DNA of 64,000 nucleotides, taken from assembly GCA_031253955.1 (NCBI GenBank), contig JAIRVJ010000010.1:1-64000 (forward strand), in the 5' to 3' direction. The stretch's first letter is position 1. Each line of letters opens with the position of its first letter. Positions 1 to 64,000 of the stretch are shown piece by piece. The stretch comes from Burkholderiaceae bacterium (GTDB taxonomy: Bacteria > Pseudomonadota > Gammaproteobacteria > Burkholderiales > Burkholderiaceae_C). Below the pieces are notes generated by a model. It saw only the letters and a list, made by a program, of their open reading frames with translations. It had not been told where the DNA came from and did no database searches. Position numbers and translations under genes: made by a program.

Positions 1-174
1 CAAATCAAGGCATTGCGCGCCCGGTTGCGCCTGTCCCAGACTGTGATGGCCGATGTGCTGGGGGCCAGCCCATCGACCGTGCGCAAGTGGGAAGCTGGCG
101 ACAAACGGCCCAGCGGCCCCTCGCGCCGCTTGCTTGATATTCTTGACCGTAAGGGTATTGAGGCGCTGGTTTGA
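1..174 (+). CDS. C-terminal part of an XRE/HigA-type HTH regulator (truncated by window start)
   Basis: Open frame from base 1: QIKALRARLRLSQTVMADVLGASPSTVRKWEAGDKRPSGPSRRLLDILDRKGIEALV*; classic HTH antitoxin-like sequence. Confidence 0.75.
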   Translation, partial: QIKALRARLRLSQTVMADVLGASPSTVRKWEAGDKRPSGPSRRLLDILDRKGIEALV

Positions 175-312
175 GGTAGTGCTACAGTATTAGTAGCATG
201 AATCACTTTTCCACAGAATTTGGGGATGACCCTGTGGGCAAGGCTGTTGGCAATCCGGATCGGCGCTATAACGGGGCTGGGATTTAAACAGTTCGGCTAA
301 AGCATCATCATA

Positions 313-1236
313 CTACGTCACCTGTGATACTAGAGACAAGTCATTCAAGATGGCGCGAGCGATGGTTCTGACTGTGGTAGCGATCCTTAATTCGGCCTCT
401 ATCTTGTGAAGCAACCAGCGCGTAGTCTCTATATCGTTGCCGATAGCCTGATGGTCATTTGGGGTCAAGGCTTGGACTGTCCGGGGAGGCTGTAGAAGGT
501 ACATGACGGGACGTGCGTTTGGGAACGCTTCCCTGGCAAGAGTAACGGCCCTCATCCCTTGGCTGAGAGATGCATTGCGGTGATAGTCCGTTTTGTACCA
601 AGCGGATGATATTGTTCCGTAAATATGCCGACCGTCGTTAACAGCCCCTGCGATCTGTATGTCCATCTGCACATTGACGCTATCGCGCTGGGCCGTGACA
701 GGCTGACGCTGCCAAAAGGGTGGATACTCTCGTTGGGCCAGATGAAGATGTCTGCTGATGATGTTCCTTACTTGAGTCCTGACAGGCCGTGTAGCGTACT
801 GGTGGTCTTCGCGATCCACCCTATCTGTAATTTGGTGCCGCCCAAGTGGAACCATACGCAAAAACAGGTCATTTACAATTGATTCCGCCGAGTCCCCCCG
901 AATGAACTTCTCAGGCCCGAATCCAATATTCCATCCCACAGGAAGTGACGATTGGGTTTCCAGCGCGTGCCGGGCTTGGTCAAGCAAAAAGTGTGCATTG
1001 CTGACCGCGTCTTCGTCGTAAAAGCAACCTAGGCCAGTTATGGCCGCGCTAGTGACCAACTGTTCAATTGCTTGGCCATCGTCGCTTCGGAACAGTACCC
1101 CTACGTTAATCCACTCCTGTGCGGCCAAGTCCAGGCAAAGGCGTACCACACGCCATTTGCCAGTGATGCCTGTGGCAGGTGAAATGGCCGCAGTAGCGGT
1201 TAATAGTTCCAACATGTCATTCGAATAACAACCCAA
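313..1236 (-). CDS. DUF3037-like protein
   Basis: N-terminal WRVVRLCLDLAAQEWINVGVLFRSDDG resembles DUF3037; overlaps the 3' end of the adjacent HipA-like gene by 20 bp. Confidence 0.55.
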   Translation of the reverse strand: MGCYSNDMLELLTATAAISPATGITGKWRVVRLCLDLAAQEWINVGVLFRSDDGQAIEQLVTSAAITGLGCFYDEDAVSNAHFLLDQARHALETQSSLPVGWNIGFGPEKFIRGDSAESIVNDLFLRMVPLGRHQITDRVDREDHQYATRPVRTQVRNIISRHLHLAQREYPPFWQRQPVTAQRDSVNVQMDIQIAGAVNDGRHIYGTISSAWYKTDYHRNASLSQGMRAVTLAREAFPNARPVMYLLQPPRTVQALTPNDHQAIGNDIETTRWLLHKIEAELRIATTVRTIARAILNDLSLVSQVT

Positions 1237-2110
1237 AGCGTTTGGTCAACAGTGGCCTGATCTGGTCCGGCTGTTGGCGACTGTACAAAAAATGCAACCA
1301 TCGTGCGCTACGTCCAGGCAGTAGTTGGCTGCACCAGTATGAAATTTCAAACAACGTGCGTTGCATCTCTAATTGTGCACTGTCGATAAATTTTACACAG
1401 TTGTCAAGAGCTGGGCAGGAAACGCTGGGCGATGTGCGCTGCTGCGAGAGGTAAGCGTTTTGATGAAGCAAATTCTGGAATTGCTCGCTGGCAAGGTTTT
1501 CAAGTTGGCCATCTGCCCAATAGTCTGGGTACGGCTGCCCTTTCCGATGTAGTAGCAATCCGTGATCAATCAGAACGAAGTCTCGCTGTGCTCTGCGCAC
1601 CAAGTTAAAGCAGTGCCTGTCCGGGTTGGCAACGGCCTCATCAAAAGCAATAGTGTCATCGCAACGTGGCCAAGCACTCTGCTCAGCGACAAGGTCACCT
1701 GTGTTGAATACGCCGCGCGCCGCCGTGTTGGATACTGCTTGAGTCACGAAGCATAAGATTCGACCGTGGGCATCTGGCGTTGGCAGCGAAGTGGGACCGG
1801 TATATGGCGGCAACTCAGGGCAGTTGATCTGGGTGAAAAAAGCGCGCTCCGGGACCGGCAAGCCAGATGCGCGCGCCAATAGCCAGCCTGTTACCTCGTT
1901 GAGAATAAAGGTGGATTGAATTTCATCGCCATATGAGAAGGGCTTGGCGTAACCGTCGAACAGTCCCTCTTCAGAACAGAATCTGGCATGAAGGACAGGA
2001 TTAACGTTGCCATCGCGCCCGTGTGTCCAGTCGTAAGGGGTAATGAACTGCTCTGGCCGAAACAGTTTGACCGCCATATGCTTGGATTGGTAGGCAATCG
2101 GGGCCATCAT
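1217..2110 (-). CDS. HipA-like kinase family protein
   Basis: AFDEAVANPDRHCFNLVRRAQRDFVLIDHG resembles the HipA/PI4K-like catalytic and metal loops (NPDRHxxN ... IDHG). Confidence 0.55.
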   Translation of the reverse strand: MMAPIAYQSKHMAVKLFRPEQFITPYDWTHGRDGNVNPVLHARFCSEEGLFDGYAKPFSYGDEIQSTFILNEVTGWLLARASGLPVPERAFFTQINCPELPPYTGPTSLPTPDAHGRILCFVTQAVSNTAARGVFNTGDLVAEQSAWPRCDDTIAFDEAVANPDRHCFNLVRRAQRDFVLIDHGLLLHRKGQPYPDYWADGQLENLASEQFQNLLHQNAYLSQQRTSPSVSCPALDNCVKFIDSAQLEMQRTLFEISYWCSQLLPGRSARWLHFLYSRQQPDQIRPLLTKRFGLLFE

Positions 2111-2649
2111 GCTCGATTGATGCTTGTTTTACTGTGAAGCAAAGGCACGAAATCCGACGTCTCCACGGCCAGTTTTAGAAGCGCTTTGGGTTGAGCCAGC
2201 GCCGCCAGCACACGCGCCTTGGCTTGGGCGCTGTCCGGCGCTACCGCCAGGATCGCCAAGTCTTTAGCCAAGCCTTCCCTGGCTTGCTGCGGTTGCGCGG
2301 CAATCGCGCCAATGAGGGCGTCCAGGCATCCCGTGATCGGCAGCAAATCGGGGTGACTTTCGAGGTCGATGGGTTCGGGCGCTGGCTTGACAAATTTTGG
2401 GCCAACACCCGTTGCGATCCATAGCGAAGCATACCCGTTGCCCGATCTTAGTCGGTTGCACGCTTCAATACTGGCCGCTTGCAGTCGATTGGCGACCGCA
2501 ATCTTACCAATGCCCTTGATCGGCTTTGACCCTTTGCCAATCCACTGATAGACGGCAGACTTGCTGATCTCAGCAATTTTTGATACCTGAACAACATCCC
2601 ACTGACACGTCTGCATCAGTTCTGTAATTCGTTCCTGTAGAGACATCAT
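2107..2649 (-). CDS. Phage repressor-like HTH protein
   Basis: MSLQERITELMQTCQWDVVQVSKIAEISKSAVYQWIGKGSKPIKGIGKIA HTH; divergent from a cro-like start; start codon placed inside the longer ORF. Confidence 0.7.
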   Translation of the reverse strand: MMSLQERITELMQTCQWDVVQVSKIAEISKSAVYQWIGKGSKPIKGIGKIAVANRLQAASIEACNRLRSGNGYASLWIATGVGPKFVKPAPEPIDLESHPDLLPITGCLDALIGAIAAQPQQAREGLAKDLAILAVAPDSAQAKARVLAALAQPKALLKLAVETSDFVPLLHSKTSINRA

Positions 2650-2684
2650 GTAAGCCAGCTTAATGCCAAGTTTAATAAGTACGA

Positions 2685-2713
2685 TTGACAATAATAATAA
2701 GAATGCTTATAAT
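2685..2713 (+). promoter_or_regulatory. Consensus sigma70-type promoter TTGACA-N17-TATAAT (PR-like)
   Basis: TTGACA 2685-2690, 17-nt spacer, TATAAT 2708-2713; between divergent repressor and cro-like start; ATAAG-N4-CTTAT palindrome overlaps the -10. Confidence 0.75.
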
Positions 2714-2718
2714 GAAGT

Positions 2719-2800
2719 ATGCACATGAAAAAGTCAGCAGCCATAAATCTCCTCGGCGGGACGGTCTCCGAGGCTGCTCGTGCAATCAAGAACATCACGC
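2719..2800 (+). pseudogene. Cro/YdaS-like N-terminal remnant
   Basis: MHMKKSAAINLLGGTVSEAARAIKNITPD... then the frame loses HTH character where terminase homology begins in another frame. Confidence 0.55.
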
Positions 2801-4000
2801 CTGACGCGCCGCACCGCCGAGGAGCTTGCCTTCGGCCACAACGGGGCGAGCATCCGCGTGGCCACCAGTATGCGCGGAGGCACGATTCACCGCCTGCACG
2901 TCAGCGAGATGGGCAAGATCGGCGCGCGCTTTCCAGAAAAAGCGCGGGAGATTGTGACCGGCTCGATCCCAGCCGTGCCCGAAGGTGGCATCGTGATTGT
3001 GGAATCGACCGCCGAGGGCGCGTCAGGCCGGTTCTATGAAATGGTCAAGCGCGCCAAGGATATGGCCGATGCGCGCCGTCCGCTGACCACGCGAGACTGG
3101 CGGCTGCATTTTTTTGCCTGGTGGGAAGCGCCGGAATACCGGCTTGACCCGCAGGGTGTGCTCGTCACCGACGCCGACCACGCTTACTTCACCGATCTGC
3201 AAGCGCGGCTGCACATCACGTTGGACGAGCGGCAGCGCGCCTGGTATGCCGCCACGCTGGGCGGGGCCGACTTTGCCGGGGAGCGCCCGCTGATGTGGCA
3301 GGAGTACCCCAGCGACGCCGATGAGCCGTTCCGCGTGCCGCGCGAGGGGTGCTACTACACGGCGCAACTGTCGCAGGCGCGGCAAGAGGAGCGCATCGTC
3401 AAGAGCATTCCGGTCGAGCCGGGCGTGCCGGTGAACACGTTCTGGGACATTGGGTCCAACGACAACACGGCGATTTGGCTGCATCAGCGGGTGGGGGTGG
3501 AGGAACGGTTCGTGGGTTTTCACAAGGCCAGTGGCGAGCCGCTGGCGTATTTCGTGAAGTGGCTGCTCGATCGGGGGATGATTTATGGCCGTCACTTTCT
3601 GCCGCATGACGCGGCGGCGCAGCGGCAGGGCACGGCGGCGGACCGCAACCTGAGCGTGCGCGATATGCTGCAAGAGCTGTTGCCGGGCCACCGTTTCGAG
3701 ATTGTGGAGCGCATCGCCTGGGTGCTCGATGGCATTCAGCAAACGCGGCAGGCATTGGCCTCGTGCTGGTTCGACGAAGCCAAGTGCGCCGAGGGCCTGC
3801 GCGATCTGGACAACTACCGCAAGGCGTGGGACGAGCGGCGCGGCACGTGGCGCGATGCACCATTTCACGGGCCGGAGAGCGATGCCGCCGATGCGTTCCG
3901 GCAATTCGGGCAGGCGCGCGCCAGCGGGCTGCTCTCCGGCGCTGGGGCAAGCGCGGCGCGGCGCCCGCGCCGCCGGCGCGTGTCGCCGTGGGCAGTATGA
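2780..4000 (+). pseudogene. Phage terminase large subunit, N-terminally truncated
   Basis: IRVATSMRGGTIHRLHVSEMGKIGARFPEKAREIVTGS...VIVESTAEG and the nuclease-domain-like DIGSNDNTAIW...PHDAA are present; no Walker A P-loop region upstream. Confidence 0.75.
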
Positions 4001-4001
4001 C

Positions 4002-4018
4002 TTTCGTTCCCACTATGC
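4002..4018 (+). promoter_or_regulatory. 17-nt prophage motif, copy 1
   Basis: TTTCGTTCCCACTATGC, followed by GCCAAT; just after terminase stop. Confidence 0.8.
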
Positions 4019-4022
4019 GCCA

Positions 4023-4469
4023 ATGGCGCGCATGGCTGGCAAGTTGACCGTGGATTTCGAGCGCGTGGCGCGCTTTGCGCTGCCGCGCACGGGTGCGGCG
4101 TTGTGCATGGGAATGCGCGCAATCGGTTACGAGCGTGACGGCAAGGTCGTAGCCGGGTTTCTGTTTGATCTGTACGACGGCCAAAACATCTGGGCGCACG
4201 TGGCGCTGGAGTCGCCGCACGATCTGCCGCGCGCTTTGCTGGGCGCGATGCTGCGCTATATCTTCGTGGTGTGCGGTTGTCAGCGGGCCTGGGCGCGTGT
4301 ATGCGAGGACAACGTGCGCAGCGCCCGTTTCGTGGAGCGGCTTGGCGCGCATTGCGTGGCCCTCCTGCCGGGGGCTGACGGCGACAGCAACGTGCTGATT
4401 TACCGGCTGCTCAAGAGCGGATTGCGCGCCCCATACCGTGGTTTTTTGAGGAGCACCGCACATGGGTAA
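4023..4469 (+). CDS. GNAT-like acetyltransferase family phage protein
   Basis: FLFDLYDGQNIWAHVALESPHDLPRALLGAMLRYIFVVCGCQRAWARVCEDNVRSARFVERLGAH resembles the GNAT C-terminal region. Confidence 0.5.
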   Translation: MARMAGKLTVDFERVARFALPRTGAALCMGMRAIGYERDGKVVAGFLFDLYDGQNIWAHVALESPHDLPRALLGAMLRYIFVVCGCQRAWARVCEDNVRSARFVERLGAHCVALLPGADGDSNVLIYRLLKSGLRAPYRGFLRSTAHG

Positions 4470-5250
4470 AGACAATTCCGCGCCCGCGCCCGATCCGGCG
4501 CTGGTGGCCGCGCAGGTTCACAGCCTGGGGATTCAGGACGACGCGATCAGCCGCATGATGGCGATGAGCGAGGATCTGGCGCCGCTGCAACGCACGCAGT
4601 TGCAGCAGGCGATCGACCAGTCGGGCCAGCTTTGGACGCAGTCGCAGGAAGACCGGCAGTTCGCGCTGGGCCAGCGCGACAAGCTGGCAGGCATTCAGGA
4701 CAGGATTGTTCAGGATGCGCAAAGGTTCAACACCGAGGACGAAGCCAATAAGCTGGCGGCGCAGGCCACGGGGGATGTGAATCAGCAGTTTTCCAACGCC
4801 GCCGATCAGCAGACCAGGGCGTTGCAGCGCACGGGGGTCAACCCCAACGACGGGCGCTATGCCGCAATGGGCAGCCAGATGGCCGCCGCGCAAGGGCTGG
4901 CGCTGGCAGGCGCAGCGGGCAAGGCGCGCGATACGGCGCGGCAGGAAGGCTGGCAATTGACGGATCGCGCCAACAACGCGCTGGCCGGCTACCCGGCGAT
5001 GACGATGCAGGGGCAGACCGCTGGGCTGAACACGATGGGCGCGGGCATGGGGGCGGTCAATGCCGGGGTGGGCGGGATGCTTTCGCCATTTCAAGCGATT
5101 GGCTCGGCAGCCGGGCAGATGGGCAGCAACGCCACCAGCATGTACGGCACGCAGGCCAACGCCTACGCGCAAGGGCAGGCCGCCAATGGCGCGGCATGGG
5201 GCGGGCTGGGGTCGGCTGTCGGCGGGATTGGCATGGCGATAGCGATATGA
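4462..5250 (+). CDS. Phage structural/virion-associated protein
   Basis: Position in packaging/structural cluster; Ala/Gly/Gln-rich, Gly-rich C-terminus. Confidence 0.5.
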   Translation: MGKDNSAPAPDPALVAAQVHSLGIQDDAISRMMAMSEDLAPLQRTQLQQAIDQSGQLWTQSQEDRQFALGQRDKLAGIQDRIVQDAQRFNTEDEANKLAAQATGDVNQQFSNAADQQTRALQRTGVNPNDGRYAAMGSQMAAAQGLALAGAAGKARDTARQEGWQLTDRANNALAGYPAMTMQGQTAGLNTMGAGMGAVNAGVGGMLSPFQAIGSAAGQMGSNATSMYGTQANAYAQGQAANGAAWGGLGSAVGGIGMAIAI

Positions 5251-5993
5251 CGGACGGCGCGGCGGACCTTTTTGGGCGCCACGAGCGGGTGGCGTTTCAG
5301 CTATCGGGCGGACGCGATTCGGTGGCGGCGCTGCATGTGCTGCGCCGGTGTCTGCCGCGGATGACGGTGTATTTCACGGACAGCGGCGACGTGTGGCCGG
5401 AAACGCTGGTGGTGCTCCACATGCTGGAGCAGCGGTTCGGGTTCCGGGCCGTGCGTATTCAATCCGACGCACCAGGATGGCGTGCGCGGCATGGCGATCC
5501 CACGGACGTATTGCCGGTTTGCGCCACGCCGCTGGGCCAGATGGTGAGCGGCTGCCCCACGCGCCTGTGCACCCGCTACGAATGCTGCTGGAACAACCTG
5601 ATGCTGCCAATGCACCAGCGGATGCTGGCCGATGGCATCACCTGCATCGTGCGCGGTGTGCGGCACGGCGATTACCAAACCCACCCCGTGCGCAGCGGCC
5701 AGGAGGACGGCGGTATCCAGGCGTACTACCCGATCTGGGACTGGGACGAACCGCAGGTGGATGCCTATCTGGAGGAACACGCTCTGCCGCGCGCGCCGTG
5801 GTACGAGCAAGGGGCGCGCCACGGCAGCGACTGCCTGACTTGCACCGCCTGGTGGGACGACGGGCGGCAGGCTTACATGCGCCGCCATCACCCGCAGGCG
5901 TGGCAAGCGTTGCGCGTCAGGCTCTCTGCCATCAGGCAGGCGCTGGCTGGCGATCTGGCGCTGCTGGAAGAACAGTTGGCCTCAAGAGGTTGA
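5247..5993 (+). CDS. PAPS reductase-like PP-loop family phage protein
   Basis: SGGRDS PP-loop; Cys-rich CPTRLCTRYECCWNN and CLTC; ATGA overlap with upstream CDS. Confidence 0.75.
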   Translation: MTDGAADLFGRHERVAFQLSGGRDSVAALHVLRRCLPRMTVYFTDSGDVWPETLVVLHMLEQRFGFRAVRIQSDAPGWRARHGDPTDVLPVCATPLGQMVSGCPTRLCTRYECCWNNLMLPMHQRMLADGITCIVRGVRHGDYQTHPVRSGQEDGGIQAYYPIWDWDEPQVDAYLEEHALPRAPWYEQGARHGSDCLTCTAWWDDGRQAYMRRHHPQAWQALRVRLSAIRQALAGDLALLEEQLASRG

Positions 5994-6029
5994 GTGTTTT
6001 GTGTTGGCACGAGGAAAATACCTGTTTTA

Positions 6030-6109
6030 ATAGCTGACTTCCAGTGTTTTTACTGATTTCAAGACTCTTTCATATATATAAATCATTAAACACTTCGGCA
6101 GCTAGCTAT
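6030..6109. repeat. 80-bp AT-rich hairpin element, copy E1 (in prophage)
   Basis: ATAGCT...AGCTAT; inner TGATTT/AAATCA centred on 6069.5. Confidence 0.85.
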
Positions 6110-6159
6110 TAAAAGTCAAGCATAAGAAGTGGCGTTTTCCACGCCAAACGCTCAACGGT

Positions 6160-6176
6160 TTTCGTTCCCACTATGC
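6160..6176 (+). promoter_or_regulatory. 17-nt prophage motif, copy 2
   Basis: TTTCGTTCCCACTATGC, followed by CACGCTCT. Confidence 0.8.
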
Positions 6177-6190
6177 CACGCTCTGCGGTC

Positions 6191-6604
6191 ATGAGCGTGA
6201 CCATCCACACGGCCCAGGCGCACGCGGTGCGCGTGCTGGGCGACTTCACATTGATGCTGACCTGGGTCAACGGCGAGCGGGCGATTGTGCTGCTGCCCAC
6301 GCACCGGCGGCGCGCGCCGTGGTTCGTGGTGTGCGAATCGGCGGCGTGGCGCTACGCGGACGACCCGCGCTATCTGGCGCGGCAAAGCGTCAAAGCCTGT
6401 GAAGTGCTGGATATGCCGGGGCAGGCGGCGCGCATCGGCGGGCTGATTTTCGACCACCTGACGGATTTGCGCCGGATGCCACCCGAACCGCCGCCGGGCC
6501 AAGGGGTGCTGCTGGGCGAGGCCGTGGTGCGCGCGGGCGGGCAGATGGCCGGCGGCCACGAGGTGCGCTGCGAACCGCAATCCGGGATCACTTTTGGAGC
6601 TTGA
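6191..6604 (+). CDS. Conserved hypothetical phage protein
   Basis: Coding ORF between PAPS-like gene and portal. Confidence 0.5.
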   Translation: MSVTIHTAQAHAVRVLGDFTLMLTWVNGERAIVLLPTHRRRAPWFVVCESAAWRYADDPRYLARQSVKACEVLDMPGQAARIGGLIFDHLTDLRRMPPEPPPGQGVLLGEAVVRAGGQMAGGHEVRCEPQSGITFGA

Positions 6605-9039
6605 GGGCTGTGGCCGCCATCTTTTCTTGCGTCAACCACCAAGCGCCCGGCGACGGGCTGTTCCGTGACGCCGGCGGCGAGCCTGCCGATCCGCCGCAGC
6701 ACCCGATGGACGGCGACGCCATGCGCGCGCTGCACCGCCGGCTGCTGACGTGGCTGAACACCGAGCGCCAGTTGCAGGCGGCAAACCGGCTGGACATGGC
6801 CATTGACGCCGACATGTACGACAACCGCCAATGGATGCCCGAAGACGCCGAGGAAGTGCGCTCGCGCAACCAGGCGCCGTTGGTTTACAACGAAGTGGCA
6901 CCGATGGTGGACTGGCTGATCGGCACCGAGCGGCGCACGCGCATCGATTCTTCCGTGCTGCCGCGCACCGAGGACGACGTGGCGCTGGCGGACGTGAAGA
7001 CCAAGGTCATGAAATACATGGCCGACGTCAACCGCGCCGAGTACGTGCGCTCGACGGCGTTTGCCGAGGCCGTCAAGTGCGGCCTGAGCTGGATCGACGA
7101 CGGCATCCGCGACGATGCCAGCAAGGAGCCGGTGTACAAGCAGCACGAAAGCTGGCGTAATGTGCTGCACGACAGCCGGGCCATTCGCGCGCCCGATCTG
7201 TCGGGCTGCCGCTATCTGCTGCGCTGGCGCGATGTCGATCTGGACGTGGCGCTGGCGATGTTCCCGCAACGCGCGGCGCTGCTGGAGCGCGCCGCCAGCG
7301 ACTATTTGACGGTGGCCGTGCACGATGCCGAGCGCGCCGGCTGGGGCGGCCCCATGCCGCAAGAGGGCGGCGAATCGGCGCGGCTGCGCTACCTCGGTTC
7401 GTCGGGCATGTTCGAGGGCGTGGGCGATTTGCACAGCCGCCGCATCGTGCGCATTTACGAGTGCCAGTACCGCGATCCGGTGACGGTGCAGACGCTCGAA
7501 TCGGGGCCGCTGGCGGGCGCGGCGCTCACGCCGTTCGACCCGGTGGCGTTGCAGGCGGCGCAGCAAGATCAGGGCGCGGGCATCGTGGACAAAACCGCGC
7601 TGCGGATGCACGTGGCGGTGTTCGTGGAGGCCGGGATGCTGGCGGCCAGCCTGGCGCCGTGGCGGCACAACGATTTCAGCCTGACGCCGGTGTGGTGCTA
7701 CCGGCGCTCCAGCGACGGCATGCCCTACGGCGTGATCCGGCGCGTGCGCGACGTGCAGATGGATTTGAACAAGCGCGCGTCCAAGGCGTCGTTTCTGTAC
7801 AACACAAACCAGATCATCGCCGACGAAGACGCCACCGACGATTGGGAGAACCTGCGCGAAGAAGCCGCCGATCCGCACGGCATTCTTATCAAGAAAAAAG
7901 GCGCGGAACTGGCGCTGCGGCGCGACTCCGAGGGCGCGCAAGCCCAGTTGAACATGATGCAACTGGACGCCGCGGCGATCCAGAAAAGCGCGGGCGTGGC
8001 CGACGAGAACCTGGGCCGGCAAACCAACGCCGTCAGCGGCGAGGCGATCAAGGCGCGGCAGTTGCAGGGCAGCGTGGTCACCACCGAGTTGTTCGACAAC
8101 CTGCGCCTGTCCACGCGCGTGAGCGGGCAAAAAGAGTTATCGCTGATCGAGCAGTTCATGACGCAAGAGCGCGTGATCCGCCTGACGGGTAACCGGGGCC
8201 AGTTGCAGTGGGCCAGGATCAACCGGCCGCAAGTGCTGCCCGACGGCTCGGTGCGCTACCTGGACGACATCACCGCCAGCCAGGCCGATTTCGTGGTCAG
8301 TGAGCAGGACTATTCAGGCACGTTGCGGCAGGTCATGTTCGAGCAGCTAAGCAAACTGGCCGCAGGCCAGCCGCCGGCGCTGGCGCTGCGGCTGATGACG
8401 ATGGCCTTCAACTACTCCGACCTGCCCAATCACGAGGCCATCGCGCAGGAGTTTCGCGCCATCACCGGCGAGCCGGATCCCAACCAGCCGCCCACGGACG
8501 GGCAGCAGCAGGCGATGGCCGCGCAACAGGCCCAGCAGATGCAGGCCGTGCAGATGCAGGCGCAGCAGGGGCAACTGGCGCTGGCCGAAACGCAGGCCAA
8601 GGTGCGCGAGATCAACGCCCGCGCCGCCGAACTGGAAGCCAAAACCGCCGCCGCGCAATCGCAAGGCCAACTGGCGCAAGGTCAGGCCGCCGCCGTGCAG
8701 GACGCGGTGATGCAGGTCAGGCTGCAAGCCAGCGCCCAGATCGAACGCCTGCAAGCGCAACTGGCGCACACGCAAGGCGAGATGGCTGCCATGCGCGCGC
8801 GCGCCGACGACCGGGTGCAGGCCGCGCGCATCGCCGCCGCCGCCAGCGTGCGCGTGGCCGAGTTGCGGCTGGCCTCCACCGCGCAGATGGACGAGATTGG
8901 CCGGCGCATCGACGAAATCGCCGGGCGGGTGGATGCGCTCACGAACGTTGCGCCGCTGGCGCCAGAAATTTCCCCAGCCCCGCCCGCCGACGGCGCGGCG
9001 GTTCTTGATCCACTGCCACCACCCAAGGAGAGCGCATGA
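6601..9039 (+). CDS. Phage portal protein (P22-like)
   Basis: 812 aa; MYDNRQWMPEDAEEVRSRNQAPLVYNEVAPMVDWLIGTERR, ANQ-rich C-terminal coiled coil. Confidence 0.8.
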   Translation: MRAVAAIFSCVNHQAPGDGLFRDAGGEPADPPQHPMDGDAMRALHRRLLTWLNTERQLQAANRLDMAIDADMYDNRQWMPEDAEEVRSRNQAPLVYNEVAPMVDWLIGTERRTRIDSSVLPRTEDDVALADVKTKVMKYMADVNRAEYVRSTAFAEAVKCGLSWIDDGIRDDASKEPVYKQHESWRNVLHDSRAIRAPDLSGCRYLLRWRDVDLDVALAMFPQRAALLERAASDYLTVAVHDAERAGWGGPMPQEGGESARLRYLGSSGMFEGVGDLHSRRIVRIYECQYRDPVTVQTLESGPLAGAALTPFDPVALQAAQQDQGAGIVDKTALRMHVAVFVEAGMLAASLAPWRHNDFSLTPVWCYRRSSDGMPYGVIRRVRDVQMDLNKRASKASFLYNTNQIIADEDATDDWENLREEAADPHGILIKKKGAELALRRDSEGAQAQLNMMQLDAAAIQKSAGVADENLGRQTNAVSGEAIKARQLQGSVVTTELFDNLRLSTRVSGQKELSLIEQFMTQERVIRLTGNRGQLQWARINRPQVLPDGSVRYLDDITASQADFVVSEQDYSGTLRQVMFEQLSKLAAGQPPALALRLMTMAFNYSDLPNHEAIAQEFRAITGEPDPNQPPTDGQQQAMAAQQAQQMQAVQMQAQQGQLALAETQAKVREINARAAELEAKTAAAQSQGQLAQGQAAAVQDAVMQVRLQASAQIERLQAQLAHTQGEMAAMRARADDRVQAARIAAAASVRVAELRLASTAQMDEIGRRIDEIAGRVDALTNVAPLAPEISPAPPADGAAVLDPLPPPKESA

Positions 9040-10130
9040 GTGCCACCGAAAACCAACCCGTCACGCCCCAGACTGGCGCGCCGCCGCAAGAGGCCGCGCC
9101 GCATCTGGATTTGCTTACCGACGCCGAGCGCGCCGCGCTGGCGCTGGAATTGACCGCCGAGGACGGCGAAGGACAGCCCATCGAGGACGGCGAAGAAGAC
9201 GAAGACGGCGCGCAAGGCGAGACTGCCGCTGCCGAACCCGCGCCCAAACCCGCTCCCGTTCCCGCCGCCGCTGAAACCGCTGCCGCCACGGATGCGCCGG
9301 ATGGCAAGGAGGCCGCCGAAATAGCCGCTCCCGCCGCGCTGTCCGAACCCGCACCGGGCGATCCGGCCCCGGCGCAGCCCGCGCCCGTCCCGCGCGCTAC
9401 CGCCGCGCAGCTTCCCGCAGCGGCTTTCAGCTACGAGCTGCCTGCCGATTACCCGGAGCGGGTCAAGGCGCTGGAAGGCAAATTCCTCGATCTGGATCAG
9501 AAGCTGGAAGAAGGCGCGATCGACCAGCAGGACTACAACAAGCAGTTGCGCACGCTCACGCGCGAGCAGTCGGTGCTGGAGAACCTTTCCAGCCGCGCCG
9601 AGATCGCCCGCGACATGGCAAGTCAGGCGCAGGTGCAATTGGTGCGCAACGAGGGCGCGCTGTGGGGCCAGGCCGTGCAGACGCTGGTGTCAGAAATAAA
9701 AGGGCAGGAGGGCGCGCCCGATTACACCGCCGACGCCCGGCTGGCGCAGGCGCTGGGCAAGCAGGTGGAAACGCTGATGGTCGAGCGCGGGCTGGACCCC
9801 GCCCAGCCGGCGCAGGGCAAGCTCGATTTGCTGCGGCAGGCGCACCGCGTGCTGATGTTCATGAAAACCGGGAAGGCGCCCGGCCAGGCTGACGCCAAGC
9901 CGGATGCGCAAGCGGCGGCGCAGGCGATCAAGACAGCGGCGCAGGCGCGCACGCCCGATTTGTCCAGGGCGGCCAAGAGCATTGCCCAGCTTCCGGCAGC
10001 CGATAACGGCGCCGATGGCGGCGAGTTCGCCGACCTGGACAAGCTCAAGGGCGAGAAGCTGGAAACGGCGCTGGAAAAACTGCGGCGCGCCAGCCCGGCG
10101 GCCTACGAGCGTTACCTGTCCGAGGTGTGA
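9036..10130 (+). CDS. Scaffold-like acidic phage protein
   Basis: Acidic Glu/Ala-rich protein between portal and capsid. Confidence 0.55.
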   Translation: MSATENQPVTPQTGAPPQEAAPHLDLLTDAERAALALELTAEDGEGQPIEDGEEDEDGAQGETAAAEPAPKPAPVPAAAETAAATDAPDGKEAAEIAAPAALSEPAPGDPAPAQPAPVPRATAAQLPAAAFSYELPADYPERVKALEGKFLDLDQKLEEGAIDQQDYNKQLRTLTREQSVLENLSSRAEIARDMASQAQVQLVRNEGALWGQAVQTLVSEIKGQEGAPDYTADARLAQALGKQVETLMVERGLDPAQPAQGKLDLLRQAHRVLMFMKTGKAPGQADAKPDAQAAAQAIKTAAQARTPDLSRAAKSIAQLPAADNGADGGEFADLDKLKGEKLETALEKLRRASPAAYERYLSEV

Positions 10131-10137
10131 CGGCGGC

Positions 10138-10356
10138 ATGGCGCTGACGCTGGATTTGCTGCCGGGCGAGCTGCTGGAAATCGGCCATTGCGTCACGGTG
10201 CAGGTGGTCAGGAAAGCCGGGCGCATGGCGCGTCTTGAGGTGCGCGCGCCGCCCGGCATACCGATCGTGCGCAGGCCGCCGCAAACCGGGCGCGAGCCGC
10301 TTGCGGTTTTCGTTCCCACTATGCGCCAATCGGGTTGCAGTCAGGCGGGCAAGTAA
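10138..10356 (+). CDS. CsrA-like small phage protein
   Basis: LLPGELLEIGHCVTVQVVRKAGRMARLEVRAPPGIPIVR matches the CsrA pattern GExLxIGxxVTVxVxxxxGxxxRLxVxAPxxIxIxR. Confidence 0.55.
   Translation: MALTLDLLPGELLEIGHCVTVQVVRKAGRMARLEVRAPPGIPIVRRPPQTGREPLAVFVPTMRQSGCSQAGK
10309..10325 (+). promoter_or_regulatory. 17-nt prophage motif, copy 3 (upstream of capsid gene)
   Basis: TTTCGTTCCCACTATGC, followed by GCCAAT. Confidence 0.8.
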
Positions 10357-10431
10357 CCGGTCTGGCTTTCAAGGGAAGGTGAGCGCAGGAGTGCCGCCGA
10401 GGTCATTGCCATCCATGGAAAGGACACTCAC

Positions 10432-11565
10432 ATGGCACGCACCGTGATCGGGGTCAACGCCCCCAATGCAGTCAAGCGTTATAGCGCCGCTCTTTGGCTG
10501 GATGTCAGTCAGAAGGCGTATTGGGGCCAGAAGTTTTTCGGCAAGGGCGACAGGTCACAAATGCCGATTCAGATTCTCACGGATCTGGAAAGCGACGCTG
10601 GCGAGGAGGTCAAGTACGACCTGTTGATGGAATTGCGCATGGAGCCGATTGTCGGCGACGATGTGCTGGAAGGCAAGGAAGAACCCTTGCGCTTTTACAC
10701 CGATAGTGTGTACATCGACCAGATGCGCTGCGGCGTGAACACGGGCGGACGCATGACGCGCAAGCGCACGCTGCACGATCTGCGGCAGAAATCCAAACTC
10801 TCGCAGGGCAACTGGTGGGCGCGGTTCATGGACGAACTGTGCTTCATTTACATGTCCGGCGCGCGCGGCGTCAACGAGAACTTCATCCTCAACAAGAAGC
10901 TGGCGCAGATCATGGGCATCAACCCGATCTCGCAACCGGACGCCGAGCATCATTTCTTCGGCAAGGCCGCCACTGATTTCTCCAACCTGGCGCCCACCGA
11001 CACGATGAGCCTGTCGGCCATTGACCGCATGATTACCCGCGCGGGAACGCAGGGCGGCGGCGCGACCGATATTCCGGTGCTGCAACCCACGCGCTGGGAC
11101 GGCGGCGGCGATGAAAACTACGTGCTGGTAATGCACCCGTGGCAGGAGCAGGCGCTGCGCAACGAGGCGGGTGACAACACCTGGCTGAGTTGGAACAAGG
11201 CGCTGACCACGGCGGTGGGCAACAAGTCGCCCATCTTCTCCAACAGCCTGGGCATGTACCGCAATGTGGTGCTGCACAGCCACCGCAACGTGATCCGTTT
11301 CAACAACGCCGGGGCGACGCAAGACGTTCCCGCGGCGCGGGCTTTGTTCATGGGGGCGCAAGCCGGGGTGATTGCGTTTGGTTCGCCGGGCACCGGCAAT
11401 CGAATCCAGTGGTACGAGGACATGGACGACCGGGGCAATCAGGTCGTGATTACGTCCGGTTCCATCTTCGGCATCAAGAAAGCCACCTTCAACATCAATG
11501 GCAAGAAGCAGGACATGGGCGTGTTCGCCCTGGACACCGCCGCAGCCGAGCCGGTTGCGGTCTGA
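10432..11565 (+). CDS. Major capsid protein, N4-gp56 family
   Basis: MARTVIGVNAPNAVKRYSAALWLDVSQKAYWGQKFFG...; position after scaffold; SD GGAAAGGACACTCAC. Confidence 0.8.
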   Translation: MARTVIGVNAPNAVKRYSAALWLDVSQKAYWGQKFFGKGDRSQMPIQILTDLESDAGEEVKYDLLMELRMEPIVGDDVLEGKEEPLRFYTDSVYIDQMRCGVNTGGRMTRKRTLHDLRQKSKLSQGNWWARFMDELCFIYMSGARGVNENFILNKKLAQIMGINPISQPDAEHHFFGKAATDFSNLAPTDTMSLSAIDRMITRAGTQGGGATDIPVLQPTRWDGGGDENYVLVMHPWQEQALRNEAGDNTWLSWNKALTTAVGNKSPIFSNSLGMYRNVVLHSHRNVIRFNNAGATQDVPAARALFMGAQAGVIAFGSPGTGNRIQWYEDMDDRGNQVVITSGSIFGIKKATFNINGKKQDMGVFALDTAAAEPVAV

Positions 11566-11588
11566 CGGTACGACGAAAGGAAACCATT

Positions 11589-12041
11589 ATGTTTAAACAG
11601 CAAAACGACACCATCGCGGGCCGCGCGCCAGTTCCCACCGCCGATGACGTCGCCCTGGTGGCGCCGCGCTTCGTGCAGGAATGCGCGGCCAGCGACAGCG
11701 CCTCCGGCAATGTGGGCGTGATCGGCATCTTGCCGGCTGGTTGCACGCCGGCGCTGCCGCTGATCGTGGACAGCACGGGGCTGGGCGGCGCGGCGGCGCT
11801 GAGCATCGGCCTGCTCAACGCTGGCGGCACGGATTTGTCCGCCGACGCGAGCGATGGCGGCGGCCCGTGGGCCGCTGACGTGGCCGTGGGGGCGGCGGGC
11901 GCGGCGCAAATTGCGCCCACTGCCGCGCTGCTGGCGGTGCAAAAGACCGGCCATGACCGGCTGATCGCCGTCAAGTTCACCGCCGCCGGCAGTGCCGCCG
12001 GAACGCTGGGCCTGACGGTGGCCTACCGCAGTCCCGTTTGA
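11589..12041 (+). CDS. Capsid-associated hypothetical protein (decoration-like)
   Basis: Directly downstream of capsid gene; SD GAAAGGAAACC. Confidence 0.5.
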   Translation: MFKQQNDTIAGRAPVPTADDVALVAPRFVQECAASDSASGNVGVIGILPAGCTPALPLIVDSTGLGGAAALSIGLLNAGGTDLSADASDGGGPWAADVAVGAAGAAQIAPTAALLAVQKTGHDRLIAVKFTAAGSAAGTLGLTVAYRSPV

Positions 12042-12066
12042 CTCCATCCGGGTATCACCTGGTTGA

Positions 12067-12102
12067 CCCGGCTGCGAGTCTCCTGGCAGCCGGGCTTTTT
12101 TT
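12067..12102 (+). terminator. Rho-independent terminator after capsid genes
   Basis: CCCGGCTGC (12067-12075), 10-nt loop, GCAGCCGGG (12086-12094), C then T7. Confidence 0.9.
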
Positions 12103-12115
12103 CGAGGAAATCTCC

Positions 12116-12376
12116 ATGAAACTCATTTGCTCCATCAAGCCGCGCGCCGATGGCACGGTGCTGGTACAAGGCGACGGCAAAACCTGGACCTTCAACCCCA
12201 CGGGTGAGGGCGAAACCGCCGCCGACGTGCCCGATGCGCTGGCCGAAAAACTTCTGACCACCGGCAATTTCTACCCGGCGGGCAAGGCCGACGCCGCGCC
12301 AACGGCCAAGCCGCCTGCCGCCAGCAAAACCGCCTCCGCGCCAGCGGCCAAGCCGTCCGCCCACAAGGCCGCCTGA
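12116..12376 (+). CDS. Small hypothetical phage protein
   Basis: ORF immediately after terminator. Confidence 0.5.
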   Translation: MKLICSIKPRADGTVLVQGDGKTWTFNPTGEGETAADVPDALAEKLLTTGNFYPAGKADAAPTAKPPAASKTASAPAAKPSAHKAA

Positions 12377-12386
12377 CTGACCGTCC

Positions 12387-12992
12387 ATGCGCACCGCCTT
12401 CGACCTCGCCGCCGACCTGCTCCCGGTGCTGCCGGGCGTGCCGCAGCCGCGCCTGGAGCGGGCGCTGCTGCGCGCGGCGCAAGAGCTGTGCCGCACCAGC
12501 CGCTGCTGGACGGTGTGGACGGATCCGGTCACAGTGGCCGGCAGCGGCGAGTACGACGTGGAGTTGCCGCCTGGTGCACAGGTGGCAGTAGTCGAGCGCA
12601 TGACGGTCGATGGCCGCCCGCGCCCGATGCTGCCGTTTTCGTTCACGCGCCGTGCGCCCGATGACATGCCGGGCGCGCATGTGGTGCCGGGCCGCCTGAC
12701 GTTTCAGGTGACGGATGGCATCCATGATGGCGCGCAGATTCGCTTTCGGGTGGCGCTGGCGCCATACGACAAGGCGCAAGGCGTGGACGAGGCAGTGTTC
12801 GATCCTCACAGCAGCGTGCTGGCCGCCGGCATCTGCGCGCTGCTGCTGGCCGATCCGGGCCAGCCGTGGAGCAATCCCGGTCTGGCGCAGGTTTATGCCG
12901 CGCAATTTTCCAGCGGCGTGGCGCGCGCGCGGCTCGCGGCCTGGCGCGGCATGACCGATTCAGCGCCGCGCCCGCGCATCACCTGGTGTTGA
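12387..12992 (+). CDS. Head-tail/tail tube adaptor-like phage protein
   Basis: Position and length typical of podovirus adaptor genes. Confidence 0.45.
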   Translation: MRTAFDLAADLLPVLPGVPQPRLERALLRAAQELCRTSRCWTVWTDPVTVAGSGEYDVELPPGAQVAVVERMTVDGRPRPMLPFSFTRRAPDDMPGAHVVPGRLTFQVTDGIHDGAQIRFRVALAPYDKAQGVDEAVFDPHSSVLAAGICALLLADPGQPWSNPGLAQVYAAQFSSGVARARLAAWRGMTDSAPRPRITWC

Positions 12993-12994
12993 AC

Positions 12995-13624
12995 ATGGAC
13001 GCACTCACGCTCATCAACGCCGTGGCGGTCGAGTTGCAGGACGCCGAGCGCGTGCGCTGGACGCTGCTGGAACTGGCCGGCTACGTCAACGACGGCCAAC
13101 GCTTCATCCTGACCAAGGTTCCCACGGCGACAGCCGATGAGCGCACGCTCGCGTTGGTTGCCGGCGTGGAGCAGGCCGTTCCCAAAGACTGTTTCGCGCT
13201 GCTGGATATGCCGCGCAACGCCGATGACCGGCAGACGGCGATCCGGCAGGTGGCGCGCGCGGCGCTGGATGCGTCGGCGCCCGGCTGGGCTGGCGGGAAC
13301 CAGAAAAATGCCGTGATCCACTTCATCCAGGACCCGCGCCAGCCGTGGCGCTTCGACGTGTACCCGCCGGTGACCGGTGGCGTGCCGGTGGTGGCGCTGC
13401 TGGCCGTCAAGCCCGTGCTGATCGGCGAGGACGGTAAGGGCGCCATCACGCTGCGGCACGAATACATCGAGGCGCTGCGCCACTACCTGCTGTACCGCGC
13501 CTGGAGCAAGGACGCCGAATACGGCGCCAACGCGCAGCTTGCCGCGGCGCATTACCAGGCGCTAGCCGACGCGCTGGGCATCGCCCCGGCGCGGCCTGCA
13601 ACGGCAAACGATCCCACTACCTGA
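12995..13624 (+). CDS. Phage adaptor protein (DUF6682-like)
   Basis: LTLINAVAVELQDAERVRWTLLELAGYVNDGQRFI. Confidence 0.5.
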   Translation: MDALTLINAVAVELQDAERVRWTLLELAGYVNDGQRFILTKVPTATADERTLALVAGVEQAVPKDCFALLDMPRNADDRQTAIRQVARAALDASAPGWAGGNQKNAVIHFIQDPRQPWRFDVYPPVTGGVPVVALLAVKPVLIGEDGKGAITLRHEYIEALRHYLLYRAWSKDAEYGANAQLAAAHYQALADALGIAPARPATANDPTT

Positions 13625-13644
13625 CCACCACAGAGGAAACCATC

Positions 13645-14079
13645 ATGGCCGCCAAATCAACCACCCTCAGCACCTCGGTGCTCAACCTGTTGCTCAACGG
13701 AGTTGCGATCCCGGCGCTGGCTGGCAACGCCGCGGCGTCTCCTGCGGCCCAGTTGTATGTGGCGCTGCACACCGCCGATCCGGGCGCGGGCGGCAATCAA
13801 ACGGGCAGCGAGGTCGGCTACACGGGTTATGCGCGCGTGCCGGTAGTGCGTGATGGCACGGGCTGGAGCGTGGCCGACGGCGTGGCGACCCTGGTCAACG
13901 ACGCGCCGTTTGCCAAGTGCGCCGATGCCATCAACGTTACGGCCACGCATTGCAGCTTTGGGCTGGCCGCCGCCGGGGCGGGAACGCTGCTGTACCGGGC
14001 GGCGCTGACGCCGGTCCTGCCGATCCAGAACGGCACCGCGCCGGTGCTGGAAAAAGGCACAACGATTTCTGAAAGCTGA
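13645..14079 (+). CDS. Phage tail-associated hypothetical protein
   Basis: LLLNGVAIPALAGNAAASPAAQLYVALHTADPG pattern of phage tail proteins. Confidence 0.5.
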   Translation: MAAKSTTLSTSVLNLLLNGVAIPALAGNAAASPAAQLYVALHTADPGAGGNQTGSEVGYTGYARVPVVRDGTGWSVADGVATLVNDAPFAKCADAINVTATHCSFGLAAAGAGTLLYRAALTPVLPIQNGTAPVLEKGTTISES

Positions 14080-14843
14080 TGGTGCAGACTTTTGGCGAAC
14101 TGGCCGCACTTGAGATTGCCGCCGCGGAAATTGCCGCGGGCGGAGATGACCGGCAGCGCGCGAGCGCGCATGGGCAAGGCGATTGCAGCGCCGCAGGGCG
14201 CGCGGCATGGCGATTTCGCGGCGTGGGCTGCTGCGCGGGCCAGGCGGGCGCCGCTGCTGGCGCCCGGGCGTTGCGGATCAGCCGCGCTGGCGGCGCCGGT
14301 GCGTCGGCGGCGGATGCCAGCGCCGGTTGGGTGAATGCGGCCCTGGCGCGGGCGGACGGACGCGGCGACGCACAGGCGCGCGCTCGTGGGCTGCAACGGG
14401 CGAGGGGCGCGGCGCAGGGCGATTCCGCTGCCGTGGGCGCAGTATTGAGAGGCTCGGTGGCGGCGGCGGCAGGTGAGAGCAAGTGTCTGGCGCGCGGCTG
14501 CGCCGTTCAGGCGGCGGCGGCTGGGGCGGTCGGTTATGCCTCGTTCGATGCCCGCTCGGCCCGGTCGGTTTACGCCCGTGCGTGGGCGGCGGCAGATGCC
14601 ATGGCCGATGCGCGCGCCGTGCTGGGCCGCTTGGCGCGCGCCGATGGTTTTGGTTTTGGCCTGACCGATGCGCGCGCATGGTGGGCGCAAGAAGCGGTGG
14701 GCGGCACGCAGGGCCAGGCGCAAATGCTGGCCGCCGCCAAGCTGCTGTGGATCACCCTTCCTTCGGCCCTGGACATCGTGATCCGGCCCGAGGAAATGCG
14801 CGGCGTGATGCGCCCAGAAGAAACACGGAGCGTGGTGCGATGA
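14079..14843 (+). CDS. Ala-rich hypothetical phage protein
   Basis: ATGA-type overlap with upstream gene and overlap with downstream ATG at 14840. Confidence 0.45.
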   Translation: MVQTFGELAALEIAAAEIAAGGDDRQRASAHGQGDCSAAGRAAWRFRGVGCCAGQAGAAAGARALRISRAGGAGASAADASAGWVNAALARADGRGDAQARARGLQRARGAAQGDSAAVGAVLRGSVAAAAGESKCLARGCAVQAAAAGAVGYASFDARSARSVYARAWAAADAMADARAVLGRLARADGFGFGLTDARAWWAQEAVGGTQGQAQMLAAAKLLWITLPSALDIVIRPEEMRGVMRPEETRSVVR

Positions 14844-15130
14844 AGCTGGCCACTTATACCCAACAGCCGGTCGAGGTCAAGGACTACGACATCGACTACC
14901 GCGAGTGGCTGGCACCGATGGGCGACCGCATCGCGTCGGTGACGCACAGCATCCGCAATGCGCCCGACGGCGCGCTGCTGGTGGACAGCAGCACCTTCAG
15001 CATCGACCATGTGAAGCTGTGGGTGCGCGGCGGCACGGACGGCGCCCGCTACGAGGTGGAAGTGACCGTGACCACCGAGGGCGGGCGCACCGATCAAAGC
15101 GAACTGGTGTTCAAGGTGAAGGAAATTTGA
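14840..15130 (+). CDS. Hypothetical phage protein
   Basis: MKLATYTQQPVEVKDYDIDYREWLAPMGDRI...; ATGA overlap. Confidence 0.6.
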   Translation: MKLATYTQQPVEVKDYDIDYREWLAPMGDRIASVTHSIRNAPDGALLVDSSTFSIDHVKLWVRGGTDGARYEVEVTVTTEGGRTDQSELVFKVKEI

Positions 15131-15131
15131 C

Positions 15132-15692
15132 ATGCCCCAGCGATTTGCGAATGCGGCGCGCGCCACGCTTGCGGCAGGTATCGGCGGCTCCGATACAACG
15201 CTTGCGCTGGAAGCCGGGACGGGCGCGCTGTTTCCACCGGCAGGCATGAGCATCAACGGTGACAACGACTGGTGGCTGCTCACGCTGCAAGATCAGGCGG
15301 GCATCGAGATCGTCAAGGTCACGGACCACGCGGCGGGAGCGGACACGCTCACGGTGGAACGCGGTCAGCAGGGCACGCCGGCGCGCGCCTTTGCCGCCGG
15401 CACGGTGGCCGGGCTGCGCATCACGGCGGCGGACGCCAAGGCGTGGGCCGGCACGGCAGAGCGTCTGACCGAACCCTCCGGCGCCACCGTCAGCTACGAC
15501 CCGGCCACTGGCAACGTGAGCCAGGTCACCCGGATAGTGAATGGCGCGCCGATGACCACTTCTTACATCTACGCAGGCGGCAGCCTGAGCCAAACCCAGA
15601 CCGTCTATCAAGGGGCGCTGCGCACAGTCAGTTACAGCTATGACGCCGCCGGGCGCAACACCGGCTACACGGCCACGGAGGAAACACTATGA
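15132..15692 (+). CDS. Phage tail-associated protein
   Basis: GGSDTTLALEAGTGALFPP...VERGQQGTPARAFAAGTVAGLRITA typical of virion proteins. Confidence 0.6.
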   Translation: MPQRFANAARATLAAGIGGSDTTLALEAGTGALFPPAGMSINGDNDWWLLTLQDQAGIEIVKVTDHAAGADTLTVERGQQGTPARAFAAGTVAGLRITAADAKAWAGTAERLTEPSGATVSYDPATGNVSQVTRIVNGAPMTTSYIYAGGSLSQTQTVYQGALRTVSYSYDAAGRNTGYTATEETL

Positions 15693-16402
15693 GCGACGAA
15701 CTCAACCCGGTCATTTACGGCGAGGTGCGCCAGGGGCGTGCGGATGTCGCGGGCCTGCCGCGCAAGCGGTGCGTGAAGGAGTTCCTGACCAGTGGCACCT
15801 TCACGCCATCCACCCGGCTGCTGGCCTTGGGCGGCGCTGTGCGCGCGCGCGTGATTGGCGGCGGCGGCGGCGGCGGCAATGGCGGCGGCGGCGGCATGAA
15901 CAACGACTACACGGGTGGTGGTGGCGGCGGCGGCGGCGGCCGCGGATCGGATGTCATGCTGACGGTAGTCGTCACGGAGGCGGTGAGCGTTGTCATCGGC
16001 GCTGGCGGCGCTGCTGGCGCCGCAGGGGGAAACACAGCGTTCGGCAACCTTGCCACGGCCACAGGCGGAACCCCTGGGTTAGTTGGCGGGTGGTCCAACC
16101 TTAAGAGTTCTGGTGTTTACGCGCAAGGGGGCGTTGGCGGTAACCGCGGCGGAGTGGATGGGGGAATCACAAATTCAGTATATGGCGCCGTGGGTGGCCA
16201 TGGCGGGCATGCGTACTTCAACGGTGGCAACGGCGGCAACAGCGGCACCAGCAGCAGCGGCGGCAGCAACGGCGGCAATGCGGTGCCCAATAGCGGCGCG
16301 GGCGGCGGCGGCGGCGGCGGCGGCAATGGCGCCGCCAACACCACGGGCGGCTCTGGCGGTTCTGGCGGCTCTGGCCGCGTGATCGTTGAATGGTGGGAAT
16401 GA
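15689..16402 (+). CDS. Glycine-rich phage tail/adhesin-like protein
   Basis: KEFLTSGTFTP... followed by long GGGGGG runs encoded by GGC repeats. Confidence 0.65.
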   Translation: MSDELNPVIYGEVRQGRADVAGLPRKRCVKEFLTSGTFTPSTRLLALGGAVRARVIGGGGGGGNGGGGGMNNDYTGGGGGGGGGRGSDVMLTVVVTEAVSVVIGAGGAAGAAGGNTAFGNLATATGGTPGLVGGWSNLKSSGVYAQGGVGGNRGGVDGGITNSVYGAVGGHGGHAYFNGGNGGNSGTSSSGGSNGGNAVPNSGAGGGGGGGGNGAANTTGGSGGSGGSGRVIVEWWE

Positions 16403-16415
16403 GGGGAGAGCAGCC

Positions 16416-16670
16416 ATGAAATACGCACTCATCAACGGCGGCGCGGTGGTCAACGTGATCGAGGCAGAAGCGGGGTTTGCCGCCACGCTCACGGGCTATG
16501 ACGCCGTGATCGCATCCAACGAAGCGGGCATCGGCTGGACGTGGGATGGCGCCCAGTTTGCTCCACCGCCCGCGCCGCCACAAGCAGATCCGCCACCACC
16601 CACGCAGGAAGAGCTGTTGCGCCAATCGGCCAATGAGTTCCTGCTTGGAATCGTGGAGGGCATCAAATGA
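16416..16670 (+). CDS. Hypothetical phage protein
   Basis: MKYALINGGAVVNVIEAEAGFA... Confidence 0.55.
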   Translation: MKYALINGGAVVNVIEAEAGFAATLTGYDAVIASNEAGIGWTWDGAQFAPPPAPPQADPPPPTQEELLRQSANEFLLGIVEGIK

Positions 16671-16930
16671 ACGACCGGGAACTTGGCGCGCTATTTGCCG
16701 CCGCGATCCAGCTAATTATTAAGCGCGTGTCGCTTGACGACAGCGAGCGCGTTTCCATTGCCGAATTCCACGAGGCGTGGCAGCCCAAAGCGTATGGCGC
16801 TTCGGAATACGTGCGCCATGGCGAAACGGACGCAGGGCGCGCGCAACTGTGGATGTCCACCCGCAGCGTGGCGGCCAGCGCCCCCGCGCCCGATATGCCG
16901 GCCTCGCCGCAGAACTGGAGGAGGCTGTGA
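16667..16930 (+). CDS. Hypothetical phage protein
   Basis: ATGA overlap on both sides. Confidence 0.5.
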   Translation: MNDRELGALFAAAIQLIIKRVSLDDSERVSIAEFHEAWQPKAYGASEYVRHGETDAGRAQLWMSTRSVAASAPAPDMPASPQNWRRL

Positions 16931-17712
16931 TGATCTGCCTTTATTTGACGTTTGCCGCGCTGCTGCTGATAGCGGCGCTGGCGCTGTCGGGTATTTTGTG
17001 GGCGCAGGCCGCCGGGCGGGTGGATGTGGCCTTGCGCGTGAACGCGCTGGATATTTCCCAAGAGCACAAGCAGGCGGCTCTTGATTACTTCGAGCGCGTG
17101 AGCGGCCAGGTCTCGCTGTGGCGCACGCTGCGCGATCACCTCATCGCTCCGTTCGTGCTGTTCTTCGCGCTGCGCCGCCTGCCGTGGGAAGCCGATGATC
17201 TGCCCGACGCGCTGGCGTACTGGCGCAACAACGTCAGCATCAACGGCGACGGCTGGGGCTGGCGCGATGAAGCGGGCTTCTGGCATCAGTGCTCGCAAGA
17301 ACCCACGCCGCCAGGCATGACGGCGCTGCCCTACACCGATCCGGCTTACGGCGGCGATGCGTATTACGCGCCGGGGCATCACCCGCGCAGTTGGTACGCG
17401 CGCTGGGTTTGGCTGGCGTTGCGCAATGTCGCCAGCAAGCGGCCGCAAGACGCCGGGCCGCTAGTCGAGACTCGCCCCGTGCTGCTGGCCGGAGCGCCGC
17501 TGGACGATGCGCCCGGTTTCGCGCTGTACTGGAACGGCAAGGACGGCCAGGATGCCGCTTACCAGTGGCACGCGATGGACAACTGGGGGCCGCTGGTGAT
17601 GTACACGAACGTGGGCGCGAAACTGGGCGTGCCGTATGCGTGGCCGGAAACGATGCCATGCCGCGCCATGCTGATCGCCACCTGGCGGGCTTTCAAGGGG
17701 GGAAACTCATGA
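16930..17712 (+). CDS. Conserved phage membrane-anchored protein
   Basis: N-terminal TM; YWNGKDGQDAAYQWHAMDNWGPLVMYTN. Confidence 0.5.
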   Translation: MICLYLTFAALLLIAALALSGILWAQAAGRVDVALRVNALDISQEHKQAALDYFERVSGQVSLWRTLRDHLIAPFVLFFALRRLPWEADDLPDALAYWRNNVSINGDGWGWRDEAGFWHQCSQEPTPPGMTALPYTDPAYGGDAYYAPGHHPRSWYARWVWLALRNVASKRPQDAGPLVETRPVLLAGAPLDDAPGFALYWNGKDGQDAAYQWHAMDNWGPLVMYTNVGAKLGVPYAWPETMPCRAMLIATWRAFKGGNS

Positions 17713-18212
17713 ATCACCCGCGCCACGATCAACCCTACATAAGCTGGCAGCGCCGCAGCGCGTATGCCTTTGCCGCGTACATGCTGGCCGCCAGCATGTA
17801 CGACACGGCCAGCGCCGGGCTGTTTTCTCCGCACTCGCTGCGCTACGCCGCCGCCGCGCTGACGGGGATGCGCGAGTGGCTTTCGGGGGGCTACGCACTG
17901 TGCATGGCAGCCATGCTGCCGTTCATCGCGGCGCTGCGGCGCCCCTGCCCGCCGCCGCGCTGGACGGCGCGGCTGATGTGCGCGGCGTGCTTTGCGGCGG
18001 CGCTCATGTGGGTGGGCCAGACGTTTGCCGAACGCCATGTGGAGCTTGACCTGCTGCGCGCGCAGTACCTGCGCCAGGCGGTGCAGGCCATCGGCTTCAT
18101 GCTGCTGGTGGGCGCGCACGTGAACGCCCGCAAGTTCGCCGAGCGCGGGCTGGATCGGCGCAGCGCCGGCCCCCGCGAGTCCAACCGGGTGCCGCTGCAA
18201 TCGCTGGGATGA
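17709..18212 (+). CDS. Membrane protein in lysis region (holin-like)
   Basis: Multiple hydrophobic segments; upstream of endolysin. Confidence 0.4.
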   Translation: MNHPRHDQPYISWQRRSAYAFAAYMLAASMYDTASAGLFSPHSLRYAAAALTGMREWLSGGYALCMAAMLPFIAALRRPCPPPRWTARLMCAACFAAALMWVGQTFAERHVELDLLRAQYLRQAVQAIGFMLLVGAHVNARKFAERGLDRRSAGPRESNRVPLQSLG

Positions 18213-18787
18213 GCATGACCAAAACACTCACGGCGCACGGGCGCGCCCTCGTTTTATGCTCCTGGCTGGCCGCGCTCTCGTACAGCCTGCCGGCTGCCGC
18301 GCAGGGCATTGCCGCCGCCCGTCTGTCCGACGGGTTGAAGCAATACGACCTGGCGTTTGTCGGCTGGTGCATCCTCGTGGCCGTTATCGGCGGCTTTGGG
18401 CGCACGGTGCTCACGCTGCTTTCGCCCGACGTGGCGGTACTGAGCGTGCTGCGCGAGGCGTGGCGCGATCTGCTGATCGCCGCGCTGGCTGGCGCTGCCG
18501 CCGCCGTCATCCTGTACGCCATTCATTCGACGGGGGTCAACCTGCCGGTGCCAGTGGATGTGCTGATTTTGGCAGCCAGCGGCTGGGCGCGCATGGGCTT
18601 TTTCGTGTGGGCAGGCGATGGCGCGCGCATTCTGGCTGACCGGGGCGTGCAGTGGGCGGCTAACAAGTTCGGCGGCAGGCCGCCCTATGGCGAGCTTTAC
18701 CCCGGCCCACGCTGGGACAACACCCACATTCCCCAGCCCGCGCCGCCGTCGCCCTCGCGTGTCGATAACCCGGACCAGATGCCATGA
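18209..18787 (+). CDS. Membrane protein, holin candidate
   Basis: Signal/TM segments; immediately upstream of lysozyme. Confidence 0.45.
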   Translation: MSMTKTLTAHGRALVLCSWLAALSYSLPAAAQGIAAARLSDGLKQYDLAFVGWCILVAVIGGFGRTVLTLLSPDVAVLSVLREAWRDLLIAALAGAAAAVILYAIHSTGVNLPVPVDVLILAASGWARMGFFVWAGDGARILADRGVQWAANKFGGRPPYGELYPGPRWDNTHIPQPAPPSPSRVDNPDQMP

Positions 18788-19251
18788 AAGTGCTCTTGAC
18801 CTTGAGCCAGCAGGGGCTGGACCTCATCAAGCAATTCGAGGGCTTTCGCGCCGCACCATACCTGGATGCCGTGGGCATTCCCACCATCGGCTACGGCGCC
18901 ACCTACTACCCCGGCGGGGCGCGCGTGCGCATGACCGATCCGCCGATGACCGAAGCGCACGCCAGCCTCTTGCTCGAAAGCATGGTGCACCGTTTCGCCG
19001 ACGCCATCAACGGCTGCGTGCAGGCGCCGCTGACGCAGCCGCAGTTCGATGCGCTGGTGTGCTGGGCCTACAACGTCGGCATCGAGGCGGCGCGCCACTC
19101 CACACTGGTGCGCCTGCTCAACGAGGGCGACTGCGCCGCCGCCGCCGATCAGTTTCTGCGCTGGAACCGCGCCGGCGGGCGCGAACTGGCGGGCCTGACG
19201 CGCCGGCGCGAGGCCGAGCGGGGGCTGTTTTTGAGCGAGGCGGCGCCATGA
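18784..19251 (+). CDS. Endolysin, GH24 lysozyme
   Basis: LSQQGLDLIKQFEGFRAAPYLDAVGIPTIGYGAT ... CWAYNVG. Confidence 0.85.
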   Translation: MKVLLTLSQQGLDLIKQFEGFRAAPYLDAVGIPTIGYGATYYPGGARVRMTDPPMTEAHASLLLESMVHRFADAINGCVQAPLTQPQFDALVCWAYNVGIEAARHSTLVRLLNEGDCAAAADQFLRWNRAGGRELAGLTRRREAERGLFLSEAAP

Positions 19252-19904
19252 ACTTGCTGGGCTGGCTGGTTCCATCCTGGGCCATCGCCCTGGCCGCTGC
19301 CCTTGCGGGCGCGGCGCTGGGCGGCGGGGTGCAGCAGTTGCGCATCGCCAGCTTGCAAACCGAACACGCGCAGTACCGCGAGAAGCAGGCGCTGGCGCTG
19401 GCCGCCGCCGAGAAAGCCGCTCGCCTGGCCCAGGAGGATTTGCAAATCACCCGCAACCAGTTGACCGGCACGGTGGCCGGTATCGACCAGCGAATGACGA
19501 AAGCCAGAGAAGATGCTGCCAAGGAAACTGAAACTCGCCTGCGCGGCATGGCCGCTGGCGCTGTGCGCGTGCGCTACGTCGCCGCCTCCTGCCCCAACCC
19601 CGGTGGTGCTGTGCCCGCCGCTGCCGCTTCCCCCGGCCTGGCTGATGCAGCGGGAATCGACCTCGCTCCAGAGGCTGGACAAGATGTTCAGCTTCTCCGG
19701 CAGTCCCTTGCCGACGACGCCATCCAGATCGGCGGCTTCAAGCAATACGCCCGCGCCGTCGCCGACTACAACCGGGCGGTGACGGGCCGGACCGTCACGT
19801 CTGCGCCGGTTTTCCCTCTCCCCGGCCCTCTCCCGCAAGCGGGAGAGGGGGTCAACAGTCCTCCCGCCGGCGCGGGAGGAGGAGATGGACATGGCGGTCA
19901 TTGA
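19248..19904 (+). CDS. Inner-membrane spanin (Rz-like)
   Basis: N-terminal TM followed by coiled coil, downstream of lysozyme. Confidence 0.7.
   Translation: MNLLGWLVPSWAIALAAALAGAALGGGVQQLRIASLQTEHAQYREKQALALAAAEKAARLAQEDLQITRNQLTGTVAGIDQRMTKAREDAAKETETRLRGMAAGAVRVRYVAASCPNPGGAVPAAAASPGLADAAGIDLAPEAGQDVQLLRQSLADDAIQIGGFKQYARAVADYNRAVTGRTVTSAPVFPLPGPLPQAGEGVNSPPAGAGGGDGHGGH
19513..19782 (+). CDS. Embedded outer-membrane spanin (Rz1-like lipoprotein)
   Basis: Within Rz in another frame; signal peptide/lipobox-like LALCAC followed by Pro-rich SPPPAPTP. Confidence 0.65.
   Translation: MLPRKLKLACAAWPLALCACATSPPPAPTPVVLCPPLPLPPAWLMQRESTSLQRLDKMFSFSGSPLPTTPSRSAASSNTPAPSPTTTGR
19826..19849. repeat. 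REP-type palindrome CCCTCTCCCGC-AA-GCGGGAGAGGG inside spanin gene
   Basis: Perfect palindrome; same unit recurs at 40561, 42883, 43270, 43306 and 50270. Confidence 0.85.
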
Positions 19905-22560
19905 CATTCAGCAGTTCGTCGGTATCGCGCCGCGCGTGCCGCCGCGCGACATGGGGGCCGCTTGCGCGCAGGCGTGCGGCAACCTGCTGGCCACGGCGAT
20001 GGAATTCCGCCCGCTGCAAGAGGACGCGCCGGCGCGCTCCGATCCGGCGTTTGCCGCAGCGCGCACGCTGTACCGCCTCTCGCGCGATGCCCAGGGCAAC
20101 TATCTGGAGGACGATGCCGCCGGCTGGATCGTGGCGCCCGATGCGCGCAGTTACGCCAAGGGCGATTTGCACGACGACGCGACCGAGCGCACCTATTTCA
20201 CGTTCGATGACGGCACGCAAGCAGCGCGCGTGATTGACGCCACGGGCGAGAACCGGCTGCTGGGCGTGCCCGCGCCGGTATCGGTCGCGGTGACGGTGAA
20301 CCAGGGCCATTCGTTCACGCTGGACGATGCGCTCACGTGGGTGTCGGCCACGCTGATTCCGGCCATCGTGCAGGCGCTCAAAGCCTCCAGCACGGAGTAC
20401 CACATCTATCACGGCGCGCCGGTGGCCGGCGCCGATGCCATGTATTGCCTGACGTGGTGGGCCGAGGACGGCGGCTATGGCGTGGCCGGTGTGCCCGCCG
20501 ATCAGGCAGGGGCGCTGCGCGACCCCAGTCTGGCTGGGTTCCAGCAGGGCGGCCAGTGGGTGGTTCCGATCCTGTGTTTTCCGAAATGGGGCGTGGTGGA
20601 TACGGACAAGCTGACTGCCGCGTTGCAGGCCATCGAAGTGCCAAAGGCCGTGGGCGAGGACGGCGCGGGCGGCGGCGCCACTTCGTTCACCGGGGATCAG
20701 GCGCGCACGCTGGCGGGCAAGCTGGCGGCGCTGTTCGATCCTGGCGGCGCTTCTATTGCCAATTTGCGCCAGCAGATGACGGCAGCCGTCAAGGATTTCT
20801 GCGCGGCCATCAGCGCGGCGGCCTCCAGCGCGGGCGCAAGCGATCCGGCGCCGGAGGTTCAGCCGCCCCAAAAGCCCTCGGTGGGCGGCGTGTTCATGTA
20901 TATCCATCCCGACAGCGACTATGGCGAGGGGCTGACACTCACATGGAATAACGGCTACCGGGGCATGATCCAGCAGCAGTACCCGCTCGCGTCCAACCCG
21001 CTCATGCCGCAGTACCTCGCCGAGGGGGACAAAAACAACGCGCTTCACCAAAATACCTTGTGTTACGAATGGTGGCTGTATGAACGGCAACTCGATGAAT
21101 ACAACGCTGCGCAAAACGCCGGCGCCAAGCAAGACGGCCAGAACGCGCAGGAGGCGGCGGCGCTGGTGGCGCGCCTAGCGCAAGACAAGGCGCAAGCGGC
21201 CAGCGTGTACGACCAGATTTGCGGCGAGTACCAGCGCCGCGTGGCTGGCATCACCGATCTGGTGACGGGCCTCATCAACGGCCAGAGCCTGCTGGGCGAG
21301 GGCGGCCTGATCGCCGTGGACGCCGACCGGATCATCGACACGCGCTTTTACATCGCCACCTACGTGACCGACTGGGGCTGGGAGAGCGCGCCTTCGCCCA
21401 TCAGCGCCATGCTGGAAGTCAGCCAGTACGACACGGTGACGGTGCAGGTGCCCAAGCCGCCAGAGGATCGGCAGGTTCTCAAGTGGCGCATCTACCGCAG
21501 CAACGTGGGCACGCAGGATGCGGCCTACCAGTTTGCTGCGGATGCGCTGGCGGCCGACGGGCTGTCGCTCACCGACCAGGTCAAGGGCCAGGCGCTGGGC
21601 GAGGTCTGCCCGACCTTCGGTTGGGCCGAGCCGCCCTATCGCATGGACAACGCCAGCAGCCAGCAGGTCAAGCCGCCCAAGGGGGACGACCCGCACCTGC
21701 GCGGCCTGGTGGCGATGCCCAACGGGATTTTGGCCGGGTTCATCGACAACTACGTGGCCTTTTGCGACCCGTACCACCCGTATGCCTGGCCCATCGAATA
21801 CCAGATCACCACCGAGGCGCCCATCGTCGGGCTGGGGGTGTTCGGCCAATCGCTTTTTGTGGGCACGCGCGGGCATCCTTATGTCATTAGCGGCGCCGAT
21901 TCGGCCAGCATGAGCGCCGTCAAGCTGCCGCAACTGCTGCCGTGCGTGGCCGCGCGCAGCATCGCCGGGGTGGGCGAGGGGGTGATCTATGCCAGCCATG
22001 ACGGGCTGGTGCTGGTCTCCACCGCCGGGGCGCAACTGCTCACCGACGCCTACTACGCGCGCGAGGACTGGCTGGCCCTTGCGCCGCAGACGATCCGCGC
22101 CATCGAGTACGAGGGGGTGTACTACTTCTGGGCGGGCGATGGCGTTTGCCGGGCGCTGGACTTTAGGGCCAAAAAGCTGGTGACGGTAGATTTGCCGCAC
22201 GCCACGGCGCTGCGGCGCGACGAGTTGACGGACGCGCTGTTTGCGGTGCGCGGCCCGCACGTGGTGCGCTGCTTTGCCCAGGGCCGGCGCACCGGGCGCT
22301 GGAAAAGCGGCGTGCAGACGTTCCAGAAACAGGCTCCGCTAGCGTGGGGCGTGGTGCTGGGCGATCAATCCCAGGCGCAGCCGGCCACCCTGCGCTGGTG
22401 GGGCGATGGCAAGCTGCTCGTTGAAAAGCAGGTCACGGGCATCGCGCCGTTTCGCCTGCCGGCGGGCCGCCCGCTGGAGCACGAGGTGGAGATTGAGTCC
22501 GCTGCGCGCATCACGCGCGTGCAACTGGCCAGCAGCACGGCGGAATTGCAGGGCATCTGA
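19885..22560 (+). CDS. Large phage tail protein
   Basis: 891 aa ORF in tail cluster after lysis genes. Confidence 0.6.
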   Translation: MDMAVIDIQQFVGIAPRVPPRDMGAACAQACGNLLATAMEFRPLQEDAPARSDPAFAAARTLYRLSRDAQGNYLEDDAAGWIVAPDARSYAKGDLHDDATERTYFTFDDGTQAARVIDATGENRLLGVPAPVSVAVTVNQGHSFTLDDALTWVSATLIPAIVQALKASSTEYHIYHGAPVAGADAMYCLTWWAEDGGYGVAGVPADQAGALRDPSLAGFQQGGQWVVPILCFPKWGVVDTDKLTAALQAIEVPKAVGEDGAGGGATSFTGDQARTLAGKLAALFDPGGASIANLRQQMTAAVKDFCAAISAAASSAGASDPAPEVQPPQKPSVGGVFMYIHPDSDYGEGLTLTWNNGYRGMIQQQYPLASNPLMPQYLAEGDKNNALHQNTLCYEWWLYERQLDEYNAAQNAGAKQDGQNAQEAAALVARLAQDKAQAASVYDQICGEYQRRVAGITDLVTGLINGQSLLGEGGLIAVDADRIIDTRFYIATYVTDWGWESAPSPISAMLEVSQYDTVTVQVPKPPEDRQVLKWRIYRSNVGTQDAAYQFAADALAADGLSLTDQVKGQALGEVCPTFGWAEPPYRMDNASSQQVKPPKGDDPHLRGLVAMPNGILAGFIDNYVAFCDPYHPYAWPIEYQITTEAPIVGLGVFGQSLFVGTRGHPYVISGADSASMSAVKLPQLLPCVAARSIAGVGEGVIYASHDGLVLVSTAGAQLLTDAYYAREDWLALAPQTIRAIEYEGVYYFWAGDGVCRALDFRAKKLVTVDLPHATALRRDELTDALFAVRGPHVVRCFAQGRRTGRWKSGVQTFQKQAPLAWGVVLGDQSQAQPATLRWWGDGKLLVEKQVTGIAPFRLPAGRPLEHEVEIESAARITRVQLASSTAELQGI

Positions 22561-22562
22561 AC

Positions 22563-24518
22563 ATGGCTGGCGGCACACTCACGCACATCACCGACCCGCG
22601 CGCGCGGCGCTCCGGGCGCGACACCGGCATCGCCCGGCTGCCCGCCATTGCCACGCCCAACACCGGCAACGCTCATACGGACGCGATTTTGGCGGCCATC
22701 AAGGAGCAGCTGGAAGTGCGCAACGGGGCGCGCGGCAACGATGCCGAACGGGTGGTCACGCAGCGCGAACTCAAGGATTTGCTGGATACGACCGGGCAAC
22801 TGTCCAGCCAGGTGGACGCGCTGTCCACGGCCATTGCGGGCACGGCGCAGCCGCTCACGCCCGCCGAGGCGCTGGCGCGGTTTCAGGATTTGATCCGGCG
22901 CTTGCCGCTGTACCAGGACCTGGTCAAGTCCCTCAACGACCCCAGCCGCTTTGATGCCATGCGTGCCGAGGTGCGCGAGCAACTGCTGCGCAGCCTGACG
23001 CTGGAGGCGCAAAAGCTGGGCGCGAGCATTTTGCAAACGCAGAAACAAGTTCAGGATTCCAACCTGTCGCTGGCGCTGCAAATCAGCCAGTTGACCGCCG
23101 CCGTGCAAAACGCCGCCGCCGGCGTGCGCCAGACGCAGTTTGCCACCGGCGAATTGGGGCGCGCGCAGGCGGGCCTGGTCAATCAGTTGCAAGCTTCATT
23201 GGGCAGCTACTACCAGGACGGCGGCCAAGGGCGCGCCAGCCTGGAGGAGGTATTGCTGGCCACCGCCGATCTGCTGGAGGGCTTGTCGGGCCAGTACACC
23301 ATGAAGGTGCAGGCCGGCGGGGCGCTGGCCGGCATTGGCCTGTCGGCCACCGAGAAGGACGGCGCGCCCGATTCGGCCTTCATCGTCATGGCCGACAAGT
23401 TCGCCATCGTCGCGCCCGATTACGCGGGCGGGCTGACCAACCTGCCGGCGGCCAGCAGCATCCCGTTCGGGGTGGATGCGCACGGCATTTACATGAATAG
23501 CAACGTGTACCTGTCGGGCACGATGCGCATTCAGGGCGGAGACAAGACGCTGATCGACGGACTGCGCGGCTCGCTGCAACTGAACGCGGGCAGCGGCGCG
23601 TGGAGCGACGTGGCGGCCAGCCAGAAAGTCTGGACGGCGCTGGGTAACCCCGGAGCGCCCGTGGGCACGGCGCACCTGGTGATCGGCGACATGGTGACCC
23701 TCGGCAACGTCACGCGCTACTGGAATGGTAGCGCGTGGTCTAACCCAGGCATGGTAATTACCGGAGATTTGCTGGTAGACGGCACGGTGGCTGCGCCCAA
23801 GATCAACACCAATGGGCTGACGATCCGGGATGCCAACGGCAATGTGATTTTGAACGCCGGGGCCGGGCTGAATTTGCAAAACAGGCTGCCGGGCCTGGGG
23901 GCGCTGGCCACGCAGAGCGCGGCAGTGATCGGCTCAACGGTCAAGTTTCCGGACGGCACGGTGATGAACACCGCCGATTTTGTCAACCGGCTGCAAAAGA
24001 TCGATCCCGGCACCATCGGCACGTTCATTTCGACGGCTGCCATCGGCGCAGCCTACATCGGCAACGCAGCCATCGGCACCGCCCATATCCAGAACGCGGC
24101 GGTGGACACGCTGCGCATCGCGGGGGGGTCGGTGACGTCGGTGGCGGTATCGTCCGGCGCGCCTAACCTGACAATCGTTCAGGGCAGCCCTGCCGTGGTG
24201 GGCAGCATACCGTGGACTTACGTTGCCGGCTCCACCGGATGTCTGCTTTCCGCGTTCGTTTCCTGTAACTGCGACACGGGAAATGTATCGGCGATCCAGA
24301 TGAACATCCGCATGTCCGCACCGGGCGGTTACACCACGGTTGGCTCGTCGGTTATTTCCCTGGATGGTTCGTGGGCGCGTGTCAGCGTCGGTTTTGGTTT
24401 CGCCAACCCCACTGGCAACGTCACTTTCGATCTGCAATTGGTCGTTCCGGGATCGGGAGGTGGTGGCCCGGCGCATATCGGCCAGTTCTATCTGATGGCG
24501 ATGGGGGCCAAGCGATGA
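22563..24518 (+). CDS. Phage tail fiber/host specificity protein (DUF1983-like region)
   Basis: ADKFAIVAPDYAGG...FGVDAHGIYMNSNVYLSGTMRI and repeated AAIGAAYIGNAAIGTAHIQNAAVDTLRIA. Confidence 0.65.
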   Translation: MAGGTLTHITDPRARRSGRDTGIARLPAIATPNTGNAHTDAILAAIKEQLEVRNGARGNDAERVVTQRELKDLLDTTGQLSSQVDALSTAIAGTAQPLTPAEALARFQDLIRRLPLYQDLVKSLNDPSRFDAMRAEVREQLLRSLTLEAQKLGASILQTQKQVQDSNLSLALQISQLTAAVQNAAAGVRQTQFATGELGRAQAGLVNQLQASLGSYYQDGGQGRASLEEVLLATADLLEGLSGQYTMKVQAGGALAGIGLSATEKDGAPDSAFIVMADKFAIVAPDYAGGLTNLPAASSIPFGVDAHGIYMNSNVYLSGTMRIQGGDKTLIDGLRGSLQLNAGSGAWSDVAASQKVWTALGNPGAPVGTAHLVIGDMVTLGNVTRYWNGSAWSNPGMVITGDLLVDGTVAAPKINTNGLTIRDANGNVILNAGAGLNLQNRLPGLGALATQSAAVIGSTVKFPDGTVMNTADFVNRLQKIDPGTIGTFISTAAIGAAYIGNAAIGTAHIQNAAVDTLRIAGGSVTSVAVSSGAPNLTIVQGSPAVVGSIPWTYVAGSTGCLLSAFVSCNCDTGNVSAIQMNIRMSAPGGYTTVGSSVISLDGSWARVSVGFGFANPTGNVTFDLQLVVPGSGGGGPAHIGQFYLMAMGAKR

Positions 24519-24952
24519 AGCACTACGTTTTGGTGAAAGAAACCGGGGAAGTGGTTTCCTCTTGCGTTTCGTCCGAAGGACTGCCGCCGCCGGAGATGGT
24601 TCCGCCCGGCTTGTGCGCGGTGGAAGTGGCCGGGATGGTCGATACCGCCAGCGTGCGCTTTGACGGGCAATCGGTGACGCCGCTGCCGCCACGCCCCAGC
24701 GAACATCACCGCTTCGACCACGCTGCGCTGAAGTGGAAGCTGGACATGGGCCGTGCCATAAACGCCATGCGCGAGCGGCGCAACCGCTTGCTGGCCGCCA
24801 GCGATCCGGTGGTGTTGCGCGCTGTCGAAACCGGCCAGGGCGTGCCGCAAGAGTGGACACGCTACCGCCAAGCGCTGCGCGATCTGCCCGCCGCCGTGAC
24901 GGATGAAGCGTCGCTGCTGACCGCGCCGTGGCCCGCCGCGCCTACAGCTTGA
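24515..24952 (+). CDS. Tail fiber assembly/chaperone-like protein
   Basis: AINAMRERRNRLLAASDPVVLRAVETGQGVPQEWTRYRQALRDLP. Confidence 0.65.
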   Translation: MKHYVLVKETGEVVSSCVSSEGLPPPEMVPPGLCAVEVAGMVDTASVRFDGQSVTPLPPRPSEHHRFDHAALKWKLDMGRAINAMRERRNRLLAASDPVVLRAVETGQGVPQEWTRYRQALRDLPAAVTDEASLLTAPWPAAPTA

Positions 24953-25169
24953 CGATGGCGGCGATCACGCCCACGGCCACCACCAGCATGGCGCCGAGCT
25001 TGATGGTCATGCGCAGTTCAAGTTCCCGCAGGTCGGACTTGGTAACCAGATTGGCCGAGTCCGTGGAATCGCGCACGGCGGCGGCCATCGCCTCGGCTTG
25101 CCGCGCGTTCACGCCAGCGGCTTCCAGCGTCTTGACGAATTTGAGCGTATCGAAGGTGACGGCGTTCAT
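24942..25169 (-). CDS. DUF1640 (CCDC90-like) protein
   Basis: MNAVTFDTLKFVKTLEAAGVNARQAEAMAAAVRDST...TIKLGAMLVVAVGVIAAIVKL. Confidence 0.8.
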   Translation of the reverse strand: MNAVTFDTLKFVKTLEAAGVNARQAEAMAAAVRDSTDSANLVTKSDLRELELRMTIKLGAMLVVAVGVIAAIVKL

Positions 25170-25199
25170 GCGCGGCAGTTTAGCAAAACTTCGCCGGTT

Positions 25200-25216
25200 T
25201 TTCGTTCCCACTATGC
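25200..25216 (+). promoter_or_regulatory. 17-nt prophage motif, copy 4
   Basis: TTTCGTTCCCACTATGC, followed by CACCCTCT. Confidence 0.8.
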
Positions 25217-25251
25217 CACCCTCTCGCATCTTCTGATGTGCGAGGTGCGGT

Positions 25252-26949
25252 ATGAGTATTCCGGTTATTTCGTTGCTGGCGGGGCTGGGACACGGCGGGC
25301 TGGATCAATGGAAATTGAACAGACAGTGGGAGAAAGACGATGCCGTTGCCAAGGCGATGGAGAGTTTCCTCAATCCTGACAAGTCCAAGAACGACGCCGC
25401 ACAGCCGTCTCCCGCACAGGCGGACGCAGGCGGCGGTTCGGCGCAGCCGTCCATCTGGCAGCAGATGGGCTTCAATCCGGGACAGTCTCCGCAGCCGCAG
25501 CCCAACTCCGCCGCGCAGGTGGGCAATTACGGGGCGCAAACCAATATTCCGGTTCCCACGCCGTCGGAGCTGATACCGCAATCGCAGCAGCAGGCCGCGC
25601 CGCCGGCACAGGGCGATGGGGCGGGACAGGCGGGCGTGCCCGTTTCTCCAAAATCGGTCGTGCGATTGCCTTTGCCGTGGGACGATCCGGCGCCCGGGGC
25701 GGCCCCGGAACCTTGGTATGGCTCGCTCGTGAGGGCGGCGACAGGCATGGGCGGCGCCGGCGGCCAGTCTCCCGCGCCAGCGCCCGCCGTGGCCGGGCAG
25801 GCGGCGCAACCGCTGCCGGCCTCCATGGGCGATGGCAGCGCCAGCGTGGCCGGGCAAGGCTATGGCCTGCTTTCCGATATCGATGCGCGCAGTTCCCGGG
25901 AGGTGGAACAGGCAAAAAAGCTCGCTATCGCCTTGGCCCGCTCTGGTAACAATGGCGCGGCGATAGCGATGTACAAGCAGGCCCAGGACAAAAAGTACGC
26001 CGTCGAAGACCTGAAGTACGGTATGAGGATTGCCAACGATCCCACGGGCGAGGAGGCGCAAAAACTCTACAAGCTCATTGACGATTCCAAAATTCCCGGC
26101 ACCACTCTCGTTACCGATCCCAAGACGGGGGTCGTCACGCTGCAACTGCAACAGCCCGACGGCGCCAGCAAGGCCATTGCGCTCAGTGGCAAGAATGCCA
26201 TGTACCTGGGCGTGGCGTACAACAGGCTTCAGCGCGGCGACATCGGGGGCTTGACGGATCTGTACAACATCGACAAGGACGTGGTCTCGCACGCCGTGGC
26301 GGGCTACCAGTTCAATGCGCATCTGGCGCAACTCAACAACAGCGCCGCCAACATCAATTCCAACATCGACTACCGCAACCAGCGCGTGGCTATTGATGAC
26401 CGGCGCTACGACGTGCAGGAGCGCCGGATCGATGCGCAACAACAAAAACTCGATACCAAAGACGCGCAAGAAAACGAGCGCCACAGTGCCGCCGCCGCAC
26501 TGGTGCAAGACCCCACCAATCCCGCGCTGCAAGCCAGGTACGCAGCGGCAGGCGGCAGCTTGGCCGACTTGGGGCGCCTGAACGGGGGCGATGGCAACAA
26601 GCCGATGGAAGTCAAGCTGGCCGATGCTTTCCTGCAAGCCGGGATTGCCCCAGACAAGAAATCGGCCATACAGATGGCGATGAATCACAAGGATGACTCT
26701 CCCGACAAGGTGCGCCAGCAGCTTTATCTGGAGCAGCAGAAATTGGGGCTGCCCCACAAGGAGGCCGCGAAAAACACAGATGCCGCGATGCTCTACCTGT
26801 TTCCGCGCTCCAATGCCGCTCCTGCCGCTGGCGGTGCCGCCAGCGGCTCAGTGGGGCCGTCAAAAGCCCAGCTTGAAGTCGGGCAGGTGTACCAGACCGT
26901 CAAAGGCCCGGCGCGCTGGAACGGGAAAATGTTCGAGGCCGTCCAATGA
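25252..26949 (+). CDS. Phage internal virion/structural protein
   Basis: 565 aa, Gln/Ala-rich, upstream of and overlapping the giant gene. Confidence 0.5.
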   Translation: MSIPVISLLAGLGHGGLDQWKLNRQWEKDDAVAKAMESFLNPDKSKNDAAQPSPAQADAGGGSAQPSIWQQMGFNPGQSPQPQPNSAAQVGNYGAQTNIPVPTPSELIPQSQQQAAPPAQGDGAGQAGVPVSPKSVVRLPLPWDDPAPGAAPEPWYGSLVRAATGMGGAGGQSPAPAPAVAGQAAQPLPASMGDGSASVAGQGYGLLSDIDARSSREVEQAKKLAIALARSGNNGAAIAMYKQAQDKKYAVEDLKYGMRIANDPTGEEAQKLYKLIDDSKIPGTTLVTDPKTGVVTLQLQQPDGASKAIALSGKNAMYLGVAYNRLQRGDIGGLTDLYNIDKDVVSHAVAGYQFNAHLAQLNNSAANINSNIDYRNQRVAIDDRRYDVQERRIDAQQQKLDTKDAQENERHSAAAALVQDPTNPALQARYAAAGGSLADLGRLNGGDGNKPMEVKLADAFLQAGIAPDKKSAIQMAMNHKDDSPDKVRQQLYLEQQKLGLPHKEAAKNTDAAMLYLFPRSNAAPAAGGAASGSVGPSKAQLEVGQVYQTVKGPARWNGKMFEAVQ

Positions 26950-29900
26950 GCGCGGAACTGTTCAGCTACGAGGAAGCGTTTCCGTCTCAGCCTGAACAGT
27001 CTCAATCCGGCACGTTCAGCTACGAGGAAGCGTTTCCAACACCGGCATCCGATACCCAGGTTGTAACCCCGCTGCCGGACGTTCCGCCCACGCCGCGCCA
27101 GCGCGCTTATGACTGGATTGCCAGCGTCACCGGCGCTCCCAATTACGAGCAGGTGCGCAAGGCGGCCAATGACGCCGAGGCCACCGCGATTCTGGCCGGG
27201 CGCTCAGGCGCTGCGGCGCCTGAACCTGACATCACGCCGCAGCAGATCGAAGACGCGCGCCGGATCATCGCCAGCGGCGGTTTTGAAACCACGCCCGGCG
27301 GCGCGGTCATGGGCGCCGGCAAGCATTCCGTGGCGGCGGCCAAGAACCTGCTTCGGCGAGCGGCGCTTGCGCAGATCCAAGCCGTTCAGCTTGCCGGCAA
27401 TCAGGCGTGGGAGCAATCCCGGCAGTCCATAGGCGGCGTGTCGCAGATGCCGCAGATGTTTGCAGAGAACATGTTCAGGTCAGCCACCGGCGGTATTGTT
27501 TCTCCTGTCATCCCCACCACGCCTCATTCACCGCAGGCCGATATTGCCGGGGGATTGGGTGATTTAACCGGTTTTGTTGCAGTCCCGGCGAAGGCCGCCG
27601 CCGGGGTGATCGGTGCAACTCCTGCCGCAAAGTTTCTTGCTCCGGCTGCGGGAGACACCTTTGCCGCCAGCCTTGCGAAAAATATTGCCAGCCAGTCGGC
27701 CACGCTGGGGCTGGCCAGCGCCATGAAGGAAAGCGGCAGCGCCGCGCTGGACTCGACATCGGCGGGCGAAGCGGCTAGCAGGGTGGGGCAGGCAGCTCTT
27801 GGCGGCCTTGAAATGGGCGCTGAATTTGGCCTGGCTGGATCGCTCTTGCCCAAGAACAACCTGGCGCAATGGGCAGGGCGCGCCGCCGCGGTGAGCGCCG
27901 CTCAGGATGCAATCCACGGCGCCACGCCTTGGGATGACCGTCCTCTCCACGAAAAGGTGTTCGATTACGGCGCCAACATCTTTTTCACCAGGCACGGCGA
28001 TGGGCGAATCTCGCCGGCAGCGCGACCGGACATGACTCTCCGGCCACAGCCGGATGCCGTCAAGGCCGAAGGCCAGGCGCTGAAAGATGTGCGCGATGCC
28101 TCGCCCGAAACACCCAAGCCGCAGGAGCCGAAGGCAGAAGATCGTGCGCCAGAGCGCGATTCTGAACCGGATCGAGAGTCCGGCAAGGCTGCCGTGCCTG
28201 GCAATTTCGACTACGGCCAATACACCCGCTACCGCCGCGCGCTGGAAGCAGGCGGGAAGCCCAATCCCAACAGCAGCGCCCTAGGGCCGGATCAGTTCAT
28301 CGCCGGCACGTGGGAAAGGCTGGTCGCCAAATACGAACCGGCGTTGAGCGAGTATTTGTCGCGCGAGGAGTTGCTGGCGCTGCGCACCGATCCGGCCATA
28401 AGCACGGAAATGGTGGCGCATCTGGATCGGGAAAACGCCGCCGCGCTGCGCACCGAAGGCGTGCCGGTGAGCAACGAAACGCTGTACGCGGCGCACCACT
28501 TCGGGGCCAGCAAGTCCGCCCAGTTTTACCGGGCAGCCGCCGATACGCCCACCGAGAGTATTTTCAGCAAGAAAGTGCTTGACGCCAACCCGTACCTGAA
28601 AGGAAAAACCAAAGCGCAGGTGCTGGACAACTGGCGCACGCGGGCGGGCCAGGCGGGCGCGGATGCGCCAGCCGGTGATTTGGCCGATGCGCGCGCCGCG
28701 CCCGAAGCGCCACGCGGACCAGGCGCGCAAGAGGTGCGAGGCGAGGCACGCGGCGCGGGACCGGACGCGGATTTGGGCAGTGAGGCCACCGCCCCCGAAG
28801 CGCGGGACGATCCGTTGCTGGCCCAAGCCCGGGACGAATGGGCCGCACCCGGAGATGAAGCCGGGGCGCCCACGCCGGACGCCGCCCAGGCGGGCCAGCC
28901 GCAAGCCGATGCCGTTTCACGGGAAACCGCCCCGGCTGCCGATTCCAAGTTCCCCGCGGAACGGCAAAACCCACAGCAAAATATTCCAAAAATTATTCCA
29001 GAGGCCGCGCCCGCCAGCAGCCCGGTACAGGCTGCGCTGGGGCGCATCGCCGATGGCGAGCGGGTGCGCGACGTGCTGGCGGGTTTGCCCGACGAGCAGG
29101 CGCGCATGGCGGCCAACGCGATGGGGCGCGACTTTGCCAATACCGCCAAGGCGCAAAACATCGCCCAAAGAATGGCGCAATTGCCGGGCGAGAAACTGGC
29201 CGAGCGGGCGCGTGGCGCTATGGAAAATGTAGCGCAGAAAAGCGCGGCCAAGCTCTCCGAACACCAGCAACCAAGCGCGCCAGCGGCCAACGCGCCGGAG
29301 CACGTGGGTGCGCCACCAGCGCGCCCGGCCAGTGCGGTGGACGGGCATTTGGGCCAGGACAGTGTGGCGCTAGCCGATGGCGGCCAGCCCTTTGCCACGC
29401 GCGAGCAGGCGGCGCAGGCCAAGCGCCTGCAACCGGCCATGCGGGTGGTGCGTGTTGATGGCGGCTGGGCGCTGGCTGACAAGACGCCGGCGCAACTGGC
29501 CGCGCAAGCCAAGGCCGCCAAGCGGCTCGCCGTGGCGCGCACGGGCAAGGCCGATCAGCCGATTGCCGCGCACGAGTTCATCGCCGGTGAAGGGGGCCTG
29601 GCCCGCGCCGTCTCCCACGATCTGGGAGTCGAGGGCAATCCGCGCATCGGCAACCGGTGGCTATACGCTGGCGCTGGCAAGGGCATGACGCTGGAGCGGG
29701 CCACTGAAAAGCTGCACCAGGCCGGCTACATCGGCGAGCACGATCAGAACGCGGCACTGGAGGTCATTCGCGGCAGCCTGTCGCATCCGCGATACACGCC
29801 CGAAGGCTGGCAGCAACTGGCCGAAGCCGAAGGGAAAACGCGCTTCGAGGATCATCTGGCCGCCCGGCAAGAGGAAATGGGCGACCAGGAGCTTGCGCGC

Positions 29901-32900
29901 GAGCAGGCTTTGGAGGATCATACGGATGCGCTTGGCGACGAGATCGCCGCCGAACATGTTTCCGATGAATATGGCGCACTTGAAAAAGCCGATATTCCTT
30001 GGGATGAGCCGGAAAGCAATACCAGCCGCGAGGACGCGATGCGCGCCCTTGGGTTTACCGAACAGGAAATTCAAGATGACATTGCCAAACGATCCAGCCA
30101 GACGCAAAAAGATAGCGGAATACGTGGGCGCGCTGATGGCGATGGAACCAGAGCATCGGAAAGCCTTCGCACGCCGCCGGCTGACCGAAATGGGCCGTCC
30201 GATTCCGCCTCACCTGATGCCCGGCAAGCAGGCGACGCAGAGCTAACCAGCTACTCCGAATCCGATCTGCGCCAGCGCGAGCAGCAGCGCCAGACCGATG
30301 AGGCGCTGCAACAGCGCCAACTCAAAGACGACGAACAGCGCGCACAGGCCGACGCTGGGCGCGCCAGCTTTACCCTGACCGGCAGCGACCGGCCCTTTGA
30401 CGCAGCCGCCGCGCGCGGGCAGACGGCGCTGTTTTCGCGGCGGCGTGTCCAAGGGCTTCCCGGCGATCTTGGCAAGCGCACGATAGAACCGGTTTCTCTG
30501 TCGCTGCAAGGCTGGGACGGCACGCGCTCGCAGCTACGTGAACTTGCCACGGGCTGGTACAGCAGGGAACTGCAAGGCCGCAGCGTTCACAACGACGATA
30601 TGAATGTGGACGTGCATTTCACGTCCGAGGGCAAGAACACGGCATTTGCCACATCGGGCAATCTGCGCGATGGCTGGCGCTCCGAGATGGTCAGGGCGTT
30701 GCCTGATCTGGTCAAGCGTGCGGTGAAGGTGGGAGATTCAATGCCTGATAAGCGTAGGCAGAATGACACCAAAGCGTTTCACACCCTGGTCGCGCCGCTC
30801 AATGTCGGAGACCGGTTACTGTCAGCCAAAATCACCTTGCGCGAGGCGCTTCAGGACTTCCCTGGGAAGCATCACAAGTTCTATGACATTGCTGCGCTAG
30901 AAATAGATGACGGTCCTGGACTATCTGGGGCCGCTACCAGCGGAAATTCCGCTGATCCGTTACACCCGACTGGATCAAGACCGTCACATATAAGTGTACA
31001 ACATCTCGTGTCGGCGATCAATAGCGCCGACGTGCGCTTCAGCTTCGCTGGTCGACAGGCACAAACGGCTGATCAACATGCTTTGAGCAAGGCGCGACAA
31101 ATGATCGCGGTGGGCGAGGATCCCGCTGATGTTCTGAAAAAAACAGGCTGGCACCAAGGTGCGGATGGGGCATGGCGGTTTGAGATCAGCGACGACGACG
31201 CAGAGCCAACCGACAAATTTGGTTTGTTGCTTGGCGGGTTTAGCAAAAGCGCCAGGACATACGGTTACAGCCTGCCGAATGTGCTCCATCACCCAAAGCT
31301 GTTTGCCGCATATCCTGAACTGAAGAATTACCGCGTATATGTTAAAAATTTGAGCGGTAGAGCACGCGCCGCAATAAACCTTGATGACCAGAAAATCTTC
31401 ATCGATAAGGAAAATCGGATTGGCGTAGCATTTTCTGATCTGCTACACGAAATCCAGCACGGTATCCAGAATATCGAAGGGTTTGCTACAGGGGGGGATG
31501 CTGGGAACATCGCCATTGTTCAAAATGCCGCTCGTTCATCCATCCCTGAATTGCGCGCCAATGTGCGCGAGGCGCAGCGCGTCTATGCCGATGCGGTTGA
31601 CATGGGCTACCCGGACAACACGGCGGCAGAGCGCAAGGCCGCACTGGACAAGGCGACGGCGGAACTTGCCGCCAACGAAAAGCTGGCAAACGCTGGCGAT
31701 CCATACGACCAATACCGCCGCCTTGCCGGTGAGGTAGAAGCCCGCAACACCCAAACCCGCCAGCTCATGGCGGATGCCGAGCGGCGCGGCACTCACCCCA
31801 ACGACACGGCAGACGTCCAGGCCCCTGATGTGATTGTGACCTTCAACGGAAAAGACGCCGCCAGCGCACCACCGCCGGCCAATGCGCGTGATACAGACGT
31901 CGGGCGCGGCGGCGGCCTGCCGCCAGAGGCCGTTCAAGCCCACGCGGACGCCATCCGCGCCAAGTGGAAAAACGCCCCGCAAATCGAGGTGGTCAAAAAC
32001 CTCGATGATCCGCGCATCCCGCCAGCCGTGCGCGCCGAGGAAGCGCGCCAGCGGTCGCAGGGGGCCAGCGGCGATGTGGAAGGGTTCTTCCACGATGGCA
32101 AGGTGTATCTGCTGGCCGACCATCTGCAATCTGCGGCGGACGTGGCGCGCGTGGTGTTGCACGAAAGCATCGGGCACTACGGGCTGCACGGGGTGTTCGG
32201 CGAGAAGCTGGGCGCGGTGCTCGATCAACTGGCCTGGCAGCGCCGGGGCGAGTTGGCGGCCAAGGCGCGCGAGTACGGACTTGTTCCTGACCACGTAGCC
32301 AAGGATGCCTTGCCCGGCAAGGTCTATGACGCGATGGACAAAACCAGCCGCCGCCTGGCCGCCGAGGAGATGCTGGCGGAACTGGCGGTGAAGCAGCCGC
32401 AGCTTGGTTTTGTGAGGCGGGCGGTGGCGGCCATCCGAAGCTGGCTGCGCGAGAACTTGCCGGGGTTCGGCAAGCTGGCGCTGTCCGACGACGAGATCAT
32501 CCGCGACGTGCTGCTGCCGGCCAGGCGGTTTGTGCAGGAAGGTCGCGTTTCAAACGCCACCCTGGATGGCGATTCGATTTTCAGCCGCGCGCCCAATACC
32601 AAGGCAAGGTATGAGGCGCGCATTGATGAGTTGTACGCTGGCGGGAAACCAAGTCTGCAAGGTGTGCGCATCCTCGACCGCTCCGACATGCTTGGGATGC
32701 TTGGGATCAGCGATGGCCCGGTACACCTGGTGGAAAGCAAAGTGGAGCAGGGGCGTTTCAACCACGCTCTGACGGCAAAAGATTGGAAGAAGGTTCCCGA
32801 ATGGCTGGACAACCCAGCGGCTGTTTTTGACTCTGACACAAAGGCCGGGCGGCTGGTGTTCGTTGCGCCTGAGTTGGTGCGTGGTTCGCCGGTGCGGATG

Positions 32901-35744
32901 ATTGTTGATCCGCGTTCTGACGGACAAGGCGTGAACTTGCTCATCAACGCCTACGATGCGGAGAAAAATCCTTTTGTGCGGTGGGAGCGCGATGGCCTGT
33001 TGCGTTATTTTGATCGCCAAAAGGCTGCCCCTGTCACCGGGTCGTTCCAGCCGCAATTGGCTGGGCTGCCCGGCAAACAGGGGCATGGCAAGATTCTAAC
33101 CGAAAAGAATCTCACCGGATGGCGTAACGCCAACGCCAAACCAGTTGAGTCTAGTGCTGATGCTGGCGTGTCTGGCGTAGGCGAGAACACCCTGCCCAAA
33201 GACCCCGGCGTGCGCTTCAAGCGTATCGAAACCGAAGAGGTTTCATCACCGCGCGCTCCGGGCGAATCCCACGAGGCATGGCAGCGCCGCCTGATGAAGG
33301 AGGGCCAGAGGGCGATGCGCTCGGCCGTCAGGCAGGAAGCCATTGCGCAGCGCGACATTGGACGCGGCCTGCTGCGCGCCATGTGGGCCAAGCGCGAGCG
33401 GATGATGGAGCGCGCCCAATCGGCTTTCCGCGATGCCACGCGCTACTTTGACAAGAATGGGGAAAAGGCCAATCTTGAAGCCATCGACCAGTACGAAACG
33501 GGCGGAGCCAAGGCGGTAACCGACCCCACGGCCCGGCTGTTTTTTGCCGCGATGGACGGCGGGTTCGAGCAGCATGTCAGGCGCATTCAGGAACTTGACC
33601 CGGATGCGATGCAGCACCTGATCGAGCATTACTTTCCGCACCTGTGGGAAGACCCGACGAAGGCGGCGGCATGGTATCAGGGCGTCATGGCAAAACGGCC
33701 CTTGCGGGGGGATCGTTCCTTCCTCAAGCAACGCACCCACGCCACGATCAAGGAAGGCATGGCAACGGGCTTGAAACCCATCAGCGCCAACCCGGTCGAT
33801 CACGTGCTGGGCAAGATCGCCCAGATGGACAAGTTCATCACCTTCCTGGAGATGCGCAATGACCTCAAGGAGCGTGGCTGGCTGAAGCAGATGCGCGCGG
33901 GCGAGCGCGTGCCGGCTGGCTTTGCCAGGGTGGAAGACCCGGCATTCCAGATCGCCGGCGGCCTGCAAGGGTACTTCGCGGTGCCGGAGATGATCGCCAG
34001 GGACATCAACAATTACCTCTCGCCCAGCCTGTACCGTTTCGCTGGCTTCAAGGCATTTCGCGTGGTGCAGAACCTGATGATGTCGGCGCGGCTGGGCTGG
34101 TCGGCGTTCCACGCGGGGTTTACCACGCTGGACAATCTGGTGACGCATTTCGACGTGGGCGCGCGCCGCCTGCTGGACGGCGATGTGGACGGCGGCCTGA
34201 AAACGCTGGCCGGATCGCTGATGACGCCCTTCACATCGCCGTATGAAGGCGGGCGGCTCAACAAGATGTGGATGGGCAAGCTCAAGGCCGACCCCGGCAC
34301 CGCCGCGATTCTGGATGCGCTGGAGCAGGGCGGCGCGCGGATGCGTATGCACGCCAGCGAGTGGAACAACGGGCTGGCACAAATGCGCAGGGCCATCGAC
34401 CAGGGCAGCAAGAGCGGCATGGCCCGCAACATCCTGCCGGCGGTGGGCGAACTTTCAAGCTGGGTGATTCACCAGAAGCTGGTGCCGGCCCAAAAAATGA
34501 GCGCCCGCGTGCTGCTGATGAAGTACGCACTGGACAGCGTGGCGGGAAAACTGGGCCACCAGCGCGGCGACTATGCCGGCATTCTCAGTGATATGCACCC
34601 GGACGCCCTCCGGCAGATTGCCACCCGCGTGGTGGACACGGTGGACAACCGGCTGGGGCAGATGACCTACGACAACCAGTTCTGGAACAAGACGGCGCGC
34701 GAACTGGCACAGGTAGCCATCGGCGCCGTGGGCTGGCAGGTGGGCACGCTGCGCACGGTCACGGGGGCTTTGCGCGACATCAAGAACATCGGGATGCACA
34801 CGCCCGAAAAGCTGCTGGCGCCGCTGGACAAGGCGGGCAAGCTGACGGGCGAGGAACTGCCCCGCACGGCCAACCTGAGCTACTTCCTGAGCCTGGCGCT
34901 GACGATTGGCGGCTTGGGCGCAGTGACGCAATACTTGCTGACCGGCAAAGGGCCGGAGGAATTGAAGGATTACGTTTTCCCCAAGACGGGCCGCAAAAAC
35001 CCCGATGGCTCCGACGAGCGCATCTCCTTTCCCACCTACTTGATGGATCATTACAAGCTGGGGGCGCACCCGATTCAGACGGTAAGCCACAAGATACATC
35101 CTGTTTTCAGCGTGTTTCTGGATACCCTGACCAACAAGGACTTCTACGGCAACAAGGTGCGCGACGAAGATGCTCCGTGGGCCAAGCAGGCCGCGCAGGT
35201 GGGCAAGTACCTTGCCGAAGGATTCCTGCCGTATTCCGCCAAGAATTACATGGAAATGGACAAGACGGGAACCGGAGCGGCGGTGAAAGCGGCATCGTTC
35301 TTTGGCATCGCCAAGGCGCCGGCATCCGTGTCGCGTACCGACTTCCAGGCGTTTGTCGCCGAGCACGGCCACAGCGGCAGCGCCATGACGCCAGACCAGG
35401 CTGAAAACAGCCAGGCGCGGCGCGACGCCATTGTTGCCATGCGCCGCGGCGAAGCAGCCGACCTGTCCGGCTTTGCGCCAGCGCAGCAGCGCAGAATGCG
35501 CGCCGAGGCGCAAAAAGACCCGACCGTTGTCCGCTTCGACCGGCTGTCTCTGACCGACAAACTGCGCGCCTGGGACAGGGCCACAGACGATGAACGCCAG
35601 AGGTACAAACTAAAGGCGCTGATCTTGCGCTCGAATGCCCACTCTTTTGCCAATCTGCCGGTCAATGACAAGGATGCAGTTCGAGCCAAGGTCAATGAGG
35701 TGAGAAGGTGGGGTGGCCCAACGGTACTTGCGGAATCGGATTGA
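26946..35744 (+). CDS. Giant polyvalent phage protein (2,932 aa): transglycosylase-like, two zincin motifs, MuF_C-like and LPD-like regions
   Basis: Two FSYEEAFP motifs at N-terminus; YAAHHFGASKSAQFYRA...ANPYLKGKTKAQVLDNWR; HEIQH (31447-31461); HESIGH (32160-32177); VHLVESKVEQGRFNHALTAKDWKKVPEWLDNPAAVF. Confidence 0.75.
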   Translation: MSAELFSYEEAFPSQPEQSQSGTFSYEEAFPTPASDTQVVTPLPDVPPTPRQRAYDWIASVTGAPNYEQVRKAANDAEATAILAGRSGAAAPEPDITPQQIEDARRIIASGGFETTPGGAVMGAGKHSVAAAKNLLRRAALAQIQAVQLAGNQAWEQSRQSIGGVSQMPQMFAENMFRSATGGIVSPVIPTTPHSPQADIAGGLGDLTGFVAVPAKAAAGVIGATPAAKFLAPAAGDTFAASLAKNIASQSATLGLASAMKESGSAALDSTSAGEAASRVGQAALGGLEMGAEFGLAGSLLPKNNLAQWAGRAAAVSAAQDAIHGATPWDDRPLHEKVFDYGANIFFTRHGDGRISPAARPDMTLRPQPDAVKAEGQALKDVRDASPETPKPQEPKAEDRAPERDSEPDRESGKAAVPGNFDYGQYTRYRRALEAGGKPNPNSSALGPDQFIAGTWERLVAKYEPALSEYLSREELLALRTDPAISTEMVAHLDRENAAALRTEGVPVSNETLYAAHHFGASKSAQFYRAAADTPTESIFSKKVLDANPYLKGKTKAQVLDNWRTRAGQAGADAPAGDLADARAAPEAPRGPGAQEVRGEARGAGPDADLGSEATAPEARDDPLLAQARDEWAAPGDEAGAPTPDAAQAGQPQADAVSRETAPAADSKFPAERQNPQQNIPKIIPEAAPASSPVQAALGRIADGERVRDVLAGLPDEQARMAANAMGRDFANTAKAQNIAQRMAQLPGEKLAERARGAMENVAQKSAAKLSEHQQPSAPAANAPEHVGAPPARPASAVDGHLGQDSVALADGGQPFATREQAAQAKRLQPAMRVVRVDGGWALADKTPAQLAAQAKAAKRLAVARTGKADQPIAAHEFIAGEGGLARAVSHDLGVEGNPRIGNRWLYAGAGKGMTLERATEKLHQAGYIGEHDQNAALEVIRGSLSHPRYTPEGWQQLAEAEGKTRFEDHLAARQEEMGDQELAREQALEDHTDALGDEIAAEHVSDEYGALEKADIPWDEPESNTSREDAMRALGFTEQEIQDDIAKRSSQTQKDSGIRGRADGDGTRASESLRTPPADRNGPSDSASPDARQAGDAELTSYSESDLRQREQQRQTDEALQQRQLKDDEQRAQADAGRASFTLTGSDRPFDAAAARGQTALFSRRRVQGLPGDLGKRTIEPVSLSLQGWDGTRSQLRELATGWYSRELQGRSVHNDDMNVDVHFTSEGKNTAFATSGNLRDGWRSEMVRALPDLVKRAVKVGDSMPDKRRQNDTKAFHTLVAPLNVGDRLLSAKITLREALQDFPGKHHKFYDIAALEIDDGPGLSGAATSGNSADPLHPTGSRPSHISVQHLVSAINSADVRFSFAGRQAQTADQHALSKARQMIAVGEDPADVLKKTGWHQGADGAWRFEISDDDAEPTDKFGLLLGGFSKSARTYGYSLPNVLHHPKLFAAYPELKNYRVYVKNLSGRARAAINLDDQKIFIDKENRIGVAFSDLLHEIQHGIQNIEGFATGGDAGNIAIVQNAARSSIPELRANVREAQRVYADAVDMGYPDNTAAERKAALDKATAELAANEKLANAGDPYDQYRRLAGEVEARNTQTRQLMADAERRGTHPNDTADVQAPDVIVTFNGKDAASAPPPANARDTDVGRGGGLPPEAVQAHADAIRAKWKNAPQIEVVKNLDDPRIPPAVRAEEARQRSQGASGDVEGFFHDGKVYLLADHLQSAADVARVVLHESIGHYGLHGVFGEKLGAVLDQLAWQRRGELAAKAREYGLVPDHVAKDALPGKVYDAMDKTSRRLAAEEMLAELAVKQPQLGFVRRAVAAIRSWLRENLPGFGKLALSDDEIIRDVLLPARRFVQEGRVSNATLDGDSIFSRAPNTKARYEARIDELYAGGKPSLQGVRILDRSDMLGMLGISDGPVHLVESKVEQGRFNHALTAKDWKKVPEWLDNPAAVFDSDTKAGRLVFVAPELVRGSPVRMIVDPRSDGQGVNLLINAYDAEKNPFVRWERDGLLRYFDRQKAAPVTGSFQPQLAGLPGKQGHGKILTEKNLTGWRNANAKPVESSADAGVSGVGENTLPKDPGVRFKRIETEEVSSPRAPGESHEAWQRRLMKEGQRAMRSAVRQEAIAQRDIGRGLLRAMWAKRERMMERAQSAFRDATRYFDKNGEKANLEAIDQYETGGAKAVTDPTARLFFAAMDGGFEQHVRRIQELDPDAMQHLIEHYFPHLWEDPTKAAAWYQGVMAKRPLRGDRSFLKQRTHATIKEGMATGLKPISANPVDHVLGKIAQMDKFITFLEMRNDLKERGWLKQMRAGERVPAGFARVEDPAFQIAGGLQGYFAVPEMIARDINNYLSPSLYRFAGFKAFRVVQNLMMSARLGWSAFHAGFTTLDNLVTHFDVGARRLLDGDVDGGLKTLAGSLMTPFTSPYEGGRLNKMWMGKLKADPGTAAILDALEQGGARMRMHASEWNNGLAQMRRAIDQGSKSGMARNILPAVGELSSWVIHQKLVPAQKMSARVLLMKYALDSVAGKLGHQRGDYAGILSDMHPDALRQIATRVVDTVDNRLGQMTYDNQFWNKTARELAQVAIGAVGWQVGTLRTVTGALRDIKNIGMHTPEKLLAPLDKAGKLTGEELPRTANLSYFLSLALTIGGLGAVTQYLLTGKGPEELKDYVFPKTGRKNPDGSDERISFPTYLMDHYKLGAHPIQTVSHKIHPVFSVFLDTLTNKDFYGNKVRDEDAPWAKQAAQVGKYLAEGFLPYSAKNYMEMDKTGTGAAVKAASFFGIAKAPASVSRTDFQAFVAEHGHSGSAMTPDQAENSQARRDAIVAMRRGEAADLSGFAPAQQRRMRAEAQKDPTVVRFDRLSLTDKLRAWDRATDDERQRYKLKALILRSNAHSFANLPVNDKDAVRAKVNEVRRWGGPTVLAESD

Positions 35745-35824
35745 GATGTGAGCGGCGAAGAACGCTAGGCAGCAGAAGGTGGCTGGGGAGTTGCGAGGGA
35801 GGGTGAATCCGTAGCAGCGGGCGC

Positions 35825-35847
35825 AAAAAAGCCGCCCGTGGGCGGCT
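35825..35847 (-). terminator. Rho-independent terminator for the KilA-N gene
   Basis: Minus strand AGCCGCCC-AC-GGGCGGCT followed by T tract. Confidence 0.8.
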
Positions 35848-35867
35848 GGGGGGTGATGGTGCTGGCG

Positions 35868-36692
35868 TTAGGCTGCTTTATGTAGCTTCTTGTAGAAGAC
35901 TCTCTTGTTGGCGGCTGATTTGGCACTCGGCTTGACGTATCCGATCAGCATGATCTTGTTAAGCGCGATCAATGCGCCAGGGTCACGATCTTTGAAGTAC
36001 TTCGGCGCGTGGTTAGGAAACCAGTCCACGGCCAGCATGGTTGAAAAGTCCCCAAGATACTCAACGGGGTAGAGCTTTGCCGAAACAACACGACCATCCG
36101 GGAATTCGTGCTCGTATGTTGGCAGTTCGTCTGTGTTGAAGTTTTTCTTGTCCTTGAGGTATTTGCAAAACATGCGGCCATGCGCTATGTCGGGCATCAT
36201 GTTTTCCGGCAGTTGGTAGCCTTGCGCTTCCATCGGGGCAACCAGCCGATTGGTCATCTCCTGCAAAACAGAGAACCAACCATTGGGCACCTTGTGGTAA
36301 TTGAGCATGTGGCGCCGTAGGTGATAGGGCAGCTTGGCAGGCTGCTCTTTCCCGGACATCCAATCGAACACCCATTTGGACACCATGACGGCGAACTGTG
36401 GCGAAAGCCACTGTGCGAGATGAATGGCAACTTGTGGATGAACCCATGTGCCTTGCGCCACGTTGGAGCCTCTAAGTGATTGAATTAATTGGGATATGGG
36501 AATTCCCACATCTGGTTCCAAGGCATCCAAGAACTCTTGTGTTGACTTGAGGCGAGTGTAGTCCGCCATCAACTTGCCGGCAGCCTTGCACATGGCCGTC
36601 GCGTTGATGTATCCATCTGATGTGCGTTGCTCAACGACGGAATTCTGCACGTGGTGCGCGATGAACGGAAGGGATAGTTGATGCGTCGGCAT
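35868..36692 (-). CDS. KilA-N + P63C domain protein (antirepressor-like)
   Basis: QRTSDGYINATAMCKAAGKLMADYTRLKSTQEFLDAL and YHKVPNGWFSVLQEMTNRLVAPMEAQGYQLPENMMPDIAHGRMF; SD AAAGGAG. Confidence 0.8.
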   Translation of the reverse strand: MPTHQLSLPFIAHHVQNSVVEQRTSDGYINATAMCKAAGKLMADYTRLKSTQEFLDALEPDVGIPISQLIQSLRGSNVAQGTWVHPQVAIHLAQWLSPQFAVMVSKWVFDWMSGKEQPAKLPYHLRRHMLNYHKVPNGWFSVLQEMTNRLVAPMEAQGYQLPENMMPDIAHGRMFCKYLKDKKNFNTDELPTYEHEFPDGRVVSAKLYPVEYLGDFSTMLAVDWFPNHAPKYFKDRDPGALIALNKIMLIGYVKPSAKSAANKRVFYKKLHKAA

Positions 36693-36738
36693 GGATTGCT
36701 CCTTTGTTGTGCCTCCGCGTCATGTTGTGCAACAACGC

Positions 36739-36767
36739 TTGACACCAGTGTTTTGCGTTGCTACACT
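36739..36767 (+). promoter_or_regulatory. Sigma70-type promoter TTGACA-N17-TACACT
   Basis: TTGACA 36739-36744, spacer 17, TACACT 36762-36767; palindrome GTTGTGCAACAAC directly upstream. Confidence 0.65.
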
Positions 36768-36773
36768 TCATGA

Positions 36774-36872
36774 CGCGCTTTGAAAAAGTACAGACAGGTT
36801 CCCCGTCAAGAGATTGTCTGCACGCCATACCAAAGTGAAGGCCGCCGCCATCTTTGCGCGGCGGTTTTTTTT
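36774..36872 (+). ncRNA. Candidate ~100-nt small RNA or micro-ORF transcript
   Basis: Downstream of promoter; CAGACA...TGTCTG hairpin (36791-36820); terminator CCGCCGC/GCGGCGG + T8 (36842-36872); contains a 22-codon ORF from ATG 36770. Confidence 0.5.
36842..36872 (+). terminator. Rho-independent terminator
   Basis: CCGCCGC 36842-36848, 9-nt loop, GCGGCGG 36858-36864, T8. Confidence 0.85.
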
Positions 36873-37013
36873 GGTCCCGATATTTTACTCGGTTCCTGTC
36901 AAAAATACCAGTGGTTAAGTTAGGCTTTCCTGCGCTTCACCTCCCCACCTCACGCCCCGCCCCCACCGGCTCTGCCAGTGCGCCAAATAGTGAGCGCGGC
37001 ACGCGCTTAATGA

Positions 37014-37457
37014 TTACTTGTCGACGCTCCAAGACGATATATGCCCGCCGGTGATGTTTGCATCGCCTTCAATCGCTACATGGTCGCCGATGGTGGCGTT
37101 GCCGCCGATGCGCGCACGGGTGCCAATCCGCGCATGGCCGCAGACCAAGGTATCGCCATTGACCGTGGCATGGCCGTAGATCACGGCATCGCAGGTGATC
37201 CAGGCATCGTCGCTGACGCTGGCATGGTCGCCGACGATGGCGGCGTCCAGAATGCGCGCGTTGCCGCTGACCTTGGCATGGCCGCCAACCCAGGCGATGT
37301 CATCGTGCGGCAAGTTGCCCTCGTGCTCGATATAGCCGCCCAGGTCGCCGGGCTTGACGCCGTGCTGCTCGATTGCAACCAGCGCGCGAATGCGCTTGAG
37401 CGTGCGCCCAGGTTTGATCACAATCTCGTCTCCGGGAACAAATTCGTACTTGTTCAT
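37014..37457 (-). CDS. Hexapeptide-repeat-like beta-helix protein
   Basis: Repeated xxxVSGNARIxDxAxVGDHASVSDDAxI pattern. Confidence 0.6.
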   Translation of the reverse strand: MNKYEFVPGDEIVIKPGRTLKRIRALVAIEQHGVKPGDLGGYIEHEGNLPHDDIAWVGGHAKVSGNARILDAAIVGDHASVSDDAWITCDAVIYGHATVNGDTLVCGHARIGTRARIGGNATIGDHVAIEGDANITGGHISSWSVDK

Positions 37458-37481
37458 TGGCTTTTTCCTTGCGGCGGCGCC

Positions 37482-38486
37482 TCAAAGCTTGTCCGCCAGC
37501 GCCTGCGCGCTGGGGTTGACATAGACAAGCGCGTGTCTTGGATCGCGCCAGCCGAACACGCGGCAAAACTCCGGGAACGAAAGCTTTCCAGGTTGTCCCA
37601 CAGTTGCGCCGATGCGCGTGGCCGCAGTGTGGCGGGCGTCGTGAAATGTGAAACCGCCCTGCCCTGCCTGCTGGCGTGCTTTGCGAAACAGCGCGTCCCT
37701 CGTGCCGGAATTGACCAAGAACACCACACGCTCATCGACGCTGCGCAGCTTTTCGATCAGGCGGGCCGACTTGCGGGATAGGGGCACATCCCTGGCATCG
37801 CCGTTTTTCGTAACGGGCAGCGTGACCCACTTGGGATGCACTCTGTCCCACGTCAGTCCGGTAATCTCGCTGGCCCTCATCCCCGTCCGCAGTGCGAGCA
37901 TAAAGGCGTAGCCGACCTGCGCCGTGAGCGTGAGCGGTGGTTTCCCTGGATGGTAGCCAAGCTGGCGTAGCATGGCCTTTATCTCGGCTCTGGAAATGAC
38001 GCGCTCGCGGTGTTTTGGCTCCGGCGGGCGGCGCACGTCGGCAAGCTGGCTGCGGGCGATCCAGCGCCATTCTTTGACGGCGTGCGAGAGTACGGAGCCA
38101 AGCACGCTCATTTCGCGCAGTACGGCCCCGGCGCTCACGCTTTTTAGCCTGGCATCGCGCCAGCGGATCAGGTGATCTGGCAGCAGGCGAGCCAGCGGCT
38201 GGGCGCACGGCAGATCGGGGTGGCGTAGCATGTGGCTGATGCAAATAGCTTCCCACCTGCCGCTTTTGTGCATTGGCGAGACTTCCTCGCGGAACTTGTT
38301 CAGCGCGTCGCCCAGCGTTTTGACTTCGCCGCCGCGCTGGTTGGCGATGGCCTTCAATTCCAGTTTGCGCCGGGCCTGCCATTCATCGGCTTCGCGCCGC
38401 GTAGCGAACGTAGCAGACTCGCGCACGTCGCCGACCTTGAACTGTACACCCCACACGCCATTGGCGCGTTTGACAGGCTTTCCCAT
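37482..38486 (-). CDS. int: Tyrosine recombinase/integrase
   Basis: ALRTGMRASEITGLTWDRV ... FTFHDARHTAATRIG ... HALVYVNPSAQALADKL; adjacent to tRNA 3' end. Confidence 0.85.
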   Translation of the reverse strand: MGKPVKRANGVWGVQFKVGDVRESATFATRREADEWQARRKLELKAIANQRGGEVKTLGDALNKFREEVSPMHKSGRWEAICISHMLRHPDLPCAQPLARLLPDHLIRWRDARLKSVSAGAVLREMSVLGSVLSHAVKEWRWIARSQLADVRRPPEPKHRERVISRAEIKAMLRQLGYHPGKPPLTLTAQVGYAFMLALRTGMRASEITGLTWDRVHPKWVTLPVTKNGDARDVPLSRKSARLIEKLRSVDERVVFLVNSGTRDALFRKARQQAGQGGFTFHDARHTAATRIGATVGQPGKLSFPEFCRVFGWRDPRHALVYVNPSAQALADKL

Positions 38487-38616
38487 TGGGCTTTCCGTCG
38501 GTAATTTTTTGGGCCAACGTTTGCACGCAGGCAGTGAAAACGGACGAAAAAATACCGCCCGCAGGCGATATCTTAGAGGGAAATTGCACTTTATTTCACT
38601 GTCAAAGTGCAAACAT

Positions 38617-38692
38617 TGGCTCCCCGACCTGGGCTCGAACCAGGGACCTACGGATTAACAGTCCGGCGCTCTACCGACTGAGCTATCGGGGA
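38617..38692 (-). tRNA. tRNA-Asn(GUU)
   Basis: Minus strand TCCCCGATAGCTCAGTCGGTAGAGCGCCGGACTGTTAATCCGTAGGTCCCTGGTTCGAGCCCAGGTCGGGGAGCCA; cloverleaf, anticodon GTT, encoded CCA. Confidence 0.95.
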
Positions 38693-38767
38693 ACAAGCTT
38701 TATATTTTAGCATGAACTGTCCGCTGCGCCCAGCGCCGGGTGCGATTCAAAGTGATGTGCCCACCTC

Positions 38768-38866
38768 GTCATTTCCGCGGAGGCGGGAATCCAGGCGGCG
38801 TATCCATCTTCCGGCGATAACCACGGCCCACTGGATTCCCGCCTCCGCGGGAATGACGAAGGAAAG
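38768..38866. repeat. Long palindromic repeat, CGTCATTCCCGC-type
   Basis: CGTCATTTCCGCGGAGGCGGGAATCCAG...CTGGATTCCCGCCTCCGCGGGAATGACG. Confidence 0.85.
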
Positions 38867-38946
38867 GTCGTGGCTTGAACATCACTTTAAATCGCACCCC
38901 CCAGCGCCTCATCACGCACAGCTCGTGGCCGTAGGACAATCGCCCC

Positions 38947-39528
38947 ATGCCACGCCGTCTGATTCTTGCCTCCACGTCGCGTTACCGGCGTGAGTTGCTG
39001 GCGCGTTTGCGCGTTCCTTTCGACGCGGTCGCGCCCGAGGTCGATGAAGCGCCGTTGCCAAGCGAAGCGCCGCGCGCGCTGGCCGAGCGGCTGGCGCTGG
39101 CCAAGGCGCGGGTGGTGGCGGCGCGCTACCCGGATGCCATCGTGATCGGTTCCGATCAGGTGGCCGATCTGGACGGCGCGGCCCTGGGCAAACCCGGCAC
39201 GCACGCGCGCGCCGCCGCGCAGCTTGCGCGCATGAGCGGGCGGCGCGTGGTCTTTCAGACTGCCGTCGCGGTGGTGTGCCAGGCCACGGGTTATCTGGGG
39301 CAGGAGCTGACCGCCGTCGAAGTGAAATTCCGCCTGCTTGCCTTGGATGAGATCGAACGCTACCTGCGCGCCGAGCAGCCCTACGACTGCGCGGGCAGCG
39401 CCAAGAGCGAGGGGGTAGGCATCGCGCTGCTGGATGCGATCCACAGCGACGATCCCACGGCGCTGATCGGCCTGCCGCTCATCCGCACCGCCCGCCTGCT
39501 GCGCGCCGCCGGCGTGCTCATCCCATGA
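38947..39528 (+). CDS. maf: Maf family nucleotide pyrophosphatase
   Basis: LILASTSRYRRELLARL...VIGSDQVADLDG...YDCAGSAKSEGVGIALLDAI. Confidence 0.9.
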   Translation: MPRRLILASTSRYRRELLARLRVPFDAVAPEVDEAPLPSEAPRALAERLALAKARVVAARYPDAIVIGSDQVADLDGAALGKPGTHARAAAQLARMSGRRVVFQTAVAVVCQATGYLGQELTAVEVKFRLLALDEIERYLRAEQPYDCAGSAKSEGVGIALLDAIHSDDPTALIGLPLIRTARLLRAAGVLIP

Positions 39529-40295
39529 AGGCTACGCTATATCTGGTTCCCACGCCGCTGGATCACGGCTGCCAGCAGCTCACGCCGCTGGCTGACGTGC
39601 TGCCCCAGGGCGCCATTGCCATCGCCGCGCGCCTGACGCACTGGATTTGCGAAAACGCCAAAAGCTGCCGCGCCTTCCTCAAGCGCGTGGACGCCACACA
39701 GCCGCTGGCCGCGCCAGTGCAGGCACAAAAGATCCACGAGCTGCCGCGCGCCGCGCACAAAAAGGGCGATCATGGGAGCTTCAATTTCGATCCCCAGCCG
39801 CTGATCGCCGCCGCCCAGGCCAGGCACGACGTAGGGCTGATCAGCGAAGCGGGCATGCCGGCGGTGGCCGACCCCGGCAGTTCGGTCGTGCGCGCCGCGC
39901 ACGAGTTGGGCATGGCGGTCGTGCCGCTGGTTGGCCCAGCTTCCATTTTGTTGGCGCTGGCCGCCAGCGGGTTGAACGGCCAGAACTTCGCCTTCACCGG
40001 CTACCTGCCGCAAGAAGCCGCCGCGCGCAGCGCCCGCATCCGCGAACTGGAGGCGCTGGCGCAAAAAACGGGGCAGACCCAGCTTTTCATCGAAACGCCC
40101 TACCGCAACGCCGCGCTGTGGCAGGCGCTGCTGCAAACGCTTGGCCCGCAAACGCACCTTGCGGTACACAGCGGCCTGACGCTGGCCGCGCAACACAGCC
40201 GCATGGCGAGCGTGGCCGATTGGCGCGCCATACCGCAGCAAGCAGCATGGCGGCAGGCGCTGGCGCTGCCGACCCTGTTTGCCATCGGCAAGTGA
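39525..40295 (+). CDS. SAM-dependent methyltransferase, tetrapyrrole methylase/RsmI-like family
   Basis: ATLYLVPTPL...ISEAGMPAVADPGSSVVRAAHELGMAVVPLVGPASILLALAASGL. Confidence 0.85.
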   Translation: MKATLYLVPTPLDHGCQQLTPLADVLPQGAIAIAARLTHWICENAKSCRAFLKRVDATQPLAAPVQAQKIHELPRAAHKKGDHGSFNFDPQPLIAAAQARHDVGLISEAGMPAVADPGSSVVRAAHELGMAVVPLVGPASILLALAASGLNGQNFAFTGYLPQEAAARSARIRELEALAQKTGQTQLFIETPYRNAALWQALLQTLGPQTHLAVHSGLTLAAQHSRMASVADWRAIPQQAAWRQALALPTLFAIGK

Positions 40296-40379
40296 GCGTG
40301 GTTTTCTCCCTTCCCCCCGCCCTATCCAAGAACCTCTCCGAAGAGCAGGTTGTTTCTGGTAATTTGGATATATGCCTCG

Positions 40380-40490
40380 TCATTCCCGCGAAGTTCCACG
40401 TCATGCCCGCGCAGGCGGGAACTGACAGGGAATCCATGGGCGTCATCTCGAAGCCAACGCTTTCTGGATTCCCGCCTTCGCGGGAATGAC
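40380..40490. repeat. Long palindromic repeat, CGTCATTCCCGC-type
   Basis: CGTCATTCCCGCGAAG...CTTCGCGGGAATGACG. Confidence 0.8.
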
Positions 40491-40597
40491 GAAGGAAAAG
40501 TTGTTTCGCGCACGGTGGCCGGTTCCAAGGCGCAAGCCGGCAGCGCCGCGCTGCACCAGTCTCTCCCGCAAGCGGGAGATGGAAAAGCCATACACGC

Positions 40598-41554
40598 TCA
40601 CCGCATCTGCGGCATCTCCCGCAGCGCCCCGACCGCGCCCTGCCCCAGCGCCACCCCAAGGCGTTTTGCCAGGCGGTCGATCGCGTTGGCCTTATTGGTG
40701 TAGTCCACCACTTTTTCGGCCTTGACCACGTCCCGCGCTACCGAGCCGAGGCTGCCGTAGGCGTCGGCCAGGCCCAGGTCGATGGCCTGCTCGCCGGTCC
40801 AGAACAGGCCGCTGAAAATTTCCGGCATCTCTTTCAGCCGCTCGCCCCGGCCTTTTTTCACCACGTCGATGAACTGGCGGTGAATCTGGTCGAGCATGGC
40901 TTGCGCGAAGCGCTTTTGCTCCGCGGTCATCGGGCTGAAGGGGTCCAGAAAACCCTTGTTCTGCCCTGCGATGAGCAGGCGCCGTTCCACGCCGAGCTTG
41001 TCCAGCGTATCGACAAAGCCGAAGCCGTTCATCAGCACGCCGATGCTGCCCACCAGGCTGGCCTTGTCCACGTAGATTTTGTCGGCGGCGGCGGCGATGT
41101 AGTAAGCGCCGGAAGCGCAGGTGTCTTCCACCACGGCGTACACCGGCTTGTCGTACTTTTTGCGCAGGCGGGCAATTTCGTCGTTGATGATGCCGGCTTG
41201 CACCGGGCTGCCGCCGGGCGAGTTAATCAGCAGCACCAGCGCCTTGGCGTCCTTGTCCTCCATTGCTTCGCGCAGCGCGGGCAGCACGAATTCGGCGCTG
41301 GCGTCGGCGCCCTTGGCGATTTCGCCCTTGATTTCCACCACCGCCGTATGCGCACCGCGCGCCGGCCCGCCCGCCAGCCGCCCCGAAAACAGCGCCAGCA
41401 CCACCACGCCCAGTAGCGCCAGCAGCAGCAGCTTTCGCAGCAACCCCCAGCGGCGCGCGGCGCGCTGCTCGCGCACCTGGGCCAGCAGCAGCTTTTCAAT
41501 CACCGCGCGTTCCCACGGAACCCCGGCCAGCGTCTTGTTTGCTTCGATTTCCAT
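40598..41554 (-). CDS. sppA: S49 family signal peptide peptidase
   Basis: LLINSPGGSPVQAGIINDEI...VEDTCASGAYYIAAAADKIYVDKASLVGSIGV. Confidence 0.85.
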   Translation of the reverse strand: MEIEANKTLAGVPWERAVIEKLLLAQVREQRAARRWGLLRKLLLLALLGVVVLALFSGRLAGGPARGAHTAVVEIKGEIAKGADASAEFVLPALREAMEDKDAKALVLLINSPGGSPVQAGIINDEIARLRKKYDKPVYAVVEDTCASGAYYIAAAADKIYVDKASLVGSIGVLMNGFGFVDTLDKLGVERRLLIAGQNKGFLDPFSPMTAEQKRFAQAMLDQIHRQFIDVVKKGRGERLKEMPEIFSGLFWTGEQAIDLGLADAYGSLGSVARDVVKAEKVVDYTNKANAIDRLAKRLGVALGQGAVGALREMPQMR

Positions 41555-41600
41555 AGCTTCGTTTCCTTGTATTATCTTGGTTATTTCAGTTATTTCAAAA

Positions 41601-42269
41601 TCATCCGTGCTCGATCAGCCAGGCGTGCAATTCGTCCACCGAATGCGCCACCGCCAGCGGGCGGTAAGCGTCAAAGCTCTCGTGCGGGTGCGCGCCGTAG
41701 CTCACGCCCACGCTGGCGCAGCCGGCGTTTTGCGCCATTTCCAGATCGTGCGTGGTGTCGCCAATCATCAGCGTGCGGGCGGGCGGCACGGCAAATTGCG
41801 CCATCAACTCGTGCAGCATCAGCGGGTTGGGCTTGCCCGCCGTCTCGTCGGCGGTGCGCGTGCCGTCGAACAGGCCGTGCAGCTCGCGTGCAGCCAGCAG
41901 ATCGTCCAGCCCGCGGCGGCTTTTGCCGGTAGCCACCGCCAGCAAGCGCCCGCGCGCGCGCAAGTCCGCCAGCATGGGCAGCACGCCCGCAAACAGGCTC
42001 ACCTCGTGCTGCCGCGCAAAGTAATGGTGGCGGTATCGGGCGGCCAGCTCGGCGTATTTTTGCGGCGGCACGTCTGGCGCGGCGCGCGCCAGCGCCGGCG
42101 TGAGCGCCATGCCGATCACGTAAGCGGCCTGCTCGCGCGTGGGCCGCGCGCCGCCCACGTCCAGCACCGCCTGCTGAATGCAGCCGGCGATGATGGCGGT
42201 GGAATCGAACAGCGTGCCGTCCCAATCGAAACAGATCAGGTCAAAGCGCCGGGCGTTGGTGTTGGACAT
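41601..42269 (-). CDS. gph: HAD-family phosphatase (phosphoglycolate phosphatase-like)
   Basis: FDLICFDWDGTLFDSTAII...LMIGDTTHDLEMAQNAGC. Confidence 0.8.
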   Translation of the reverse strand: MSNTNARRFDLICFDWDGTLFDSTAIIAGCIQQAVLDVGGARPTREQAAYVIGMALTPALARAAPDVPPQKYAELAARYRHHYFARQHEVSLFAGVLPMLADLRARGRLLAVATGKSRRGLDDLLAARELHGLFDGTRTADETAGKPNPLMLHELMAQFAVPPARTLMIGDTTHDLEMAQNAGCASVGVSYGAHPHESFDAYRPLAVAHSVDELHAWLIEHG

Positions 42270-42486
42270 GCGGGAACCGGGGCGCGCTCATGCCAATGCG
42301 CTTGCCGGTCTGGAAAAAAGAGGGAGAGGCGTATCGTAAGCAATAAACGGGTAATTTGTTCGGCGTTAGCCGGAAGCGCAGGAGCCTGCGCAACGCCAGC
42401 TCTGGCGCAGCCCTGTTTTTGGGCGCAGCTCAAGCCTCCATCTCAACCTTCTTCCAAAAGGAGAAAGAGAAAATGCTTAATTTTTA

Positions 42487-42566
42487 ATAGCTATCAGCCA
42501 ATGTATTTTATGAATTTGTGACGGTTTTATATAACAAATTTATATTATATATTGGCAGGTAGCTAT
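42487..42566. repeat. 80-bp AT-rich hairpin element, copy E2
   Basis: ATAGCT...AGCTAT; inner AATTTGT/ACAAATT centred on 42526.5. Confidence 0.85.
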
Positions 42567-42852
42567 GAAAATAGTAATTTCACTGTTCCGCCAATGCCCG
42601 CCCGAATCGCCGCCCCATGTCGGCGCAGTTGCCGATGCGCCGCGCGGTTGCAAAAGCGCGATCCTCGGATGCGGCTGCCGCATGTCCGCGTTTTGGATTC
42701 GTCATTCCCGCCAAGGCGCATGGAATCCGGCTTAACGATAACTCGCTGGCGCAGCCTTGCTTTTGCTCCTTCCCCCGCGTGCAGGGGAAGAGCCTGCCCC
42801 CGCGAAGACGGGGGTTGAGATGGGGGCCGGCGGCGTATTGCAACCACGGCGT

Positions 42853-43977
42853 TTATTGCAGCGCCGTGCACCCCCACCCCAGCCCTCCCCCGCTCGCGGG
42901 GGAGGGAGTAAGAAACGGCAGCAAATCAGGCGGCGGGGGAGCGGTGAGTTCGAGCGTTTGGCCGCTGGCCGGGTGCACAAGACGCAACCGCCAGGCATGG
43001 AGAAACATGCGTTTGAGGCCCTGTTTTTGCAGCGCCTTGTTGCGCGCGAAATCGCCGTATTTGTCGTCGCCCGCGATGGGGTGGCCCTGAGCGGCCAGGT
43101 GCACGCGGATCTGGTGCGTGCGGCCGGTTTTGATGGTGACGGCCAGCAGTGTGGTTTCAGGCAAACGCTCCAATACCTTGACGAGCGTGACGGCGCGCTG
43201 GCCCGCCGGGTCGTCGGGGTGGGCCACGCGCACACGACGCTCGCCTTCGCGATGGCCCTCTCCCCAACCCTCTCCCGCACGCGGGAGAGAGAGTGGTTTT
43301 TTGCCCTCTTCCGCAAGCGGAAGAGAGGGGTGTTTTTTTCCGTCTTCCATGCGCGGGAGAGGGAGTGGTTTTTTGAGCAGGTAGCGCGCCAGCGGCGCGT
43401 CGATCACTTTCAGGTTGTCAGGCCACACGCCGAGCGCCAGCGCGAGGTAGGTTTTGCCCACGCGCCGCTCGCGCAGCTGGCGCTGCACGTCTTTGAGTGC
43501 GCCGGGTTTTTTGGCGATGAGCAGCACGCCGCTGGTTTCGCGGTCGAGCCGGTGCGCAAGTTCCAGAAAGCGCGCTTGCGGTCGCGCCTGGCGCAATTGC
43601 TCGATCACGCCAAAGCTGACCCCCGATCCGCCGTGTACCGCGACGCCTGCCGGTTTGTCGATGGCCAGCAGGTGCTCGTCCTCCAGCAGGATGGGAAATT
43701 CGCGGGCCGGCGCTGGCAGCTCGGCCTTGCGCGCCGCCGCGTCCGGCAAGCGCAGCGGCGGCACGCGCACCTGGTCGCCTTCGGCCAGCCTGGTATCGGC
43801 GGCAGCGCGGCCCTTGTTCACGCGCACCTGGCCGTCGCGAATGATGCGGTAGATGTGCGTCTTGGGCACGCCCTTGAGGTGGCGCAGCAGAAAGTTGTCC
43901 AGCCGCTGGCCGGCGCTTTCTTCTTCCACCACAATCCGGCTGGCGGTTGGAGCGCTTATAATGCTGTTTGCTGGCAT
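42853..43977 (-). CDS. rluC: 23S rRNA pseudouridine synthase, RluC-like, with REP-derived insertion
   Basis: S4-like N-terminus, HRLDRETSGVLLIAKK, KTGRTHQIRVHLAAQGHPIAGDDKYGD. Confidence 0.85.
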   Translation of the reverse strand: MPANSIISAPTASRIVVEEESAGQRLDNFLLRHLKGVPKTHIYRIIRDGQVRVNKGRAAADTRLAEGDQVRVPPLRLPDAAARKAELPAPAREFPILLEDEHLLAIDKPAGVAVHGGSGVSFGVIEQLRQARPQARFLELAHRLDRETSGVLLIAKKPGALKDVQRQLRERRVGKTYLALALGVWPDNLKVIDAPLARYLLKKPLPLPRMEDGKKHPSLPLAEEGKKPLSLPRAGEGWGEGHREGERRVRVAHPDDPAGQRAVTLVKVLERLPETTLLAVTIKTGRTHQIRVHLAAQGHPIAGDDKYGDFARNKALQKQGLKRMFLHAWRLRLVHPASGQTLELTAPPPPDLLPFLTPSPASGGGLGWGCTALQ

Positions 43978-44372
43978 CTGGCCGTAAGTGGTTGAATTTG
44001 AAATGGAAGTTGCTGTCCGCGTGAGAAGCGGGAAGTTTATTCCACAGCCCCAAGCGCTCCGCCGGCAACCAAGTCGATGCCCAAACCCCAGGCCATGCCG
44101 GGGCCAGGCCGACGCGATGAAACACTGAAACCACGGAATACCCCAAGGCTGGCAGGCCGCCCCTGACGCGGCGCGCCTGCAAGCCGGATCGAAGCGAGAA
44201 CAACGCGATGCTAATGGCGCTGATCATGACTCTGGGACGCTGGCTGCGGCTGACGTTCTCGGAGCTTTTTTTGCCGCCAGCGCCCGCCCATCAAGCGCCG
44301 CAAGCTATATTTTGGATAGCGCACGCGCCCCAGGCATCGCTCGCCCTCATCCACGCGCCCCCGCCTGACCCA

Positions 44373-44404
44373 GGCCGCTGAAAGCCCCGCGCTTTTCAGC
44401 GGCC
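44373..44404 (+). promoter_or_regulatory. Stem-loop in long rne leader
   Basis: Perfect 11-bp stem GGCCGCTGAAA/TTTCAGCGGCC with 10-nt loop; second hairpin GGCTTCC/GGAAGCC at 44462-44480. Confidence 0.6.
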
Positions 44405-44513
44405 CGCCAGTCGCATCCGGCCATTCCATCCGTTTTTCATCGCGCCGTCCGAAGCATCGGTGGCTTCCTTGCCGGAAGCCGTTGACTGTTTTTGAGAAAA
44501 GGAATAACGCATC

Positions 44514-47270
44514 ATGAAACGGATGCTGATTAACGCCACGCAGACGGAAGAACGCCGCCTGGCGATTGTGGACGGACAAAAACTGCTCGATTACGAAATC
44601 GAGATCGAAGGGCGCGAGCAGCGCAAGGGCAACATTTACAAGGCCGTGGTCACGCGCGTGGAGCCGTCGCTGGAAGCGTGCTTTGTCGATTACGGCGAAG
44701 AGCGCCATGGCTTTTTGCCGTTCAAGGAAATCTCGCGCCAGTACTTCGCCGAGGGCGTTTCAGCCAGCCAGGCGCGCATCAACGATGCGATCAAGGAAGG
44801 GCAGGAACTGCTGGTGCAGGTGGAAAAAGAAGAGCGCGGCAACAAGGGCGCGGCGCTGACCACCTTCATCAGTCTGGCGGGCCGCTACGTGGTGCTCATG
44901 CCCAACAACCCGCGCGGCGGCGGCGTGAGCCGGCGCATCGAGGGTGAGGACCGCGCCGAGCTGAGAGAAGCAATGGACCAGCTCGACTACCCCAAGGGCA
45001 TGAGCATCATCGCGCGCACCGCCGGCATCGGCCGCGCGGCGCCCGAATTGCAGTGGGACCTGAACTACCTGCTCAAACTGTGGGACGCCATCGACGGCGC
45101 GGCCAAGGCGGGCAAGGGGGCGTTTCTGATCTATCAGGAAAGCAACCTGGTGATCCGCGCCATCCGCGACTACTTCAACAGCGACATCGGCGACATCCTG
45201 ATCGACACCGACGACGTGTACGAGCAGGCGCACCAGTTCATCAGCCACGTGATGCCCGAACACGCCCCGCGCGTGAAGCGCTACCGCGACAACGCGCCGC
45301 TGTTCTCGCGCTTTCAGATCGAGCACCAGATCGAAAGCGCTTACAGCCGCACCGTCACGCTGCCATCGGGCGGGGCTGTCGTGATCGACCACGCCGAGGC
45401 GCTGGTGGCCGTGGACGTGAATTCCGCGCGCGCCATCAAGGGCGGCGACATCGAAGAAACCGCCACCCGCACCAACCTGGAAGCCGCCGACGAGGTGGCG
45501 CGCCAGATGCGCCTGCGCGACTTGGGCGGCCTGATCGTGATCGACTTCATCGACATGGAGGAAGCCAAGAACCGCCGCGAGGTGGAAAACCGCCTGCGCG
45601 AGGCGCTGCGGCAAGACCGCGCGCGCGTGCAGTTCGGCTCCATCAGCAAGTTCGGCCTGCTGGAGATGAGCCGCCAGCGCCTGAAACCCGCCCTGAGCGA
45701 AGGCGCCTCCATCGCCTGCCCGCGCTGCGGCGGATCGGGCCACGTGCGCGACACCGAATCGAGCGCGCTGCAAATTTTGCGCATCATTCAGGAAGAGTCC
45801 ATGAAGGACAACACCGCCGCCGTCAACGTGCAGGTGCCGGTGGAAGTGGCCAGCTTCCTGCTCAACGAAAAGCGCCCCGAAATCGCCAAGATCGAGCTCA
45901 AGCAGCGCGTCAACGTCACCCTCGTGCCCAACAAGACGCTGGAAACGCCGCACTACAAACTGGAACGCCTCAAACACGACGACCCGCGCGTGGACGAGAT
46001 CGAAAGCAGCTACAAACTGGCCGAGAAATTTGAAGACCCGACCACCGTCACCCGCCGCTCGCAAGAACCCACCAACCGGCAGACACCCATCATCAAGGGC
46101 GTGCTGCCCGACGCGCCCGCGCCGCAAAGCGCGCCCAAGCCTGCACCCGCGCCTGTGCCTATGTCTGTGCCTGTGCCCAAACCCACGCCCGCATGGGCTG
46201 CTGCCGCGCCAGCCGGCGGCGGCTTCATGGGCTGGCTCAAAGGCCTGTTCGGCGCGGCGCCCGCACCCGCCGTCACCGCGCCGCCGCACGCGCCCGCCCC
46301 ACGGCAAGCCGCCGAACCGGGCGGCAACCGCCGGCGCGGCGGCCAGAACCGCCGGCGCGAACGTGACGGCGCAGGCAGCGGCGAGATAGCCGACGCGCAG
46401 CGCGCCAACTCCGCTGCCAAGCGCCCGCGCCGCCCCGAGCGCACGGATGCAAGCGCCGCCAGCGAAAACGCGGCGCAAGACCAGCGCCAAGCCCGGGACG
46501 GCAGAACGCCTGATGGCGAGAGCGCCGAAAATCAGCGCAACGCCCGCAACCGGCGCGGCGGACGCAACCGGCGCGGCGGCGACCGCCCGGAGCGCGCCGA
46601 ACACGGCTTGAGCGCCGACCAACCCGGTGACGCCGCGCTGCGGCGCGGCGAGGATGAAGCGCCGCCGGCATTCGCCGATACCCTGCCCGACGATCCAGGC
46701 GCGCCCCGCCGCGAACGCCGCCCGCGCGAACGTGGCGAGCGTGAACGGCGCGAGCGCACTGAATCCACCGAATCCACCGGCGCCGCAGCAGCAGAACAGA
46801 CCGTGCCGACCCCGGTGACGGACATTGCGCGCACGCCCGAAACCGCGCCTGCTGAAACCGCCACTGCTCCGCGCTCCTACTTCAATCGCGGCTCCCACGC
46901 GGCCCCGCCGCCTGCGCCCGCCGCCGCGGATGACGCGCCCAGCGCCACCCCTGCCGCCCCAATGCCGCCGCCGTCCGCCCCCGCCGCGCAGCCGGCCCAG
47001 CGCCCCCGCCCGCCCGCCATCGGCCATTTCGAGCTGCCGGTGCAGGAACTGGCGCAACTGGCCGGCGCGGCGGGCCTGCAATGGGTGAACTCCGACCCCG
47101 GCAAAATCGCTACAGCGCAAGTGGCCATCGCTGCCGAACCCAAGCCGGCGCACATCCCGCGTGAGCGCCCCCCTCTGGCTGCGCAGGACGATCGGCCGCT
47201 GGTTCTGGTCGAAACCCGCAAGGACTTGCGCGGCGCGCCCCTGCCCTTTGAGCAGGCCGGGTCTCAATAG
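44514..47270 (+). CDS. rne: Ribonuclease E
   Basis: [30 protein letters not shown]...[15 protein letters not shown]...CPRCGGSG...; Arg/Pro-rich disordered C-terminus. Confidence 0.95.
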
Positions 47271-47305
47271 AGGTATATTTACTCCTTTCCCGTAACTCGG
47301 AAACC

Positions 47306-48199
47306 ATGACACGCTCCACGGTCCTGATCGTCACGCCCGAGCAGACCCGCAGCCTCGAAATCGACGTCCGGTGGCTGTGCTGGCTGCGCCCGGCGCTGAT
47401 TGGGCTTACGGTTTCCACCGTGACGCTGGGTGCCGCTTTGTGGATGGTCGCTACGCGCTATCTGAGCGAGCATGAAAGCAGCGCGCGGCAAGTGGCCGAT
47501 TTACAGCGGCAAGTGACCGACCTGCGCAATTTCACCTCCGACGAAATCAACGCCAAGCTGGCAGCGCTGCACAAGTCCGAGCAGATGGTCAACGACGTGG
47601 CCCAGTACCTGAAAGCGCGCGGCATCGACGTTCAGCCGGTCTCCGTCGCGCCGCGCAAGGGTATGCCCAACCCGGCCGCCGGCGGCGTGCCGCTGCCCAT
47701 CAGCAGCATCGGCAAGTCCGTGCCGTACACCGGCAGCTTCGCCCACGACACCGAAAACCTGCTGCAGGCGCTGCAAGGCACGCCGCTGGGCGCGCCGCAC
47801 GGCGGTTCGTTAAGCTCGCGCTTCGGCATGCGCCCAAACCCGTTCACAGGCCGCGGCGCGGAGCTGCACGGAGGCCTGGATTTCAAGGGCGACGTTGGCG
47901 ATCCGGTGCATTGCACCGCCAACGGCAAGGTCGTCTTGGCCAAACGCCAAAAAAGCGGTTACGGCAACATGGTGGAAGTGGTGCACGAGAACGGTTACGT
48001 GACGGTTTACGCCCACCTCTCGCGCATCGACGTCCGGCCCGGCCAGCAGGTGCATGCCGGCGACGTGCTCGGCGCGCTCGGCTCTAGCGGCCGCTCCACC
48101 GGCCCGCACCTGCACTATGAAGTGCAGCACGATGCTTGGCGCCTGGATCCGGAAACCTTCCTGAGCCTGACTTCCGCCGCGCCCGCAGCGGCCCGTTAA
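47306..48199 (+). CDS. M23 family metallopeptidase
   Basis: SSRFGMRPNPFTGRGAELHGGLDFKGDVGDPV...YAHLSRI...STGPHLHYEVQ. Confidence 0.9.
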   Translation: MTRSTVLIVTPEQTRSLEIDVRWLCWLRPALIGLTVSTVTLGAALWMVATRYLSEHESSARQVADLQRQVTDLRNFTSDEINAKLAALHKSEQMVNDVAQYLKARGIDVQPVSVAPRKGMPNPAAGGVPLPISSIGKSVPYTGSFAHDTENLLQALQGTPLGAPHGGSLSSRFGMRPNPFTGRGAELHGGLDFKGDVGDPVHCTANGKVVLAKRQKSGYGNMVEVVHENGYVTVYAHLSRIDVRPGQQVHAGDVLGALGSSGRSTGPHLHYEVQHDAWRLDPETFLSLTSAAPAAAR

Positions 48200-48221
48200 A
48201 CCACCGCTTTCGCATCCCGCC

Positions 48222-48629
48222 ATGTTCAGCAGCCACAAGGACAAACTCGCCTCGGCGCCGGCCAACCGGCAAATCGACACCGTGATCGCGCAGCATTGCA
48301 AAATTGAAGGCAATCTGAACAGCGAAAACTCGATCAAGGTGGACGGTGTCATTCTCGGCGCGCTGCGCTGCCAAGGACGCGCCATCATCGGCGAAACCGG
48401 GCTAGTCAAGGGCGACGTGCACAGCGCCGACCTGCTGGTCGTCGGCAAGCTGGAAGGCAACGTGTTCGCCGAAAACTTGCACCTGCACGCCAGCGCCTGC
48501 ATCACCGGCGACATCAGCACCCAAAACCTGCAAGTGGACCAGGGCGCCCGCTACAGCGGCACCGTCACCATGCGCGACCAGGCCAGCGCCGCCGCTCCGC
48601 CCGCCGCGGCAGGCAACGGCATCGGCTGA
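48222..48629 (+). CDS. Bactofilin (polymer-forming cytoskeletal protein)
   Basis: IAQHCKIEGNLNSENSIKVDGVILGALRCQGRAIIGETGLVKGDVHSADLLVVGKLEGNV. Confidence 0.9.
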   Translation: MFSSHKDKLASAPANRQIDTVIAQHCKIEGNLNSENSIKVDGVILGALRCQGRAIIGETGLVKGDVHSADLLVVGKLEGNVFAENLHLHASACITGDISTQNLQVDQGARYSGTVTMRDQASAAAPPAAAGNGIG

Positions 48630-48715
48630 TTTCCCCTACACTTTTGGTGAGCGTCGGCAGTGCGCGCCGCGCGGGGTTTTGCCCTTTTCATTTCTCAAAC
48701 CACAGGAGTTCATCC

Positions 48716-49285
48716 ATGTCCCTCATCAACACCCAGGTGCAGCCCTTCAAGGCCATGGCTTTCCGCAACGGCGAGTTCGTGGAAGTCACCGACAAACAGC
48801 TTGCCGACGGCAAACACTGGTCGGTCGTGTTCTTCATGCCCGCGGCTTTCACCTTCAACTGCCCGACTGAAATCGAAGACGCCGCCGAGCACTACGCCGA
48901 GTTCCAGAAACTGGGCGCCGAGGTGTACGGCGTCACCACCGACACGCACTTCACCCACAAGATGTGGCACGAAACCTCCCATGCCGTCGGCAAAGCCAAG
49001 TTCTATCTGGTGGGCGACCCCACCCACCAGCTCACCCGCGCGTTTGACGTGCATATCGAAGAAGCGGGGCTGGCGCTGCGCGGCACCTTCGTCATCAACC
49101 CGCAAGGGGTCATCAAAACGATGGAAGTGCACTCCAACGAAATTGCCCGCGACATGGCCGAAACCCTGCGCAAGCTCGAAGCCGCCAAATACACCGCCGA
49201 GCACCAGGGCGAAGTCTGCCCCGCCCGGTGGAAAAAAGGCGCTAAAACCATCAAGCCCTCGCTGGAACTGGTCGGCAAGATTTGA
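48716..49285 (+). CDS. ahpC: Alkyl hydroperoxide reductase subunit C
   Basis: VVFFMPAAFTFNCPTEIEDAAEHYAEFQKLGAEVYGVTTDTHFTHKMWHE...CPARWKKGAKTI. Confidence 0.92.
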   Translation: MSLINTQVQPFKAMAFRNGEFVEVTDKQLADGKHWSVVFFMPAAFTFNCPTEIEDAAEHYAEFQKLGAEVYGVTTDTHFTHKMWHETSHAVGKAKFYLVGDPTHQLTRAFDVHIEEAGLALRGTFVINPQGVIKTMEVHSNEIARDMAETLRKLEAAKYTAEHQGEVCPARWKKGAKTIKPSLELVGKI

Positions 49286-49301
49286 AGATGCTTCTTGTTT
49301 G

Positions 49302-49381
49302 ATAGCTGGTTGCCTTGTTACAGTATGATTTTCAGATAAAAAAGTATCTGAAAATTATATGGTCCGCTGGCAGTTAACTAT
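49302..49381. repeat. 80-bp AT-rich hairpin element, copy E3
   Basis: ATAGCT...AACTAT; inner TTTTCAGATA/TATCTGAAAA centred on 49341.5. Confidence 0.85.
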
Positions 49382-49477
49382 GAGTTTTGAAGTATGCAGA
49401 AACGCGGGCGTCTCGCCCGCGTTTTTTTTCGGCACCGATGACCATCGGCACACCGGGCAGAAAAGGAATCCGCGTCC

Positions 49478-50260
49478 ATGAAGATCGCCACCTGGAACGT
49501 CAACTCGCTAGCCGTGCGGCTGCAACATGTGCTGGATTGGCTGGCGGCCCATCCGGTCGATCTGCTGTGTCTGCAAGAGCTGAAGATGAGCGGGGAGAAG
49601 TTTCCGCACGAGGCGCTGCGCGCGGCGGGTTACGAGGCCGCCATATTCGGGCAAAAAACTTACAACGGCGTGGCGATTCTGGGCCGCCAGCCGGTGCGCG
49701 AGGTGCTGCGCAACATTCCCGGTTTTGCCGATGAAAATGCGCGCGTGATCGCCGCCAGCGTGGACGCGCCGGGGGGACTGCTGCGCGTGGTCAACGGCTA
49801 TTTCGTCAACGGCCAGGCGCCGGGCACGGACAAGTTCGAATACAAGCTCGGCTGGCTGCGCGCCCTGCGCGACTGGCTGCGCGAGGAACTGGCGGCGCAC
49901 CCGCGCTTGGTGTTGCTGGGCGATTTCAACATCGTGCCGCAAGACCGCGACAGCTTCGACCCCGTGGGGCTGGCCGGCACCATCTTGCACACCGACGAGG
50001 AGCGTGGGCACTTCCGGCAGCTTTTGAAGTTGGGCCTGCTGGACGCCTTCCGCCTGTTCGAGCAGCCCGCGCAGAGTTTTTCGTGGTGGGATTACCGGAT
50101 GCTGAGCTTTCAGAGAAACCGGGGGCTGCGCATCGACCACATTCTGGTGAGCCAGCCGCTGGCCGCGCAAGTGGCCACCTGCGCCATCGACCGCGCCCCG
50201 CGCAAGTGGGACAAACCCAGCGACCACGCACCGGTGGTGCTGGAGTTGAAGGAACGTTGA
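49478..50260 (+). CDS. xth: Exodeoxyribonuclease III
   Basis: MKIATWNVNSLAVRLQHVLDWLAAHPVDLLCLQELKM...GDFNIVPQDRD...DHAPVVLEL. Confidence 0.92.
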   Translation: MKIATWNVNSLAVRLQHVLDWLAAHPVDLLCLQELKMSGEKFPHEALRAAGYEAAIFGQKTYNGVAILGRQPVREVLRNIPGFADENARVIAASVDAPGGLLRVVNGYFVNGQAPGTDKFEYKLGWLRALRDWLREELAAHPRLVLLGDFNIVPQDRDSFDPVGLAGTILHTDEERGHFRQLLKLGLLDAFRLFEQPAQSFSWWDYRMLSFQRNRGLRIDHILVSQPLAAQVATCAIDRAPRKWDKPSDHAPVVLELKER

Positions 50261-50303
50261 CCTTTTCCCCTCTCCCGCACGCGGGAGAAGAGAAAAACCG
50301 CGC

Positions 50304-50452
50304 TAGAGCGGTTTTGGTTCAAATGCTGACACCTCTATGGGTGGCAGGCGCTGCTTTGTAGGGGCGAAAGATTTTTCGCCCCTGCAACCGGCGGCTTTCT
50401 TCCTCCTATCCACGGAAGAAAAAGTGTCAGCAACTAAACCAAAACCGCTCTA
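50304..50452. mobile_element. MITE-like element with 29-bp TIRs and TA ends
   Basis: TAGAGCGGTTTTGGTTCAAATGCTGACAC (50304-50332) versus inverted GTGTCAGCAACTAAACCAAAACCGCTCTA (50424-50452), 25/29 matches; internal palindrome 50358-50385. Confidence 0.8.
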
Positions 50453-50944
50453 TGGTTTCGGCGCAAGCCGCGCAAGCTCGCGCTTGATGCCGTCGATGTC
50501 GGCCTGGTTGCGGTCGATGGAGGTTTTCATCTCGGCCACGCGGTCGAGGTACTTCTGGTAGTTCTGCGCCTCGCCACCGATTTTTTCGGGCTGGCCGTTG
50601 TTGTAGGCGGCCAGCAGTTCGGTCTGCCGCGCTTCGGCCCGTTTGAGTTCGCTTTCCAGAATGAGGCGCGCATCGGCGTCACGCTGGCGCTGCTCGGATG
50701 AATCGACGCGCGGTTGCCCCGGCGCGCTGGCCCCGGAGTCGGTGGAAGACGCGCCGGAACGGCCCGGCGCGGGCGTGTAGCCGTGAATAACGGTGACGTT
50801 GCCGCCTTCCACCACCTTGCAGTCCGCGCCCTTTGGCGGGCGGTTGGTGTACTCCGAGCCGCAACGGTAAATCTTGTCTTGCGCCGCGACCGGCAGCGCG
50901 AGCGCCGCGCCGAGCAACGCAAAAAGAATGGCTCGAGTTTTCAT
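50450..50944 (-). CDS. DUF4124-like secreted protein
   Basis: Signal peptide; AQDKIYRCGSEYTNRPPKGADCKVVEGG. Confidence 0.75.
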   Translation of the reverse strand: MKTRAILFALLGAALALPVAAQDKIYRCGSEYTNRPPKGADCKVVEGGNVTVIHGYTPAPGRSGASSTDSGASAPGQPRVDSSEQRQRDADARLILESELKRAEARQTELLAAYNNGQPEKIGGEAQNYQKYLDRVAEMKTSIDRNQADIDGIKRELARLAPKP

Positions 50945-50978
50945 GGGCATCTGGATTTCTGGCTGGGCCGAGTACATC

Positions 50979-52394
50979 TTACAGGGAGTAGTACATGTCG
51001 TACTCGACCGGGTTGACCTGCACGCGCACGCGGTTGACTTCGGTCATCTTCAGGTCGATATAGGCGTCGAGCATGGTATCGGAGAACACGCCTGCCTTGG
51101 TGAGGAAGGCGCGGTCCTTGTCCAGTTCTTGCAGCGCCTGATCCAGGCTATGGCAGACGGTGGGGATAAGCCGGTCTTCTTCGGGCGGCAGGTGGTACAG
51201 GTCTTTGCTGGCGGCTTCGCCGGGGTGGATTTTGTTTTCGATGCCGTCCAGCCCCGCCATCAGCAGCGCGGCAAAGCACAGATACGGATTGGTCATCGGA
51301 TCGGGAAAGCGCGCCTCGATGCGGCGGGCCTTGTCGCCGGCCACGTGCGGAATGCGGATGGAGGCCGAGCGGTTGTGGCGCGAATACGCGAGCTTGACCG
51401 GCGCCTCGAAGTGCGGCACCAGCCGCTTGTAGCTGTTGGTGGTGGGGTTGGTGATGGCGTTGAGCGCCCGCGCGTGTTTGATGATGCCGCCGATGTAGTA
51501 CAGCGCCAGCTCCGACAGCCCCGCGTAGCCCTTACCCGCAAACAGGTTCTTGCCGCCCTTCCAGATCGACTGGTGCACGTGCATGCCGCTGCCGTTGTCG
51601 CCGTGGTAGGGCTTGGGCATGAAGGTGGCCGTTTTGCCGTAGGAATCGGCCACGTTCCACACCACGTATTTCAAGCGCTGCGTCCAGTCGGCGCGCTCCA
51701 CCAGCGTGGAATACCGGGTGCCGATTTCCATCTGGCCCGCGCCAGCCACCTCGTGGTGAAACACTTCCACCGGAATGCCCAGCGATTCCAGAATCAGCAC
51801 CATTTCGGCGCGCATGTTGTGCGTGGAATCGACCGGCGGCACCGGAAAGTAGCCGCCCTTGTTAGCGGGCCGGTGGCCGCGGTTGCCGCCTTCGAGCTTG
51901 GCGCCGCTGTTCCAGGGCGCCTCGTACTCATCGATTTTGTAGAAGGTATGGCCCGGCTCGGTGCTCCAGCGCGCGCTGTCGAACACGAAGAATTCCGGCT
52001 CGGGGCCGAAGTAGGCGGCGTCGCCGATGCCGCTGGCTTTCAGATACGCCTCGGCGCGCCGGGCGATGGAGCGCGGGTCGCGGTCATACGCCTTGCCCTC
52101 ACCCGGCTCCAGCACGTCGCAGGTGAGCACCAGGGTAGGTTCGTCGTAGAACGGATCAAGGAAGGCGCTGGCCGGGTCGGGCAGCAGCAGCATGTCGGAC
52201 GCCTCGATGCCCTTCCAGCCCGCGAACGATGAACCGTCGAACGGATGGCCGTCGTTGAACTTGTCCTCGTCGAAAGCGGAAATCGGCACCGTCACATGCT
52301 GCTCTTTGCCGCGAGTATCGGTGAAACGGAAATCGACGAACTTGCATTCGTTTTCCTTCACCATTTTCATCACGTCTGCCACGTTCTTTGCCAT
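50979..52394 (-). CDS. glnA: Glutamine synthetase type I
   Basis: [22 protein letters not shown]...[11 protein letters not shown]...[34 protein letters not shown]. Confidence 0.97.
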
Positions 52395-52489
52395 CGGGCC
52401 ACTCCTGCTTGCTTGGGTTGAGTCCATGTTCCCGGCCAGCCAGCGCGGGAAAACTTCTTAATTTAACCGATTGATGCACAACATGCGCG

Positions 52490-52668
52490 CCGCATCCGGC
52501 AGGGCGATCGCATCTAAATTCCATTCAGATCAACCCGTTGAATTTCGACGCGACAGATGACTCCCGTACCTTCGTAGGGGCGAAAATTTTTTCGCCCCTA
52601 CATCCGTGCTCCATCGCCAACTTGTTGATTCTTAAGAAATTTAGATGCGATCGCCCTGCCGCATCCGG
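52490..52668. mobile_element. MITE-like element with perfect 21-bp TIRs and 10-bp direct repeats
   Basis: TSD CCGCATCCGG (52490-52499 and 52659-52668); TIR CAGGGCGATCGCATCTAAATT (52500-52520) and exact inverse (52638-52658); internal palindrome 52574-52601. Confidence 0.88.
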
Positions 52669-52686
52669 TTGTGCGCTATTGTTTGC

Positions 52687-52766
52687 ATAGCTTTATGCCA
52701 ATAATTAACATGTATTTAATATATAAAAGTGCATAAAATACATGAATTTAACTGGGAGATAGCTAT
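52687..52766. repeat. 80-bp AT-rich hairpin element, copy E4
   Basis: ATAGCT...AGCTAT; inner ATGTATTT/AAATACAT centred on 52726.5. Confidence 0.85.
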
Positions 52767-52784
52767 GAATTTTGAACAGAACGG

Positions 52785-53642
52785 TCAAATGTCCCGCACC
52801 AGTTCCGGCCCGTAGCGCAGGTTCATCGGAGCGAGCCGCTGGCGCAGATCCTGGTAGGCGAGCGGGACGGCATCGGATGGCCCCTTCACGCCCAACTCGA
52901 TATGGAGGCCGTATTGCGGATGGTCCACGCTCGGCAGGCTGAAGACCTTGACTTGCGGGTGCGCGGCTTCCACCTGCTCCATCACCGGGGTAAGCGCCGC
53001 TTCCATCGCCTGAAAGATAACGACCGATTTTTCCTGCCACGCCCGGCGGCGAAAATGCGCGCTGCAATACGTATCGAGCGCCCAGCCCATCATCGGCCAG
53101 GCCATGACCGGGAAACCGGGTACGAAGTGCACGCCGCCGCCCGCCGGCCCAAGCACCGAGAAGCCGGGAATTTTGTTGTAGGGGTTGGGAATGATGCGCG
53201 CGCCTTCGGGGAACAGACCCATTTGCAGGCGCTGCACGTTGTCGGCGCGCTCCGGTTCGTAGGGCAGGCCCTTGTCGCGCGCCATGTCGCGCATTCGCTC
53301 CTGGATCAGCGCCTTGGCCTGCGGGTGCAGCGCCAGCGGCACGCCCAGCGCGGCGGCGGCGCACTGGCGCGTGTGGTCGTCGGGCGTGGCGCCGATGCCG
53401 CCGCAGCTCACTGCCACGCCGCCGCCGGCCAACGCACGGTCAAAGGCGCGCCGCAACACGGTGGTGATGCGCGCCGGGTCGTCGCCCACGTATTCGGCCC
53501 AGGCCAGTTGCAGGCCGCGTTCGCCCAGCAGTTCGATCCACTTGGGCAGATGCTTGTCGGCGCGCTTGCCGGAAAGAATTTCGTCGCCGATCACGATCAG
53601 GCCGAAGGCCGGCGGCGCGGCGCGGCTTTCTTCAGCGGGCAT
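52785..53642 (-). CDS. Competence/damage-inducible protein A-like molybdopterin-binding protein
   Basis: GLIVIGDEILSGKRADKHLPKWIELL...SCGGIGATPDDHTRQCAAAALG. Confidence 0.85.
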   Translation of the reverse strand: MPAEESRAAPPAFGLIVIGDEILSGKRADKHLPKWIELLGERGLQLAWAEYVGDDPARITTVLRRAFDRALAGGGVAVSCGGIGATPDDHTRQCAAAALGVPLALHPQAKALIQERMRDMARDKGLPYEPERADNVQRLQMGLFPEGARIIPNPYNKIPGFSVLGPAGGGVHFVPGFPVMAWPMMGWALDTYCSAHFRRRAWQEKSVVIFQAMEAALTPVMEQVEAAHPQVKVFSLPSVDHPQYGLHIELGVKGPSDAVPLAYQDLRQRLAPMNLRYGPELVRDI

Positions 53643-53940
53643 CGGCGGGCCTCCCCGGGCAAATCTGGCGCAGGTCTTTCATCGGCGCGAGCATAAGCGA
53701 GGTTGGGCGCTGGGGGCGTTAGGCGTTTTTTTTCGCCATCCCACTGTCAAGGCGGAAACTTGGCGGGAATAACGAAGGAAGACAGGCTCCACACCAAACG
53801 CCAAACATTCCACCTCAATGTGTGACATATTTCACGCAATGGGCGAATTTGTCAGGCTGGCCTTGACGAAAGCAGGCGTGCCTGCATTTTTTGAATTATA
53901 TTAACCAGGCTATGTGTATCAAAACGCAATCGGTTTGATC

Positions 53941-54681
53941 ATGACTGACATTTCGATACTTGCCGGGTTGTTGGTTGCCCTGGTGTTCGTGATGGGTCTG
54001 GCGCTATGGGTGCGCAAGCGGCCGCGCAGAAGTCAAAGGCGCACGCACGAGAGCGCAAGCACACAGCACCCGCTCGAAATTCCCGACCACTGGCTGTTCT
54101 CCCGGCGCCGCATCACCAACGCCGCCGAGCACGAAATGTGGCGCCAGTTGCGCCAGATGTTTCCCAGCCATCAGGTGATGGTCAAGCTACCCATTGCGCG
54201 CTTTCTTATGACGCGCGATCCCGAACAGGCGCGCGCCTGGGCGCGCAAGCTCTCCAGGGTGTATTGCACCTGCACAGTCTGCACTGAGGAGGGGCACGTT
54301 ATCGGCTGCGTGGACATGGCCGGCCCCGCCGGCTTGCCGCAAGGCAACCTTCAGATCAAGCAATCGCTGCTGGCGCAGTGCGGCATCAGCTACCGGTACG
54401 TGACGCAAGGCCAGCAGATTGATCCCGATTCCCTGCGCGCCGATTTCCTCGGCCTGGAGCGCGCCAGCATGCAAAGCGAATCCGGCGTGGAAAAGCCGCC
54501 GCTTTCCAACTCCCAACTGGTCCAACAGGCGCGCGACCGCCTGCACGAAACCCTGGACCGCAGCCGGGGCGACCGTCACAGCGTCCAGGAAGAACTGGAA
54601 AATCCGCCCTCCGACATCATGATCAGCACGTCGTTTCTCACACCCCTGGAAAGCCGCCGCGCGGGGCTGGATGTGATCTGA
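53941..54681 (+). CDS. DUF2726-like membrane-anchored protein
   Basis: N-terminal TM; RRITNAAEHEMWRQLRQMFPSHQVMVKLPIARFL. Confidence 0.55.
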   Translation: MTDISILAGLLVALVFVMGLALWVRKRPRRSQRRTHESASTQHPLEIPDHWLFSRRRITNAAEHEMWRQLRQMFPSHQVMVKLPIARFLMTRDPEQARAWARKLSRVYCTCTVCTEEGHVIGCVDMAGPAGLPQGNLQIKQSLLAQCGISYRYVTQGQQIDPDSLRADFLGLERASMQSESGVEKPPLSNSQLVQQARDRLHETLDRSRGDRHSVQEELENPPSDIMISTSFLTPLESRRAGLDVI

Positions 54682-54718
54682 CAAGTTGAGCGCCGCTCCA
54701 AGACAAAATCCTGAATTG

Positions 54719-54798
54719 ATAGCTCACTGCCAAGGAGTAATATGTATTTATGATAAAAAATATCCGTAAATACATGTAACACCTTTGAATGCAGCTAT
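54719..54798. repeat. 80-bp AT-rich hairpin element, copy E5
   Basis: ATAGCT...AGCTAT; inner ATGTATTTA/TAAATACAT centred on 54758.5. Confidence 0.85.
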
Positions 54799-54803
54799 GA
54801 ATT

Positions 54804-55388
54804 TTATATTCGCATGAACTCCCGCCGATAGTGCAGCAGCTCGTCGATAGATTCGTGCACGTCGGCCAGCGCTGTGTGCGATTGCTGCTTCTTGAACGCC
54901 TCCATCACCTGCGGCCGCCAGCGCCGCGCCAGTTCCTTGAGTGTGCTCACGTCGATGCCGCGGTAGTGGAACAACGCTTCCAGCCGGGGCATGTACTTCA
55001 GCAGAAAACGCCGGTCCTGCCCGATGGTGTTGCCGCACATGGGTGAAGCGCCCTTGCTCACGTACTGGCGCATGAAGGCGATGAGCTGCTCCTGCGCTTC
55101 GTCCTCGCCCAGGGTTGACGCGCGCACCTTCTCTGTCAGGCCGGTTTTGCCGTGCGTGCTCTGGTTCCAGGCGTCCATGCGGGCCAGTTGCTCGTCGCTT
55201 TGGTGAATGACGAGCACCGGGCCATCCACCCGCTGCGCCAGATCGGGGCTGGTGGCGACGATAGCGACTTCGAGCAGCCGGTCCACCTCTGGATCCAGCC
55301 CGGTCATTTCGCAGTCGATCCAAATCAGATTCAGATCGTTTTTTTCGAGCGCCGCCGGCGGCGTGCAGGGGGTGCAGGTATCGGTCAT
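54804..55388 (-). CDS. orn: Oligoribonuclease
   Basis: [23 protein letters not shown]...[12 protein letters not shown]...[18 protein letters not shown]. Confidence 0.95.
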
Positions 55389-55419
55389 GCGGGCGATTGT
55401 CGCAAAGCATGAAATTCCC

Positions 55420-55502
55420 GTCATTCCCGCGCAGGCGGTAATCCATAGGCGTTGCCTGAAAAACAGCGTGGTTTGGATTCCCGCCTGCGCGGGAATGACG
55501 AA
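55420..55502. repeat. Long palindromic repeat, CGTCATTCCCGC-type
   Basis: CGTCATTCCCGCGCAGGCGG...CCGCCTGCGCGGGAATGACG, near orn start. Confidence 0.85.
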
Positions 55503-55576
55503 AGGGAAGCCAGATTCCCACGCCCACCGCCGGGCAACCTACACTTGGGCCAACGCTCGCACCCCAACCCTTCGCC

Positions 55577-56869
55577 TTGACTGCTCCATTTTCCCCCGCC
55601 CTGCTCGTCAGCCTGATCTTTGGCGCATCCGTGCTGGCCGCCTTGCTGCTCAAATTCTGGCTGGCCTCGCGCCAGATGCGCGCGGTGGCGCGGCATCGCG
55701 CCGCCGTGCCGGCCCGGTTTGCCCACGCGGTCACGCTGCAAGCGCACCAGCGCGCCGCCGATTACACCGCCGCCAAATTGCGCCTGGGCCTGCTGGAGCA
55801 GGCCTTTGCCGCCGCCGTGCTGCTGGGCTGGACGCTGCTGGGCGGGCTGGACGCGCTCAATGGTGTGCTGCTGGCGGCCATCGGCGCGAGCCACCCGCTC
55901 GCGCAGCCGCTGGCGCTGCTGGCGGCTTTTGCGCTGATCGGCGCGCTGCTCGATCTGCCGTTTTCGCTGTACCAGACCTTCGCGCTGGAACAGCGCTTTG
56001 GCTTCAACAAAATGACCCTGCGCCTGTGGCTGGCCGATCTGTTCAAAAGCGTGCTGCTGGGCGCAATCATCGGCCTGCCGCTGGCCACGCTGGTGCTGTG
56101 GCTGATGGAAGCCGCCAGCCCCCGCTGGTGGCTGTGGACCTGGGGCGCGTGGATGGCCTTCAGCCTGCTCATGATGCTGATCTACCCGACGCTTATCGCC
56201 CCGCTGTTCAACAAGTTCCAGCCGCTGGCCGACCCTGCGCTTGCGCAGCGCATCGCCGCGCTGCTGGCGCGTTGCGGCTTTGCAGCCAAGGGTGTGTTCG
56301 TGATGGACGGCAGCCGCCGCAGCGCGCACGCCAACGCCTATTTCACCGGCCTGGGCGCGTCCCGGCGGGTGGTGCTGTTCGACACCCTGCTGACGCAACT
56401 CGACGCCCCGGAGATCGAAGCCGTGCTCGCGCACGAGCTGGGCCACTTCAAGCGCCGCCACATCGCCAAGCGCATTACCCTCGTCTTCGCCCTCAGCCTG
56501 GCCGCGCTGGCGCTGCTCGGCTGGCTGGCGCGGCAAGACTGGTTTTATCTGGGCCTGGGCGTCACGCCCAACCTGCCCGCGTCTGTCGGCGGCGGCGTGC
56601 CCAATCACGCGCTGACGCTGCTGCTGTTCCTGCTGGCCGCGCCGGTGTTCGGCTTTTTTCTCTCGCCGCTCACAGCCCACCTGTCGCGCCAGCACGAGTT
56701 CGAGGCCGACGCCTACGCCGCCCGCCACGCCAGCGCGCCAGACCTGGCCGGCGCGCTGCTCAAGCTCCACCAAGACAACGCCAACACCCTCACGCCCGAC
56801 CCGGTTTACGTGCGCTTTTACTACTCGCACCCGACTGTTGGCGAGCGCATCGGGCGGCTGGGTATGTGA
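55577..56869 (+). CDS. M48 family (Ste24-like) metalloprotease
   Basis: VLAHELGHFKRRH; RQHEFEADAYAARH. Confidence 0.9.
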   Translation: MTAPFSPALLVSLIFGASVLAALLLKFWLASRQMRAVARHRAAVPARFAHAVTLQAHQRAADYTAAKLRLGLLEQAFAAAVLLGWTLLGGLDALNGVLLAAIGASHPLAQPLALLAAFALIGALLDLPFSLYQTFALEQRFGFNKMTLRLWLADLFKSVLLGAIIGLPLATLVLWLMEAASPRWWLWTWGAWMAFSLLMMLIYPTLIAPLFNKFQPLADPALAQRIAALLARCGFAAKGVFVMDGSRRSAHANAYFTGLGASRRVVLFDTLLTQLDAPEIEAVLAHELGHFKRRHIAKRITLVFALSLAALALLGWLARQDWFYLGLGVTPNLPASVGGGVPNHALTLLLFLLAAPVFGFFLSPLTAHLSRQHEFEADAYAARHASAPDLAGALLKLHQDNANTLTPDPVYVRFYYSHPTVGERIGRLGM

Positions 56870-56904
56870 TAACATGTTGGTACAAAACGCTGGAAAGCCC
56901 CATC

Positions 56905-57159
56905 ATGCCTCGCACCGCACCGCCTCGCACCTTCGTCACGCGCCAGTTCCGGGCCGGCAATTCGCCCGCCGTGCGCATTCCCGTGCACATGGCTTTCCCG
57001 CACGAAACGGAATTGGTCGTCGTCAGGGAAGGCGACAAGATCGTAGTCGCGCCCAAAGAAAAAACCCTGGGCGACCTGCCGAAGCTGTTCCATGCCCTTG
57101 ACCCCTGCTTCGCCGGCGGACGGCAGGAATTCGAGGACGCGGAAAGAGACTGGTCATGA
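56905..57159 (+). CDS. vapB: VapB-type antitoxin
   Basis: FRAGNSPAVRIPVHMAFPHETELVVVREGDKIVVAP (SpoVT/AbrB-like); ATGA overlap with vapC. Confidence 0.85.
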   Translation: MPRTAPPRTFVTRQFRAGNSPAVRIPVHMAFPHETELVVVREGDKIVVAPKEKTLGDLPKLFHALDPCFAGGRQEFEDAERDWS

Positions 57160-57545
57160 GATACATGCTCGACACCAACATATGTATCTACCTGATCAAA
57201 AAACACCCGCCCGAAATCGCCGCCAAGTTCAACGGCTACAGGAAAGGCGAAATCCTCATCAGTTCCATCACGTGGGCTGAACTTTGTTGCGGCATCACGA
57301 AAGACGGTTTCGGTGTGGCCGAGCGGCTTTTGTCCCTGCTTGAGGTAGCGCCCTTCGGCGTCGAACAGGGCCGCATTTACGGCGAGCTGACAGAACTTTG
57401 GCCCAACAGAAAAAGAACCCTGAACCGAATGATCGCCGCCCATGCCCTATCGCTGGCGGCCACCCTGGTCACGAACAACACGGCGGATTTCGAGACTTAT
57501 GCGCCGCAGGGCCTTGCCATCGAGAACTGGGTCGGGAGGGCCTGA
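57156..57545 (+). CDS. vapC: VapC-type PIN-domain toxin
   Basis: MRYMLDTNICIYLIKKHP...RTLNRMIAAHALSLAATLVTNNTADF. Confidence 0.9.
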   Translation: MRYMLDTNICIYLIKKHPPEIAAKFNGYRKGEILISSITWAELCCGITKDGFGVAERLLSLLEVAPFGVEQGRIYGELTELWPNRKRTLNRMIAAHALSLAATLVTNNTADFETYAPQGLAIENWVGRA

Positions 57546-57585
57546 TGCAGACGCTGGTGTTGTTCAGCTACGCGAAGGTTTTACG

Positions 57586-58539
57586 TTGAACGTGGAAACT
57601 TCTCCCGGCAACAGCGCCTTGCACGCAAAACGCTCCACGCCGGGCGCTCAACCTCAAGCGGGCCTGGTGGTAGCCAGCCACGGCCGCCATTGCGTGGTCG
57701 AAACGCCCCAGGGCCGGCAGGTGATCTGCCACCCGCGCGGGAAAAAACTCGGCGTGGCGGTGGGCGACCGTGTGTTCTGGCAGGTCAGCGCGGATGAGGG
57801 TGTGATCGAGCGCATCACCCCGCGCCGTAACCTGCTGTACCGCCAGGACGCGCTGCGCACCAAAACGCTGGCCGCCAACCTCGATCAGGCGCTGATCCTG
57901 CTGGCCGCCGAACCCGCCTGGCCCGAACACCTGCTGGCGCGCGCCCTCATCGCCTGCGAGGCCGCGCACATCGCGCCGCTGGTGGCGCTCAACAAATCCG
58001 ACCTGGCCGCACCCTTCGCCCGCGCGTGGGAGCGCCTGGCACCCTACCGCGCCATGGGCTATGCCGTGCTGCCCATCGCCGTAAAAACCGGCGACGCAAT
58101 GGCCGCGCTCACCGCCCGTCTGCAAGGCCGCGCCACACTCATCCTCGGCCCTTCGGGCGCGGGCAAAAGCACGCTCATCAACCTGCTGGCGCCCGGCGCC
58201 GCCGCGCGCACCAGCGAACTCTCGCGCGCCCTGGGCAGCGGTAAACAGACCACCACCACCACCACCTGGTACTGGCTAGACGCCGCACGCACCGGCGCGC
58301 TCATCGACTCGCCCGGTTTTCAGGAGTTCGGCCTGCATCACATCAGCCCCCGGCAACTGGCCGCGTTCATGCCCGACATCGGGCAGTACGCGGCGCAGTG
58401 CCGCTTCCACAACTGCACGCACCTGCACGAACCCGGCTGCGGCATCATCGCCGCGCTCACCGGCAACGCCATTAGCGCCAATCGCTACAAAATTTATAGC
58501 GATCTGTTCCGGCAACTGGGCGACGGGCGCGGGCGGTAA
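57586..58539 (+). CDS. rsgA: Ribosome small subunit-dependent GTPase A
   Basis: ALNKSDL...LILGPSGAGKSTLINLL...TTTTTWYWLD...DSPGFQEFGL...CRFHNCTHLHEPGC. Confidence 0.93.
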   Translation: MNVETSPGNSALHAKRSTPGAQPQAGLVVASHGRHCVVETPQGRQVICHPRGKKLGVAVGDRVFWQVSADEGVIERITPRRNLLYRQDALRTKTLAANLDQALILLAAEPAWPEHLLARALIACEAAHIAPLVALNKSDLAAPFARAWERLAPYRAMGYAVLPIAVKTGDAMAALTARLQGRATLILGPSGAGKSTLINLLAPGAAARTSELSRALGSGKQTTTTTTWYWLDAARTGALIDSPGFQEFGLHHISPRQLAAFMPDIGQYAAQCRFHNCTHLHEPGCGIIAALTGNAISANRYKIYSDLFRQLGDGRGR

Positions 58540-58650
58540 AAATTTTTCCCTCTCTCACTTGGGGTGGAACAAGCAGTCATGTCACCAGAGGCCATTTCAA
58601 TTACGACAGGTCAGCCTTGCTGTGCACTCACCGTGCCGCTGTTGGCATAA

Positions 58651-58806
58651 GCGGTGGTGATTTCGGCTTCGCCAGCCGAAGCCAGGTATTGCGGGTTGCT
58701 GAAGTCGGGCAGCGCCTTGAGGGCGAGCGCACCTTTTTGCTGTGGGGCTGTTTTGAAAGCAGAGGCGCTTTTTGGCTCGGCCTCGAAGTCGTGGGGGATG
58801 TTTTGG
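58651..58806 (-). pseudogene. Fragment duplicated from the transglutaminase-like gene at 62391-62546
   Basis: Minus-strand IPHDFEAEPKSASAFKTAPQQKGALALKALPDFSNPQYLASAGEAEITT parallels IPHDFEAEPKSALVPKTAPQQKGAAVLKALPDFSNPQYLASAGEAEITA. Confidence 0.85.
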
Positions 58807-59201
58807 CAAGCGGAGAATTTTTTAAAGCAAAATCGGACTTTAACGCAGGTGATACAAGGATATGCAGCCACGATTACGATAGCAAGCCTGCGGCGGGCGC
58901 ACGGTGCGCGGTTGCGCTTGCTGGCCGAAGCGGGCGGGGGCATGGCTCTTCGGGCAATGCGAATTGTCATTTGAGATTGAAATTATTACAGGGCAGGTTC
59001 AACCAGTCATCAAAGTCTGATAGGCATTTGCAGTTGAAAAGTGTCGCAAACACATATCAGCCTTTGGGGCGCAGCTATTGAAACAGTAGTTTTTTATCAT
59101 TTTTCCAGAAAATGTCGATTTCGTGCGCCGGTTGCCATAATCTTGTGGCAGGAATGGCTGGAATTATCATGACAACTTACGAGTGAGTGCAGATGGAACA
59201 A

Positions 59202-59564
59202 TTATAGACGGTGCCGGTTAGACCGTATACGTTTAATAGCTCTTAAAAATTTGACTGTCAAGACAACCGTCAATAAAGAAACCGCAAAGATGCAAAATCC
59301 AAAAACACTATAGAAAAATAAAGGAGAATCGATTGCTTCCACATAATGAATTGACCCAGTCCTACCGATAGGCATCTTTTTTTCAGTAAAAATAAGATAT
59401 ATTGCAAACACAAAAACAGGAAGACATATAAATACCCACGCTGGAAAAATAAACAACATCTTCACATCATATGAAATATGAAGCTCGCCTCTATGCTCCT
59501 TCATCAACAAAGTTAAACCATTCGTCAATGATTTAAATGTTTGATTTATTTTCATAATATGCAC
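59202..59564 (-). CDS. Small two-TM membrane protein, immunity-like candidate
   Basis: AT-rich ORF with two hydrophobic segments next to toxin-like locus. Confidence 0.4.
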   Translation of the reverse strand: MHIMKINQTFKSLTNGLTLLMKEHRGELHISYDVKMLFIFPAWVFICLPVFVFAIYLIFTEKKMPIGRTGSIHYVEAIDSPLFFYSVFGFCIFAVSLLTVVLTVKFLRAIKRIRSNRHRL

Positions 59565-59855
59565 ACCTTTCGCATAATCTTAGTGCAAACTGAGTTGATC
59601 AGCATGTCTCCAAGTATTTCAATAATAATTGATTGCGTTATATTGACAATAGGCGAGATTGGACTTTAGCGCAGCTGATACAAGGGTGTGCAGCTACAAT
59701 TGCGATAGCGTGATGGCGACGGGCACACAGTGCGCGGCTGCGCCTGCTGGCTTGAGCTGGCGAGGGTGTAGCTCTTGTGGCGAGGCGAAGCGTCATTTGA
59801 GATTGATTGTGTCTGTATCCGTGGGTAATGTTGGAGTTCGCAAGCTTACTCCAAC

Positions 59856-60152
59856 CTACCGCGCTTGAAATAAATAATATCCAAGGCCAACAATAATAGC
59901 GGATAGCAATAAAATTATTTCCGATGGAAGTATATTTTTGGCAAGATACCCACATAAAAAAGGACCGCCCGCCATAAGCAACAGTCCAATTCTATTTAGC
60001 GGATGATTTTTATATAGATAAAGAAATATTCCGACACAAAAAAGTAACGTCAAAAATGAATTAACATAAATTCCCAAGTTTTCAAGAAAAAACTTGGGAA
60101 TAAGCACGGCCATTCCAATAAGAAAAAGCCCGGCAATTGATCTAAGATTCAT
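59856..60152 (-). CDS. Small multi-TM protein, immunity candidate coupled to the large gene
   Basis: ATG overlaps the stop of the upstream gene (ATGA, 60149-60152); several TM segments. Confidence 0.5.
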   Translation of the reverse strand: MNLRSIAGLFLIGMAVLIPKFFLENLGIYVNSFLTLLFCVGIFLYLYKNHPLNRIGLLLMAGGPFLCGYLAKNILPSEIILLLSAIIVGLGYYLFQAR

Positions 60153-63100
60153 GCAGCACCCGGCAGACATTTGGAAATATCTTTATCTTGGTTTGTAAAA
60201 ACTCCAAACACTATTGCTCCTACAAGAGCCTCGATTCCAGTCTTCAATGAAGCTTTAAAACCTGCCATAACCCCAGTAAGGGCAGCTCCAATGGACCTCC
60301 CAGTATTCATGCAATCAACTTCGGTTTCAGATTGAAATACTGCCTTGGCATAAGCTATTTCAAGCATTAAAATCGCCATCATAGGAACAAGCAAAACAAT
60401 CAAAGGCGCACCAGCAGTTCCAATCACAGCAAAGAACGCCACAAGAATGGCTGCCAAAGCAGCTCCTTGAGCTATCCCAGTAAGAAATGCGAGAAAACTT
60501 CCATTTTTTCCGCCACTAATTTTATATGTGCCATCACCGGTGATAGGATCAGCAATTACATAGCCGCTTCCTTTGAATCCTGGCACAGTCAATTGGTCAG
60601 TATGCGTCGTCACCTCTTTCCCTGCCGCCAGAGCATCACTGATCTCACTCATTGCCAAGCTATCCAAGTGCAGCGCAGGCAATGCCGTGGCTTGATTCTG
60701 TTGCGTGATGGTATATATCCTCTGCCCTTGCTGCATGGCCATTGCCAAGGCTTTTGCGGTCGAGAACCCTTCGGGCTTTGTCGAGTTGTTGGGGTCAGTA
60801 AACATCATCTCCGGAACGCCACTTTCAAGCGTGGAACTCAGCATTCCGACTTGAAGCATCAGTTGCTTCGCCTTATCGCCATCTCCATTTTTGTCTTTGA
60901 TGACTTGCGCTGTCCGCACGTTCATGTACATCCCGAATGTCTCGATACCACGATTCAATCCAAACAGCGTTCGCTGGTACGGCTCATAACCGAATGTTCC
61001 TGCCATTGGGACTGACTGGTGCAAGGCTGAGGACCTCAAGCTCAGGAGCTTACTATGGGTGATATATTGAGCATAATATCCTTGCACTCCCGTTATGAAC
61101 ATGTCACCGAACAGCTTATCTCGCGTCAAAGCCGCTTTTTGTGATTGAGTTCCAGTCTCCAATATCTGTTTCGTCTGCGTAAGACTAGCTTTCAGTTGAT
61201 CAAATGTCTTCCTGGACGGATTACTCCCCACAATCCCCAGCGCCAGGTAGCTGCCCGCGATCACGCTGTCCGTCCTGTCCAGGTAGCTCTGCGTCGGTGT
61301 CTGGAAGCTGTAGCCGGTGCCAATTTCTTCTCCAAGCGCCATCGAGCTTGCCGTGAGCAGCACTTCATCATCGCGCTTGATCTCTGGGATGACCCGGATG
61401 CTCGAGGGCAAGAAGCTCGGCAACTGGCTCGGATCGGTGAGGTTCGGGGGTATCAGTGCCGCAAGCGCGTTTTCATCGGCTGTGCTGGCTGGCTTGAAAC
61501 TGATGGTGATACTGCGCTGGTTCAACTGGTACAGCGGCAGCGTTTTGCTTTGCTGGTAGCTCTGGTCGTAGGGGTCCCAGCCCAAGCCAAGAGTAACTCT
61601 TGTCCGCAGACTGTCGGGCAGTTGGGCGTAGGTGCTGCCTCTTGCAGAGTTGGGGTACGGTAATGTTCCCGCAAGGTAGGGCAGGGTTTGGGGTTTGATG
61701 GTTCGCCCGCCGATGACGTCGCCCACGGTGGGGTTGCTCATGCCGTTGATGTAGGTTTGCAGCTTTTGCTGCGCCTGCGTTTGCGCATCAGCGATGATCT
61801 GCTGGTTCAGCCCCTGCACCCAGCCTTGCTGTTCATTGACGGCGCCGCTGTGGGTGAAATTGTTGGCCAGTTGCTGGCCGTCAATGTTGGCAATGGCCTG
61901 GACATCAATGCCGCTGAGGTAGTTGTACTGTTTGGCGCTGGGATCCATCGGCACCCAGGCGTCAATGGGGTTGTTGGCCGATACGGGCCTTGCGCCCCGG
62001 CCTGGGGTGTAGGGCACGGCTGCTTCCACCCACACGTGTTCCATGCGCAGCTTGGTTACTTTGCCGCCGCTGGTGATGCCGATGATGGGGATGCCGCCCG
62101 CTGAGGCAAAGTCCCACGCGGCGTTGATGTCGGTGAAGTTGCCGGCCATGTTCAAAAATTGCTCGGCGGGCACGTCCACGGTGCCGTAGGCGTAGCGGGC
62201 TGGAATGTTGGCTGCTCTTAACAGGGCGACGGTCAATGTGGCGATGTCCATGGCGTTGCCGCGCTTGACGTCCAGCGTCATGTCCGCCGTTTGCTGGCCG
62301 CCCCAGGTGGGCTGCCATTCGACGTTGTTGCGCACCCACTCGTAGATTTGCACCGGGTTGCTGTTCAGCTCTTGCGTCTTGGCTTTGATGTCGGCGGTGA
62401 TTTCGGCTTCGCCAGCGGAAGCCAGGTATTGCGGGTTGCTGAAGTCGGGCAGCGCTTTCAGGACGGCTGCGCCTTTTTGCTGCGGGGCTGTTTTGGGGAC
62501 AAGGGCGCTTTTTGGTTCGGCCTCGAAGTCGTGGGGGATGTTGTGGCGGTTGGGCTTGAGGGTCGAAAACGGCATTTGCGCCAGGTTTTCTGGCTTTTTG
62601 AGGGGGGCCACTTCTTGCAGCCATTGGGTCAGATCGGCGCCGTCGCCGGGGGCGGACTTGAATACCAGCCCTTGGGGCGCCAGCGCTTGCAGCTTGGCGC
62701 GGAAGGTGTGGCTGCGGGTGTCGAATTGCTGTTGGAGGTTGTCCAGGCGGGCGGCGTCGCGGGGTGTGGCTTGGCGCTCGGCATCGATGCTGGCGTGGAT
62801 TGTTTCGGTCAGCGCGTCGAATCTTTCCAGAGTGGCTTGCACATTGAATTGCTTGCGCATCACGGAACCCGCGGGCGACATCAGGGTGGCGCGCACGTTG
62901 TCGATCAGCTCGGCCAATTGCCGGTCGGCGCTGGTTTGCGCACTCTTCCAGACGACGGCTTGAGCGGCGGCCTTGCGCCGCTGTTGCTGGGCGGCCTGCA
63001 CCAGCGGCGTGAGGCTGGTGTTGAGCATGGCGGCGATGACGAGGACGGATACAGCGCGCAAAAAGCGCCGGCCCATGCCGATGAACGATGGCCGGTCGAT

Positions 63101-63160
63101 GCCACCGTGGGTGAGGGGCTGGCTGGCGGCGCGGGTGGTGTGGGGAGCGGCGTGCATCAT
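60149..63160 (-). CDS. Transglutaminase-like, polymorphic-toxin-like secreted protein with hydrophobic variable C-terminus
   Basis: IYEWVRNNVEWQPTWGGQQTADMTLDVKRGNAMDIATLTVALLRAANIPARYAYG...MEHVWVEAAVPY; GYVIADPITGDGTYKISGG preceding a C-terminal TM-rich tail. Confidence 0.7.
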   Translation of the reverse strand: MMHAAPHTTRAASQPLTHGGIDRPSFIGMGRRFLRAVSVLVIAAMLNTSLTPLVQAAQQQRRKAAAQAVVWKSAQTSADRQLAELIDNVRATLMSPAGSVMRKQFNVQATLERFDALTETIHASIDAERQATPRDAARLDNLQQQFDTRSHTFRAKLQALAPQGLVFKSAPGDGADLTQWLQEVAPLKKPENLAQMPFSTLKPNRHNIPHDFEAEPKSALVPKTAPQQKGAAVLKALPDFSNPQYLASAGEAEITADIKAKTQELNSNPVQIYEWVRNNVEWQPTWGGQQTADMTLDVKRGNAMDIATLTVALLRAANIPARYAYGTVDVPAEQFLNMAGNFTDINAAWDFASAGGIPIIGITSGGKVTKLRMEHVWVEAAVPYTPGRGARPVSANNPIDAWVPMDPSAKQYNYLSGIDVQAIANIDGQQLANNFTHSGAVNEQQGWVQGLNQQIIADAQTQAQQKLQTYINGMSNPTVGDVIGGRTIKPQTLPYLAGTLPYPNSARGSTYAQLPDSLRTRVTLGLGWDPYDQSYQQSKTLPLYQLNQRSITISFKPASTADENALAALIPPNLTDPSQLPSFLPSSIRVIPEIKRDDEVLLTASSMALGEEIGTGYSFQTPTQSYLDRTDSVIAGSYLALGIVGSNPSRKTFDQLKASLTQTKQILETGTQSQKAALTRDKLFGDMFITGVQGYYAQYITHSKLLSLRSSALHQSVPMAGTFGYEPYQRTLFGLNRGIETFGMYMNVRTAQVIKDKNGDGDKAKQLMLQVGMLSSTLESGVPEMMFTDPNNSTKPEGFSTAKALAMAMQQGQRIYTITQQNQATALPALHLDSLAMSEISDALAAGKEVTTHTDQLTVPGFKGSGYVIADPITGDGTYKISGGKNGSFLAFLTGIAQGAALAAILVAFFAVIGTAGAPLIVLLVPMMAILMLEIAYAKAVFQSETEVDCMNTGRSIGAALTGVMAGFKASLKTGIEALVGAIVFGVFTNQDKDISKCLPGAA

Positions 63161-63166
63161 GGATCC

Positions 63167-64000
63167 TCACCGGGTGATTTGGGTGTTTGGGGCGTTGGCG
63201 GCGCGGGTTGCCGGGCGGCGGCGCGAGCCGAGCGCGGCCAGCGCCATGAGCAAGCCCATGAGCGCCAGCGCGGGCGCGCCCAGGGCGGGAATGGGTTCAG
63301 GCGCAGTGGTCGCACTGGCGGCCACGATCTGAAAACTGTCCTGCGCCAGGGTGACTTCGGTATGGCTGTCGATTTGCGCGGCAAGCACGGCGAAGTACGT
63401 TGCGCCGGCTTGGCCCTGGGTGATCCAGGTGGTGTCGAACGGCACGCTGGCGCCCGTTGCCACGGTGGAGGTCTGGGTGAATTGGGCGGCCACACGGCCA
63501 AGATCGGGGTCGATCAGGTAAAGCGTGAGCGGCAGGTTCGCTAGATCGGCATTGCCTCGATTGGTCGCGGCGGCAGCAAGGGCTAGTGTTTCGCCCGGGT
63601 GCACCGCTTTGGGCGTCGCCGCGACCGTTCCGGTCAGGCCGAAGCCGGTGCCACGGGTCGAGCCAACTTGGTAGGTGGTTTCGGCACGGCTGACCACGCG
63701 CTGCTGCACGTCAAGCAAATCCTGCTTGACGGTGTATATGCCTGCGGGTGCGTTGAGCAGCGGCTGCTGCACCGAGAAATCGAGCTGCCCACCCGGCAGC
63801 AGTTGCGCAATCGGGTAGCCGTGCGTGAATTGCACGGCGGCGCCGGCATCGACCACCTGCACCGCAAGCGTGAGGTTGTTGAGGATGAGATTGCTCGACT
63901 GGCTCAAGGCGCGCGAGCTGATGGTGACGCGATCGCTGGGGTTGTAGGTGTAGCGATCGGTGGCGACGGTGGATGTGGCCGGGGCGGATGCGTTGCCGGG
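63167..64000 (-). CDS. C-terminal part of a large surface/adhesin-like protein with IPTL-CTERM-like tail (runs off window)
   Basis: Frame open to window end (PGNASAPATSTVATDRYTYNPSDRVTISSRALSQSSN...); C-term IPALGAPALALMGLLMALAALGSRRRP. Confidence 0.65.
   Translation of the reverse strand, partial: PGNASAPATSTVATDRYTYNPSDRVTISSRALSQSSNLILNNLTLAVQVVDAGAAVQFTHGYPIAQLLPGGQLDFSVQQPLLNAPAGIYTVKQDLLDVQQRVVSRAETTYQVGSTRGTGFGLTGTVAATPKAVHPGETLALAAAATNRGNADLANLPLTLYLIDPDLGRVAAQFTQTSTVATGASVPFDTTWITQGQAGATYFAVLAAQIDSHTEVTLAQDSFQIVAASATTAPEPIPALGAPALALMGLLMALAALGSRRRPATRAANAPNTQITR

Follow-up and report, generated by a model that had tools for sequence, protein, structure and literature searches.

What are the four identical 17-nt sequences that stand before genes on one strand of a Burkholderiaceae prophage, and what reads them? 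A preliminary description of this locus, a 64,000-nt stretch of DNA analysed as a whole (hereafter the window), had pointed out their likeness to a T7-family promoter core, with a regulator binding site or a processing site as equally open readings. The window carries a defective Bcep22-like prophage, with the capsid and portal of that family, a CsrA-like gene adjoining the capsid gene and a giant polyvalent protein; acetyltransferase and PAPS reductase genes belong to its modules as well. Its major capsid protein (phrog_334; 10432..11565, + strand) is 47% identical to that of Erwinia phage Pavtok and 46% identical to that of BcepIL02. The early region had been suspected to be deleted, and this is borne out by a scar (2719..4000, + strand) at which a Cro-like start is joined directly to a terminase large subunit cut down to 406 aa (median in relatives, 529). 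A second Bcep22-like prophage in the same assembly is represented by its early region on the 15.2-kb contig C140 (G000; L192), which encodes exonuclease, repressor, replication and winged-helix proteins and reaches into a terminase gene with 82% DNA identity to that of the window. At the other prophage end an integrase gene (37482-38692) adjoins tRNA-Asn, a probable attachment site, and a KilA-N protein gene lies at 35868-36692.

We found the 17-mer TTTCGTTCCCACTATGC exactly four times on the + strand in a scan of the whole window (4002, 6160, 10308 and 25200), as previously described except that the third copy starts one base earlier than the 10309 given before. No further match with up to three mismatches occurs elsewhere in the window, shuffled windows yielded a mean of 0.03 such matches and never four, and the rest of the 2.6-Mb genome contains just two, each with two mismatches; the claim that chance is negligible is thus borne out, and so are the two downstream variants (GCCAAT at copies 1 and 3, CAC(G/C)CTCT at copies 2 and 4) and the placement of all four copies at gene junctions. 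Comparison with relatives sets the conserved unit at 20 nt (p0-p19), beginning 3 nt inside the 17-mer (CGTTCCCACTATGC.. to a final NNN-T). Copy 1 (4005..4024, + strand; CGTTCCCACTATGCGCCAAT) precedes a phage acetyltransferase gene (4032..4469, + strand; phrog_4470) with the ATG at +27 from p0, and copy 2 (6163..6182, + strand; CGTTCCCACTATGCCACGCT) precedes a portal-proximal gene (6191..6604, + strand; phrog_10057, the gene preceding the portal gene, its family occurring in 14/14 phages compared) with the ATG at +28. Copy 3 (10311..10330, + strand; CGTTCCCACTATGCGCCAAT) lies 121 nt before the capsid ATG and overlaps the 3′ end of the CsrA-like gene (10138..10356, + strand; PF02599, E=2e-5, its 24.8 bits slightly below the cut-off of 27). 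Copy 4 (25203..25222, + strand; CGTTCCCACTATGCCACCCT) precedes, with the ATG at +49 and a GAGG Shine-Dalgarno-like leader, a gene for a 565-aa protein (25252..26949, + strand), which is followed by that for the 2932-aa giant protein (domains LPD3, LPD23 and MuF_C).

Whether related phages carry the motif had been proposed as a check on the promoter reading, and it is clearly present in dozens of them. In the closest relative (G001, capsid 92% identical) a copy stands at each of the four places, with the spelling CGTTCC(G/C)ACTATG; the offset is unchanged at copy 2 (element 13124, ATG at 28) and similar at copy 4 (element 31560, ATG at 48). A Lampropedia prophage (G002) has five copies spelled CGTTCCAATCAT; over 21 kb its capsid region shows full identity to Lampropedia aestuarii, and it matches a prophage of L. 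aestuarii YIM MLB12 (NZ_SSWX01000015) with five copies. A further phage (G003) has five spelled GGTTCCAAGCATG. At the capsid gene, both G001 and G003 carry C at p15. An exact 16-mer scan of viral contigs returned one true relative, the matches in L007 and L009 having the look of chance. Searched with a profile, viral contigs yielded 80 relatives. In dozens of these, and in most of those inspected, the element lies ~79-121 nt before the capsid ATG, and the longer contigs mostly have two to eight copies in one orientation, each contig with a spelling of its own (GTGCCAAGGATGGCA, GTGGCAAGCGTGGCA, GTACCAAGCCTGCCA, GCGCCATGCGTGGCA, GTGCCTAGTATGGCA and more). Acetyltransferase, portal-proximal, capsid and giant virion protein genes lie directly downstream of copies across phages. 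Over 1.16 Mb, matches to a single consensus numbered 219 on the gene strand and 58 on the opposite strand, many of the latter being the palindromic partner of a + match, against 26 on both strands for a reversed control.

Some relatives depart from this pattern. An extra copy precedes a gene for a ~65-aa protein between portal and scaffold (G449 22357, G461 46192, G451 24330, G454 33151, G450 24988 and G446 38853); the family occurs in eight genomes and is not csrA. In the sub-group L075/L121/L136 the element reads CGCTCCAAGCC(C/G/T)G.CA-NNN-T, and p11 is often C or G rather than T, so that the TG part is not universal. A very divergent form, CGACTAACCTC(G/A)CACCAT, occurs in L083/G468 in two same-strand copies, one of them before the capsid gene. 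Inspection by eye of gene upstreams in the motif-free BcepIL02, Itty13, Pavtok and POI1126 revealed no shared element of this kind, and de novo repeat finding in whole genomes of motif-free phages was swamped by GC-rich coding repeats. Sigma70-like -10 hexamers (TAGAAT, TATAGAAT and GATAAT) were seen by eye at similar places in motif-free relatives (upstreams L033-L036), before capsid, acetyltransferase or giant-protein genes.

We aligned 75 copies from 14 phages, assembled by seeded matches and by eye, a set that leans for this reason towards good gene-start matches. The element is CGTGCCAAGCATGGCA-NNN-T, also written CGT(G/T/A)CCAAGCATGGCA-NNN-T; its edges at p0 and p19 are sharp, and the 20 nt on either side are random. 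Positions p5 (C) and p11 (T, 75/75) are constant and p12 (G, 74/75), p15 (A, 66/75) and p19 (T, 70/75) nearly so, with p16-p18 and p20-p40 random. A fixed T following three free bases suggests a protein-DNA contact. The right half, TG-N-(C)A-NNN-T, aligns with an extended -10 element of sigma-70 promoters, p11/p12 supplying its TG, p15 its -11 A and p19 its -7 T, the exceptions being window copies 1 and 3, which have C at p15, and L075/L121/L136. A -12 T, a TATAAT-like hexamer and a -35 signal are all absent (p14, the predicted -12, is C in 61/75), which leaves the -10 reading to rest on few positions.

Other positions vary in concert. Positions p3, p4, p6, p8-p10, p13 and p14 are the most variable between phages and uniform within a phage. 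Within one phage, the copies of different genes show a mean of 1.37/16 differences; for a given gene, the copies of different phages show 4.77/16. Shuffling labels among genomes within gene classes gave 4.55/16 mismatches (minimum 3.91 in 1000 shuffles), against 1.38/16 observed. By orientation there were 71 matches on the gene strand, three on the opposite strand and none in shuffles. Each phage appears to have something that reads all of its copies.

Distances to the start codon fall into two main groups. As raw counts, 24 copies have the ATG 26-29 nt downstream of p0, with a Shine-Dalgarno-like tetramer in 0/24, and 33 copies have it 44-57 nt downstream of p0, with such a tetramer in 25/33; the remaining offsets are 23-24 nt (two copies) and 30-43 nt (12 copies). 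A transcription start near p26 would make the first group leaderless and give the second a normal short leader. In the window, the 26-29 group comprises copies 1 and 2, which are predicted to be leaderless, the 44-57 group comprises copy 4, and copy 3 would give a long capsid leader.

As to what does the reading, a phage sigma factor is not borne out by a search for sigma-70 region 2 (PF04542), with matches in 0/14 phage records and in 10 of 14 control genomes. Clustering of open reading frames in 14 genomes, which could miss very small or very divergent families, returned one non-structural family in 12 of the 13 motif genomes other than the window, and a profile detected it in the thirteenth (G456). 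This protein (~110 aa; consensus NPRPPGVIRxGSAT...QIVxATGRSxKxVxWALLYL...RNxRYLRYR) matched no Pfam family above cut-off. Its predicted structure is a winged helix (pLDDT >90 over the core), and its best PDB matches are the MarR-type AdcR/ZitR (E about 3e-4, TM about 0.5). By profile search it is present in 17/18 motif-bearing records, three of which overlap the 13 genomes; the one record with no match is G463 (47 kb, incomplete). The profile found no match in Pavtok, BcepIL02, POI1126 or T7, nor in L019, L029 and L112 (where no element was found) or L031, and the match in Itty13 has E = 0.01. L083/G468 carries the protein (E 3.6e-17) despite its very divergent element. In relatives the gene lies in the early region, which is missing from the window; in the window's own genome it is on contig C140.

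We then ran the comparison forwards, picking contigs by the winged-helix protein alone with one protein as query. Three were clearly new: G471 carries seven same-strand copies and G472 about five, and no element was found in L197, a 15-kb fragment without a capsid gene. Recognition helices of the form SKGE(I/V)DWA pair with C at p10 in 9/9 phages (G446 also has C), a pairing that common ancestry may explain. Partial Mantel tests, which are lenient under shared ancestry, gave 0.35 (p = 0.0004) for motif against winged-helix protein given capsid distance and 0.40 for motif against capsid given the winged-helix protein; since the motif tracks capsid distance too, the first value is supportive only. 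Co-occurrence, fold and correlation point to the protein as the likely reader of the upstream half and the best candidate for an activator.

Together, these comparisons lead us to regard a phage-specific, activator-dependent class of promoters, read with the host RNA polymerase, as the best explanation and a probable one. In each element an extended -10-like half, for use by the host RNA polymerase and its main sigma factor, would adjoin an 11-nt upstream half with phage-specific letters. The MarR-like winged-helix protein would read this upstream half and recruit the polymerase, and the late (virion) modules would thereby be turned on at several points. Transcription would begin about 26 nt past p0, giving leaderless mRNAs for the acetyltransferase and, in several phages, for the terminase small subunit or the portal-proximal gene, mRNAs with a short Shine-Dalgarno leader for other genes, and a capsid mRNA with a long leader containing a conserved GGA hairpin. 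With the prophage's own early region gone, the copies in the window are probably silent, unless the related protein encoded on C140 acts on them. One point that counts against promoters is that the element at the capsid locus sits inside the coding end of csrA.

The copies could instead be operators of a phage repressor or activator, placed over or beside ordinary promoters, in which case TG, A and T would all belong to the protein site and imply no -10. We consider this unlikely, even though a winged-helix gene co-occurs with the element and most spellings hold an imperfect inverted repeat, TGCCA-AGCA-TGGCA, of a kind typical of dimeric winged-helix proteins: several phages (GTGGCAAGCATGGCA, GTACCAAGCCTGCCA) no longer have the symmetry of the repeat but retain the orientation, and the fixed ATG distances, with no Shine-Dalgarno at 26-29 nt, fit a transcription start there.

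That the element acts in intergenic mRNA, as a processing, antitermination or translational operator (of phage CsrA, for example), is improbable. All copies are on the sense strand in gaps that are probably transcribed, the spelling AAGGATGG has GGA in a possible loop, and csrA adjoins the capsid copy; against this, no hairpin is conserved across spellings, GGA is absent from most of them, and CsrA-like genes also occur in the motif-free BcepIL02 and Pavtok, so that CsrA does not track the motif and was rejected as its reader. A hairpin suggested by L021/L022 was likewise dropped, being not repeated elsewhere in those contigs. A coding explanation (FVPTMRQ) fits only copy 3 in csrA, and was set aside as the letters are not codon-like and the flanks are random.

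The T7-like promoters of the preliminary description, with a single-subunit phage RNA polymerase lost along with the early region, now look highly improbable. They would account for one spelling per phage, for the many copies ahead of genes on one strand and for the CACTAT core of the window copies. The check proposed earlier for a phage polymerase in relatives, however, goes against the polymerase version: the single-subunit RNA polymerase family PF00940 was found in 0/23 related phage records, many of them 50-70 kb, while T7 as positive control scored 1e-109; in place of CACTATA the relatives have AAGCAT, AATCAT, AAGGAT or AAGCCT, and no GGG start is conserved in the random stretch beyond p19. 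The polymerase and the T7 kinship are thus not supported, and the more general suggestion of a promoter is supported, on comparative grounds, by orthologous positions, uniformity within genomes and fixed start-codon spacing. Least credible of all is a recombination sequence at module boundaries or a small mobile repeat homogenised by gene conversion, for which speak the copies at module borders and the different placement of the acetyltransferase gene with its copy in the window and in G002, since a copied repeat would bring its flanks, whereas here three random bases precede a fixed T and start-codon spacing is constrained.

Leaderless bacterial promoters of the TANNNT type have a -11 A, a -7 T and the start codon at +1; the putative promoters described here would share all three and differ in being joined to an 11-nt phage-specific upstream half. 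In organization they may also resemble T4 middle promoters, which combine a MotA box with a -10 and depend on sigma appropriation by MotA/AsiA (PMC2988021, PMC6755090). Both would pair a phage DNA-binding protein with host RNA polymerase, and a constant -10-like half with an upstream half read by the phage protein. The upstream half abuts the -10 half here, whereas it lies near -30 in T4, and here the candidate reader is a MarR-like winged helix, the -12 T is absent, and the genes served would be virion genes with many predicted leaderless starts. With promoters of the T7 family (Autographiviridae) they have in common many same-strand copies and one spelling per phage that differs between phages, and differ in length, in constant positions and in having no single-subunit RNA polymerase gene. 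The phages themselves resemble Bcep22-like podoviruses (Lessievirus: BcepIL02, JC1) in their capsid, portal, CsrA-like, acetyltransferase, PAPS reductase and giant protein modules (PMC9144972), of which BcepIL02 has neither the winged-helix gene nor such an element.

In its text, the paper on JC1 says nothing about promoters (PMC9144972), and among open papers, a scope outside which the founding Bcep22 paper falls, we found none that reports these spellings in a phage context; as far as we have checked, late-gene switch-on in Bcep22-like phages is undescribed. The proposed mechanism answers this precisely: it names a candidate activator and predicts where the transcript of each gene would begin. 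The chances seem to us evenly balanced that it extends to a large, mostly uncultured Bcep22-like group, in which virion genes would be controlled by a minimal -10 half and a MarR-read 11-nt half, element and protein would have co-diversified, and many transcripts would start on the start codon. If the mechanism is right, nature would offer dozens of promoters, differently spelled and each matched with its activator, in which to follow the joint change of a DNA-binding protein and its sites. Leaderless late mRNAs in such number would also be unusual for proteobacterial phages.

A separate observation concerns the predicted capsid leader. A hairpin at 10383..10394 (+ strand; GCGCAGGAGTGC), with GGA in its loop, recurs as GCGC-A(G)GA-GTGC nearly invariant in 21/21 aligned phages (the window with L010-L134 and L033-L035), the loop usually being GGA; its pairs do not vary and so provide no covariation support. 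The hairpin directly follows the phage CsrA-like gene, and CsrA may have a target here in the capsid mRNA.
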